The position numbers and the translations under genes are program-made. From positions 8,680,001 to 8,744,000 of the forward strand of contig NC_045132.1 in assembly GCF_007655135.1 (NCBI RefSeq): a stretch of 64,000 nt of DNA. The letters are read 5' to 3'. Origin of the DNA: Punica granatum. Lineage: Eukaryota; Streptophyta; Magnoliopsida; Myrtales; Lythraceae. Below, one piece after another: positions 1 through 64,000 of the stretch. The notes beneath the pieces are model-generated. The model saw nothing but the letters and a program-made list of their open reading frames with translations, made no database searches and was not told the DNA's origin. Numbering within the stretch: position 1 is the first letter of the stretch; each line of letters opens with the position of its first letter.

Positions 1-365
1 CAGGTGTGCCTTTAATAGAGCTCCTTGTTGGGATTAGATACCTCTTGTCTTTCGAAAGTAACTCGATGGATGTAAGTTACATACATCCTCTGTATATATA
101 GCAACTGATGGAGGTGCAGCTTATCCTGTTGCAGGAGGTCCACCACAAGTAGTTGAGATGTTGCTGCATTGATAGGACTGGAACGCAGATTTTGATCCCT
201 TCTTCACTTCTCCAAAACATGGCAGGCCCCCACATGACACGTGGAGCATTTGGGAGTAGTCTCTCGGTGGACCCTCTTGAGCATGTACAAGTGAGGTGCA
301 TTTTCTTTTGCAATACATAGCATATATTGGAGGATGATGAGGATTGTCAGAGAAATTGAATGTCA

Positions 366-388
366 AAGAGAGAGAGAGAGAGAGAGAG
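366..388. repeat. (GA)n microsatellite
   Basis: Uninterrupted alternating AG/GA dinucleotides, about 11-12 units, directly visible. Confidence 0.95.
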
Positions 389-603
389 TTTCTCTTTTGG
401 CCTTTTCTCTTTTCAGCTAAAAGTGAAGGGTCATTGTCAAAAAGAAAAAAAAAAGAAGAAGAGTTACTTATAGGTGTAGTGTAATCACAGACGACTTTAA
501 CGTGAAACTAAAATATTTTAGGTTTAATTATTGATAATTAAACTTCCTGTAATCCTTCATTTCTTTTTTTGTTTTCTCTTTAACTAGGCCTATAGAGATG
601 GCA

Positions 604-635
<32 letters not shown>

Positions 636-640
636 ATATT
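604..640. repeat. (TA)n microsatellite
   Basis: Two TA-dinucleotide runs separated by a single extra T. Directly visible; hypervariable length would be expected. Confidence 0.95.
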
Positions 641-1361
641 GTGACTAAGAGTTAAAAAAATAGAGATTAGTCATCGGTAAATATAATGTAATGGCAGACG
701 TTATCATATAAAATGAAAATGTTCTATGTTCGGTATTTATAGTGAGATTTTTCATATATCTTTCTTCCTGTTCTCATTTTATTAGATCGATGAGTATTTT
801 TATACGAAAAAATAGAGAGGCATTGATTGATTGGATTTAACACTTTATGGAGGATAATGTAAGCCTTTTGTTAGTTATTGTTTACAGTCTGCAATACAAC
901 GAGATAAGTCCCCATGGCCAATGGCCTTATGCCAACTATTTGTTCTACCCTTCCCACTTTAGATAGAAACATGTATAGTGGGGGTCTCCCTAGAAAGATG
1001 GGTCATTTCCTAAAACAAGTTGGGAGTTTTCATATATGAAACGGAGTGGAAGGGAAATAGATAAGCTTGCGAGGTTCCTTTCATCTTAATATATGGTTAT
1101 TAACTTAACCAGACTATTTTTAGTAAAGATATAAAGGGGAGGTAACAGAGGATAAGGATGGATCGGAACTAGCTAGAGAGGAAGATGGAGAGAGAAGAGA
1201 GATTCTCTCCTAATTAAACAATGCATTTAATCTAATTACCTAATCATGTCTTGTCATTTTACACGTTTAGTCTCAGCCAATTATAATCAAGAATATCTTG
1301 TGACTTCCCGTAAAAAAGGAATTATTTCACGCCTTTTTCTATTTCTTTTTTACGCACGTAT

Positions 1362-1656
1362 CACTATAGGATATCAGTAACAGACTTTTATTATAAAATC
1401 GTGAATGTTGTTGATGAAAAGATAACACCGTGTATATGGAATAAAGCATAATAATTTTTATGTGTTAACCAAAGAATTTGTTCATTACAATAATGTAGAA
1501 CTTGGGAACCCTCTAGCTTAGATAGGTATACGTGCATTCAGAGAGTTACACGTACCACTACTGGGATATTAGTAATAGATTTCTATACGAGATTATTACG
1601 GTTGATGAAAATAAATCCCACCTTCGCCCGTTTTCCATTACTGATATCCTAAAGTG
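1362..1656. mobile_element. Short inverted-repeat (MITE-like) element, possibly CACTA-type
   Basis: The left end CACTATAGGATATCAGTAA (1362-1380) is repeated in reverse complement at 1638-1656 with one mismatch in 19. A third, more diverged copy in direct orientation starts near 1556 (CACTACTGGGATATTAG). The CACTA start and the sub-terminal repetition suggest a CACTA-derived miniature element, but I could not match a 3-bp target duplication (TAT against GAT). It has no coding capacity. Confidence 0.4.
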
Positions 1657-4600
1657 GATTGCAGAGAGTCCTACCAAGATAGTAATAGCAATTATTATGA
1701 TTTGCAAAGCTGTTGTTTATGGTTTCCTTTTATTTCTTCTTATTAGATTTTAATTATAAGAGAGGCTAATTAAAGAATTTGGTCGAATAGGATCGTGCGC
1801 ATGGTGTGCGAGTGATTCCGTTTCCCGAATATATTGCTTTAGAATTGTTTATGGCCTCTCATGGGCTTTAATTTTGCTTTGACTAAAGAAAACACCAGCT
1901 TGGTGGGAATTAAAAAAATGGCTGTCATGTTTATCCCGACACCCACAAACCTTGTTTCCCCATCTTCCCACTATCATTAAGATGGTGATTAGCTGCTAGG
2001 CCACTAGATTATTGCCTAATGAAACCAGCTAATCCAATTGCTTTCTGCTAAATAAATTATTATGAGCTCATTAGCAAATCCCTAAATTGTTAATCCCCGT
2101 TTCGAAGCATGCCGAACATGAATTCATACACATGCATAGAATCAAAATGCAATATTGCAAGACTGCCCTCCGACTTACGACGTTAAATGAACCCAATAGA
2201 ATTAAAAGTAATGAGCATTGATATTGTTCATTAATCAGCATGGACAATGCTTTAGGTTTTACGATAAATGAATTAATGACCGGAATGTTTTCTCACATAT
2301 CTTCAGCCATTTCACTAAGGTAACATAAATTAATTAAGCTCCTTTTCTCTTCTATTAATCCATTTGTTTATATATATTGATCTAGCTTTTTGAACTCATG
2401 GGCTGAAATAGAGTATTGGAAACTGGTGCTGACTGTCCCAGAGGAAAGCGAATGCTGTTTGTGTAAAGGACTTGAAAACGAAATAAAGGGAACAAACAAA
2501 GTCCGAATTAAAGATCTTTCATCTCAGGACAACATTGCTACAGCAACTTGCCCTTTAAGGTACCCGAAAGCACAGTACGTGCAGATCGTGTGTGACAACT
2601 ATTGGGGTTTTCTAGAGGGTCCATTGCACATCACTTTGAGATATAATCGACTGCTTTGACGACCGATCACCGCAATTCTTCTTATCTAGGTCTATATACT
2701 CTATCACTATCTATCCATGACCCGCCGTTCATTTTTCATTGCTTGGTGTGGCTGATTATGAAGTTATTTGCTTATGTTTTATGCAATACATACATGATTT
2801 TTAATTGAGTTCAGTTTAACAATAACGGAAGAGGATGTGACTCACTGAAAACTCAGTTGGCAGAGTATGTATCTTTTTTTTTTTTGTTATGATGGAGTTT
2901 TATGAATACAATAAAATAAAATAAAATTCATAATAATTAATAATGGGATATGAATAATTTCATCAAGTATTGAGCCTGAAATCTTTCAATTACCTGATAA
3001 GAGTGTGCGTCACTGTATGACTTACTCTTTTGATGCTATATACTTTACCCGTGTCATACATGTTAGAGACTCTTTGGAAGGATCTCATGTTTACTAATCA
3101 AGCTAAAGAAATCAGTACAACTAGAAAAGCTAGGTATGTCTAGTCTACGAGACTATATATATCTCGTTCGCACATCTTACAGGTCCTTATCTTATCTACA
3201 ATTTCCACAAACATAAAATTTGTTTACTTTTACCTTCCCCTTTTACTAAACACATGCATGAAGCTCTCTTAGAAGGGAAAATGAAATATTTTAAATGATC
3301 GAGAATGAGGGGAGCAATGAGGTAACCCTCACTTGATAATCAAAACGTTTTAAGTTCAACTCTCGTGGTGAGATTATTCGTATTATTTTATTAATTATTA
3401 TAATTTTTGTTTCATAATATAATAGGCAATATATATATATATATTTTGTAAATCGAAAAAAAGATTATATTTTAAATTATTATATTTCAATAAAACCATG
3501 AATTACGCCTTAATTTTGGGCATCATCTAGAGGCTTGGGTTAAGATAGACTGTTAGGTGGTGGACTAGTATTAATTATAATAAATAAAATAAAAATTAGG
3601 GCCCGAAGTTTAAAGAGGAGACTATCAGTGAAAACCACGTACTAGTTGTGGACTGGCCAATTACAGTGTTGGACATGGCAGAGAGAGGCTGCTTACTTTT
3701 CATGTACCAAAGGTCGAGGAGGCAAATACGAGAATTCGGGTCGATCACTGGTTTTCTTTACAATAAAGTTGGCAGAGAGCAGACACAAGTACTAAACAAA
3801 CATCGATAAATAAGACCTACAATTCATTGGTGAAAGTATGTGTACGTATAATTTGAGTTGTGCGATTCGGTACTTAACTTTTTTTTAAAATAAAGTTTCG
3901 AGTTTGAATTTTATAAATAGAAAAAATTTAAATTGAAAAGTATATTTTTAATACACTAACCTGGCTCCGTTTCGAATTAGTCGGATTAGATTTTCGAATA
4001 GTAAGTAGTGTGCATGAAAAAAGAAAATGTATACATACTTACATTGTCAGATAAACCAGAAAAGAACTGCAAAAGAGGGGGGGAAAGGAAAACTAATGGA
4101 TGATGCATGTCTGATTTGTCGTTTAATTTAATTTATTAAATGCAATTGGAAGGAAACCCCATGGCATGTCACTTCCACTAAAGAGCTGAAGAAAATGGGC
4201 CTTCCTGCACATGAAAATAAAATTAATTAAAGAGGCCCCTGTTGATCTGAATAATTATGTGATAATGGTCAGGTGGGTTTAACTACCATTTCGCTTTGAT
4301 GGGGTCGCGTGATGGATAGAATGAATTAGTTGAGTCTCGATGCCGAAGGCAACATGCAGACAGAAGCATGTTAAAGAGCTATTCCAAGCTTCGAGCCACC
4401 TTCAAGGCGGACCTAATGAAATCTTACAGAATACAGACCCGTTAGCCCAAAATCAAAGAGCAAAACAACACCGTGTTTGGGTGAGGGAGTTATTAATGAC
4501 CTACCTCTTCAGTGAGAATATAACCAGATTTCATCAGACTATTACTATTTCTTGTGTCGAACTAATGTAGTGGAGGTAAAATGAGTCTACATGAGATACA

Positions 4601-5498
4601 GTTTGCCAATTGTATCATGCCTCATGAATATTATTGATCTAGTTATACACTTTTTTTTTTGGTAAGCTTGTCATGCACTCTTTGATAGTTAATATCCGAT
4701 AATAATATCATAGACCAACATTAATTGTGTTACCTAATTAAGCATGGGGATACGGAAATCCAACACGAGACACTTTAACACTTAATACAGTTCACAACCA
4801 CAAGCCAGACAGAGGGATCTATTCCCATAAATAAAGCAATAAGTCACCACAACAGCTAATCAGCAGGCATAATGGTTTTAGTATGATGGAAAGATTCTTC
4901 TACATCCAACTAAAGCCTGAATTAATTAACTAATTAATTTATTAACCCTATTATTAATTAATCATTACTTGGAAACCCCATAAAGTTAAGTGTACGGAGC
5001 TCCGTGGGTTGGTTAGAAGCAAGTGGGGGTACGTGGCACTGCACAATCCCTCCATTCACATCAGTTCACTTCGGCCAAAAGGGAAAAATGAAAATTGTGA
5101 CAAATATTGTTTTCGCAATTTCGAAAAATTGCATAGGATATATTATAATGATATATATTTTTACTTGATAATTTAAAAATTTTAAATCGATTATTATAGT
5201 GGGACTATACGTGCCTTTTATTAGATTTTCTATTTACCTTGCATTATATTCCAGAAAAAAGGAAAAGGGAAATTAAAGGAAAAAGCTACCTTCTCCAATG
5301 GTCTTCTTAGCTGTCTATTAATTTAATTTCATCTACGAGGAACTTCCTCCTTCGGTAGCTTCAGCACATGATGTCCTTCTTTGTTTAATATGGGAATAAT
5401 TAGCCAAATATCTGGCTCACAATGCAGCTATATATGTAACACGTATACATATAAATACTAGACCATTCTTTTTGTGGAAAAAGATGTAGAACTATTAA
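1657..5498. other. AT-rich intergenic DNA, no gene seen
   Basis: No ORF with a convincing start or family similarity. It contains TA-rich runs (near 3428-3445) and stretches around 2860-3030, 3300-3420 and 3830-4010 that read like common dispersed plant repeats of the pattern 'text ending in TTCGAATTTT or GTTCAACTCTCGTGG', which I cannot name. An open frame at 2390-2659 has no ATG and is listed under rejected items. Confidence 0.5.
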
Positions 5499-5808
5499 CG
5501 TTGGATCAAAAACTCTGAGGCACTCGTTTGATCTCACACACACATAATCACAAGAGGAAGAAAGACAAAGAACAGAGAGACGTAACAATGGAAATGGAAA
5601 CTGCAGTCATAAAAACATAACTCTCTTGCAGTACAAGTTAAATACACAAAACGCTAAGCACGCAGAAAAGCCAAACGCACGGCTTCACACGTACAAAGAA
5701 AAGGCCATAACGGCCATTACATGTTTGCTAAATAAAAGATTAACAAACTAAGATAAATATTTGAATAGACAGATAAAAGTGCAGCTACTCTAAGACATTA
5801 TCGCAACA
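5499..5808 (-). repeat. 3' LTR of copia element
   Basis: This is a direct copy of the LTR at 9870-10167. On the minus strand it starts with TGTTGCG and ends with CCAACG, so the terminal TG...CA has decayed at one end (TG to CG on the plus strand at 5499). A short purine-rich tract (AAGGAGTA on the minus strand) abuts its inner edge at about 5809-5817. Confidence 0.9.
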
Positions 5809-5829
5809 TACTCCTTGAATCAATAACTG

Positions 5830-8800
5830 CTGCATATCCCAATCTTCTGCCTTAAGACCACAAACTTTTCAGTCTGTAATGACTTTGTGAAAATGTCTGC
5901 AAGTTGATCATCAGTCCTGCAGTACACCAACTTGAGTTCACCATCCTGTTGCACCTCACGTAGAAACTAAAACTTGACTTTAAAGTGTTTGGTTCTGCCA
6001 TGGAAAACTGGATTCTGTGAAATTGCTACTACAACTTGATTATCCACATGGACTTCAATGCAATCATTAGTGTCTAGCCATAGATCCTTCAACAACTATT
6101 TAAGCCATAAAGCCTGATTTGCAGTTGCAATAGCTGTTATGAATTCAGCCTCAGCAATAGACTGAACCACAATCTCCTGCTTTTTAGAACACCAGGAGAA
6201 ACAAGCAGAACCAAAAGTGAAGCAGTAACTTGAGGTGCTTTTCATGTCATCCACTAAGCCTGCCCATCCACTGTCTGAGTAACCTTGCAATTTAAATTTA
6301 TGACTTTTGCAATATTTCACTCCAAAGGTTTGAGTTCCCTTTAAATACCTCAGAACTATTTTCGCTGCAATCAAATCCAACTGACTTGGAAAGCTCATAA
6401 ACCTAGATAACACACTCAGAGCAAATAGAATGTCTAGTTTAGATGTTGTGAAGTACATTAAGCATCCAATCAAACTTCTATATGCATCTACAAAGTCTGT
6501 ACCGTCCTTTTTCTGCAACTTCGCCTTCACTGTCATAGGAGTGCTTACACTTTGGCAATATTCCATATTAAACTTTTTTAAGATCTCCTTTAGATACTTC
6601 TTTTGATATATAAAGATCTAATATGGAGCGTGCTTGACCTTTATGCCCGAGAAACAGGTCATCTTCCCCAGGTCTGTCATTTCAAAACTGCAAACAGATC
6701 TTGCTTCACTTGAGTTACCTGTCTTCATCATTTCCTATCACCAATAAGTCATCTACATAGAGTGACAGTATTCCAACACTGTACTTCACCTTCTTTACAT
6801 AGAGGGTGAACTCACTCGGGCTTCTTTCAAAGCCTAAGTCCTGCAAGTATCTGTCAATCTTGCCATACCATTCTCTAGGAGTTTGCTTCAGTCCATATAG
6901 AGCCTTCCTCAATCTGTATATTCTCTCTTCTTGCCCTTTGACACTGAAGTCTTCATGTCGTTCAACATAGATCTCCTCCTCAAGCTCCCCATTTTAAAAT
7001 GTTGACTTGACATCTAGTTGATAAATGGACCATCCCTTCTCTGCTGCAACAACAAACAAAAGTCTAATAGTATCAAGCCTTGCCATAGGAGCAAAAGTTT
7101 ATGAATAGTCTACTCCCCAAATCTAAGCATAGCCTTTCATAACCAGCCTAAACTTATATTTGTTAACAGATCCATCAGGGTTCAGCTTTGTTCTGAACAT
7201 CCATTTAACACCAATAACATTCTTGTTTGGTGGTCTGTCAACCAATTCCCAAGTTTGATTCTTCTGGATCATGGTTAGCTTATCATGCATTACTGCAATC
7301 CACCTTTGCTTCCTCATAACTTGATGGCTCAAGCATTGCCACATTAGATCTATCATAGTTATCTACAAGTGACCTTGTGCCTCTAACAGTTAGATCATCC
7401 ACAGTATCTTGTAGGTCACTAAAATCTTCATCAACCTGCACAGGACTAGGTGCAATAAGCTGTTATGTTGCAGATTTGCTTTTGCCATCTTCTGACCAAT
7501 TTCATTGATCTTTGTCCAGGAACACAATATCTCTGCTAACTATTACTTTTCTTGAAATAGGCTGAAAAACTCTATAAGTCTTTGACTGCAGAGTGTAGCC
7601 AATGAACACTCCAAACTCAGCTCTTTGGTTCAACTTGTCCCTCTTGACATGAGGAAAATGAGTATAGCACATGCATCCAAAAATCTTCGAGATCTTCACT
7701 GATAGTTTGACACCATACCAAGTTTCAAAAGGAGTGCATTTAACTAGGGAACATGAGTATAGCACATGCATCCAAAAATCTTCAAGATCTTCACTGATAG
7801 TTTGACACCATACCAAGCTTCAAAAGGAGTGCATTTATCTAAGGCTTTTGTAGGCAACCTATTCAGTAAAAATACTGTAGTACTAGCTGCTTCAGCCTAA
7901 AACTTCTTAGGCAAGTGGTTCCCCTGCTTCATGCACCTATCCATCTCCATAATGCTTCTATTTTTCCTTTCACTTACCCTATTTTACTGAGGTGAGTAAG
8001 GAGTTGTGAATTGCTGCTTAGGGCCAGGTTGCTCACATACTGACTTGAACTTGTGAGCAGTGAACTCAGAGCCATTATCAGACTTGAGCATTTGAATTTT
8101 CTTCCCACTTTGATTCTCAATGATAAAGCTTTAAGCTTCACAAACATATCTGCATCTTTTGATTTGGCTTGCAAGAGATAAATCCAGCTCATTCTTATTA
8201 AGTCATCAGTGAAAGTGATAAAGTACTTACTTCCACTGAGAGATGACTCAGACATTGGTCCACATAGATCTGTGTGAACAAGCTGAAGCTTCTCACAAGC
8301 TCTCCGGCCTCCTCATGTGAAGGGAAGTCTTGCTTGCTTCCCAAGCAGACAAGTCCTGCACTGTGGAAACTCCTCCAATCTAGGCAACCCTTATGCTATT
8401 TTATTCTTTTGCAGAAGCAGTACCCGTTTGCTGTAAACATGACCAAGTCTTCTGTGCCATATCTCCACATTCTCCTCTTTTGCCTTCAAAGCCATTTGCT
8501 CCATTTCCATTGGCTTGAATAGGAAGCATTTGTTCATCATTGGCATTGTCAAAATTTCTTGGTCATCAGCATCTGCAATGAGACACTCTTTCCCTTCAAA
8601 GTGCTCCTTATAACCTTTATCAATCAACTAACCGATACTCAAAAATTCTTGTCAATTTGAGGCACATAATAAACATCAATAATAAGCTTCACTCCCTTGT
8701 AACCTTCAACTGCAACTGTCCCTTTTGCTTGTGCTTCAATGAACTGACCATTACTAATCCTTACTCTGGACCTTAATGAGTTGTCCAGATCTTTAAATAA

Positions 8801-8940
8801 CTTGAGATTCCTAATCATATGATTAATACAATCACTATCCATGAGCCATCCATTATTCTCTAATTGCGAACCGAAACATGAAGCTACAAACAAGTGTTCT
8901 ACCTCATCTGCTGCAACCTGAGCCTCTTCTGGTTGCTGAG
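5830..8940 (-). pseudogene. Copia pol relic: protease, integrase, RT, RNase H
   Basis: Read on the minus strand, the pieces are in order. Protease (8639-8962) has WLMDSDCINHM where the family has a D-S-G active site, so the catalytic glycine is lost. The GAG-pre-integrase region (8391-8627) has HRRLGHVYSKR. The integrase core starts near 8230 with [14 protein letters not shown] and continues to about 7500. RT is in two frames (7123-7356 with NQTWELVDRP, and 6715-6912 with ALYGLKQ and the catalytic YVDD). RNase H (5830-6566) includes SLIGCLMYFT and QGYSDSGWAG, and runs past a stop towards QLADIFTKSL near 5890. At least six stops or frameshifts break it. A 95-bp tandem duplication adds another frameshift inside integrase. 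Confidence 0.93.
7660..7840. repeat. 95-bp tandem duplication inside copia integrase
   Basis: The stretch beginning GAGTATAGCACATGCATCC at 7660 recurs at 7755, giving a period of 95 bp with few differences. Ninety-five is not a multiple of three, so on the minus strand the same peptide segment is read once in frame (WYGVKLSVKISKIFGCM) and once shifted (MVWCQTISEDLEDFWMH). Confidence 0.9.
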
Positions 8941-8949
8941 TATGCTTCT

Positions 8950-9792
8950 CCTTGCATATCACATTAGCATGGCCATATTTATGGCATTTCCTGCACTTTT
9001 TATTAGGCCTTTTCCAGTACTTATAATGTGGATGACTAGTTCTTCCACAATGTTGGCAAGGAACCTACTTATTCTGTTTCTTCTGATGATCAGATCCACT
9101 GGAACTCCCTTCCTTTCCCTTCTTGATTAAACTTCATTTCAGCCTGTAGTGCCCTCTTTTGGCTCAGTTCCTCTCAGCATTCTCCTCTCCTCCTGAGCTT
9201 GTAGAGCACTTAATAGTTTTGCAAGCTTTATCTCTCCCAAGTCTCAAGTATTTTTCAAAGAAGTTATAGTTGCTTCAAACTTCTCTAGAAGAGAGACTAA
9301 AATCTTATGAACCAGCCTCTCATCCTTCAAATCAATTCCCAAAACCCTAATTTTGTTGGCTATTTCAATAAGCCTTTCAGAGTACTCCTTCACACTTTCT
9401 GAGTCCTTCATTTACTGCCTCTCAAACTCCGTTAAGAGATTTAGCGCCTTCATACTCCTTACCTTATCATCTCCCTCATATCTAGCCTAGAAAAAGTCCC
9501 ACATCTCCTTTGCAGAACCACATATCATGATTCTGGTGAAAATTGTTGGTGAGATAGAAACATAAAGGCAAGATTTTGCCTTAGCCTTCCTTATGGTCCT
9601 GTCCTTATGATGCTTAATTTGATCCATTGTGGGGTTGCCTGGCAAAGGAGCAACATCATAATCCTGCTCCACAGCTTCCCACAGATCATTGCCTTGTAGA
9701 TATGTTGTCATTTTGATAGCCCAGGCTTGATAATTCTCTCCATCAAAGACAGAAGGAGCTATAGAGGAGAAACCACTCGAACCTGCTTCCAT
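8950..9792 (-). pseudogene. Copia gag relic with CCHC zinc knuckle
   Basis: A methionine at about 9792 (MEAGSSGFSSIAP) opens a copia-type Gag: SVFDGENYQAWAIKMTTYL is the conserved N-terminal pattern of the UBN2/DUF4219 capsid family. The frame is lost near 9487. Downstream on the same strand CRKCHKYGHANVIC (8953-8995) is a C-x2-C-x4-H-x4-C nucleic-acid-binding knuckle. Gag would form the virus-like particle that packages element RNA. The stop-interrupted centre means no product is expected. Confidence 0.9.
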
Positions 9793-9854
9793 TTGCTTCT
9801 TCCTTGCAAAATGGATGCAGCACAAACACTCATATAGTCCCTCAAGATCAGTAA

Positions 9855-9867
9855 GGCTCTAATACCA
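9855..9867 (-). other. Primer-binding site of copia element
   Basis: On the minus strand TGGTATTAGAGCC begins two bases inside the 5' LTR edge. It matches the common plant initiator-tRNA-Met primer site TGGTATCAGAGC with one change. Confidence 0.9.
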
Positions 9868-9869
9868 AC

Positions 9870-10167
9870 TGTTGGATCAGACTCTCTGAGGCATTCACTT
9901 GATCTCACACACATCACGAGAGGAAGAAAGACAAAGAACAGAGAGACGTAAGAATGGAAATGGAAACTGCTGTCATAAAAACATAACTGGCTTGCAGTAC
10001 AAGTTAAATACACAAAACACTAAACAAAGCAAAAAAGTAACTTCCAAACATATGGCTTCACACGTACAAAGAAAAAGCAATGTCTGCTAAATAAAAGACT
10101 AACAAACTAAGATAAATATCTGAATAAACAGATAAAAGTGTAGTTGCTCCGAGACATCATCCCAACA
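9870..10167 (-). repeat. 5' LTR of copia element
   Basis: 298 bp with intact inverted ends TGTTGG...CCAACA. A direct copy lies at 5499-5808. In element orientation it would carry the promoter; no reliable TATA box was assigned. Confidence 0.93.
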
Positions 10168-10829
10168 ATTGGAATGTCCAAAACAAGCTCCAAATGGTGT
10201 TATTTTGCAAGTACAGGATGCTAGAATTAATTTGTTATGCCAGTATAGATCGATCAGGCAATGACACCACACCTATTGCCGTATATGGATGTTTGATCAC
10301 CCTAATCGTTTTGCCATTAAATGAAGGTCCTACCATGGATGGATGTTCGGTCATGCCAGCGCATGAATGGAACGCGCAAGTCATTAAAGACCAGAGGCAA
10401 TTTCAAAAGCTTAAGTAAACTTAACCCTCCTATAAACTCATTGAATTCACTTTTGTTATTTCGACATGGGATCCAACATTCAGGATTCTTATCACCATAG
10501 TTATTTCCATTTCCAATACTGAGAAACGGTACACATGGCATTAAATGTTGAAGAGATGTATCGAATATATAAGTTCTCACCCGGGGATTGGTCATTAACT
10601 AAGAATAATAGTTTGATTGTTTATTGATTGGTGTATATAATAAATTAAATAATCAAGGGGTTTTGCTTTATTATTAATTAATTAGCGATCTTAAAAAGAT
10701 GGGTTTAGAGGGACAGGTGTTCAGACAACAGTGTAGCCTTGTGTCGGGTAGATATGGATTCTCGCAATGGGGATTGGATTCGGGTCTCTGCCCTTAGAAG
10801 GCAACTAAGGGTAGTCTCTCTTCCAGAGT

Positions 10830-11110
10830 GATCTTTCAGGTGTCCTAGATCCGAAGATAGTGGTGACGAGTTTGAACTTATTTGATATTTCCTCCTTTCT
10901 TCTTTCTTCTTTCTTTTTTCTTTTTTCTTTTAGGTGTGTAATCCTCGTATCCAAAAGGACCCCGACTAATTCAATTCGAGTCGAGTCTGGCCTATAATGG
11001 GATAAAACTCTCTCAAAATGTATATTTTCCATTCACAAGCTCAAACCCGAAACTTTATTAAATGAAACAAACGTCGAACAGTTCGAATCAATCCATATTA
11101 CTAATTTTTT
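10830..11110. repeat. Dispersed repeat, copy 1 (related copy at 56410-56590)
   Basis: This stretch and 56410-56590 share ordered blocks: a CGTATCC-like start, CTAATTCA(A/G)TTCGAGTC, ATTTTCCATTCACAA followed by a C-rich word, GAATCAATCCAT or GGATCAATTTAT. Such a pattern suggests a SINE or similar short non-autonomous element. Ends were not resolved and the family is not named. Confidence 0.5.
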
Positions 11111-11640
11111 CTTTATATAAATGATTTCTCCCTAGTCCATGTTTTGGAAGCTGAAGCTTTTATCTATCTTTCCACTGATGGTCCAAAAGATGGCTTCTTG
11201 TTAATTAGGACAAGTTACATAGGTTGGGCGACTTGAATCTAACATATGCATGAAAACAATCCGGTAAAAACATATTAATGAAACTAAACCGAACATGGAC
11301 ATGTTGTGCTAGAAGCATTTTTTACAGTCGAACTTCTCCCCAAGCGTCTGTACATTTCGTGAAACAATGTAATTTGAAAGGACACTGCCAAATGTATTGT
11401 GCAGTTTAGCCGGACAGATGTGGAGTTTATTACTGTTGCTGCTTGCTCTTGGAGCAAAATTTCTGCCCAAAATATTTGCATTATCGTTAAGGACTAATTG
11501 ACCTAACTTGATAAAAATTAAAAAATGAAGCATCAAATCAAAATTAGCATATAGATGCAGTCATATTATTTTCGTGACAAAATTATGAGTAACATTAGTA
11601 TTCTATGTCCAACCAAGACTATATATAAGTAATACTCCAA

Positions 11641-11690
11641 AATAAATAAATAAATGCTACTGAAAAAAATAAAATAAATAAATAAATAAA
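11641..11690. repeat. (AAAT)n-type microsatellite
   Basis: Two blocks of tandem AAAT/AATA units interrupted by a short unique sequence. Confidence 0.9.
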
Positions 11691-11850
11691 GCAATATTTT
11701 TCTTGGCGATAATAAGTACATTGGGCTAGGCCAGATTCGGCCCAGTCCAACCATGATAGGCCGATTAACCCCGGTCAAAGAGAATGGGTGACTTCTGGAT
11801 TGCAAAAGAAAGTAAAATTAAAAAATTTCAAGAACAGCCGACCATTTTCG

Positions 11851-11882
11851 TTCTTCTTCTTCTTCTTCTTCTTCTTCTTCTT
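11851..11882. repeat. (CTT)n microsatellite
   Basis: About ten uninterrupted CTT/TTC triplets followed by a T-rich tract. Confidence 0.95.
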
Positions 11883-12529
11883 TTTTATTTTTTTATTTTT
11901 TATGGTGTGATGACCAATAGTAATGGATTACTGTCTAACGATCTTGTTGGAGCCGCCATTCCCCTCCTATTTAATTTTTACAGTTTGATCTTTTTTGAAA
12001 TGAGCTCCAACCCGTTTATCTAAAAAAATCAGTCACAATGTATAATATATAGATGTTTTTGGGTAACTTCTAATTTTTTGAGCAAAAGGAAGTCAATCCA
12101 TTAAATCTCCACACTACACGCTGGAGAGTAGAACTCAAGAGAGCTGGTAAATACGAGGATTCCCATAGAATTATTGTTGCGGTTTCGGGAAGCAGCATTT
12201 TAGCTGTGGACGAGAGGTGTTTTTCTCATCGTGATTCTGTTTCGAATTGCGAGTTCAAACGGCTCAATGATGTATGTATACACACACGAATGCGCTATAC
12301 AGTCATCTCTGGAGTCAAAAAATTGAGTCCAACAAGAGCTGAACGGTTGACCACATAAGTGGGCCTTTACATTTTCTGATACAGACACAACAGTCGGCTG
12401 ATGACATCAGAGGCCGAGGCTTACTAAAATCAGCAACTCTGAGCCAGAGCAATTTTTTTGAGTTCTTCCTCCCTTCATGACAGAACAAAATTGTTCGAGA
12501 ATCTAAAGCAAATGCAGAGATTCTCTCGA

Positions 12530-13560
12530 GCAAGAGAAATGAGGATGAACCTGCACGAGCGCCCCATTCGTGCTGAGGAGGATGACGAATTGGATCGGAG
12601 GATCGAGCAGATCATTGATACCCCGACTGGAGGTGGCGTTGGAGCGTAAGCTGGACGTGGTTGTAGATTGCCTAGCCGAGAGGATGAGAGCGCTAATGGA
12701 GGCTCGGTAGGAAGTTGACTTGAGGCGCGGCCGAGTCCCTAATGTGACTGCGAACTTGGAGGATGTAGAGTGTGATTCCTATTCTGAAGGGGACGCGACT
12801 GAGTATGCTGGAGGGGATCGTAAGAGAGGTCGGTTGCCGATCGCAGAAATAGACTAGAGGCGATGGGAGACGGGCCTTAAGACCGATATTCCTGAATTCC
12901 AAGAGGGCTTGCAGCCGAAGGAATTTCTAGATTGGCTAGCGACGGTGGAAGAGGTCTTGGAGTTCAAGGGGATTCCTGATGACAAGCGAGTACAGCTTGT
13001 GGCGACTCAACTGCGTGGTAGGGCGACGGCTTGGTAGCAGCAGGTGAAGTTTACCCGTAGTAAAATGGGCAAACCTAAGATTACATCATGGGAGAAGATG
13101 AAAAAACATTTGAGGGCTGCATTTCTGCCTTATAGCTTTTAGCGGATCATGTACCAATGCCTGCAGAACTTGAGGCAGGGCAGTAGGTCGGTGGACGATT
13201 ACACCGTCGAGTTTTACCAGTTGGTTACTCGTAATAAGCTTTAGGGAACCGAGGATCAGTTGGCGGCGAGATATATTGGCGGACTGAGAGTGCAGCTACA
13301 AGACACGATCAATTTGTTCGACCCTGTTAGCGTGTCTTCCGCCTATCAGGGGGCCCTGATTGTCGAGAGGCAGCAGAAGGGAGTGGGCAGCGAGGTGACC
13401 AGTGGAGGTGTCGCCGTTGCAGGAACTTGTGGAGTCGTCCGGGCTGGCGATGGCAGTGCTGTTCCTAGGCATCCGTCGGCCTGCCAACATTGGGTCGAGC
13501 AGTTGCGGAGCGAAGTGCTTCAAGCATAGAGAGCCCGGACATCGGCAGTCTGAGTGCGAA
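12530..13560 (+). pseudogene. Gypsy gag relic
   Basis: Fragments read FLDWLATVEEVLEFKGIPD, LVATQLRGRATAW, FLPYSF and [19 protein letters not shown]. These are the ordered hallmarks of the Retrotrans_gag domain (12900-13270). TAG stops interrupt it after ATAW (13036; W expected) and in FLPYSF-stop-RIMYQ (13139; Q expected). A degenerate zinc knuckle follows (CGAKCFKHREPGHRQSEC, 13507-13560) with H where the second C is expected. Confidence 0.88.
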
Positions 13561-13569
13561 AAGGGGGAA

Positions 13570-16500
13570 AAGAGGGTGATGTTTACCGAAGAGAATCCGT
13601 CTGATGATGCAGTTTTTGTAGCGGGAGATGATGGAGAGCCCGAGTTCGACGAGGAAGAGGAGATTGTGACAGAAGATGCGGTGCCCAATCTGGTGGTGAG
13701 GAGGTCTTGTATGACCCCGAGAGCTGCGGACAAAGATTGGCTATGTAACATCTTCCAGTCCATTTGCACCATCGAGGGTAAGGTCTGTCGTTTCATGATA
13801 GATTCGGGCAGCTGCGAGAACATTATGAGGCCGTGCAGAAGTTGGGCCTGCGTACTGCACAGCATCCAAACCGTATAAGCTGGCGTGGCTGAAGAAAGGA
13901 GATGAAATAAGTGTTTCGAAGCGTGCTCTGGTTACTTTATCTATTGGCTCTCGATATAGGGATTCTGTTTGGTGTGATGTTATTACTATGGATGCATGTC
14001 ACTTGTTGTAGGGGAGGCCTTAGCAATTTGATAGGGGCGTGAGCCATGCCGAAAGGACCAACAAATACAACTTTACGTACAAGGGTTGAAGATTGTACTG
14101 GTGCCGAACGGGGACTTTATCGAGTCCTGACTTGCGAATCTAGTTACCGAAACCAACCTGCTGTCCCTTGCCCGGTTTTAGGTGGAGTTGCATGATGCGG
14201 AGTTTATGTTTGCTTTCGTGGGCAGGGAGGTTGTGGAGGAAGACATTGCGTCTATTGAGTCCTTGCCGATTTTGAAAGAATTTCAGGATGTCTTTCCTGA
14301 GGAGCTGCCAAATGGACTACCACTTTTGTGGGACATCTAACACCATATCGGCATTCAGCCTGGTGCGTCCCTTCCGAACAAGCCATACTACAGGATGAGC
14401 CGGCTGAGCATGAGGAGTTGAGGAGACAGGTGGAGGAGCTGGTATCGAAAGGGTTCATTCAGGAGAGTATGAGCCCGTGTGCCATCCCAGTGCTTCTAGT
14501 AACCAAGAAGGATGGATCCTGGCGTATGTGTGTGGACAGCCGAGCCATCAATAAGATAACGGTCAGGTATCGTTTTCCCATTCTTCGTTTGGATGATCTG
14601 CTTGACTAGTTGAGTGGTGCTAGGATTTTACTAAGCTGGACTTGAAGAGCGGCAATCACCAGGTTTGGATTCGGGTTTGTGATGAGTGGAAGACCGCGTT
14701 CAAGACCAAGGAGGGGTTATATGAGGTTATATGAGTAGCTTGTAATGCCATTTGGGCCGTCAAATGCGCCGAATACGTTCATGAGAGTGATGAATCAGAT
14801 TCTGCGGCCTTTCATTGGCAGGTGCGTGGTTGTGTATTTTGATGACATCTTAATCTATAGCGTCGATCCCGAGCAACATCTAACCCACTTGTGCGAAGAA
14901 CTCTTTGTCCTTCGACACAAAAAACTTTATGCTGTATTGAAGAAATGTGTTTTTAAGAGGTCGGAAATTATTTTCCTTAGTTATATTGTTTCTGCTGATG
15001 GTTTGAGAGTTGACTCGTCCAAGGTCGAGACAGTCAGACAATGGCCTAGACCTGCGAATATTACTAAAGTCAGGAGCTTCCATGGTTTAGCCTTCTTCTA
15101 CAAGCAGTTTATTCCCACCTTCAGCAGTATTATGGCTCCCCTAACTGACTGCATGAAGTGCGGCAGATTCGAGTGGACTAAGGGTGCAGAAGTGGCATTC
15201 TAGAAGATCAATGAGCGTTTGACGATCGCCCCAATTCTTGTTCTGCCTGATTTTCAGCAACCCTTTAAGCTGCATTCTGATGCATCGAAGGTGGGGATTG
15301 TAGCAGTCTTGAGCCAGAGCAGCAGACCATTGCCTTCTTCAACGAGAAGCTAACAGGGGCAAAGGTGAGGTACAACACTTACAACGTGGAGTTTTATACT
15401 GTAGTGCAAGATGTGAAACACTGGCGGCATTATCTTTTCCACAAGGAGTTCATTTTGTATACCGACCATGAGGCCTTGAAACACCTCCATAGCCAGGATA
15501 AGGTGTCAGCCCATCATGCATTATGGGTGGCTTACTTGGAGCGTTTCACTTTCATGGTGAAGCACAAGAGCGGAGTCACTAATCGCGTTGCTGATGCTCT
15601 TAGTCGGAGGCGTAGCGTTCTAAGCAGGATGATAGTTGAGGTACCTAGCTTTAGTTCTTTTGCTGAGTTGCTTGAAGTCGACCTCAATTTTTCTATGGCA
15701 CTTGCTAGAGTTCGGGCTGGACAGAGAACAGAGTATGTGTTGTAGAATGGTTTTCTTTTCAAGGGTAATCAGTTCTGTATCCCTGACAATAGTTTGAGGG
15801 CCCACATTATTCAGCAGTTACACGGGGAGGGTCATGTGGGGAGAGACAAGACCTTGCATTTGGTCTAGACATCTTATTTTTGGCCTACGATTCGTAAGGA
15901 AGTGGAGAAGTACGTGCAGCACTGTAAGGTTTGTCAAGTGTCCAAGGGTACTGCAGCAAACGCGAGGTTGTACATGCCCCTGCCGATTCCCTCACAGCCA
16001 TGGGTGGATATCAATATGAATTTTGTGCTCGGCTTGCCCCGTACCCAGCAAGGCAATGATTATATATATGTGGTCGATAATAGGTTTTCTAAGATGACAC
16101 ACTTTATTCCGTGCAAGAAGACCATTGATGATGTGTGGGTTGCTCAGTTGTATTTTCGAGAGGTATACCGTTTGCATGGTCTGCATGTCTCTACTGTGTC
16201 TGACAGGGACACCCGTTTCCTAAGGCACTTCGGGCAGAGCCTCTGGAAGATGGTGAACACCTAGCTGAACTTCAGTATGGCTTATCACTCGCAGACAGAT
16301 GGGCAGACAGAGGTGATCAACAGGTCCTTGGGCAATCTGTTGAGGGGTTTAGTAGGGGAGCACATGAAGAGCTGGGACCAGAAGTTGAGTCAGGCAGAGT
16401 TTGCGCACAATCACGCTGTTAATCGCAGCACCGGCTTCAGTCCCTTACAGGAGGTGTACTTCATTAATCCCAGGGGTCCCCTTGATCTGTCACCCATGCC

Positions 16501-16945
16501 GGATAAGACCAGGGTCCATGGGAAGGCAACTGACTTCATTCACATGCTGTAAGAGATTCATGAGGCAGTGCAGAATAATTTGGAGAAGGCTACCGGGAAA
16601 TATAAGACCACTGCTGACCGAAGGAGAAGACACGTAGAGTTCGAAGTTTGCGATTTTGTCTGGACTTTCTTTACCAAGGATTGTTTTTCTACTAGTGACT
16701 ACCACAAGCTCGCAGACACAAAGATTGGTCATGTGGAGGTTGTAAAGAAAATCAATTCGAATGCCTATTGGCTTAAGCTTCCCAGCCACATTCGCACTGC
16801 CGATGTGTTTAATGTGAAGTATTTGATTTCTTACGCAAATGATAGCTCGGATGATGACAATTCGAGGGCGAATTCTCTCCACCTATGGGAGAATGATGCA
16901 ACAGAAGACGTGACAAATCGGTATCTCGAGAAAAACAGGTTTTGA
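13570..16945 (+). pseudogene. Gypsy pol relic: protease, RT, RNase H, integrase
   Basis: Protease: CRFMIDSGSCENIM near 13790 keeps the DSG triad. [22 protein letters not shown] (14430-14490), [18 protein letters not shown], then after a stop [13 protein letters not shown] and the catalytic YFDDILIY at about 14837. RNase H: QPFKLHSDASKVGIV near 15260, ILYTDHEALKHLHSQ near 15455. Integrase: HVGRDKTLHLV then CKVCQVSKG (zinc finger), the core PWVDINMNFVLGLPRTQ (about 16000-16260), and a C-terminal part ending DVTNRYLEKNRF at 16942. Stops at 14608, 14731, 15202, 15744, 15867, 16262 and 16550, plus a frame loss between 13878 and 14328, kill the frame. Confidence 0.92.
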
Positions 16946-17361
16946 CGACTCTGTCTCGAGGGAAACGGCATCCGGGGCAATTTTATGTTATTTGGGCGTT
17001 TTGTAAATTTTAGGGAAAACTTTATTTCTTTCGTTGTAATTTCGTTTAATCTTATTTAAGCGATGTAAGCCATAGGGCTAAACGGTTGTTTTTGGATCAT
17101 TTAATAAAGTTTGGAGCTACCGTGCTCTTTCGACCATTCTTGGATTCGATTCGAGTTGGATGTCGATTTCCTAGGAATTCGAAGAATCAATAGGGGATTG
17201 AATATTGTAGTTCCGGTATTCTGCAAAATCAACGGATCGCGTGTAGGCTGTTTCATATAAGCATCAAATTTTACAAAAGATGACACTCTGAATTATCCTA
17301 TTTTTTCTTCGCATGATTGTTCAATCCAACACAATGCAAGGCTTTCACCTTAGCTCAAGAG
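16946..17361 (+). other. 3' flank of gypsy element, no gene seen
   Basis: Non-coding sequence after the integrase end. It may hold part of a 3' LTR (TTTAAGCGATGTAAGCC followed by ATTTAATAAAG near 17100 resembles a polyadenylation region), but no matching 5' LTR was found. Confidence 0.4.
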
Positions 17362-17481
17362 TGTACAGACCCGAATGTGGACTCTTGTCGGGGCCCGCAT
17401 GAGCGCTTTTGGATTGCGTAGCTTGGGAGTGTTCACCTTCTCGGGGATGCGTGACGGACTTGCGTGAGAATGAGTCGCCAT

Positions 17482-17517
17482 TTATCATTTTACGACCCGA
17501 AGGTCGAGGGCCGATAA
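17482..17517 (-). other. Conserved two-stem hairpin, copy A
   Basis: Outer stem TTATC (17482-17486) with GATAA (17513-17517). Inner stem CGACC (17493-17497) with GGTCG (17502-17506) around a 4-nt loop. On the element's sense strand the loop is TTCG. About 120 bp from the LTR 3' end. Confidence 0.65.
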
Positions 17518-19925
17518 GTTATCCAGGTCTAGGGGTATGAAACACCTAGTTTTCCTAAGGCATTGGTCTGTGGAACTGGAAAGTCCGAGTTCGGGGGTTC
17601 ACCTTACGTGCTGGCCTATATCTCGCACGCCCTTTCGGTACTCTAGCTTGCTAGACTTGCATGTTTTAATTATTTACCATGTGAATTAAGTTGTGCTCGA
17701 CTCGCACGTTTTGACATCAGAAATTTGGTGAACTAAACGATGTCAGTTGAGTGGCCGAGAGAGAAGTAAGCCCGTATGTCGGGGAATCGGTTCACTATCT
17801 TGCGTTACAGTTCATCAAACTATGATGTTTTGAATTCCCGTGTGAACTAGAATCGCAAAATCTTGGGATTACTCTTGTCTAGGCAAGCATTGGACCGATT
17901 CGATTAATTCGACTCTCGGACCGTTCGCTCACTGATTGGGATTCTTACAGAATGAATGTATAAAATAAAATCTTTACAATGCTATCAAAATACAACAAAT
18001 TACAAATAGCAAATGATAGAATCCCAGTTAGTTCGCGTTCGGTTGTTATTTCGCTCCGACTCACCGTGAGTTCAGGGAAAAATCGAAAAAATTAAAATTC
18101 AACATGCACTCTCAGTGAATAGGGTGTTGGACCCTGTGATCGATGGTTAGGGCGTTGAACCCTAAGTGCAATGCGTCCTATGGGTCAGGCTCAACTCGCA
18201 TGAACAAACAAGAGCAAAAAAATAACAAACAACATGTAGATTGAAGACAATGTGTTTGTTATTGTCAAGTGTATGTGGATTAACAAGTTATTGACCCAGG
18301 TGTATTTTTGCAAGCAAATGCCATATGCTAAACAAGCAATCGTGCAAAACGTTTTTCATTCGGCTTTACTTTGAGAACTTGACAAATAGAGTCAAATGTT
18401 GTGTGTATGGATTGCTTTTACAGTTGTTCTGTATTGTGACACTGAAATTTCACTAAATTAGCCAAACTTGTGTTTTGACTCTAGATTTGGAACCTAGAGT
18501 TCCGCCTAACCATTATCTAGTATTTGGTTAGGTCGAGTGAAATGTTAATAAGCGTTTTGCATGTTTTGTGACAAAGATAATTGTTCTAGTTACCCGAGTC
18601 TACAATAAGATGACAAAAACTCATCAATGGATAAGAAAATGCTTTGCAAATGAACTTACACCTCAACATGTAGCTTATTCTTATCTTGATACCGTAGTGT
18701 TTCTGTTAAGCTAACCCTAGGGGTGTCGCTGAATTGTGAAAATGTGATTTTGCCCTTTATTTGAAATTTTTTTTCAAAAAAGGGAAACATCGCAGTGTGG
18801 GCCACCTTAGCCTGTAGCCGGTGTCGACCAACTCCCTGGATCGTCCAAGGTTGTGCAAGAACCCCGAAAAAACTAAAGAACCGATCGATCTAACCGGAAG
18901 TGATCTAGAAAGATCTTATGTATCCTGACCTGAGTTACCTAGTCCCTAGATGGCGGATGAGACTGTAAAAAATCGGGTCAGACCGTTGGTGGGTTGGGTT
19001 TTGGGCTGTTTTTCGTTGAACAGACCCGAAAGGCACAAACAGACCCGGTTGGAACACTGAATAGAGCCGACTGGCACAAGTAGGGTCAGACGTCACCGTA
19101 GAGGCTCCTGATGGAATTTTGAGGTAAGGTCAGCGGCCCTGGGTAGCCAAGGGACCCCTCTAGGTGACCGTGGTGGTCGTTTGCCCCCAGAGTTATTGGG
19201 TCGACCCGTATAGTCCTGCAAAAATCACGAAAAATAGAGTGTGTCTTGGAAACTGGCCCTACTGGGCAGTTTTCGGGTCGGAATTCACCATGGTGGATCC
19301 CGATGGAATTTTGATGCAAGGTCAACGGCTCCCAACTCCTAACTCACCTCCAGAGGTGACTGTGGTGGTCATTTTCCAAAAAGAATCTCGGATTGACCTG
19401 ATCTGCAAGAAAAGCGAAAGAACAGTCAGAAATTTCGACCCCACTGGGCAGTCGGGCTGTTTCTTCATGCTGAGCTAAAACCAACGGGTTTTTCTTGGAT
19501 TTATTGACTCCTTGACACCCTAGGGTTGTGTGGGGAGGTGTTTGTTGGGTTTTGACAACTCAGATCGACCCGAAAAGGCTTGAAACTCGGGTTGAAAATT
19601 TTGACCTGAGAAGAGCAAATCTCAGGTTCGGTTCTGTAGTGGCTGTTCCGATAGGTTAGAGGCTTCAAATTTAAAATCTAAGCTCGGAAATGGATAGAGG
19701 AGGTAAAAAACATATGAGATATGAAGTTTGGTGAATTTTGGATTTAAGCCGGGATGGTAAATACTATGATTTCGACTTAAGTTTTTGGTGTTCTTGCTTG
19801 GTTTTTGCTTGCTATTAATGGCTATAGTTTTGCTGTTTGCTTGAGGGAGCTTGAGAGCTTTTGAAGAGTGAGAAATGCTAGAGAGATGGCATCAAGTGAG
19901 TTGTGATTAAGTTAATGACATAAAT

Positions 19926-19937
19926 GATATATATAGG
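19926..19937 (-). promoter_or_regulatory. TATA-like box of giant LTR A
   Basis: On the minus strand CCTATATATATC. It lies about 1.6 kb inside the LTR start, the same place as in copies B and F and near the place in C. Confidence 0.45.
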
Positions 19938-21599
19938 TAAAGATTAAGTGCAATTAAGTGAGAAAAAGACTTGATTAATGGCATGGATTAGGGGGGATTC
20001 AAATTTTTAATGAAGATGGGGATGAAGACTTCTTGAAATGCATTAATGAAGAAGAGCCAAATGCATTGATGGTGAAGTGAAGTTGGAGTGTTGAAGTAAG
20101 ATTGTAGGCTTGATAATTTTGAAGAAGGATAAGGGCAAGTTGCATGGAGAGGAAGACAATGAGATGGGCGGCATTCATGAGGGTTACGGCTGGTCATGGA
20201 GGAGCCGTGGGCCCCACGGTCCTTGAGGGAAGTTTAGGACAAAGTTCGGGTTTCGATTGATCACGTGTTCGAGGTTCGTGGCTCAAACGAATATTGAATT
20301 GTCAATATGCGCGTAAAAGCGGTTCAAATAAGCCCGAAATCATCCCTTTTGCCCAAAAGAATAGTCGTGTGGTTTTTGGACTCGGAAGCCGGTTTTGCCT
20401 GTTTCAACCGATCAGAGCAAAATTAGCCGTTTCTGAATGCCTTTCTCATGTCTACATTCAGAATTGGTCGTTTTGACGGGCATTGTCAATCAGATTGAAT
20501 AATCGACCCTTAAGCCGGTACTGCAAATGTGAAGCCGGAGACATCCTAGGAGTCTGAAGCCGGATTTCTCAGAATGCTTTTTGAGTTGCTTGGATGATTC
20601 GAAGATCGCTGCGATCTCTGCTCGTTGAGAACGGACTTCGAAGGATTGAAAAAGTGCATCTGAAACCCTAAAAGCACTGTTTGAGAGCCTAGATGGGTTG
20701 TGAGATTCCGTTTGAGGATTTCACTTTGAGCGTTGGGATGAGTGGCACTAGATTGGCCAACCATCCGGCGTCATGTTTCCGTAAAAAGGACCTTCGGTTA
20801 TGAATTTCCATTGAAAACGGTATTTTCTTCCATTCGAAGGTCATTCGGGAAACTGAAAGGGATATTACAGTCTGATTTGCCTAATTGCGTCCGTCCGCTG
20901 TAGTTTTTGGGGCAATGCATTGCTAACTTGGATTGCCGATGTTTTGTCAAAGCAGTCTCCAGATATGATTTTCCGTTGAGGAGTATGCTTGTTATGCCGT
21001 TCGGGAGTCATTCGAGGTGTCTGCATGACTTCCGAAGAGCAATCTGAAGCAATGCTCATGTTCTGCATAATTATTGGATGTGGTTGTGTCTGACATTTGG
21101 CATTAACTTTTCTCTGAGAAACCGGCATTAACTTTTCTCTGTATACAAAAAGTTGTTCTCTATTGAGCAGATGATCTGCAAAATACGTTTGAAGACACTT
21201 TTCATATATTTGGCACTGATGTGGATTTTTGGAGTCCAATATTGGCTATCTTCTGATGGTCGAGTGAACTATCGGAAAATAGGACTATCCGTAGTGTATT
21301 TTGAAAATGCCGGTTTGGATACCGTCTGGGCTCCCTGCTTACTTTGTATGTTGCTGGATGATTCTGTATGTTTTTCTATCATGTGCTTGAATCATTTGCC
21401 TATCTCTGTTGACTTGAGAACGAATAACAATTTGCTACTCTGTCGAGCTTTCTTCTGCATGGATGCTCAAGTCGTAGTCTGAATTGCTATTGATAGGTAT
21501 CGCTTAAATTTGTGAGCCAAAATGGGATATTGACAGCAAGAGAAATGAACTTTTCACCGAAGATATTTCTGTGACAAACAAAAGAATTTTCCTATGAGT

Positions 21600-21690
21600 A
21601 CAGTTGTATTCTGGCATAGTAGAGATGCAGGCTCGATGACGGTCCACGAGAGGAATGTCCATTGCTTGAGGAACCTGCATCATCAAAATA
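21600..21690 (-). other. Possible terminal exon of unidentified minus-strand gene
   Basis: On the minus strand a pyrimidine/TGATGATGCAG acceptor-like junction precedes an open stretch reading SSSNGHSSRGPSSSLHLYYA in one frame, ending in a stop, or VPQAMDIPLVDRHRACISTM in another. It lies downstream of the exon-like segments at 22214-22871 on the same strand. Weak on its own. Confidence 0.2.
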
Positions 21691-22213
21691 AAAAAGCACT
21701 CCAAACACTCAGCTCGATGAATGAGAGAACCTCAACAGAAAACTCTAAAAGCTCATAAGAAGAAAGCTCGAAACTTGTATCGCTAAGGCTAAACCCTACA
21801 TGTCATGTACTTCAGAAAATTCAACTCAGGTCACTCTAACAAGAGCACCTTGCGATGACAGATTAAAAATTCAAAAAATTGAAAGACATATGAAACAGCC
21901 CGTCATCATAAGTTCATGAATTTGTAACATTCCAGGCCCGGGGACCTTAGAGATGGATAATAATTTAATAATAATCGATGAGGAATAGCATGTACAACAA
22001 TTTGTAACAAATACAAGAGCTCATTAATTTCTCCTTTTAAGCTTCTTGTCAATATAAACACTACTGGAACTAAGATCTTGATGGAAGCATACATACAGCA
22101 GCTATAGCTTCAGTACATGAATTACATAAATGTGCTCGCAACAAAGAGATGTGCATAAATGGCGAGAAAAGTCTAAGAGGTAAGATTTAGAAAGAATAAC
22201 GGGGCACTAATAC

Positions 22214-22871
22214 CTTGGAAGCAACAAGCACCTTAACATGGGCACACGCAAATGGAGCTGCATCTGGGATTTCAGAGTACGACACAACCAGTAAGAATAA
22301 AATTAGAATCAACATCGCCAGTTTCCAGTTAAACTTTTCACGGCTTGCTTGAAGAAAAAAAGAAAAAGCTACATAGCAGTGGAGCATGTGCAACATATTT
22401 CGCCTTTAGTCTTAAAATTACTGAATTCTCAAGCATCATTCACCAATTTCCATTGGACGATTCACTCCCTAGTGCACCTATGATCATGCTAAACAACCTT
22501 AGGAAGTCTCTCCACAGGTTCGGTGGCTGAACACAAATTTCTCATGCCAGTTGTAAGTACAGTAGGATGTTTTGATTCATGAAGAACTACGATAAGGGCA
22601 GATCTTGTTACCTTTTCAGCAAAGGTTGTGATGCTGATGGACTGTGGACAATAAGGATCACTGAAGATCTCGATAAGTTTAGTGGCTTTAGACTGGCAAA
22701 ACATGAAAGATAATGCATGCATAGCGTGTGTGGGCAGCTTATTTGATGAGATTTAAATCATTTATTCAGGCAGTTAAAACCACTGTGAAGATACAACATT
22801 TGATCTTCACTTGACATTGTCCTTATTTGTCTTATTAACCTAGTTGTATCTCTCTCATAGCTGCTGAAATC
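22214..22871 (-). CDS. Putative exons of an unidentified gene (minus strand)
   Basis: Three exon-like pieces on the minus strand have plausible splice borders. The first is 22871-22781 (after ATTCAG; DFSSYERDTTRLIRQIRTMS...), the second 22692-22612 (after TTGCCAG, before GTAACA; SKATKLIEIFSDPYCPQSIS...), 81 nt and open throughout. The third is about 22344-22214 (before GTATTAG; REKFNWKLAMLILILFLLVV...), which contains a 15-residue hydrophobic stretch that could be a membrane segment. I do not recognise the family. The remaining exons are not found; a hAT MITE lies just upstream and giant LTR A about 0.7 kb downstream. It may be a live gene, a fragment, or chance. Confidence 0.3.
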
Positions 22872-22993
22872 CTGAATTGGGGAAATTACAGAAACTACAA
22901 TTGAGTAACTAAGAAAAAGAAGACATGATAAAGACAGTATATTAGATAATAAGAAAGACCGAATATTGGAAACTTCAATTATCATATTATAGC

Positions 22994-23547
22994 CATTGTT
23001 ATCAGAACCGGACCGGACCGGCCGGTTCGACCGGTCGGACCGGGAACTGGCACCAAGTCCGGTCCGGTTCGCCTAAAAACCGAAATGGCAGCTTTGAACC
23101 GCCGGACCCATTGAACCGGCCGGTTTTAAGCAAAATTTCATTAAACCGGCCGGTTCTATGGGTTTTTATGGGTTTCCTATTTAATGTAAAAATTGGTTGG
23201 TTGTGTAAGGATTTGAACTCATGACTCTTGCTTTTCATATTAGCATACTACCAACCAAGCCACCATCATTTTTTGTTCTTTTAACTCTACTTTTAAGTAC
23301 TTATTAAAATAAAATATTTATTTTGAAGTAAGAAATATTAAATATAGATACTTTCTTATACTATTGTTATATTTCTTTAAAATCATCATACTTTTATCTT
23401 AATTATCATAATTTTTTTAATAATATGAATATTTATTTTATTTTAAATAAACGAGCGGTCCGACCCATCGAACCCCCGGTTGGACCCATAAACCCATGAT
23501 CCCGTACCCCTTCCGGTTCATCATCCGGTCCGGTTCTGATAACACTG
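22994..23547. mobile_element. hAT-type MITE with 8-bp target duplication
   Basis: The 554-bp element has terminal inverted repeats of about 22 bp (CA-T/G-TGTTATCAGAACCGGA... and its complement ending TCTGATAACACTG). It is flanked by perfect 8-bp duplications ATTATAGC at 22986-22993 and 23548-23555, the hAT hallmark. The sub-terminal region is rich in CCGG words that can pair across the element. It has no transposase. A tRNA-like segment lies inside. Confidence 0.9.
23195..23265 (-). other. tRNA-like segment with A- and B-box motifs inside the MITE
   Basis: On the minus strand TGGCTTGGTTGG (23262-23251) matches a pol III A box at 11 of 12 positions of TRGCNNAGYNGG, and AGTTCAAATCC (23219-23209) matches the B box GGTTCGANTCC closely. 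The spacing is tRNA-like. I do not claim a functional tRNA: the acceptor and anticodon arms were not folded. Confidence 0.4.
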
Positions 23548-23555
23548 ATTATAGC

Positions 23556-24172
23556 ACAAAGATAAAACAGAATCAGAAACTTGAAAAATGACTAAACTAA
23601 ACACACTCCAACTGTTTAGAAATGATTTAACCAATGCATGTATGTGGCATCATGAGTAAAAACAAAAGCATTGCACCTCAGGAATCAACATATAGTTATC
23701 GGATTACAAAGTCACAGAATTTCACTACCAAAACAGAAGAGCAAGAATAAGAAAATCATAAGATAAAAATATACTGAAACAATTACAAAATACTGTTGTC
23801 AAGGATGCTAACATATGAAAGCACTCACAGCATGACATTGTGAATCAAAGAAGTAACAGCGAAAAGAGTGGCATTTCATATTGCATTGAGATAAAGAAAC
23901 GTTCAGGAATGTCATCATTTAGTAATTCTCGAATCAAGAAAAGCTCCCTACAATAAGAAAATAATCAAGCACCTAAAAGGGAGCTTCATTTACCAAAATC
24001 AAGTAAAGTAATCAAGGTAACATAAATTCCTCATAAATATCAAGGTAATGCAAATATTAATTTTTTCCTTTTATCATCAGATCAAATTCAATCTTTTGTT
24101 CCCATTGAATAAATGATTACATAGTAGACTAATCTTTGACCCATTTTCCTCCTATCAAAACTTCCAAAAGGA
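23556..24172. other. AT-rich intergenic DNA
   Basis: Nothing recognisable on either strand between the MITE and the PPR relic. Confidence 0.5.
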
Positions 24173-24796
24173 TTACCTATAATCCTTGCATGAGCAAACC
24201 TCATCCTTGAACTGGTGGAACCGCTTGGCATCCAGCATTATAAGCATTCTTCCGATGAGCTTTGACATGATCTTCAAAAACTCAGAGATTTTTAAGGGCC
24301 TGAATTGTGCATCGGGACGGGCTGCCAAGAAGCCCTTGAAAAACGGCAAGCATTTCACTATGAGCAACGAGTGTTTCCCCTTTACTCTCCTCGTCTATAT
24401 CCTGTATGACAAATTTCATATTATGAACATAGCCTTCATAATTCATGAGTTCCCTCAACGTTCTCAACTATGCATGAATTTGGTCCATCTCAAGACGAGA
24501 CTTGTGTCCTACATAATATTGAGGATTTGTACTTCTAGCCTCTAAGAGTATCTTTGCTCTTTCTTCTTCTCTTCCTCTTTGGCCATCTCTGACTTTTTCA
24601 TATGCACAAGCCCTGTCCTCGACTGCTCATTTAGGCGTGATGGGTCAAAATGCCTAACGATAGCAGCACATCGATACCCAAGCGCTCTCTCTCTCCATGG
24701 ATTCTACAAAGCTTCATCAAAGTCTCTCACACCTCCATTCTTGGCTGAAAAGGCATTCTCTCAATGAACTCTTACACTTCATCAACATGACCAATT
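24173..24796 (-). pseudogene. PPR-DYW gene relic, piece 4: E motifs and DYW domain (MEF8-like)
   Basis: Read on the minus strand: IGHVDE, EFIERMPFQPRMEV, a stop where the family has W, ETLMKLCRIHGERE, a frameshift, HFDPSRLNEQSRTGLVHMKK, MAKEEEKKKEQ, another stop, RTLRELMNYEGYVHNMKFV, DIDEESKGETLVAHSEMLAV, PSRCTIQALKNL, then EFLKIMSKLIGRMLIMLDAK and RFHQFKDEVCSCKDYR plus TAA (24175-24173). This is the C-terminal half of a DYW-class pentatricopeptide-repeat RNA-editing factor of the MEF8/MEF8S kind. The deaminase HSE motif remains, but the RVCGDCHNA block between KNL and EFLK is deleted, and DYW reads DYR. Its N-terminal neighbour is 21.5 kb away at 46311, beyond LTR D. Confidence 0.9.
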
Positions 24797-25021
24797 TGTT
24801 AGAAAACGATACAAAAAATGTAGTGGAAGCGAAATAAATGATAAATTAAAATTTCATTTATTCATACAGGATCGACATCTGGAATCTTATTCCGAAGCGT
24901 GGTGTACAGACCCGAATGTGCCCTCGTCAGGGCCCGCATGCGCGAGACCAAATCGCGCGGCTTGGGAGTGTCCACCTTCCCGGGGGACGCGTGACGGACA
25001 CACGTGAAAATGAGTCACCAC

Positions 25022-25055
25022 TACCTGTTTAAGACCTGAAGGTCGAGGGCCGGTA
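25022..25055 (-). other. Conserved two-stem hairpin, copy B
   Basis: Outer stem TACC (25022-25025) with GGTA (25052-25055), extendable to six pairs with one bulge. Inner stem GACC (25033-25036) with GGTC (25041-25044). The outer base pair C-G of the inner stem is lost in this copy. Confidence 0.55.
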
Positions 25056-28000
25056 AGTTGCCCGGGTCTAGAGGTAAGGATACACCTAGTTTTGATAAGG
25101 TATTGGTCTGTATGGAACCGGAAAATCCGAGTTCGGGGGTTCACGTTATGTGTGGGCCTATATCCTACACGCCCTTTCAGTACTCTAGCTTGCCAAGCTT
25201 GCCATTTTATTTATTGGGTGAATTAGACTGTGCTCGACTTACACGTTTTTTACACTGAAAATTCGATGAACTAAACGATGCGGATTGAGAAGCCAAGAGA
25301 AAAGTAGGCCCATGTCGGGGAATCAATTTAGTATCCTCGCATTACAGTTCATCAAACCATAATGGTTGAATTCCTATGTGAACCGGAACCGGGAGATCTT
25401 AGGCTTACTCTCATCTGGGAAAGCATTGGACCAACTCGATTAATTCGGCTCTCGGACCTTTCACTCACAAACCGGGATTCTTACAGAAAATGAATATACA
25501 AAGTAAAGTCCTCGCAATGCTCTCAAAATAATACAATAAATTACAAATGCTTGAATCCCAGTCAGTTCGCGTTCGGTTATTATTCCGCTCTAACTCACCG
25601 TGAGTTTAAGGAACAACCGAAAACTGAAATTCAAAATGCGCTCTTAGTGAATGGGACGTTGTGATCGATGATCAGAGTGTTGGACCTGAGTGCAATGCAT
25701 CGTATGGGTCGGGCTCGACTCGCATGGACAAGCATGAGAAGAAAAGTAACAAACAACATGCAGATAACAGACAATGAGTTTGTTATTGCCAAGTTTACGT
25801 TGGTTAACAAGTAATTAACCGGGGTATTTTGGCATGCAGATGACCTATGCTAATCAAACAAACGCGTGCAAAACATTTTGCATTCGGCTTTATTTCGAGG
25901 ACCTAACAGACATGATGTCTGTAGTTAAGTCTCATGTGTGTGGATTGCTTTTAAAGTTGTTCTGTATTGTGACACTGCAATTTCACTGAATATGCCAAAC
26001 TCGTATTTTGACTCCAGATTTGGAACCTAGAGTTCCACCTAACAATTGTCTAATGTCTAGTAAGGTTGAGTGAAAGGTTAATTAGGATTTGCATATTTTG
26101 TGACAGAGATAACAGTTCTAGCTACCCGAATCTAAGATATGATGATAGAAACTCATCAGTTAGATAAGAAAAGGCTATGTAGATGAACCTGCACCTGAAC
26201 ATGTAGCCCATTCTTATCCTAATACCGTAGTGTTTCTGTCAAGCTAACCATAGGGGTGTCGCTAAATTATGAAAAGATGATTTTCCCTTGACTTGAAAAT
26301 GGTTTTCAAGAAAGGGAAACCACGGGATGCGGGCTACCTCGGCTTGTAGCTGGTATCGACCAATTCCTTGGATCTGCCAGGGTTATGCAAGAATCTCAAA
26401 AAAGTCAAAGAACCGGTCGATCTGCCCGGAAGTGATCTAGAAAAAACTTATGTATCCTGACCTAAATTACTTGAAATCATGTAGAAATTAAAGTCGAGAC
26501 ATATAAGTCCTTCCTAGACATCTGTGCTACATCGAACCACGCATCTCAGGTTTTAAAATAAACAAGTTTTGAAAAGGGCACTAATGTCATTTGATAACTT
26601 ATCGATGCGAATTATCAGTTAATGGCCAATTCATGCAAGAGTTATCAGTGTTAGGTGGGTTTAATCATGTGAGCGTTCCGACTAACCTATTTGTGGAATT
26701 ATTGTTTGTAAATTGTTACCGAATGCAGTAAATGTGCAAGTTATAGACAATCAGACAAATCATGAATTGATCCATTGAATGAAGTCTGAATACCCAAAAA
26801 GCTTAATTTAATGAAAACGATTTGTGACACGGTGACCAAGACGAGTCTGGGAAGGTCGAGGAAAATTTGGTCAAAATGACCAAAATACCCTCGGAACCCA
26901 AATGGACTCGGAAAAGTCACCGATACACGAATCCATGCATTTTGCTTGGAAAACAACATTTTAAAAGGGATTTTAATGCGGGATTTGCGATGATATTGAA
27001 ATTGCGATTGCATAAAATCCGAGAAATGGATTTCTTTGAGGTAAAGAGGTCGTTCTTGACCCGAATGAGGTCAAGGAGTTCTCGGCCCTTTCCTCTTGAG
27101 GATAGTCGTGAGCTCCCTTGACCCGTTTCAGGTTCAAGCGGTCTCTTTAACCCAATTTCGACTATTCCTCGCATACTCCAACATTAAACACTATAAATAA
27201 CATGGTTTTGCAAAGCCGGTAACGTCATAATCTTGAATAACACTTTTAAACATGCAAACATGCACAAACGTGTTATTTATGGAATCGATAAAATTATACC
27301 GACTTTATGGATGCGGGAAAAACATGGAAACTCGGGAAACAACTTAAATCGGGGCAAGGAAACCGGTTATAACCCGAAAAACCTAAAAAGGGCTCACGGT
27401 CATCTTTCCTCAAATGGAAACCGTGAGCTTCCTTGATCGTTCCGGTTTAAAACGGTCTCTCCGACTTTGATTTAAATATTTCCTGACATGCTAACACGTT
27501 AAACGATAATAAGTATGCATGATATAACGTAAAAATTGCATAAAAACTTAATCTTGCATGTAGAAATAACTTAAAACACCTTATAATTCCATAAACACAC
27601 CAAAATATAAAAGTTATAGTTCCTCTAAGTTGGGAATGGTTATACCTAGTCCGGGGATGCGGGAAGAGACTATAAAAAGTCGGGTTGGACCGTTGGTGGG
27701 TCAGGTTTGGGCTGTGCTTGAACAGACCCGACTAGAAGCAACAGACCCGATTGGGAGCTGTCTCGACCCGACTGGAGCACCCGAAAAGAACGATCCGGTT
27801 CAGGTCATTTCGGCTGGCTTCCGCGGCGATTCACGATGGTTCTGGACACCTAAGGGATCCCTTTAGGTGGTGGTGGTGGTCGTTTGGGTCCAATGGTCTC
27901 GGGTTGACCCGTATAGCCCTGCAAAGTTCGGACAAAAACGAGTAATCTCCAGAAATAGACCCGACTAGCAAGTCTCGGGTTGGACGTCACAACGGTGGCT

Positions 28001-28630
28001 CCCGATGGCTTTTGGCTGCAAGGTCGATGGTCCACGTTAGCTAAGGGACCCCTGGAGGTGAACGTGGTGGTCGTTTGAAGAAAAGGGTCTTGGGTCGACC
28101 TGATATGCAAGGAAAAAGCAAGGAAAGTCGAGAAATCCGACCCGACTGGGTAGTCGGGATGAGTCTTCTTGCTGGGTTAAATCCAACGAGTTTTTTTTAG
28201 ATCTCTCGACTCCTAGACACTCTTAGGTCATGTATGGAGGTGGTTGATGGGTTTTGGCAGCTCAAACCGACCCGTAAGGCCAGGAAACCCGGGTTGGAAA
28301 ATCTGACCTAAGAAGGACCAAACTCTGTTCAGTTATGTGCTAGGCTGGTTCTATGGTTTAGAAGCTTCAAACTAAAAATCTAACTTTGGAAATGGACTAA
28401 GGGAGTTGAAAACATGTGGGATATGAAGTTTGGTCAAGTTTGGATTTAAATCGGGGTGATGATCATCGTGTTTCGGACTTAAGTCTTGAGTGACTTTGCT
28501 TGGTTTTCTTCTTGTTGGAGCTTGTTGCGATTTTCTGAGGTGAAGTGGAGGTTGAGAGCATTTGTTTGAGTGAGAAATGCTAGAGAGATGATGCTAGGAG
28601 GTAAGTCATTGTCTTAATGACATTAATGCC

Positions 28631-28639
28631 ATATAAAGG
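28631..28639 (-). promoter_or_regulatory. TATA-like box of giant LTR B
   Basis: On the minus strand CCTTTATAT, about 1.60 kb from the LTR start once copy C is removed, matching copies A and F. Confidence 0.4.
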
Positions 28640-31550
28640 TAAAGTTTAAGTGCAATTAAGTGAAACAAGGCTTGACTAAGGGCATGCTTAGGCTTGGGCG
28701 GTTTGCTTAAGGAAAGAAGAAGATAAAGCTTCTTCAAATGCATTGATGAAAAATAGTTAAATGCATTGATGAAGGTGGAGTGTTGAAGCGAAATGGTAGG
28801 CTTGGTATTTTGAAGAAGATAATGCAAGTTGGCTTGATGAAGAAGAAGCCAATGAGGTGGCAGTTTGGGCAAGGGGCGGCTGCCTTAGGGCAGGTCGTGG
28901 GTCCCACGGGTCATGAGGGAAAGTCGGGATGAAGTTCGGGTCTCGATTGATCGCGTGTTCGAGGCTCTTGGCTCAAACGAACGTCGAATTGTCAATGTGC
29001 ACCCGAAAACGGTTCAAACGAGCCCAAGATTGCCCATTTTGCATAAAAAAATGTTCGGGTGGTTTTGGGGCTCAAATACCGGTTTTGCTCATTTCAGGCG
29101 ATCAGAGCAAAGTTAGCTAATTCTAAATGCGTATCTCGTGTCTGCATTCCGCGTTGGTCATTTTGACATGCATTATCAATCTGACTGAATAATTGACTAA
29201 TAAGCCGGTATTGCAAATGTGAAGCTGGAGACGTCCTAGGAGTCTGTAACCGAATTTCTCAGATTGCTTTCTGAGTTACTTGGCCGAGCCGAAGATCGCT
29301 GCGATCTCTGTTCGTTGAGAACAGACCTCGAAGGATTAAAAAAATGCATCTGAGATCATAAAAGCACTGTTCTGGAGGCCTAGATGAATTGTGCAGTTCA
29401 GTATGAGGATTTCACACTAAGCTTTGGGATGGCTAGCACTGTGTTGGGAAATAGTCCGGCGTCAAGTTTCTGCCAAAAGGACCTCCGGTTATGGATTTTC
29501 GTTGAAAACAGTCTTTTCTTATCCTCGAAGGTCACTCGAGAAACTGAAAGGGATTCTGCAGTCTAATTTGACCAATTGCATCTGTCCGCTGTAGTTTTTA
29601 GAGCAATGTATGACTAACTTCGTTTGCCGATGATTTGTCAGACCAGTCTACTGTTACGATTTTCCGTTGAAAGGTATGCTTCTTCTGTCACTTGGGAGTC
29701 ATTTGAGGAGTCTGTGTGACTTTCGAAAAGCAATCTGAAGCGATGCTCATGAGCTATCGAATTGCAAGATATGACTCTGTCTGACATCGGGCATTAGCTT
29801 TTGTATGATGAACCAACGTTTTTGGACATCCATTGAAAAGTTGTCTGTATTCAGAAAATTGCTCTATATAAAGCAGATGATCTGTGAAATGTGTTTGAAG
29901 ACACTTTTCATTTGTTTGGCATTGCGAGGGATTTTTGAAGCTTAATATTGACTATCTTTTGATGGTCGAGTGGACTAGTAGAAAATAGTACTTTCAGCGT
30001 TGTATTTTGAAAATGCCGGTTTGGAAGTTTTCTGGGCTTTCTGTTTGCTCTGTATATCACTAGATGATTCTAGAAGTTATTTTGTTGTATGTGTCAGCAC
30101 CCCATTTTGGTCCATCGGCTCCCGACACAAGGACTCCCGGCCGAAACTCGGGTCACTATTCATAATCGGGAAACCGGAGGCGAACGTGCGAGCACAGAGC
30201 CATGATTAACAAGAGAAAAGCAGGGTCCACTAGAAGAGCACCAGAGGGCAATCGGAAGAGTAAACAGACGACAAGCCCCGAAGCAACAGGAGCTGGCACA
30301 GTGGCACTATTCATCGCTAGGTCACCGAAGCGTCAGAAGGTATCCAATGTGGGACTCTAAAAATCCCTCTTGGTGCCAAAATGACCAACGGCACATCCGA
30401 GCGCGTTTCGGAGGCATCCTGCTTAAGCCGGGGCACCCCCCGAACTCTCACAGACGCCTTTTCTGACAGGGCTCCTGGGGGCCCAATCCAAGGACAAGTA
30501 AACGGCACCCGGAAGTGGGCATGCACCCACCCAAGGACCACCTGGACCTTGGAACAGGTTTCAGATTGCCCTTTAGAACTCGACTTGGTCTCCCGAGTGG
30601 ACCCCGACCTGGAAAAAAGGCCCCATTTCAAACGGGATCTAGCGCTTAGAGCTCATTCGGTGGAAAGTTGGCGTCCGAGTTTCGCACCCCTCACTCCCTA
30701 CAACTCCTAGGACTGGGGAAATCATTTTGCCTCGGGCCAAACAAGTCAGTTAGGTCTCCCGAGTAACATTTCAGTGGTCGCAAACGCCTCTCGGCAAGTC
30801 TTCGGGGTTTGTTTCTGACAGACGGAAACCACAGCGGTCTTCAAACACCTCAAGGCATTCGGGAAACACTGAGGAAGCCTCGATCGCGGATCCCTAGGTC
30901 ACCTCCGGCCAATGATCTTCGGTCGAGGATGGCGATCCAACGATTCCACATGGGATAAAAAGCTCGCCGGGACGATCATTACAACGCACAAAGGAGCAAT
31001 TGGAGAACGAGGACGGTCAACCCCACTCTGGATGTCTAAATGGGAAAAAGCCGGCTCTCTAGGTGCCAAGTCGCCCGGAGATTCGTTTATATGAAGTATG
31101 ACGATATTGGGCTCATTTAAATCCCCTTCATGCAAGCATTCCAAATTCATCAATTAATCGGACCTCGGAAGGCACCGTATAACCAATCGAGCCTCGAGCT
31201 TCTCCCGGCTTCTCTCCTAATCGAATGGGACCCACAGCTTAGCCAAGCCAAGCCTCCAAGCCACGACTCAAACCCACAGCCACTGCTCGAACCCAAGCCA
31301 CGGCCCAACCGCCCCAAGCCACGGCTAAATCCCCCAAGGCCGGCGGCTCCAACCCCTCTCCTCTTCCCTCCACCACACAATTCAAATATCTTCTTACACA
31401 CACTCACATCCATCACCTCCCATCAACTTTCCCTAACTTCCCCTACACTCAACATGACCCTTTCCCCATCCTAATCTCCCTCAAGATTCGGCAGCCACCT
31501 TAAGCCCCTCTAAGCCACACTTAACTTCACTTAATCACACCATTAGTCAT

Positions 31551-31559
31551 CCCTATAAG
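31551..31559 (+). promoter_or_regulatory. TATA-like box of giant LTR C
   Basis: CCCTATAAG 1.46 kb from the LTR start, followed by CT-rich sequence. Position is equivalent to the boxes in A, B and F. Confidence 0.45.
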
Positions 31560-34500
31560 TTCTCATCCTTCATTAAGCTTAATCACTTCTTCATTCTCAC
31601 TCTCTCTCAAGCCAACTTCTCTCTAAAACCCTCTCAAGCCCCAGCCCTCTTCCTCATTTCGTTCAGCCCATCTCAAGGCCGAAACCGGCCAAAACTGACG
31701 GAAAACCACCCGATATTCCGACAACCACCCGACCCGACTTAAGCCAAATACAACCAAACTTCATATCCTAAATATTTCCCACCCCTTAAGTCCATTTCCG
31801 GGCTTAGATTTTCCATTGGAAGTCCCCAACATCACGTTCCAGCCGTGAAGAGAGTCGGGTCCTGAGAGCCCCCACCGGGCGCACTTAGCTCCCTAGACGT
31901 GCCATTTCCCTCCACGACCTTGGCGAGTCGTATCATCACGTTCAAAGCGTTCCTCACAACCCTCACTCTCCCTCGTGAAGAGGTGGTCACGGTCCGAGAT
32001 CCCTACGACTGTGCACGACCCCCATTCCGTTCCTTTCTTCTTGTCGGGTGCCATTATTTTTATCGAGTTTTCCCTCAACGTTTCTGGTTTGTCCAGGCCT
32101 TGGCACGTTCGGGACTGTCCACGAACGTCTAGGTCCGTCCCTTAGGAGTCCAAGGAGCCCGACCTTGCACCGTGCCGTGGTCGGGGTCATCGTGCCGAAC
32201 TCATTTCCTCCAAGCTGCCGCTGCCGCTGCTCTCGGGTGTTCGTCGCCCACCACGTCCAGCCGGGTCACCCGACCCCTCTCGCCGCTTCCCCGACTCTTT
32301 CCCTCGTACATCGAGGCTAGGTAACATTCCTCTACGACTTAGAGGAGCTAGGATCCTCGATGTTCGTTTGTTATGGAGTGTTAGGGTGATTAATAGACTG
32401 AAAAGCATGAAAGTTATTTCTTTTTTTTAGATCCGGGTTTCCCCATGCATTTCCATGCACGTACGTTCATCATATCCCGTTTATACGTCCATATCATGTA
32501 TATACCGTAGTGGGAAGGGGCTAGGATTGAGGTAGGAGAGACCCCTTGGCCACGGTAGAGCCATGGGAGCCCACAACCTAGTCCCAAGGAAGGGACCCGT
32601 GGGCTCTCTTGGTTCTCCCGAGGTTAATCGGCCTCCTCTTCCCCGAAACTTGTCGGTTCCCGTGTCTTTACCGTCATTTATCACATGAGATGTATCGACA
32701 TGACGGGAAAAGGTTTAGATCGGAGTCAAAGAGCCCACCTTGACCCATGTAAGCCACGGGAACTCACGGCCACCCTTGAAGGGGGATGTGGCCGAGAGCT
32801 CCCTTGGACCACACGGGTCCAAGGTAGCCTCTTTGGCTCCGAAATGGATCGGTTCCCGTGTTTCACGATTTTTTTTTCCCATTGTATGAATTGACACCGT
32901 TTTTATTGATTTCTTTATATTACGTGTTATATGTGTTTGTTCGTGTGTTTGATTGCGTTTAGAGATCTTGGCGGTGTCGATTTCCTTTTGTTTTATCGAA
33001 ATAGGTATTGTCCTTGTGTTTAAACGTATTATGCATGCAAGACACGACCGGAATCGTTCCTTGGAATTGATTGTATCCGTATTTTACATTTTTACCGTTA
33101 GTCACGTGATAATTAAATGATAGGTACGTTAGTTTTGGGTAATCGTCCATCAAAACCATAATAGCTACACGAAATGATGATCACCGAATAATCTCATGAA
33201 TGGGAGGAATGGGAATTGTCATTTGATTAATTAAATCACTTGGACTAAATAATTGGATAAATTGATTGCTAATCCGTAAGCGCATCGATGGTTCACGGAA
33301 CGGCGAAAATGCCCTTTTCTTTAAAAGCTCACAATTTCAAAGCACCGAGACGTGTAACACGAATAGAATCGGTGTCTAGCGAGTACTCGCGTACTATGAC
33401 TCGAGTCCGGGCCCAATTTGAGGCGGCTCGAATCGAGACGCGCGAGTCCTTTTTAGACCTCTTCGTGTCACGCGATCTTTAATTTATATGTGAACTACAC
33501 ACGTTTTACCTCTCAAGGGTATAATCGTTATTCCGTGATTCACCGATATCCTAGGCATTAGGGAGTCGGAAACACCTCGATCTATGGACGGAAAAGGGCA
33601 ACCTGTTCGGGCGCGAGTTTCATTCGCACGGCCTATTCCGTTCACTTTCGGTGTTTCTATCTCCCTATTGTAGATTCGGTGGTGAACATTTTATTTCTGT
33701 TACAAAACATGAAGAACCGGATTAATCATGTACTTGACTTGATCAAACATTAGATAATGGATAGGTGGAATGCTAGGTTCCAATCTAGAGTCAAAAATAC
33801 AAGTTTGGCTAATTCGGTGAAACCGTAGTGACACCTTACTAAATAGAGTTCTAAAACAAATTCACACATGTAATCGGCCTAGAACCACATCCCAACCCAC
33901 TTCTTTGTTTGCCTAGGTTAGACACATTGTTTACTAATCAACCCCGGTTAATAACTGATTAAATCACGTACATTCGGCCTAATATACAACTTGTCTGTAT
34001 TTATCCATACTTGTCAGTTATTGAATGTTTTTCATCAGTTTATCAGTTTTCTTCTGTTTTCCATTTATTTTTGCTAATTTGTTGCGGTTCGAGTCCGAAC
34101 CCATAGGTTACATGTTGCACGGGGCCCAACGCCCTAAATCACCGAACACGAGGTCCAACGCCTCCTAATTCACTAAGCGCGTGCAACCCGAGTGCGGAAT
34201 GGGATCTAGCCTCGACTCACCATCACGCTCCAAATGGGACCTATGTGGAAGGCAATTTGGATCGGATGTGTGAAACGTGTTTAGATATCACCCGGGAGCT
34301 CGATCGGTCCAATGGTTACAGTGGGAACTAATCAAGTCCCCTGCAAACCGTCCTTTCGATCGGACCCGACCCCCGGCTTTTTGAGCCCGTGTTGCCTTAA
34401 TTTATTTATCGGTCATTCAAAACACACGGTGAGCCGGAGCAGAATATTGGCCCAATGCAAACCGATCAGGATCCATTTACTTCATTCAGTTGTATTCTGT

Positions 34501-34983
34501 AATTATTCGAGTGTACATTGTGAGGATCTTAATTGTACATCTATTCATTCATTTGTAAGGATCCCCGATCGGCAAGCGAGAGGTCCGAGTGTTGAACCGG
34601 TCAAGTTGGTCTATTAATGCCTAGAGACGAGTAAGCCCGAATACTCGCGGTTTCGGTTCACGCAGGGAGTCGACCGTCGTAGTTTGACAAACTGTAAACG
34701 TTAGGATAGTGAACCGATTCCTCGACGCACGAGCCTACTCATCTTTTGGGTTCTTGGCCCAACTTGATCAATTCATCGATTTTACGGTGTCAAAACGGGC
34801 GAGTCAAGTGCAACCCTAAATCACGCGGTAAATAAACAAAACGACAAGCTAGCAAACTAGAGTACCGAAAGGGCATGCGGGATATAGGCCCGCACGTAAT
34901 AGAACCCTTGAATTCGGAATTTCCGGTTCCGTACGACCATTGCCTTAGTATTTAGGTGTACCTCGTACCCCTAGACCCGGGCG

Positions 34984-35021
34984 ACTCACGGCCCTCGACC
35001 CATGGGTCGTAAACAATGAGT
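34984..35021 (+). other. Conserved two-stem hairpin, copy C
   Basis: Outer stem ACTCA (34984-34988) with TGAGT (35017-35021). Inner stem CGACC (34996-35000) with GGTCG (35005-35009), loop CATG, so the inner hairpin is a 14-bp perfect palindrome in this copy. About 120 bp from the LTR end. Confidence 0.65.
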
Positions 35022-37337
35022 GGCAACTCCTTCTCACGTGCGTCCGTCGCGCGTCCCCGGGAAGGTGGATACTCCCAAGCCGCGTTGCATAGGCTTCGCG
35101 CATGCGTGCCCTGACGAGATTAAATTCGGGTGCGCACAGTATGCTTGAATCATCTGTTTGTCTCTGTTGACTTGAGGGTGAGTAACAATTCACTGTTCTG
35201 TCGAGTCTTCTTCTGTATTAATGCTCAAGTCATGGGCTGAATAGCCGTTGATGCGCACTGCTTGAACCGGTGGATCAAAATGGAGTGCTGACACGTGGTA
35301 TCACTTTGCCACGATTAAATAATGCTAACATAATGTTAGCTCATTCGCAAAATCCCCGCAAGACTGCAAGCAATTGCCTTCTTGAATAATCGCTTGAAGC
35401 TACTCAAGTGTTCGGCCTCTAGCTCGTCCACACGAACGTGTCTTCACCAAGGTTGCTCCTCCTCGACTTGAACTAGCCTGGACGAGTCGCCTACACGATC
35501 GGACTACGCTCTTAAGAAAAGGTGGAACGAGCAATGAACTCCATGTGCAACAAGCGGTCGAGGGAAGAACGAATTTCCTCCTATTAGCCTCGAGCATAGG
35601 TGTGACGTAGGCTGCCCTTTCTCAGCCGTGTGCATTCCTTCACTATTTTCTCTCTTGGCTGTCAAACTCATTCACTGATTCGGCTATGCACAACATATAT
35701 ATAACACATATCTATATATGATTATATATATATATATATATATGCTTGCCTATTAGTCCTTAGGGTTATTTAGCAATTATAATTAATTCACAATTAATAA
35801 TAATTCGCAAATAAGTCCTAATGACTTGAGTAGTTTCTAAAACCACTCGTGGATTATCTTATAACTCACACTAGTCCCAAAAACGAAAAACCGTAATGCA
35901 CTTACTAATATATATAGATGTTATATATATATATATATATATAGCTAATTTCCATTTAAGGACATTATTATATCGAATATAAATAATTCCTTAAACAAGT
36001 TCACTTCAATATTGGATTTGACTTCGGGATGTGCTAGCACTCCTGCAATCACATTGCAAGTCTAATTAATTGATTACTAATTAATTGCCTTAATTAAAAT
36101 GAATTAGCTCTTGGCTCAAACATGTTCTGTTGTGTGTGAATAACTAGGTTCATCACTAAGTGATGATGAGACTATAACGTCAACCACCTTAGCATTATGG
36201 GAAACTCCTTTTCCCAACAAAAAACACAATTATCAAATTGCCTTTGTCCAAAGATCATGAGTAAAGCCTAGCAGCATATCATGATTGTCAGCACCGCATT
36301 TTGGTCCACCGGCTCTAGGATAAGACATTAGCAAGGCTCCCGACTAGGATTCCATAACTCTAACAAAAAATGGCGAGGGCAACATATGGAATTTTGTGGC
36401 ATACACAATTGATCCCGAAGAGTGAGACACGAATTATCAACATTCAAACCGAAGGTAGTGGACAAAGAGGAACTCACATCTCTATATCGTATTCTTCGGT
36501 GAGTACGACTACCTTCATGGATCCCAGAGCCAATTTCGGTATTTTTAGATCAAGATTTGGTGAGTTGAGGACATTTCAACACAAAAATCACATTGAGAGC
36601 CCATTTGAGCAAAGAGACAAAATTCGTGGGAGCTGGGGTGCCCAAACAGTGAAGACAACAGCTCGTGCATGAGATTCGACGCATCATATCATGATCAATA
36701 TTGAATCAAAAAGAACCTAGGAAATCAAGTTAGGTTCGATTTGACAGGTCGCTCATCCCAAGATTCAACATGAAGAAAGAGTTACGAATTTTTGAGCGCA
36801 CCATGCAAGAAACTGTTAAACTAGGACAGATTCTGCCAATCAAGGGAGAAAATCCATAAAAATTCAATTCTTCGTATTTCAAGCACAGCCATTGTCATTG
36901 GATTCCCAATTCACTGAAGATTCAGAAAAAAAAAGGAGATATTTTTTGCTAGATTAGTACAGAATTGAATATTTTCTCACGAATCAGAACTAAATCTCCC
37001 AGTTCTGGCCAGCTGTTGAAGAAAATTTTTTTGGGTATTTCTTGAAGTCGAACGATCTTCAAACTTTACAAGGATGTGCCTAACTCGTGTAGGGATCAAG
37101 GAAAAATATCAGAAATATCCACAGGTTCATGAGCATATCAGAAAAATTTCGGATGGACTGCTGGTCACAGCCCTGCACTTCCTTCTCCTTGTCTTGCTCG
37201 GCTAAAGATCTGACTGTACGGACCCGAATGTGGACTCTCGTCGGGGCCTGCATTGCGCTCTTTTGGATCGCGCGGCTTGGGAGTGTCCACCTTCCCGTGG
37301 GGACGCGTGACGGACACGCGTGAGAGAAGGAGTCGCC

Positions 37338-37377
37338 ACTTATCATTTTACGACCCGTAGGTCGAGGGCGGATAAGT
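37338..37377 (-). other. Conserved two-stem hairpin, copy F
   Basis: Outer stem ACTTATC (37338-37344) with GATAAGT (37371-37377), seven perfect pairs. Inner stem CGACC (37351-37355) with GGTCG (37360-37364). The best-paired copy. A second hairpin follows towards the LTR end (ACGCGTG and CACGCGT around a 5-nt loop, about 37303-37322). Confidence 0.7.
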
Positions 37378-37975
37378 TACCCGGGTCTAGGGGTATGGGA
37401 CACCTAGTTTATCGTTAAGGCATCGATCTGTGCGGAACTGGAAAATCCGTGTTCGGGGGTTCATGTTACGTGCGGGCCTATATCCCGCACGCCCTTTCGG
37501 TACTCTGATTTGCTAGGCTTGCATTTTATTTTATTTACCGCATGAATTAGGGTGCACTCAACTCACACGTTTTGACACCGTAAAATCGGTGAATTAAACG
37601 ATGTCAATTGAGAAACCGAGAGAAAAGTAAGCCTGTATGTCGGGGAATGGGTTCACTATCTTCGTTACAGTTCATCGAACCATAACAGTTGACTCCCTGC
37701 GTGAACCGAAACCACGAACTTTGAGGTTTACTTTCTTATGAGCAAACGTTGAATCGATTTCGATTAATTCTACTCTCGAACCGTTCGCTCACTGAATGTG
37801 ATTCTTACAATAACAAATGTACAAATAACTCCTTACAATGTGCTCTCAGAATAAATACAATAAATTACAAATGATTAAATCCCATTCGGTTCGCTTTCGG
37901 TTAATATTCCTCTGGACTCACCGTGAGTTTAGGAAATAACCGAAAAGTGCAATTCAGTGGGCTCTCAGTGAATGG

Positions 37976-38046
37976 GGGATTGAACCCCGTGAGTGATGAT
38001 TAGGGCATTGAACCCTGTGATCGATTATTAGGGCGTTGAACCCTAA
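37976..38046 (-). repeat. LTR minisatellite, copy F (3 units)
   Basis: Three units of about 28-30 bp built on the words ATTGAACCC and TTAGGGC. The homologous place in A (18118-18165) holds two, in C (34115-34170) two variants, in E (44545-44635) three to four of a derived unit. Confidence 0.7.
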
Positions 38047-40100
38047 TATTGTTCGGCCTAAGGATCAAACTCGACCCTCATGGCAAACAGGTGCAGAAAG
38101 ATAACAAGCAACCGGTAAATAACAGACAATGTGTTTGTATTCACCGAATGTACGTGGATTAGTAAGTTTATTAACCCAGGGGTATTTTTGCAAGCAAATG
38201 CCATATGCTAAGCAAAGAATCATGCAGAACCTTTTGCATTCGGCTTTGTTTTGAAAACTTGACAAAGAGAGTCAACTCTCGTGTGTGTGGATTGCTTTTA
38301 TAGTGATTCGGTGTTATGACACTGAATTACCACTGAATTGATCCAAACTTGTATTTTGACTCTAGATTTGGAACCTAGAGTTCCGCCTAACCATTTTCTA
38401 ACATTTGGTTAAGTCGAATGAAGTGATAAGTCAGGTAATTGTAAATTTGATACAGAATACCCAACTGACATTTAAAACGATGCTAAGATGACGGCAAAAC
38501 ACAAAATGATGCTCTTACAATTGATTTGAAAATTTGTTTTTTCATAAAATGAGAACAACACAATATAGATTTGAAAGTATGAGGGTTTTGAAAAGGGCGT
38601 TAACACTGTTTTGTGATTTGTCGACGCGAGTTACAAATTAATGTCCAATTCGTGCAAAGTTGTTTAAATTGAATGAATTAACCGTGTGAGCGTCCTGATT
38701 AACCCGTTCATGGAATTAATGCTTAAGGTTATTGCCGAATGCATTAATTATGAAAACGATTCATGATTCGACGACCAAAACGAATCCATAATGATCAAGG
38801 ATAATTCGGTTAAATAACCGACAATACCCTTATAACCAAATGGATCCGAATGAGTCCTCGATACACAAACCCATGCATGTTTGTTTTAAAAAAGGTTTTA
38901 AACGATGTTTTAACATGGGACTCGTGAAGATATCTAATTTACAACTTCACACAATCTGAGAAAACAAACTAAAATCGAGATAAGGAAACCATTCTTGATC
39001 CGAGAAAAGCCAAGAGGCTCTCGGCCTCATCTCTCAAAGATGGCCAAAAACTCTTATGACTTGATTCGAGTCACGAGTGGTTTCCTTGCCTTGGTTTTAA
39101 TTGTTTTTTGCATGCTCAAACATCAAACACGATGAATAACACGTTTTTTGACAAAAGCCGGTATTACCATGATTTGATTAACTCATTTAAACATGCAAAC
39201 ATTTACAAACATGTTATTTGAGGAATCGATAAAATAATACCGGCTTCATGCATGCAAGAACAACAAAATAAACTCGGAAACTAACTTGGATCGGGCTAAG
39301 GAGACCAATCTTAACCCGAAAAGAGCAACTTAAGTCTCGGCCATCTCATTTAGAGACTTGGCCGAGAGCTTGCTTGCCATTTCCGGGTCGGGATGGTCTT
39401 CCGGACGACGATCCAAACCATTTTCCGACATGCTAGCAAGTTATAAGGTAGTAAACATGCATAACATGACATGAAAGTGTATAAAAATTAAGTCTTGCAA
39501 ATCATACATGCATAAAACACCATAATACTCCATAGCCATGCAAATAACGTAAAAGGTTCTAACTTCTCTAAGTCGAGAATGTTATATCTTGCCTCGGGAT
39601 ACGAGGAAAGAGTCGGGGAAGTGTTCGAGAGCCGGGTGACTCGGTTGAACGCTTGGAAGAGTGCTCGGGTGCAAGGGCATGCACGTTCGGGGAGCTAGGC
39701 GCACGGGCGTGCGGCTGGAGTGCACGGGAGGCGCGCGGGTGCGCACTGTTCACTCGAGAGTGACAATTCTTCACCCGAAATGCACTAAATGGCCTGAAAC
39801 AATAATTTAAAGACTTCAAATGGAAAAACCAACTTCACCAATGAACTCCATGGGTCCAAAATGAGTGGGATATGGAGTTTGAGAATTTTTGAAGTTAGTT
39901 GGGATGATGAACATCAACTTCCGACTTAAGAACTCAAGGCTCTCTTTGGATTTTTCGGTTTTCTTCTCTATTCTTTCTAAGTGCTGAAACTTGCTGGTTC
40001 TTGAGTGTTCTTGGCTATGGAGTTTGAGAGCTTTTCTTGAGGGAGAAAGCTTGGAGAGAGTGTGCAAGAGGAGAAGTGATTATCTTAATCACTTTTGGGC

Positions 40101-40110
40101 AATTTATAGG
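40101..40110 (-). promoter_or_regulatory. TATA-like box of giant LTR F
   Basis: On the minus strand CCTATAAATT, about 1.59 kb from the LTR start. Confidence 0.45.
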
Positions 40111-42889
40111 CAAAGCTAATGACACAATTAGTGAAACACAGCATCATTAGTGGGCATGCTTAGGAGGGGTGGTTTGCTTAGGGAAATATCTAGCCATATC
40201 CTCTTCCATTTGCATTAATGAAGAAGATATCAAAGCATTAAATGGCATTGAAGAAGAGTTGGAGTGTTGTCTTCAAACTCTTTGGATATTTTTGGCTAAG
40301 AGTGAGCAAGAGTGGAAGAGGATAAGGCTTGGCAAATTTCGGCCATTCTTAGGCAAACCGTGGGATCCTACGACCGAAGAGGAAAAATCGGGAGAAAGCT
40401 CGGGTCTCGATTGGTCGCGTATTCGAAGTTCGTGGTTTGAATTGAACATTGAATTGTGGATATACGAGAGAAAACGGATTTAATGAGCTCAAGATTGGCA
40501 ATTTTCGTGGAAAATTGCCAAATGTCTGTATGAGGCTCGGAAGCCGGTTTTGCTCATTTTAAGCATTCAGAGTGAGGTTGCCCACTTCTGACAGCATATT
40601 TTGCATCTGCATCCCACGTCGGTCATTTTGACATAAATTGTGAAATTACGTGGGCACTTGACCCTTAAACCGGTAATGCAAATATGGAGCCGGAGATGTC
40701 CTAGGAGGCCAAAACTGGATTTCTCAGATTGCTTTCTGAGTTGCTTGGGCTATCCGGAGATCACTGCGATCTCTGTTTATCGAGATTGGGCCTTTAAGGA
40801 CATGAAAAATGCATCTGAGACCCTTAAAGCACTGCTCGGGGGGTCTAGATGAGTTGTGTGATTCATTCCGACGATTTCACATTGAGCGTTGCGATAAGCG
40901 GCACTGGAATTGCCAACCATCCGGCGTCAAGTTTCCCCAAAGAGAACCTCCGGATATGAATTTCCACTGAAAATGGTCTTTTGTGCTCCTCGGAGGTTAC
41001 TCGGGAAACTGAGAAGGGTTTTGCTGTCTGTTTTGCCCAATTGCGAATGTCCGCTGGAGTTTTCAGGGCAATGTAGTGTGAACTTCGTTTGCCGTAATTC
41101 CGTCAGATCAGTCTCCGGTTATGCTCTTTCGAAGAGGGGTATGCCCGTTTTGTCGCTCGGAAGTCATTCAAAGTGTTGTATGGCTTCCAAAAGACAATCT
41201 GAAGCACTGCTCGTGCTCTGTATGATTGTGGGGCATGGCCGCATCTGATATTTGGAATTAACTTTTCTCCGAAAAATCAACATTTTTGGACTTCCACTGA
41301 AAAGTTGTCTGTATACAGAAAGTTGTTCTGTATAGAGCAGATGATTTGCGAAATGCGTTTGAAAACACTTTTCATCTGTTTGGCATCGATGTGGATTTTT
41401 GAAGTCCAATATTGGCTATCTTCCGACGGACGAGCGAACTATCGGAAAATAGGATTGTCCATGTAATACATTGGAAATGCCGGTTTTGGACATTGTTGAG
41501 CTCTCTAATCACTCTATTACCCTTTGGTGTTCCCCGGAGTCCTTCTGTCACATGTGCATGTCTTCTGCTCAATTTTGCCGACTTGAGGATGAATAGTGAT
41601 TTCTGCTCTGTTAAGTCGTTTTTCTGTATTTTGCTCAAGTTGTGGCTTGGATCATTGCTGATAATGTAATTTGAATTGGTGAGCCAAAATGGGGTGCTGA
41701 CACTGACCAACTCTTTTCTTTTTCTTTTTCTATTCCTTTTCCTCTGCACCCGAACCTACAAGCTCTGTTATCCCTTACCCTATGCTCTTTTGTATTCTCC
41801 GATATTTTTCCTTTCTTTTTCTTTACTTGGTCAAAATAGAACAAAGTGACAGACACCTCCCCCTCTTGGCTTTAAGTCACGCTCAGCAGCCATCACCATC
41901 ACCTCCTATGGTTCTTCTTCTTCCTCACGTCAAGAAAAATGGACAAAGAGCAGCAGAAACGGGAAGCTTTTCCTCACCTTAGTTGAAATTCTTGAGGCTT
42001 TTTGGGGAAAAAAAAGGGGGCAGAACAACAGAAGAGAGAAACAAAAGGGAAAAGAAAAGAAGAGGGCTCAGTGGAATTCTCACTCCTCATCTCCTCAATT
42101 CACTCTGATTAGAACCAAGAAAGAGGGAACATAATAGACAGAAGAGAAGGGAAGAGAAAACAGAAAAGAACAATAGGAAATGGACGAAATAGAAACAGAA
42201 AGAGGAAATGAGACTCTCCCTCAGCTCGGGGACCCTTAGCCCATTCGTTCTCAACGTCTCCCCCAGCTCATTGTCTTTTTTTTCCCATAGCTCACGACCA
42301 GACACCCCTAAGCTCGAACCTTTCCTTCACCTCACAGCTCGACACCATTCAGCTGGAAGCTCTCCCTCAGCTCATGCCATTCCCTTGCAAGAACACCTTA
42401 TGCTTCTTCCTTGATCCCTCCAATGCATTGGGATCATCAGCGTGGCCCCCATGCCCTGTCGATCATCACGGTGGCAACACTTCCCCGTCTCCCTCAGCTC
42501 GAAGACAAACTCCAAGCTAAGCCTTCAACTGCTTTGTTATTTCCCCCCTCTCTTTCCCTCAAATATTTTTTTTCTTTATTCTTTTCTTTTTTATTTTGTT
42601 CTGATGTGTCACGTCGCTTTTCTTTGGTTCACACAGCCCTTTCTTTTCCAACGTAGTCCGTTGGAGCTCTGATGAAGCTCTGGACAGCCTTGGGTTCGAG
42701 GGATTATCGAAGTCTCATGAGCTTCCCTCGACGCTAGCTCGAAAAAGGTGTAAATCTCAATTTAGTGGTGGCATGTGTAGGGTCTCATTTTCATATATTA
42801 ATGTTTGATTTAATGGTGATAACGTGAAATGAACATTTGTGAACCATGTCGATGAACGAGATTATTCTAAATCCGATTTTATAAATTTT

Positions 42890-43480
42890 TCTAACTGTTT
42901 CAGTTCAGTCCCTGCCGCTATTTTCATTTTTTTCGTTCGGCCCTAAACTTTCAAATTTGTTTCAATCAAGTCCTGGGCCATTTTCAGCATTTTCAACTCA
43001 GCCATCGAACTTTTCAGGCAATGCAAGTAAGTCCAGAGAACTTTTTAACTATTTTAGTTCAGTCCCTATAGCTATTTTCATTCTTTTCGATCTGCCCTTG
43101 AACTTCTAAATATGTTTCAATCAAGTCCTGGGCCATTTTCATTATTTTTCACTCAGTCACTGAACTTTCCAGACAATTCAGATAAGTCCAGAGAACTTTT
43201 TAATCTGTTTTGGTTCGGTCCCTGCAACGTTTTCCACTTTTTCATATCAGTCCTAAACTTTCAGATTTGTTTCGATTAAGTCCTGGGCCATTTTCAGTAT
43301 TTTCAGCTCAACCACTGACTTTATTGATAAATCCATATTAGTCCCTAGTCAAATTTGACATTTTCAAAGTAGTCCCTGACCTTTTAAACTGCTCCAAATC
43401 AGTTCCTTAAGTTTTAGTCAAATTTTCAAGTCAACCCCAGTTCTTTTGAAATTATTCAATTCAATCCTTGGACAGTTTCG
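42890..43480. repeat. 155-bp tandem repeat in LTR E
   Basis: The phrase TTCAATCAAGTCCTGGGCCA begins at 42961 and 43116, and with two substitutions at 43271: an exact 155-bp period. Each unit is itself made of shorter related phrases of the pattern 'CAGTCCCTGAACTTT'. Degenerate remnants continue to about 43480. The type of repeat recalls the GTCCCTGA repeats seen in Mutator-like termini, but no link is shown. Confidence 0.9.
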
Positions 43481-44550
43481 TTTAGAAAATATAATAATAA
43501 TAAGGACTTCCAACCCGTCCTATTTGAGTCCCCGATCGACGATATGCATGTTCTTTTAATACATTTTTGTCAGGCTCATTATGCGTATGTGGCATCGCTA
43601 TGTGTGTTCATGTTATTTTCCGCTTCCATGAGTCGGCGTTGTTTTATCGATTCCATTAAAATATTGTGCTTCTACATGCTTGCGTGTTTACATGCGTTTC
43701 TTGTGATCATGGCGGTGTCAGCTTCGTAGAATACGTGTTATGATCGTGGTTGATATATGATTGCATGCAATCGTATTATTCATTTAATATTGATCGAGTG
43801 ATAGATTGTAAGTCAAACGTCAGTTTTAAATAATGTGCATGTATTTGTGTATCAACAACCACCTCGGGCCCACGAGGGTCCAAGAGTGCATCGGCCATCA
43901 CTGACTGGGCATTCTCGGCCTTCGGGGACCTACCTTGGTCTTTGTGTCACAAATTGCTTCATAAACCCATAGTACCCAAGGTGTAAGACAATAATCACTA
44001 AAAGAATTTCACATACGGGAAAGGGACATGTAACTTGGCTAAATAAATCACTCGGCCTTAAACAAAGTGCATGAATTGACAAATTACCATTAATCGCATT
44101 GATAGAATGGGTTCTTCTGTCAGAAAATACAGAATTCAACTAATTGTGCACTCGACCTAATCAAACACGGTAAATAGGCAAAAAGTGATAGGTTTTGGAT
44201 TTTCAGGTGAAAACACATGCTCTTGGCATAATCTGTAAAAGTCGCATTGTCACCGTACAAAATAATCTAAAACAAACCCACACATACTAAGTTGACCTAG
44301 CACCGCACCCGCCCATGTTTTGTTTAGGTTAGGAAAGTGCTTGCCAAATGATCCCGATATGTAATTGGTTAATCACGTAAACTTGGTGCTTAATACACAA
44401 TCTGATTATAGTCTTCTGTTTTTATCTTCTTTTGTCCGTTTTTTTGCCTATTTTCGTCCGTTTTTGTCTGTTTTTATCTGTTTTCGTCTGTTTTATCGCG
44501 GTTCGAGCCCTAACCCATAGGATACGATGCACATGGGGTCCAATGCCCCT

Positions 44551-44635
44551 CACCGTCTATCATGGGTCCAACACCTCTCACCGTCTATCATGGGTGCAAT
44601 ACCTCTCACCGTCTATCACGGGTCCAACGCCCATT
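44551..44635. repeat. 28-bp tandem repeat in LTR E
   Basis: CACCGTCTATC occurs at 44551, 44579 and 44607, a 28-bp period, each followed by a variant of GGGTCCAACACCTCT. Confidence 0.9.
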
Positions 44636-45276
44636 CACACCGAGTGCGCGCAACCCGAGTGCAGAATCGGGTCTTGCCTTGACTTACCGCTTCGCTCCTA
44701 GTAGTGTCTATGTGGAAGACGACTCGGATTGGGGGGGTAAGTTGTGGCCGAACATGACCTAGGAGCTCGACCAATCCCACGGTTATCAAGAGAGCCAAAC
44801 GACTCTTCTGTTATCCGACAGTTCGGTTGGACCCGACCCCCGGCTCTCTGAGCCCGCGTTGCCTTAATTTTAATTTCGGTAATTTAAAATCACGAGGTGA
44901 GCACTAGTGGAATATTTGGCCTAATGCAAATTGACCAGGTCCATGTATTGTATCGCGTCTATATTTTGTATTTACTTGAGAGTACATTGTAAGGATGTCT
45001 TTCTGTATTTATATTTAATCGTTGTAAGGACTTTGGTCGGTGAGCAAACGGTCTAAGTGTTTCATCGAAGTTACGATGTCAAAACGGGTGAGGAATGTGT
45101 AACATAATTCACACAGTAAATGAAATAAAACGGCAAACCCTAGACAAACATAGTACCGAAAGGGCGTGCGGGATATAGGCCTGCACGTAACAGAACCCCC
45201 GAATCTGAAATTTTCGGTTTCGCAAGACCAATGCCTTAGCAACTAGGTGTACCCCGTACCCTTAGGCCTGAGTAAC

Positions 45277-45312
45277 TTGCCGGCCCTCGATCTTTCGATC
45301 GTAAAATGGCAA
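45277..45312 (+). other. Conserved two-stem hairpin, copy E
   Basis: Outer stem TTGCC (45277-45281) with GGCAA (45308-45312). Inner stem CGATC (45288-45292) with GATCG (45297-45301), loop TTTC. Both stems differ in sequence from copies A, C and F yet stay fully paired. Confidence 0.65.
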
Positions 45313-46310
45313 CTGGCGACTCCTTCTCACGCGTGTCCATCACGCATCCCCACGAAAATGTGGACACTCTCAAGCCGTGTGATAGCGCACTCATGTGGGC
45401 TCCAACGAGACAAAATTCGGGTCCGCACAATGATAATCCAAATAGTGAATATGCGATTAGGACATGCTAATGAACATGTGACCATGTATACCATGCACTC
45501 GAGTCCCTTCATTACAGATTCCAATCTAGTTAGGATCATGGTTGATGACAAACTCTAGAGCCGATCATATAGAACCACTGAGCTTTTATTCATATATCAA
45601 TATAACTTAAACTAGAAATTCTTTTCTATTTAAGTCCATCCTCCTTGGTCAAGGATTTCCTAATCAAGAATAGAACTCAAACCTCTAGGATCTGTCCCTG
45701 TTTACTTTGATCAATTAATCTCATCTCAACTGGACATTTACCTCCATACACAACTAACTAGGACCACTGTCTGCCAGATACCCACGCTTAGCACAAGTAT
45801 ATAAGCAGGAGCAAATCCTAATTACCCATGTATGAGATAACCGTGTTATCTTAGGTCTAAGGGCTATATGCGCTAATACAATCTAGATAATATTCATTGA
45901 CAACAACAAAACATCAGGTGAATATTATATGCGCGTCACAGTTCGACTCACTTATCTCTACAAGTGTCCACATATTTGTCTCTATATAAGATATTGAATA
46001 GTATGAGACTCACTACTCCATCTTTATTAGTGTCTTATACTAATCATAGATAAAAATAGAGATGACGGTCTATCCGAAATGATAGCCCTTAGCTAAGATT
46101 CCTACGACCACGAACAATTTAAAGAAACCCGTATCAAAATGCTCTATCACTCGTATACTCTACTCTTGGAGAATGAAGCATCTGCTAAGTATCTTATGGA
46201 CTTTCTCCATTAAACATAAACGATTTACGAATAATAGAATAGATAAATATCATTGCCATAAATAAGAATTATCCAAATGCATACATCGGCTTTAGGGCAT
46301 ATAACTAACA

Positions 46311-46883
46311 CAGACCTAACACGTCGACTACACTCAGAGTGTTCAATAGAGGGAATAATGCCATAATCTATGGCCATGGGCTCAGAGTGCAGCATTCCTT
46401 CATGCACATCGCCCACAACACCACAACCAAAGAATACTGAAATAAACATTTGGCCGTCAGGTTTAATCCAACTTCTTTGAATTTCGTGAAGATATCAATA
46501 GTTTCTTCTCCAAGGCCTTTCTTTATTTTTTTATTATTTTTTTATTTTTTTCTCTAGCCTTGTGATCATGGTGTCTCAGGTAATCAAGTTATGCTCTCCC
46601 ATCTTGTTGAATGCTACAAATAGTTTCATCCATAAAACCTCATTTTTAGTACATCTCTGAAATTCGGTTGTACATATAGACACTGACTGGCGATATGCAT
46701 CATGTGATGTGCTCGTTGACTACTTTGGCTTCCACAATAGTTTCATTATCCCCACAAAGTTGCATCAACTGCTAATAGCGAGGCAAACCCAACGGAATAC
46801 CTCACTTTCCAACAATGTTAGAACTTCAATGGCTTCCTTAACTTTTCCTTCTCTATAGAAAACATCAGACTCCTCGAGAGAAT
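46311..46883 (-). pseudogene. PPR-DYW gene relic, piece 3: PPR repeats (MEF8-like)
   Basis: On the minus strand from 46883: LEESDVFYREGKVKEAIEVL, LLESE, a block around a stop matching LMQLCGDNE-type sequence, SVSMYNRISEMYSKCGSMDE, then FKEVGLNPDGQMFISVFFGC, GVVGDVHEGMLHSEPMAIDY, GIIPSIEH and VVDVLGL at the edge of LTR D. This is the PPR repeat region of a DYW-class editing factor of the MEF8 type. Frameshifts and stops are frequent. The upstream end is cut by a copia insertion; the downstream continuation is at 24796. Confidence 0.88.
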
Positions 46884-47015
46884 TGTTAGGGATATATTAG
46901 GAATATACATGCACGACATCTTCAGATTATGTGTATCTTGTTGAACATGTAAATTTTCCTCACTATAAACATATATTGAGGCAGCCCTACTAGGGCACGA
47001 CATTACAAATACACA
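46884..47015 (+). repeat. 5' LTR of deleted copia element
   Basis: TGTTAGGGATATATTAGG start and AATACACA end, with CACTATAAACATATATTG as a TATA-containing segment. The matching 3' copy is at 47860-47998. Confidence 0.85.
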
Positions 47016-47159
47016 TGGCATCATAGCCAAAATTGGTTTCACCTTGATTCTCTCTATCATTTCTTTCCATATCCTACCAGTGAGTTACTTTCAGATCATT
47101 AATAGATGGTGAGTTATTTTTAGATCATTAACATGTCTCAGACTGCCTTCATTAACAAA

Positions 47160-47699
47160 TAGTCAGTTACTTTTAATCCTACTGAGTATCGGAGTATGAT
47201 AGGTGCATTTCGATGTATTACGCTCACTTAATCTTACATTTGCTATGCAGTTAACTTGGTTAGTCGATTTTTGCATGCTCCACACGCAACTCATCTTCAG
47301 GTTGCCAAGCGGATCTTACATTACCTCCAAGGCACTTCCTCACATGGCATTCATCTTCGGCGGTCCACTGATCTTCAAATTACAACCTATATAGATGCTG
47401 ATTGGGCTGGCTGTCCAAACACTCGTCGTTCGACCACTAGATATGCTGTATTTGTGGGACTCAACCTTATCTCATGGAGGTCTAAGAAGCAGGCTACTGT
47501 GTACAAGAGCTACATTGAGGCTAAGTATCGCGCACTTGCCTATGTTATTGCAGAAACACTTTGGCTTCGTCAACTCATTCAGGATGTTGGACATCACTCA
47601 CTGAGTTTGATCATCGCATGCTGTGACAACGTAAGTGTCACGTACCTTATTGTTAATCTAATACAACATCAACGTAGTGAGCACATAGATGTGGACTAA
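47160..47699 (+). pseudogene. Copia RT end and RNase H fragment
   Basis: From about 47176 the plus strand reads NPTEYRSMIGAF, then AVNLVSRFLHAPHATHLQV across a frame change, AKRILHYLQGTSSHGIHL, YIDADWAGCPNTRRSTTRYA, FVGLNLISWRSKKQATVYKS, YIEAKYRALAYVIAETLWLR. This is the RT C-terminus and RNase H of a copia element. The later QLVDIFTK-type end is also traceable up to about 47790. A fragment without its upstream domains. Confidence 0.92.
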
Positions 47700-47859
47700 C
47701 ACTTCATCCGGAGCATCTATCTTATGGAGATCTTCTAGTTCGTTATGTCCCCACGTGATCCCAACTGGCAAATATTTTCACTAAGACCATTTATATATAT
47801 TTATTTCAATCTCATTGTTACAATCTGTCAATGGCTGCGCCCCCAACAAATTGAGGGGG

Positions 47860-47998
47860 TGTATTAGGGATATATTAGGATTATTTATGCGCAGTATCTT
47901 CAAATTCCATGTGTCTTGTTGTATATGGAAATTTTCCTCACTATAAATATATATCGAGGCAATCCTATTAGAGCACGGCATCACCTATACTATACACA
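47860..47998 (+). repeat. 3' LTR of deleted copia element
   Basis: TGTATTAGGGATATATTAGG start, TATACACA end; pairs with the LTR at 46884-47015. Confidence 0.85.
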
Positions 47999-48232
47999 AG
48001 AACCTGTATAGGCGGTTCTTTCAGGAGGCCCGGAGGATTCTTCTTTGGATTGAGAATTGGTCACAGGTGGAGAAGAGATCAAACCACTTTGAGTATGAAT
48101 TAGGTTCATCTGATATTGCCCATGATCAAAGCTCGGCTTATCCTATGATTATCTTGAAAATTACCACTATTCCATATACTTTGACCATTGTTTTCTTGAG
48201 GTCTAGCAAGATTATGCGGGTGATCCCGAACT
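47999..48232 (-). pseudogene. PPR-DYW gene relic, piece 2: linker before the repeats
   Basis: On the minus strand: QENNGQSIWNSGNFQDNH, then after a frameshift GQYQMNLIHTQSGLISSPP, VTNSQSKEESSGPPERTAY and TGS. Asn/Gln/Ser-rich text ending in a serine/proline-rich linker is what MEF8-like proteins have just before their first PPR repeat. It joins directly to piece 3 (LEESDVFYREGKVKEA) once the copia insert is removed, and to piece 1 once element G is removed. Confidence 0.75.
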
Positions 48233-48778
48233 TGATAGGCTCAAAACCAAAACTGGGTAAGAAAGAAGGGTGGAAGGTAGAACCAATAAAACTCACTTGA
48301 TAAGATGACTCGCCACGAGTAAGAAAAATCGGGCTGATTTGCCACGCTCAAGGATGAACGATAAGAATCGAGGTTTTCGCCACTAAGCAAGGAACTTGTT
48401 TAGATAATAAAAGAGAATAAGCGCTCTAAGCAATTTCATTCAAAATATTCATTCATAGTCTATTATCTTCTCTTACAATAAGGTGCATATTTATATAGAG
48501 GGAAGACACCCCTCTTGACTCTAAAATAGGAAACTGATATCTAATCTCCTATAGATTACTTTCCTAAAATGGGGTAAGGTAATAATCTAAAATAGGAAAC
48601 TTAAGACTACTGACTCAAGCTAATATAGGAAATAATATCTAATTAAGGGAAACTATATCATAGCAATATAGGAAACTTAATATCTAATTAAGCTAAATTC
48701 TTGTTCCGGAATCTTCTAGAATACGCGTTTGGACCCGAAAATTCGAATACGTGTTGAGCTGCAATCTAAAGTACATCA
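48233..48778 (-). repeat. 3' LTR of element G
   Basis: 546 bp, aligned along its length with 49841-50334 apart from an extra segment near 48250-48305. GCATATTTATATAGAG near 48485 looks like a TATA region in one orientation. Confidence 0.9.
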
Positions 48779-48942
48779 TCCCATATCGGTTAGAAAAAGA
48801 CGCGTTCTCGAGTCTTCGTCAATCTTCTGCTGGTCTTCATGTGTGCACTTTAGTGCTTTTTAGCTTGCCACTTAATGACCAACTTTTCTGTCCGAACTCT
48901 CTCCTGTAATTCTTTATAGATCGATTTCTTTTTGCTTCATCA

Positions 48943-49590
48943 CTAACCAACTCGTTGCCTAAACTGCTGCTGCTTTCTTGATGGTGTCGTATATGCTTTG
49001 GAAAATTTTGCCTCGATTGGATGAAACACCATTTCAGTCTGGACTTTCTCTGCAGAGTTTGAAATTAGTTCCTCCCAAATAATCTTGCCAATCGCTAAAT
49101 CCTTCTCAACCAAAACATTATTATCTTGTGACGCTTGAGCTGCTTCATTCTTGGACTCCACTTCTTCTTCTTTAAATTTGTCACCCTTCATAGAAACTTC
49201 TTCAAGTTGTATATTTTCCTCAACATCAACAATCATCATAGGAAAAACATTTGTTTTTCCATTCTTAAGAGGATAGGTAGATTTCATGCAACCGTCTTCA
49301 GATTCATAGAGGCGTTCTTCGTATCCCAAAGGAAAGAATCTGACCTTTAAGAGTTGTTTCATGCGCCTCCATGTAAATACCAGATTTCTTCCATCTTGAA
49401 GACAATTATTTTTCAATTTCTCCTACCAAGTAGACGCTTTGCCCCTTAACCGATAAACAACTCTAACAACTCGACTTCCATCATCGAGGATGCCGTAGTA
49501 GTCGAAGAATCGGTCCACATCTGAAATCCACGCCAAGAATTCCTCAGCGCTCATGCTTCCATTGAAAGTCGGGATTCTCTTTGAGGGATA
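48943..49590 (-). pseudogene. Gypsy gag fragment of element G
   Basis: On the minus strand: MSAEEFLAWISDVDRFFDYY, GILDDGSRVVRVVYRLRGKA, STW, a stop, then LKNNCLQDGRNLVFTWRRMK, QLLKVRFFPLGYEERLYESE. W-x-x-DVDRFFDYY and W-x-x-MK-x-x-L-x-x-RF-P-x-Y are Retrotrans_gag landmarks. The tail is acidic and low-complexity (FKEEEVESKNEAAQASQDN). No zinc knuckle, protease or RT follows before the LTR. Confidence 0.88.
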
Positions 49591-49840
49591 ATCCTTTTAC
49601 ACTCATTGGTGTCTTCTTATTTCATCGGAACTCACAAGGGCTTTGATAACTCGCTCGAGCCGTGCTAAACTCTCTTATGTTCATTGTAATGTGGGGAGTA
49701 GGTCTTGGTTGAAGGTAAGCCCTCTTGGAACTCGTTCTAGGTGGTCTTTAGCCATTATCTCCGCATATTTAGCAAAGTCCACTCAATCATACGTGTGTTC
49801 ACTCGGCCAACAAGAATAGAACCTTTGCTTTGATACCAAA

Positions 49841-50334
49841 TGATAGGCTCACAAACCAAACTAACTCGCCACGAGTAAGAAAAGTCGTTTTGATTCGCTA
49901 CGCTCAAGGATGAACGATAAGAATCGGGGTTTTCGCCATTAAACAAGGAACTTGTTTAGATAAGAAAAGAGAAGAAACGCTCTAAGCAATTTCATTCAAA
50001 AATATTCATTCATAGTCTATTATCTTCTCTTACAATAATGTGCATATTTATATAGTGTGAAGACACCCCCTTGACTCTAAAATAAGAAACTAATATCTAA
50101 TCTCCTCTAGATTACTTTCCTAAAATAGGATAAGATAATAATCTGAAATAGGAAACTTAAGACTATCGACTCAAGCTAATATAGGAAATAATATCTATTT
50201 AAGGGAAACTATATCATAGCAATATAGGAAACTTAATATCTAATTAAGTAAAATTCTTGTTCCAGAATCTTCTAGAATACGCGTTTGAACCCGAAAATTC
50301 AAATACGTGTTGAGCTGCAATCTGAAACACATCA
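49841..50334 (-). repeat. 5' LTR of element G
   Basis: 494 bp; TGATAGGCTCA start and AACACATCA end on the plus strand. The primer-binding site sits just inside its 49841 edge. Confidence 0.9.
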
Positions 50335-50976
50335 GGACTAGTCCTTGCGAGTTTGGCGGCAGGTCCTAGGGATCGAAGCTATTTGGGTTAGGACTTGCTT
50401 CGGTTAACCCCTAAGGGCCCTAACCATAGCTATTACTCAGAGAATGTATGCTCTGTCCGTACCCACTGCTTGGAACATGAACAAAGCTCTAAAAATTACC
50501 GCTCTTTGCAACACCATTATGCCATCTTAAATGCCCAGGATTCTGATGTTGATAGCTACTAGAATTTCCATTTAGGTTAATTGTGCTCGGCTGAAACCCA
50601 TTGTCGAACCCCCACAGTAAAATCCCCATTCTGATAGCCATTTGCATATCCATTCACGTCAACTGCACTCTATGGAGATGGAGACCCATTATCAAAACTC
50701 GCAGCACACACCCACCCACCCTGATTCTGTTGAAATCCCCTCCATTACTGCTCAAGACTCGTCGAGGTCTCACCATAAACTGCACAGGAACTCTGCTACG
50801 ACCGACGAGACTTCCGTTCCCAAAACTTCACACTGTCCCCTGCTCTTCTATTTTGATATTTACCAACTCCACAGCTTTCTCTATATTCTCCAACGGAGTT
50901 ATCACCAGACCCGCTCAAAGTATAACCGCTGAGAGTTCCCATTTTGACCAACTGGGTTCCTCCCAAATCCATTCAT
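50335..50976 (-). pseudogene. PPR-DYW gene relic, piece 1: Asn/Gln/Gly-rich N-terminal region
   Basis: Read on the minus strand from 50976: MNGFGRNPVGQNGNSQ, FQQNQGGWVCAASFDNGSPS, a stop, SAVDVNGYANGYQNGDFTVG, then after a frameshift GFQPSTINLNGNSSSYQHQN and PGHLRWHNGVAKSGNF plus stop. This N/Q/G-rich composition with NGYQNGDF-type phrases matches the region before the repeats in MEF8-like PPR proteins. The true start is probably a little upstream of 50976 towards 51050. The assignment rests on order with pieces 2-4 more than on motifs. Confidence 0.65.
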
Positions 50977-51260
50977 AGTGCCTTTGCTCTGCTAAAAAAG
51001 GCCTCCTTCGGGGATCCAAATGTTGGCAAAAGAAGGCTCAAAATGACCTTTTTATTAGGATTTTTGAAAATCCCGAAACTAAATCAGTGGTAAAACTTTT
51101 CGGAGATCTGAGTATTGACTAGCTACAAATTTGAGGATCCAAAATAAAGGACGACCCAAAATAAGCATTATGAAATGCAAAAGGTGTACAAAAATCATTT
51201 AATTTAATAATTATCCATCCAGCAAAAAAATAATAATAATTATCCCAACCAAAAATAAAA

Positions 51261-51305
<45 letters not shown>

Positions 51306-51534
51306 AAGAGGAACCGCAACAACCACCACCTGGTTCATTTCTCCTCCGCTACGGTCTCCCGTTCGATTTTCCAATAAGTTCAAGAAGTCGTCTTCGTCCT
51401 CTGCTTCAATCCACGGCTGCATCATTCGGAAAGTTTCAGTCAAACCCTCACTGAAACCCAATTCTCCTCTCACCTCTCGCAAAACCCATCAGAGGGTCCC
51501 CCCGGAATTCCACCGGAGCTCCGCTGATCCTTCA
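50977..51534. other. Intergenic region between PPR relic and quinone reductase
   Basis: The two genes are divergent, with starts only about 0.5 kb apart, so this stretch probably held both promoters. It now includes a 41-nt G run at 51264-51304. From about 51305 on, CT-rich sequence is likely 5' untranslated leader of the quinone reductase gene. Confidence 0.5.
51264..51304. repeat. 41-nt G homopolymer
   Basis: Forty-one consecutive G, directly visible, about 230 bp before the quinone reductase ATG. Confidence 0.9.
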
Positions 51535-54002
51535 ATGGGGAAAGGCGGAGGCTGCGTCCCCAGCAAGAAGAAGCGCCCTCCGCCTCCCGACGCCGACGGC
51601 GGGGTCCGGGATGCGCCGATCGTGGCGGATGCCCAGACCACCGGTTCTAACCCCGCTGACGCCACCCAGCAGCCGCCGCCGCCGCCGCCACCGGCAGCCG
51701 CCAAATTGAGGATCTTTATAGTGTTCTACTCGATGTACGGGCACGTGGAGGGGTTGGCTAGGAGGATGAAGAAGGGAATCGACGGCGCCGATGGGGTGGA
51801 GGGGGTCCTGTACAGGGTCCCCGAGACGCTGCCGGAGGATGTTCTAGAGAAGATGAGGGCGCCGCCCAAGGACGCCGGTATCCCAGAGATAACGGCTAAT
51901 GAGCTGGTGGCAGCCGACGGGGTCCTGTTCGGGTTCCCGACGAGGTACGGTGCAATGGCCGCCCAGATGAAGGCCTTCTTCGACTCCACCGGGCAGCTGT
52001 GGCGGGAGCAGAAGCTTGCAGGCAAGCCCGCCGGCTTCTTCATCAGCACGGGGACTCAGGGCGGCGGGCAGGAGACCACTGCGTAAGTATGATTTTAGCT
52101 TCGGTATGTTTTTCTTAATTGAATTGGTTGTCTTGTCTGGCCAGTGTTTCTGTAGCGTTCTATTAAGCTTAGAATATGATCCTCGTGCAAATTGCTTATG
52201 ATAAGATTAGTGACATTAAGTATTTAGATTCAATTCGAACGAAGTGTTTTGCTAGAAGTTCGATAAGTTCTTGATTGTACTTGATCATCTCGTCCTTATG
52301 CAGAAAAATGGTATAGAAATAATAACTCTTAAAAGAGTTATTGCTAACAGTTCGTGTGCTTGTTTGGGCTATCTCATCAGAAGAATTCGGTTAGTAAATA
52401 GCAATTCCATTCTGGGCTAATTTGGTTGAGATTTCTCGTGACAGTGTGCGAGAGGTCATTCTATAGTCTTGATAAAATGGAAAGATTTGCACTCTATGGT
52501 TGGCCTTTGTACTGTATTTACTGGTGTAGCTGGAGAATCATGAAAAATCCCCTCCTTTTTTTTTTATAAGTAAAATCCTGAAATTACATAGAAGTTAATT
52601 GGAAATGGTTACTATGAGAGACACAATTAGGTTAGTTCACTTGAATTTGCACTCATGAGGTGTTGAAACATGCAGGAATTTAGGCGATATATATGTTAAC
52701 CCTGTATATTTGAGAGAGCACTATTAGCTTTGTGGGAGGGGCTCTTGCGAAGCTTAGGACCCTTGTGCAAGTACTTTTGGAAACAGAGGACAACTTGCTT
52801 AGGATTTTGGGAAGATTTAGGAGACCTAATTGCTCTACTTTCATATTTTGTAAAAACACAGTTTTGATGTTTCTTAAAGCAGAACTGTAATTTCTGTTGG
52901 ACCACCGTCTCGTCTTTCACCATAGCTGTAACAACTCAGTCTGATTACTGCCCTCCATACAGTGGTGTCATCAGTTAGAGGTGCCATTTAACTCGATGAA
53001 TTGGAAGTGCTTGATAACAATTTTCAAAGTTAATTCTGAAATCAAGTTATCTCAGAAACATTTCATAAGGTCTCTTTAGTTTTTAGATTGATTTTCACCG
53101 GAACCAGTTTCTTTTCTCTCTATTATGAATTTTCTCTGTATTATGAATTATGAATCGATAGACAATCTTATGAGGTTGGATAGCTTTATCCACGTGCATG
53201 CTTGGAAAATTGTTTATGATTTGCCATGAATATTCAACTTGGATGTGTGAAATATATATTTTTTTCCCTTACCAGTATCATTTCTTTAATCTCTTAGGTC
53301 CGATGTAGATATTCTTTTTCTTGAAAAACTCTGTGAAGCCAATATGTTATGGGTTTCATGTCTTACGATGTCTCAACAACTGATCAAACAATGATATGTC
53401 AACGGTGAGTATAACTCACGGGCTACTATGAATTGACATGGCTATATTATGACATCTACCATCTCGAATGCTGTGTGAATTTTTCTTCTGGTTGTTTCTT
53501 TACACAAACTATTGGTGAGATATATTTCTCTATTATGCTCTTCTGGCACTTGAATCTTGAAGCAGAGAATTCTTGATGAAGGGAGACCGTTCGTCAAAGA
53601 GTTATTAGTTTTTGGGTAATCTGGTTGTGTTTAGCAGCATAAATATGTTTACAAATTTTGGGTGGCTGCCATGAAAGGGCCTACATTTGCCATGAAATCT
53701 TGTTCATTCTTGCCCTTCGTCTTGGTCTCGTCTTTGGTTTCATAAGCCCCTTCCTTACCCTTTCTGAGTACAGGTGGACAGCAATCACCCAGTTGGCCCA
53801 CCATGGGATGCTCTTCGTCCCAATTGGATACACCTTTGGTGCCGGAATGTTCAAGATGGATTCTATTCGAGGTGGGTCGCCATATGGTGCTGGAGTCTTT
53901 GCAGGAGATGGGACGAGAGAGCCAAGTGAAACCGAGCTCACCCTTGCAGAGCATCAGGGGAAGTACATGGCCACTGTCGTGAAGAGGCTGGCCCAGGCTT
54001 GA
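51535..54002 (+). CDS. NAD(P)H:quinone oxidoreductase, FQR1-like, two exons
   Basis: Coding exons 51535-52082 and 53774-54002 are separated by a GT-AG intron; they make 258 residues. The enzyme transfers two electrons from NAD(P)H to quinones using FMN, avoiding semiquinones (WrbA/flavodoxin-like family). Visible motifs: FYSMYGHVEGLA (residues 64-75, FMN phosphate loop), FPTRYGAMAAQMKAFFD (134-150), STGTQGGGQETT (171-182, flavin contact), HHGMLFVPIGYTFG just after the splice, and the C-terminal HQGKYMATVVKRLAQA. The N-terminal extension MGKGGGCVPSKKK plus a proline run (about residues 47-53) precedes the core; it is the layout of the longer Arabidopsis relative At4g36750 rather than of FQR1 (about 204 residues). 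Gly2 and Cys7 suggest lipid anchoring at a membrane, an inference. All conserved residues are present, so I regard it as functional. Confidence 0.95.
52083..53773 (+). other. Intron of the FQR1-like gene
   Basis: Donor GC|GTAAGTATG at 52083 and acceptor GAGTACAG ending at 53773 give exon phases that join ...GGGQETTA to WTAITQL in frame (the codon for the A is split, GC+G). 1691 bp, AT-rich. No other gene seen inside. Confidence 0.93.
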
Positions 54003-57000
54003 TTACGCTTTCTCACTTAGAAAAACTGTTGATTCCGCGCCTCTCGTTCTGTTCATCGATTCATCATTTTACATGTTTGTTTTGTTTCGGGTTCTTTGCA
54101 AATTAGGCAGTTGAAAAGTGCATTGTATTTGGTCTTGGGTTATATCTATTTTTGGCTGTTGGAGTGGTTCTTCATGTTTCCAGTAGTATTCGACACAGGT
54201 GTACATGACTCGAGTCCACATTCTTGTCAAGTGTTTTTCAAGAACTAGAAAGTAATAATCACGTGTTTCTATGAGCATTTGAAATGGTACACCCTTTGTG
54301 TCGAATGATACCTCATTGTTATTTTTCCTTGGATAACATGAGATGGTTGCTCCTGCTCGAGCTAGCTAGCTCTGAGTTGCTCCGATTAGAAGTGCTCATA
54401 TGGGCGTCTTGTGATTGCGGAAAAGTCATATCAAGTTCTTAATCAATTAGTAAGTGTAGATAACTTAAAAAGACATAACAAGTTAAACGGCATAGTACCG
54501 GTGATTTAGTGGTTTCAAGTTTTCTCCTATGTAGTTAGATAATCTCAAGATTTCCAGTTCGAATCTTTTCTAAGCATTTGTGTCAAAATATTTGCTAGAA
54601 GTGTATTCTTTGCTTGGGCTTGGAGGACACCGGATTTTGTGAATTATATTAGATCTATGGTGGTGTTACATTGACGAGCTAGTGTTTGCGCTGGCAGTTT
54701 AGCTCGTCATGTTCGCGATTGAAAACGAGAGTCCAAACATTACATAACGGGATGACAAGATTGCCAGTACTGCTGCCCACCATTTTTACTTAGAAAAAGA
54801 AAAGTTAGACAACATAGTCAATTAATCAATTATCTATATCTATCTAATATATAAATTTGAATACACTGTAATAAATAGTAGCATAATTGTAAATATATAT
54901 TCAATTTGGATTAAATAGAATTAAATTAGTAAATGCATATTAATTAAAAGTTTATAAATATTTCAATTTATATATGTATAAATATATGTGGACGTGAAAT
55001 ATTGTAAGTCTAATATATCCTCAAAATTTATGCATAAATATTATAATTACAAAATTATCATCAAAACTTATATTTACAAATTTTTGACCGAATTAGAAAA
55101 ATGATAATTTTGAAGAGTTATACTACTACTCTCCTTCAATATAGTAATATTATGTGAATTAACATAATTTCTTAAGATATTTGGATATAGTTATTAATAT
55201 TATATACTATAGGAAAAAGAAATATTATTTTTGAAAATTTTGAAATTTAACTAAAAATAGCAAAATTTTGAATTAGATTAATACAATTATATTTGTAATA
55301 AAAATCCCATACGACGCTTGGGCAAAAAACACATAGTACTAAGAAGGAAGTGTCACATAAACCTTCTTTTTTTTCTTTTTCTTTTTTCTTTTTTTGCAAT
55401 CCATAACTTGTGGTTGAGCTTCTCTTCCATTGTTCAGCCATAATGATTATACTAAATTATTCTATTGAAAAACGAAATAATTTCCATTGTTGAATAAATA
55501 TGAATTATTTCCTTAAAAAAAATTAAAAAAATGCAATCACTAATCACTAATATATATAAAAAAAATCCTTAAAAAATTATGTAAATAAACTAGAAAACAT
55601 TCCAGAAACGTCGAAGTAATTATCATCTATTAATTTTCTTTTATATATTAATCTCATTATTAATTTTCCGTTAGAAATACAATAAAGCTCATTGTTAACA
55701 TAAAATTGATATTTGAAATAGCTTTTCATTAATTGTATTTACTATCATAAAATACAAAAAAATATCATTTTAAACATAAAATTGATATTTGAAATAACTT
55801 TTTATTAATTATATTTACTATCATAATTTCTATATATATAAATATATCGACCTAGAATCAATACAAACATATAATAGCTAAAGAGTGTGAGGAGAAGACG
55901 TACATATGCTCAAACATAAACCCGATCTCATTGATTTTTACTATTTCATTGTCATTAATCACTTCTTGAAAATATAAAAGAACATTTAGAAACTTTAAAA
56001 AACTTTTCCAATTCTCATATTGATATTAAGTAAATTATGAAATATGAAAAACTTGTTATTAATATAAAATTGTTATTTAAATTACTTTTTTCATTAATTT
56101 AAATTATTGTAGTATTAACTATAAATAAATATATCAACTTAACATCTTATAGCAAAAAATATTGGTTAAAAAGAAAAACAGCTATCATACAATGAATTGT
56201 ACAATATAAAGTGTCTCATTAGATTTTCAATTATAGTGAACCAAAGTCTCAAAGTAGAATTACCTCGCTAAAAGAAATCATCTCCAAAATATATAAACAC
56301 GTTTTCAAAGTAATTTTAAAATAGTAAATGAAATATAATGTACGTAATAAACAAAACTTAAAAAAAAAGTTCCTAGTTTCAGAAAGGAGTTATTTTTGAA
56401 GTTAGAATTTTTTTCGGTGCGTATCCTAATATTTTGAAGCCCATCAGGTCCTAATTAATTCAGTTCGAGTCAGGTCGACCCACTAAAGAGGTGAAGCTCT
56501 TCTAGCATTGATTATTTTCCATTCACAACGTCTCGGAAAATAAGTACCAAACCGTTTGGATCAATTTATGTTGGTTTAATTTTATTATTTTTGCTGAAAA
56601 GATGGACCACTAGAACTTATATATTTTTCAACCAAATCATGAATTCATTACTAAAAACATTTTTATGGATAAGTATTACTAAAAGTATTAGACATATAGA
56701 AAAGCTAAACTTCGAGAAATATGTGATTTCACGCTTATTAAATCTGACCAATGACAAAATTTGACTTCTCTTTTCTAGCCAACTTCAAGTGGAAAAAAGA
56801 AAAAATCATTTTGTTTTAATATAATATTTGGAAAAAAAAGTCTATAAAATATATCATTTTCACAATTATTATTTTTAATTATTCGAAGATATTACACCGC
56901 ATACTTATGTATTAAGAAACATGACTTTTAAAATTTAATGTGATAAATGACTTTTCTAAAATGAATTATTTTATCAGTTATTATTTACCAAATATAAATT

Positions 57001-57042
57001 CGAAGTATCAAAATGCTGGAATCCCATTTTGATAACTCATAC
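54003..57042. other. AT-rich intergenic DNA
   Basis: 3' flank of the quinone reductase gene followed by more than 70 percent AT sequence. It contains a 76-bp tandem duplication (about 55695-55835; phrase ACATAAAATTGATATTTG at 55698 and 55774) and the second dispersed repeat copy near 56410-56590. No gene recognised. Confidence 0.6.
56410..56590. repeat. Dispersed repeat, copy 2
   Basis: Related in order and wording to 10830-11110 (CTAATTAATTCAGTTCGAGTC, ATTATTTTCCATTCACAA, TGGATCAATTTATGTTGG). SINE-like, family not named. Confidence 0.45.
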
Positions 57043-57380
57043 TGTTGAGAATATAAAAGTTAATTGGAAAAAATTAATCCTGCATCGGAAGCATAAAAAA
57101 AAATAGAATGGTTTATATGGGACTGGATCTCACTACCAATCAGCTCGAGCTTTTGAGTTTAAGATGAGCCCAATCGCATATGGCCAGTGAAATTTTACAT
57201 GGTATCATCATGAGGGCGGGTGTTGGGGATATAAAAATCAATTGAAAAAAGTTAATATTGCATCGGAAGCATAAAAAAAATAGAATGGTTTATATGATAT
57301 TGGATCTCACAACCAATCAGCTCGAGTTTTTGAGTTGAAAGTTGAGTTTAAGTCCATATAAGCCTAGTAGAATTTAAAAC
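57043..57380 (+). mobile_element. TRIM (terminal-repeat retrotransposon in miniature)
   Basis: LTR1 (57043-57199) and LTR2 (57221-about 57380) share TGTTG-GATATAAAA, GCATCGGAAGCATAAAAA, ATAGAATGGTTTATATG and CAATCAGCTCGAG. Between them are only 21 nt: TGGTATCATCATGAG, which begins as a tRNA-Met primer site (TGGTATCA), running straight into a GGGCGGG polypurine tract. That PBS-to-PPT arrangement is diagnostic of TRIMs and unlike a chance tandem duplication. No coding capacity; a target duplication was not resolved. Confidence 0.8.
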
Positions 57381-57628
57381 TTAACTCTCTAAATACCTTG
57401 CGTTATGTAATTGTCTTAATCTTGGCAAAATTATAACACTCATCATTGTATTCTAAATTATAAATAATAGTAAAGTTATTATTCAAAGTAAAGAGTTTTC
57501 TCCATAAATATTTAATAAATTACGCTTTTATTAATTTCCTTAAGAACCAGCTTAACGTCGGTGGCCCGGTATCTGGTGGTTCAGAAATTCCATCAGTGAA
57601 TGTTGGAAAAGGAGGTGGTGATTTCCAC

Positions 57629-57629
<1 letters not shown>

Positions 57630-57671
<42 letters not shown>
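57630..57671. repeat. 42-nt C homopolymer
   Basis: Forty-two consecutive C, directly visible. Confidence 0.9.
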
Positions 57672-57672
<1 letters not shown>

Positions 57673-57812
57673 TATTTGCGATAAGTTAGTGTCTGTACCA
57701 TTTTGCGTGTACTTTTAACTAGTTCACCCCCTTTAACTTAGGGATTCACTGTAAGAAACCGATGCAGAAAAACGTATCAGAAAATAAAATAGCGAATTTA
57801 AAATTGTATAAA

Positions 57813-59098
57813 AATACACTATCCTCCCTTGAGTTTTTGCCAAATGACACTCAATTATATTCTTGATACAAAATGACACTCCACTCCATTGGCCGTGTTG
57901 ACTTAATAAGAAAAATCTCTTTTGATCCCCAACTTTTAATTGCTTTTCACTTTTATCATCAATATTACACGGTTTATCCCACGTACCCTCATTAGTAAAA
58001 ATTTCGATCGACCTATTAATGTGTAATATTATTAAAAATAAAAGATTTTCAAAACTATAAAAGAAAAGATCAACATTTCGACAATAATCGAGGCTTTCTA
58101 CAATCTGAAGAGTTCATTGACGAGATCTCACTCAAGATCGATATCCCAAACTATTATGTTTGACATCTTGATATTGAGAGATGAAGCTTATCACCATACA
58201 ATATTTTTGTAAATAAAAAAATTTCGAAATAAAATCAAAGTATAAGACAATAACTATATATAAGAAACATGTCCAAAGTAGATGATTATAATATTTTCTA
58301 AAGCCATCAATGATTTAGGATAGGATGTGACTGTCTTTCGCCCTAACCCCTTGGCACTCATACCCCTCATGAGCACTGCCAAGCGGTCACTGCGATATTG
58401 CCAAGAAAGTGACCATAAGTCCCTTTTTCTACTCTTTATTGTTGTTCTTTTTAATTAATTAGTTTTAAATATTATTGTTTTTATTCATAATGCTTGCTAA
58501 AATTCTAAGAAAAAACTTGTGGTTCCGCATCGACGCTTGCGAAGATCATAGCCAAGTTTTGGGCGACCATTCTAATGGCTAATAAACTCAAACTGCAAAA
58601 GAAAAAAGAAAGACACTCGTTACTTTTGAGAAAAATTTTCGACCAAGTTTTCTGTTGAAAATTTCCAACGGATTTCCTAAAGAATTCTGTCATAAACTTA
58701 AAAATAAAGTTAATTTTCAAGAAATTCCCTCATAAATTAAAAAAGATAAAATATTCGAGGGAATTTCCTCAAAAAAATTAAATAAATGTATTAATAATTT
58801 TTCAACGGAAATCTATTCCCAGAAAATTTACACGTCAATAATTTTGGTGAAAATTCAAATAGCAAGACTAAAGTAGACCAACCGTGACACTTTGAGGACA
58901 ATATTAAACAAACAAATAAATCAGGATGAAATTGATAAAGCGATTAAAGATTGAGGACCAAAAAATTATTTTTCTATTAGGTCAACTTAGTCAATAGGGT
59001 GGAGTGTCGATTTTTTTATTGAGAATGGGTGGAGTGTCATTTTTCTTAAAAATTAGGTGAAGTCTCATTCAACAATACCTCAAGGGAGGGGTGCTCTC
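57813..59098. mobile_element. Non-autonomous element with long inverted repeats (Mutator-like)
   Basis: About 180 bp at the left (57813-57990: CCTCCCTTGAG, CCAAATGACACT, AAAATGACACTCCAC, GTTGACTTAATAAGAAAAAT) recurs in reverse complement at the right (about 58890-59098: the plus strand shows GTGGAGTGTCATTTTT, CTATTAGGTCAACTTAG, CTCAAGGGAGG). Similarity is clear but diverged, with GACACT repeated within each arm. Long inverted repeats of this kind are typical of Mutator-like elements. The exact ends and the 9-bp target duplication were not found, and the interior has no transposase. Confidence 0.65.
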
Positions 59099-62000
59099 CA
59101 ACTTCGCGAGTATATGAAATTGATTCTTGCCCGTGTGTGAATTATTCTACATGAAAAAAAAGATATGCTCAAAACAACATACCATTGCCTTTCTTCAACA
59201 TGAAACATGTTGTAACCAACTATGAGCAGAGAGTAATAATAGATGACCATTGAAAGTGGTTGGAAAGGCAAAACAATTCCTTTTCTCGTCCTTTCTCAAA
59301 ATCGTTACACCAGCGATTTCCCACTTCGGAGTTGCGTGTGCAAACTTGTGTAAAATATCATTAATTTAACAATAAAGGTGTCTCATAAAAATAAAAACAA
59401 GTGAAGAAACTAGAATCTTTACGGAAGGATGAGTCATTTCTTTTTCATCCAACCACAAAAGTAAAAGAGCCAGTCATGATTCCTCTTCATGTTTTTTCTA
59501 GTTTCATGTGAAATATAAAATATAAACCTACCTAATTGAACTCAAGATAAAACCTCAATAATTGAACTCATGCATATACAATCCGTACTCTCATCCTGAA
59601 TGCTTAGTCATAGTATCCTATAGTGGCATAAAAAAATGATTTTGATGTTCCGGAGGTTGAAAGCGTTTATAACCAATTAGGGAGCATGATGGCTCAAGAA
59701 AATGCCCAGAATCTAGATGATTGAAACTTCTGCTTGAATAAAGTCACAACTGACCTTTCTTTCATTCTTGAAAATGATGTACTATTACTACAAAAATATT
59801 TTGTTGTGAACACTAATAAGAGGCTTATGAAAAATACCAAATGCTTCCTCGTCTAAAACAAGGCATCATGAATCCAATGCTACAGAAGAAACTTCCCATA
59901 AGTTACAGGTTATTGAAATTGTTGCAGCAATCAAAAGAATTCTCTAAGATCGTGACTGAAGCACATTATCAACACCAAAACTTCAAGAGTCTCAAGGTAA
60001 AAAGATGCAATAGTTCAGAACCTGTCCTAAGGTTTGTACCTCGTTGTGACGATTTGCAGTGGGAGAACAAGGTAAAAGGAACAAGTGAAAGGGAAAAAAT
60101 TGCGGGGGTTATGTACACTGTTGAGCGGAATTAATGACATGTTGGCAGTAGGTCAAAAATTAGAGCAATAACAAATCTAAAAAATGCTCGGGAACATCAC
60201 AACAACAGCAAGAGTGAATTCATATCAATAACTAATCAAAGGGAATGGCATCTAAACAAAGGATGTTGAATTGTAGCATCACTGTCGAGTGAAAGTGATG
60301 ACATATAAAACACACTATATTAAGGAAAATGGAAAAATTGCAGCAGGCGGAAATGATAGCAACAACTAATTGAGAAAACATAGGGAAACATGCAACAACA
60401 TCAGTAAGGAGAAACAAAGAGGTTAAAGCACGTCGAAGAAAATCTATTGGAGGAGGCAGCGAACCTGGTTTGGTGTGAAATTTGATCGAATGTCACTTTC
60501 GAGCACAAGGTGACTGTAAATGGCATTTGATCGAGCAGTTTGGGGACAGTACATGAAAGCAACACTGGAGAAGAAGGAATACCAGTAACAGACGATAGGA
60601 AATAGAGGAAGGGAGTTTGGACTCTCCATGGTTGTTGAGCAATATAGTAGCCACCATACGGGTACCAATCCTAGAACACGCACGACAGGGAGGCGGCGGT
60701 GACGAGCAAACCATTGAGTCGGGATGCATGGTTGGGTAGGGAGAGATAGGCAATCCCAGCATTGTGCAGCAATGGGTAAGCGTGCTCTCTAGGGCAAGCG
60801 AAGGGCCACGCCTGCGGTGATGACGGCAATGAGGTGTTTGGTTGGGGAAGAAGGCAGGAGCACATGGGTGGGCATGGTCTCTAAAGCGACCAGAGGGCAC
60901 AGGCCGTGGCGCTGATGGCAGCAAGGTGGGACCGGTGGAGTGCATGGATGGTGCAGAATGTGAAAGGCAGGCATGGGGAGAATAGATAGGGAGTGCCTAT
61001 TCGACGTTTATTAGGAACGACCATGTGAAAAGAAAGGAAACCTCGACAGAGGGGAGGAGTAGTTTAAACTTGACCTCAACTTTTTTAAAAAGCCAGCACT
61101 TTCGCTCCTCAGACATTTTTGCCACCAATTTGTCATAAACGTTTGTGATCCGTCTAATAATCTTGCCCTTCCGTTAGCTCTCGTAATGAAAAAGTCAACT
61201 AACATCCTACATGGGCATAATGGTGTTGACAAAAAATAATTTTTTAATGCCAAACACATGGCAGGTTCATACAGTGCCGATTAGCTCTCTTTCAAACACT
61301 CTCCAGTGATGTCATTTTCCTTAACAACGTCGTTTTTGTGTTTGTTACTCTTTTGTTGATGGGAAAAAACGACTGGGCTAAGGGAAGAGGCAAATCGGAG
61401 GGGCTCTTATGCCAGCCATCACCACCTCCTTCCTCCCCTACTGATCAATTCTCTCTCGCCTCTAATGGCGACAACTACTTCAGAGACCATGCCAGGGGGG
61501 ACCGTGGCCACTAGGGGAGGGCCTAGGTCGGTCTGCTCCCTCCTGCTCTCCCTCCCTATTTCCTTGTTTCAAAATAGGGACGGAGAGCGAGAGGGACTCT
61601 GGTGACCATGCGTTGAAGGGTGATGACGGCAGGGGGTCCCTCACTAGTGTATCCTTTCTCGCTCTCCCTCCATGTTTCGTTCTCCATTTCCATGTTACGA
61701 AATGGGGAGGGAGGGGGCAGACCAAGTTGGTAACCCCCCCATTGACCACCGCCCCTCCAAGAGTGGTCTTCGAACTCCGGCAACCAAGCGTGGTGGGGGA
61801 GGGGGGTTAGGGTGTGTTCTCTCTCTGATTCGAAACAAGGAGCGAGAGCCAGGTGGTAGTAGACCACCCCCCACCCCCCCCCCCTTCTCTCCCACCGCCA
61901 AACTCTGTAGACCATGCCCGGACGAGCGATGGTAGGTAGGGCGGCCCTCAGCTAGCTATGTCCCTCCCATAGTCCCAATGACTTCGTAAAATTAGAAAAA

Positions 62001-62445
62001 AAATCAAAAAAAGTAAAATGGCATCATTTTGAACAAAATGGATTTTATAAAAATATTTTTAACGTTGTTTTAGCCACAAGAGTTGTCAGGTCATCGTTCC
62101 ATTAAAAAAGATGATGGAGGGGCCAAAATGATAGACAAAACAATAACGATTGGGACAAACAGGTGGCAAGGATATGTTAGGGAAAAAAGTGATGGAAAAT
62201 TGAAAAGTTAAGGATGACAATGATAGTACACTCTTTAAACTTTTATCCAAATAGTCACAATTGTTTCCCCTAATAGTTGTGAAAACATACAAATTGTGAA
62301 AAAACGCGCAGCATCATTTTTATTCTTTTATATAGAGTATAGATTTAATTGAGGCACTACTTTCAAAAAAAATTGAGGCACTAATTAGAGTAGAAAAAGA
62401 TCATTTTAGTATTGATGAATGTTTTGCCATATCGGAATAGAACAA
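59099..62445. other. Intergenic region, no supported gene
   Basis: An AT-rich left half has a 97-codon frame at 59841-60134 of no known family. The right half (60420-61960) is GC-rich with low-complexity G/C runs and a degenerate tandem pattern of about 100 bp around 60770-60960 (GGGTAAGCGTGCTCTCTAGG against GGGTGGGCATGGTCTCTAAA). Frames there are shadows of this composition. Confidence 0.5.
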
Positions 62446-62561
62446 ACTAACAATTTGGTCCCTGAGTTATCGAGTTTACATCACCTGAGTCCCTGAGTTG
62501 TTTTTTTCCATCACAATGATCCCTGAATTATCGATTTTACATCAGTAGGTTCTGGTCACCT

Positions 62562-62625
62562 CAGTTAGGTCCTTGTGTTCATCAGTTAGGTCCATGTGTT
62601 CATCAGTTAGGTCCATGACTTATCG
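62562..62625. repeat. 21-bp minisatellite
   Basis: CAGTTAGGTCC starts at 62562, 62583 and 62604, an exact 21-bp period, three units. Confidence 0.9.
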
Positions 62626-62787
62626 AGTTATATCAATCTGGTCCTTCGTTACATCAATATGGTATTTTGTAACATCATCTCAGTCCCTACTAACATCAGT
62701 TGGGTCCTCACGATTTTCCGGCGTAACGCCGTTAGGGACCTATCGATGTGACAAACCCAGATGCCCATTTTCCCCTCTTCTCCATCT

Positions 62788-62804
62788 CTCTCTCTCTCTC
62801 TCTC
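62788..62804. repeat. (CT)n microsatellite
   Basis: About eight CT units, directly visible. Confidence 0.9.
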
Positions 62805-62977
62805 AATTTTATACTAAATCTTCTCGTCATTTCCTTCCTATCTCAACTTTTACCTATAAATTGTCCATATACTCTCCTCTATTCAACCCCTCCATGAAGC
62901 TTTCCCTGCTCTTGCTAGCGTTGATTGTGGTAAAGCTCCTTCATTCCCAGGAAAAGCAATGCCATTGAGGTCGATTA

Positions 62978-63368
62978 TGGAGGACGACTATCCTCAAAGC
63001 AAGTTTGTCTGCATTCCGAGGTATGTTAGTCTCCTTCCGTGAGATTACGGGGTTGATCAAAATTTGAATTTTGGGGTACGTTTGCAATGATATTTGGTTC
63101 CCTGTTCATGATGACCGTGCATGATCTTTGGCTTGGGTCTAGATGATGTTTTCTTGAGAAAGATGGGTCTTTTAGTATAAAGATGACATTTTTTTGGTCC
63201 CAATCGTGAAAATGGCAAGTTCCCTCTTCATGTTTTCTTAGCCATTGTTTTGCAATATGTTTGTTAATTTTCTAAGAAATGATATAGGTTAGGGTTTCCT
63301 CCTAATTTTGTTTGTTTGATTTTGATAATACAATGTTCATGTTCACCATAAGGGAAGCTTCATGGAAG

Positions 63369-63399
<31 letters not shown>

Positions 63400-63900
63400 T
63401 AAAGAAGGTTATGAGGGTGGTGAGATTTTCACCATTAAGAATGTTGATGTTGATACCATGACAACAATTGGTATATGTGATTTGCTGGGCCCTGAAGATG
63501 CTAGTAAATCCACAACTTTCTACTATAGGGATCCTACAATTAAAAACTTTGACTTAGCCACAAACTTGTTCGAAGTGACCATGATGTATGATACTTGATT
63601 AGTGGGCTTTAGGATCAGTCTGAGTTGCACTTGTACTGTGAACATGACATTATGGATGCTCATGTTGAACATATTGAAGAAGAGATTAAGGAGCTTGAGA
63701 GGATTGAGGTTGAGAAGAGGGAACAAGAAGAGAAGTTGAGGAGGGAAGAACAAGAGAAGTTGAGGAAGGAACAAGAAGAAGCTGTGAGAAGGGAAGAAGA
63801 AGAGGCTAAAAAGAGGGAACATGGAGAAGCTATGAGAAGGATGCTTGCTAAAGAGAAACCCAGCTCAAATGATGATACTACTGAGGACCTTAATTAAAAA
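62978..63900 (+). pseudogene. PB1-like domain protein fragment (Mutator transposase-associated)
   Basis: A possible first exon MEDDYPQSKFVCIPR (62978-63021) ends at a GTATGT donor. The main part (63362-63598) reads KEGYEGGEIFTIKNVDVDTM, TTIGICDLLG, FYYRDPTIKNFDLATNLF and ends in a stop at MMYDT. After a frame change 63625-63896 reads LYCEHDIMDAHVEHI followed by a highly charged coiled coil of about 60 residues (EEIKELERIEVEKREQEEKL and so on) ending EDLN. The GG-x-x-F-x-x-V-D-x-D-x-MT pattern and the LY-x-EHD phrase resemble the PB1-like N-terminus in plant Mutator-type transposases. A 28-G tract lies at its start and decides the frame. Confidence 0.5.
63372..63399. repeat. 28-nt G homopolymer in a coding-like frame
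   Basis: Twenty-eight consecutive G. Translated, it gives a polyglycine run just before KEGYEGG. Confidence 0.9.
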
Positions 63901-64000
63901 TAGGCCCTCAGATAAGAGACAATGATGAAAAAGATGATGATATAGTATTTGAGCAATCCACCATGCCGGGTCTTGAGGAGATGGGAGATGGGGTAGGAAC

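What the first reader, a model, noticed from the sequence alone, without database searches (positions are those of the whole stretch)
17362..45429. Two-stem hairpin kept by compensatory changes near the 3' end of all five giant LTR copies
Seen directly: each copy has an outer stem, an asymmetric internal loop (GGCCCT or GCCCT on one side, TAAA(A/C) on the other), and an inner stem with a 4-nt loop. Inner stems: CGACC/GGTCG in A (17493-17506), C (34996-35009) and F (37351-37364); CGATC/GATCG in E (45288-45301); GACC/GGTC in B (25033-25044). Outer stems: TTATC/GATAA in A, TACC/GGTA in B, ACTCA/TGAGT in C, TTGCC/GGCAA in E, ACTTATC/GATAAGT in F. Sequence differs but pairing persists, which is the mark of a selected RNA (or cruciform) structure in elements with no proteins. 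A further hairpin towards the LTR end (stem ACGCGTG/CACGCGT, loop TCCGT) is well paired in F and mostly in B, C and E. If transcription starts at the TATA-like box, the structure would sit near the R/U5 end, where packaging, dimerisation or 3'-end signals act. That role is inference.
Basis: partly seen in the sequence, partly recalled or inferred. Interest (0 to 1): 0.85.

Follow-up and report, generated by a model that had tools for sequence, protein, structure and literature searches.

The report
Covarying U5 hairpin of Ogre retrotransposons
The five long repeats are leftovers of giant plant jumping genes called Ogre, and the hairpin is a real, pairing-conserved structure just upstream of where their copying into DNA starts, beside a second copy of the primer landing site.

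Summary
The hairpin is real and at the stated places. All five window copies are solo LTRs (4.2-5.3 kb) with 5-bp target duplications. ORFs behind such junctions include a plant-mobile-domain ORF, gag, and RT-RNaseH-second RNaseH-integrase: the Ogre lineage of Ty3/gypsy. "No proteins" only means solo LTRs.

Outer-stem covariation holds in 74 independent copies chosen by primer site alone (one pair E=0.00035; 6 compensatory events, null mean 0.36, 0 of 200 as high). A pairing-blind pattern matches 3,754 places; of the 100 listed, 96 keep both tested pairs standard; the two crossed combinations occur 6 and 0 times genome-wide. The inner stem does not covary significantly. A second hairpin has one covarying pair.

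New here: TGGCGACTC(C), the first 9-10 nt of the primer site, recurs in U5 directly after the hairpin (exact 9-mer in 62 of 74), and U5 is predicted to pair with the true site. I read the block as a structured 5' leader for priming and/or packaging (inferred). Strand-specific (G.U) evidence for RNA was absent; a DNA role is not excluded.

The parts
17362..21535 (-). Solo LTR A (element sense is the minus strand); duplication AAGAG at 17357-17361 and 21538-21542 (2 extra bases at the right end)
24903..30091 (-). Solo LTR B, first piece (carries the U5 end); duplication CGTGG 24898-24902 and 35294-35298
35144..35293 (-). Solo LTR B, second piece (LTR 5' end), beyond the nested copy C
30092..35138 (+). 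Solo LTR C nested in B; duplication GTATG
36286..45429 (+). Solo LTR E, interrupted by F; duplication ATGAT
37215..41702 (-). Solo LTR F nested in E; duplication CTGAC
17480..17519 (-). Two-stem hairpin, copy A
   Evidence: covariation
25020..25058 (-). Two-stem hairpin, copy B (one-base bulge in outer stem)
34984..35021 (+). Two-stem hairpin, copy C (outer stem ACTCA/TGAGT)
45275..45314 (+). Two-stem hairpin, copy E (outer TTGCC/GGCAA, inner CGATC/GATCG)
37338..37377 (-). Two-stem hairpin, copy F
17472..17480 (-). Second copy of the primer-site core in U5, TGGCGACTC, copy A
25012..25020 (-). Second copy of the primer-site core, TGGTGACTC (1 change), copy B
35021..35029 (+). Second copy of the primer-site core, TGGCAACTC (1 change), copy C
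45314..45322 (+). Second copy of the primer-site core, TGGCGACTC, copy E
37330..37338 (-). Second copy of the primer-site core, TGGCGACTC, copy F
37303..37321 (-). Second hairpin H2, ACGCGTG/CACGCGT (F). Others: A 17447-17465, B 24987-25005, C 35036-35054, E 45329-45347
37275..37294 (-). U5 strand predicted to pair with the true primer site, GAAGGTGGACACTCCCAAGC (F). Others: A 17421-17440, B 24960-24979, C 35061-35080, E 45356-45375
37470..37490 (-). Hairpin with the TATA-like ATATAG in its loop (F). Others: A 17608-17628, B 25150-25170, C 34875-34895, E 45166-45186
37530..37535 (-). AATAAA (F). Others: B 25210-25215, C 34831-34836, E 45124-45129; none found in the last 330 nt of A

Best explanation
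The hairpin belongs to a conserved structured block, about the last 300 bp of the LTR (U5 and perhaps part of R), of Ogre-lineage Ty3/gypsy retrotransposons. In the genomic RNA it would lie in the 5' leader, with its 3' edge about 120 nt before the tRNA-Arg(ACG) primer site. Shown: conserved pairing of the outer stem; a 9-10 nt second copy of the primer-site core directly after the hairpin; the true primer site at the LTR end. Predicted: pairing of U5 with the true site (CCAAGC/GCUUGG, GUGGA/UCCAC). Inferred mechanism: the two hairpins flank and expose the U5 copy so that it can take up the CCA end of tRNA-Arg (or mark the leader for gag), while the true site stays paired with U5 until gag anneals the tRNA; the same block may also serve packaging. 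Selection acted while lineages replicated; the window copies are later fossils.
For: Covariation in copies chosen without regard to U5; pairing-blind genome pattern: 96 of 100 listed places (of 3,754 matches) keep both pairs standard, crossed combinations 6 and 0. The primer site is the exact complement of the last 15 nt plus CCA of tRNA-Arg(ACG) genes of the same genome, 5 of 6 fetched loci being such genes. Exact primer site 1,425 times, reversed control 0. U5 copy TGGCGACTC exact in 62 of 74; best match starts 109-131 nt upstream of the site; chance of a given 9-mer in that 215-nt stretch 8e-4. U5 copy less paired than average (mean unpaired 0.52; leader 0.39; primer site 0.22; 31 of the 40 sites fetched by then), U5:PBS helix mean probability 0.84 (25 of these). 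Mean column conservation 0.81-0.93 over the last 300 nt against 0.56-0.87 further upstream in 29 copies. Twenty-five duplication letters without mismatch against roughly 20-33% difference between copies in the longer alignments put most changes before insertion.
Against: No RNA data. G.U/A.C cells: outer 8/19, inner 21/20, H2 41/49 in 87 copies, no sign of sense-strand RNA. Consensus folding of 64 distinct rows returned no sense structure, probably because bulged subfamilies fall out of register. Covariation over all column pairs is not significant. H2 event excess is absent in the independent set. In whole-leader folds the two-stem hairpin's closing pairs have mean probability 0.60 (27 copies) and U5-copy openness varies (0.05-0.65). 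Priming and packaging were not tested.
Confidence: 0.5

Rival explanations
1. Packaging or dimerisation signal in the leader: the hairpins are bound by gag, and the primer-site copy is incidental or a gag contact.
For: Same place and covariation. A gag domain was recognised in an ORF behind one junction. A paper's title says that the primer site is critical for packaging in mouse mammary tumour virus (PMC8096270, listing only).
Against: Does not explain a 9-10 nt match to the primer site at a nearly fixed distance.
Confidence: 0.22
2. DNA-level dyad: the inverted repeats are binding sites for host or element proteins, or form a cruciform.
For: Pairing cannot tell RNA from DNA symmetry; no G.U excess. 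Palindromic repeats in Sirevirus LTRs were read as transcriptional signals (PMC2829016, passages).
Against: Outer-stem letters change while pairing persists, unlike a fixed binding site; the position in U5 next to the primer site favours the leader.
Confidence: 0.18
3. Signal for 3'-end formation or transcription in R/U5.
For: AATAAA occurs somewhere in the last 900 nt of 20 of 29 copies, and 25 hits fall 300-319 nt upstream of the LTR end; the ATATAG-loop hairpin follows.
Against: The two-stem hairpin lies about 150 nt downstream of AATAAA, beyond the usual reach of such signals (recalled).
Confidence: 0.06
4. No function: shared ancestry makes paired variants look compensatory.
For: There are few subfamilies; over all column pairs no stem pair is significant (best stem pair E 3.5), so support rests on testing only the proposed pairs.
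Against: Tree-based null for the proposed pairs (0 of 200), repeated without window copies; the intermediate class AC/GT is also paired; crossed classes almost absent.
Confidence: 0.04

Closest known systems
Ogre lineage of Ty3/gypsy Tat retrotransposons
   Same: tRNA-Arg primer site, plant-mobile-domain ORF, second RNase H between RNase H and integrase, very long LTRs (PMC6317226, PMC9289625, passages)
   Different: I know no account of a covarying U5 hairpin or a primer-site copy in U5; the paper searches listed none by title or abstract start
Retroviral U5 leader structures and primer activation signal
   Same: U5 strand pairing next to the primer site; a stem between LTR and adjacent sequence (U5-IR loop named in PMC3601003, passages)
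   Different: Here U5 carries a same-sense copy of the primer-site core, not a complement of another tRNA part (the nature of the activation signal is recalled)
Ty1/Ty3 bipartite primer-binding site
   Same: More than one site for the primer tRNA on the genomic RNA (PMC5371799, passages)
   Different: In Ty3 the second part lies at the 3' end of the RNA (a cited title says 5'-3' bipartite) and pairs other tRNA parts (recalled); here the second site repeats the same tRNA 3' end within U5
Conserved motifs of Sirevirus LTRs and primer junction
   Same: Plant LTR elements with conserved palindromes and a conserved LTR/primer-site junction (PMC2829016, passages)
   Different: Ty1/copia, tRNA-Met; no covarying U5 hairpin in the passages seen

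Membership tests
Ogre lineage (Ty3/gypsy, Tat) | Primer site complementary to tRNA-Arg | tested here: met
   Exact complement of the 3' end of tRNA-Arg(ACG) genes of this genome; 10 of 51 LTR copies adjoin it or a near variant
Ogre lineage (Ty3/gypsy, Tat) | Extra ORF with plant mobile domain upstream of gag (57% of Ogre elements, PMC6317226) | tested here: met
   L088:4654-6153 and L091:5023-6318, DUF7745 and PMD above cut-off; in L091 it precedes the gag ORF. Two of the six ORFs scanned; the ORF behind the PMD ORF in L088 was not scanned
Ogre lineage (Ty3/gypsy, Tat) | Second RNase H between RNase H and integrase | tested here: met
   L089:217-3399: RT 179-339, RNaseH 428-532, RVT_3 587-705, rve 870-967
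Ogre lineage (Ty3/gypsy, Tat) | Long LTRs, TG..CA ends, short target duplications | tested here: met
   4.2-5.3 kb, 5-bp duplications flush in 4 of 5, displaced by 2 nt in A
Ogre lineage (Ty3/gypsy, Tat) | Place of RT in a phylogeny; intron between gag and pol; both LTRs of one element | not tested
   No tree built; splicing and 3' LTRs not examined
Bipartite primer-binding site (Ty1/Ty3 type) | Second segment pairs with another part of the primer tRNA | tested here: not met
   The U5 segment repeats the first 9-10 nt of the same primer site; other segments were not sought systematically
Described RNA family | Match in Rfam 15 | tested here: not met
   No match at gathering score in the window
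Functional leader RNA | Effect on tRNA annealing, packaging or cDNA start | not testable with these tools
   Needs bench work

The most novel reading that the evidence does not exclude
Ogre elements carry a duplicated primer system: a structurally presented tRNA-Arg capture site in U5, flanked by two conserved hairpins, plus the true primer site held closed by a U5 strand; the tRNA is captured upstream and handed over. This would be a new form of two-site priming, distinct from the Ty1/Ty3 bipartite site and the retroviral activation signal.
Probability: 0.25. Interest if true: 0.75.

Novelty: new variant of a known kind. Interest (0 to 1): 0.52.

Why it matters
Cis-acting RNA signals of plant LTR retrotransposons are, as far as I know, little charted, although such elements fill many plant genomes. 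A covarying leader structure with a second primer-site core gives a precise, testable target for how giant plant elements choose and load their tRNA primer, and a structural handle for annotating Ogre LTR ends, also in solo LTRs.

Tried and rejected
My first idea, from recalled plant sequences, was that the LTR runs the other way (note); the primer-site junction refuted it. RNAalifold on all 432 columns of the five copies gave an unfavourable covariation term (+3.08). Column shuffles on five copies (60 per window) gave the hairpin window z -3.8 in element sense and -2.9 in antisense, but several other windows scored as low or lower (down to -6.8), so this alone proves nothing. The G.U/A.C test was uninformative. 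Consensus folding of 64 distinct PBS-set rows failed. Searches for relatives outside the genome found none: plasmids, viral contigs with three patterns; 44 bacterial contigs with the 16-nt primer motif gave no blastn match to the window. Rfam at gathering score and the tRNA scan of the window were empty. Covariation over all column pairs was not significant. Dropped rows: L045 and L048 (duplicates), L050 (start not recognised) and 6 partial hits before the 51-copy set; 6 of 80 primer-site loci too short; 4 of the first 40 too short. Copies L046-L072 are biased towards A (best matches to A). The primer-site set is not, but it is 80 of the 100 places listed out of 1,425, all on C1 between 7.9 and 24.8 Mb, picked by hand, with most sites of one tandem array left out.
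Full report
What was claimed.

The observation. All five hairpins are present at the coordinates given. On the five-copy alignment 96.6% of 58 cells pair, against 17-38% when the partners are slid; four pairs change on both sides. The 40-nt hairpin is more stable than dinucleotide shuffles on average (mean z -2.71 in 76 copies; both stems in the best fold of 61 of 76); in 71-nt windows only F stands out.

What the copies are. Self-comparison and end inspection give five units with TG..CA ends and 5-bp target duplications: A, B, C (nested in B), E, and F (nested in E). Four duplications are flush, A's is displaced by two bases. None has an internal region, so they are solo LTRs. The window lies in a 320-Mb assembly with eight large contigs; the sizes resemble pomegranate (recalled, not tested). 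A 201-bp query from A gave 2,574 first-look candidates, 40 of them scored.

Orientation and family. In 10 of 51 aligned copies the end near the hairpin is followed by GCT and TGGCGACTCC(A/G)CTGGGG or a near variant. This 18-nt primer site is the exact complement of the last 15 nt plus CCA of tRNA-Arg(ACG); of six genomic matches to the tRNA end, five are tRNA-Arg(ACG) genes. The exact site occurs 1,425 times, reversed control 0. ORFs behind three such junctions carry DUF7745/plant mobile domain (two of three), gag with G-patch (one), and RT, RNaseH, RVT_3 and integrase (two; in L089 in one frame, in L074 in two ORFs). I scanned six ORFs and did not check 3' LTRs. With the tRNA-Arg site this matches Ogre as described in PMC6317226 and PMC9289625 (passages).

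Covariation. To avoid circularity I took 80 copies of the exact primer site on one chromosome, regardless of U5; 74 were long enough, none from the window. A home-made R-scape-like test (G statistic with product correction; column changes redistributed on a FastTree tree built without the hairpin columns), limited to the 19 pairs of the three proposed stems, gives in this set one outer pair at E=0.00035 and 6 compensatory branch events against a null mean of 0.36 (maximum 3, 0 of 200 as high). With all 125 copies two outer pairs pass (0.0013, 0.0136; 9 events, null mean 0.58, 0 of 200); without the five window copies likewise (0.0015, 0.021; 7 events, null mean 0.28, 0 of 200). H2 has one pair at E about 0.014-0.016 in all three sets; its events are 4 (2 of 200 nulls as high), 3 (4 of 200) and 1 (47 of 200, independent set). 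The inner stem has no significant pair; events 3 (6 of 200), 2 (27 of 200) and 2 (7 of 200). Over all column pairs no stem pair is significant, so the result rests on testing the proposed stems. A genome pattern that fixes the outer-stem frame but allows all 16 combinations at two adjacent pairs matches 3,754 places (reversed control 1). Of the 100 listed, all on C1, 90 have both pairs Watson-Crick (GC/GC 49, AT/AT 35, AC/GT 6), 6 more use one G.U, 4 are non-standard. Genome-wide the crossed classes number 6 and 0; the genome-wide counts of the matched classes did not complete.

When selection acted. The duplications show no mismatch in 25 letters, which limits post-insertion divergence between the two sides to about 11% (95% limit, my arithmetic), while copies differ by roughly 20-33% in the longer alignments. 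Most differences, the compensatory ones probably included, arose in replicating lineages.

The surrounding block. Mean column conservation is 0.81-0.93 over the last 300 nt, against 0.56-0.87 further upstream (29 copies); AATAAA occurs in 20 of 29, with 25 hits in the 300-319-nt bin. The TATA-like ATATAG lies in the loop of a further hairpin, with C-G to T-A at one pair in 5 of 29 copies. Directly after the two-stem hairpin U5 repeats the first 9-10 nt of the primer site: TGGCGACTC exact in 62 of 74, best matches starting 109-131 nt upstream; chance of that 9-mer in 215 nt is 8e-4. In 35 copies this 9-mer ranks 32nd of 265 nine-mers by conservation, and the first 17 ranks overlap the primer site or its junction. 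The consensus fold of ten leaders with a primer site pairs the true site with U5 (CCAAGC/GCUUGG and GUGGA/UCCAC); single folds vary. In 31 leaders the true site is mostly paired (0.22 unpaired), the U5 copy more open (0.52) than average (0.39), and the two-stem hairpin's closing pairs have mean probability 0.60, median 0.90.

Mechanism. I favour a structured leader acting in priming, with the U5 copy as a tRNA capture or marking site and the U5 strand as a lock on the true site; packaging is a close rival and may overlap. Shown: pairing conservation of the outer stem, primer-site copy, junction, family. Predicted only: the U5:PBS helix and accessibility. Inferred: every biochemical step. RNA against DNA symmetry is open because wobble pairs show no sense-strand bias.

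Known or new. Structured U5 leaders and two-part primer sites are a known kind in retroviruses and yeast elements (PMC3601003, PMC5371799, passages). I found no description of this hairpin or of a primer-site copy in the U5 of Ogre; the searches cover open-licence papers only and were seen as listings, six papers as passages. Relatives in other plants could not be searched.

Noticed in passing
L086 about 9453, L083 about 7864, L061 about 201: Three LTR copies appear inserted in or beside the short U5 stretch with the primer-site copy: of 41 flanks tested 14 match family LTRs, two of them 89 and 116 nt from the host LTR's 3' end, and a third flank reads GGAGTCACCAC. A possible insertion hotspot near the hairpins; small numbers.
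   Followed up: partly
L176 (G000:C5:27757175-27757285): An inverted junction: a primer-site-like stretch, then the complement of another whose tRNA match runs on into the T-arm sequence GGTTCGATCC, as if the tRNA primer had been copied past the usual stop.
   Followed up: no
L086 5163, L066 199 and window C: Three copies are inserted at nearly the same LTR position (4,019-4,027 nt from the LTR 3' end of the best-matching reference); shared duplication or target preference.
   Followed up: no
G000:C1:22813506-22835517: Eight primer sites follow one another here at steps of about 1.87, 3.15, 5.03 and 6.31 kb, the 1.87-kb step recurring, suggesting a tandem array derived from the element.
   Followed up: no
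window 12000-16000: Open pieces that look like RT and RNase H of another gypsy-type element, to judge by eye.
   Followed up: no
window 51265-52086: ORF that looks like a WrbA-type flavodoxin gene by eye; a host gene near the nested LTR cluster.
   Followed up: no
L089 about 4700-6044: Low-complexity ORFs of repeated units (such as GLGPTED, GRSNDGTRP) downstream of the integrase ORF.
   Followed up: no
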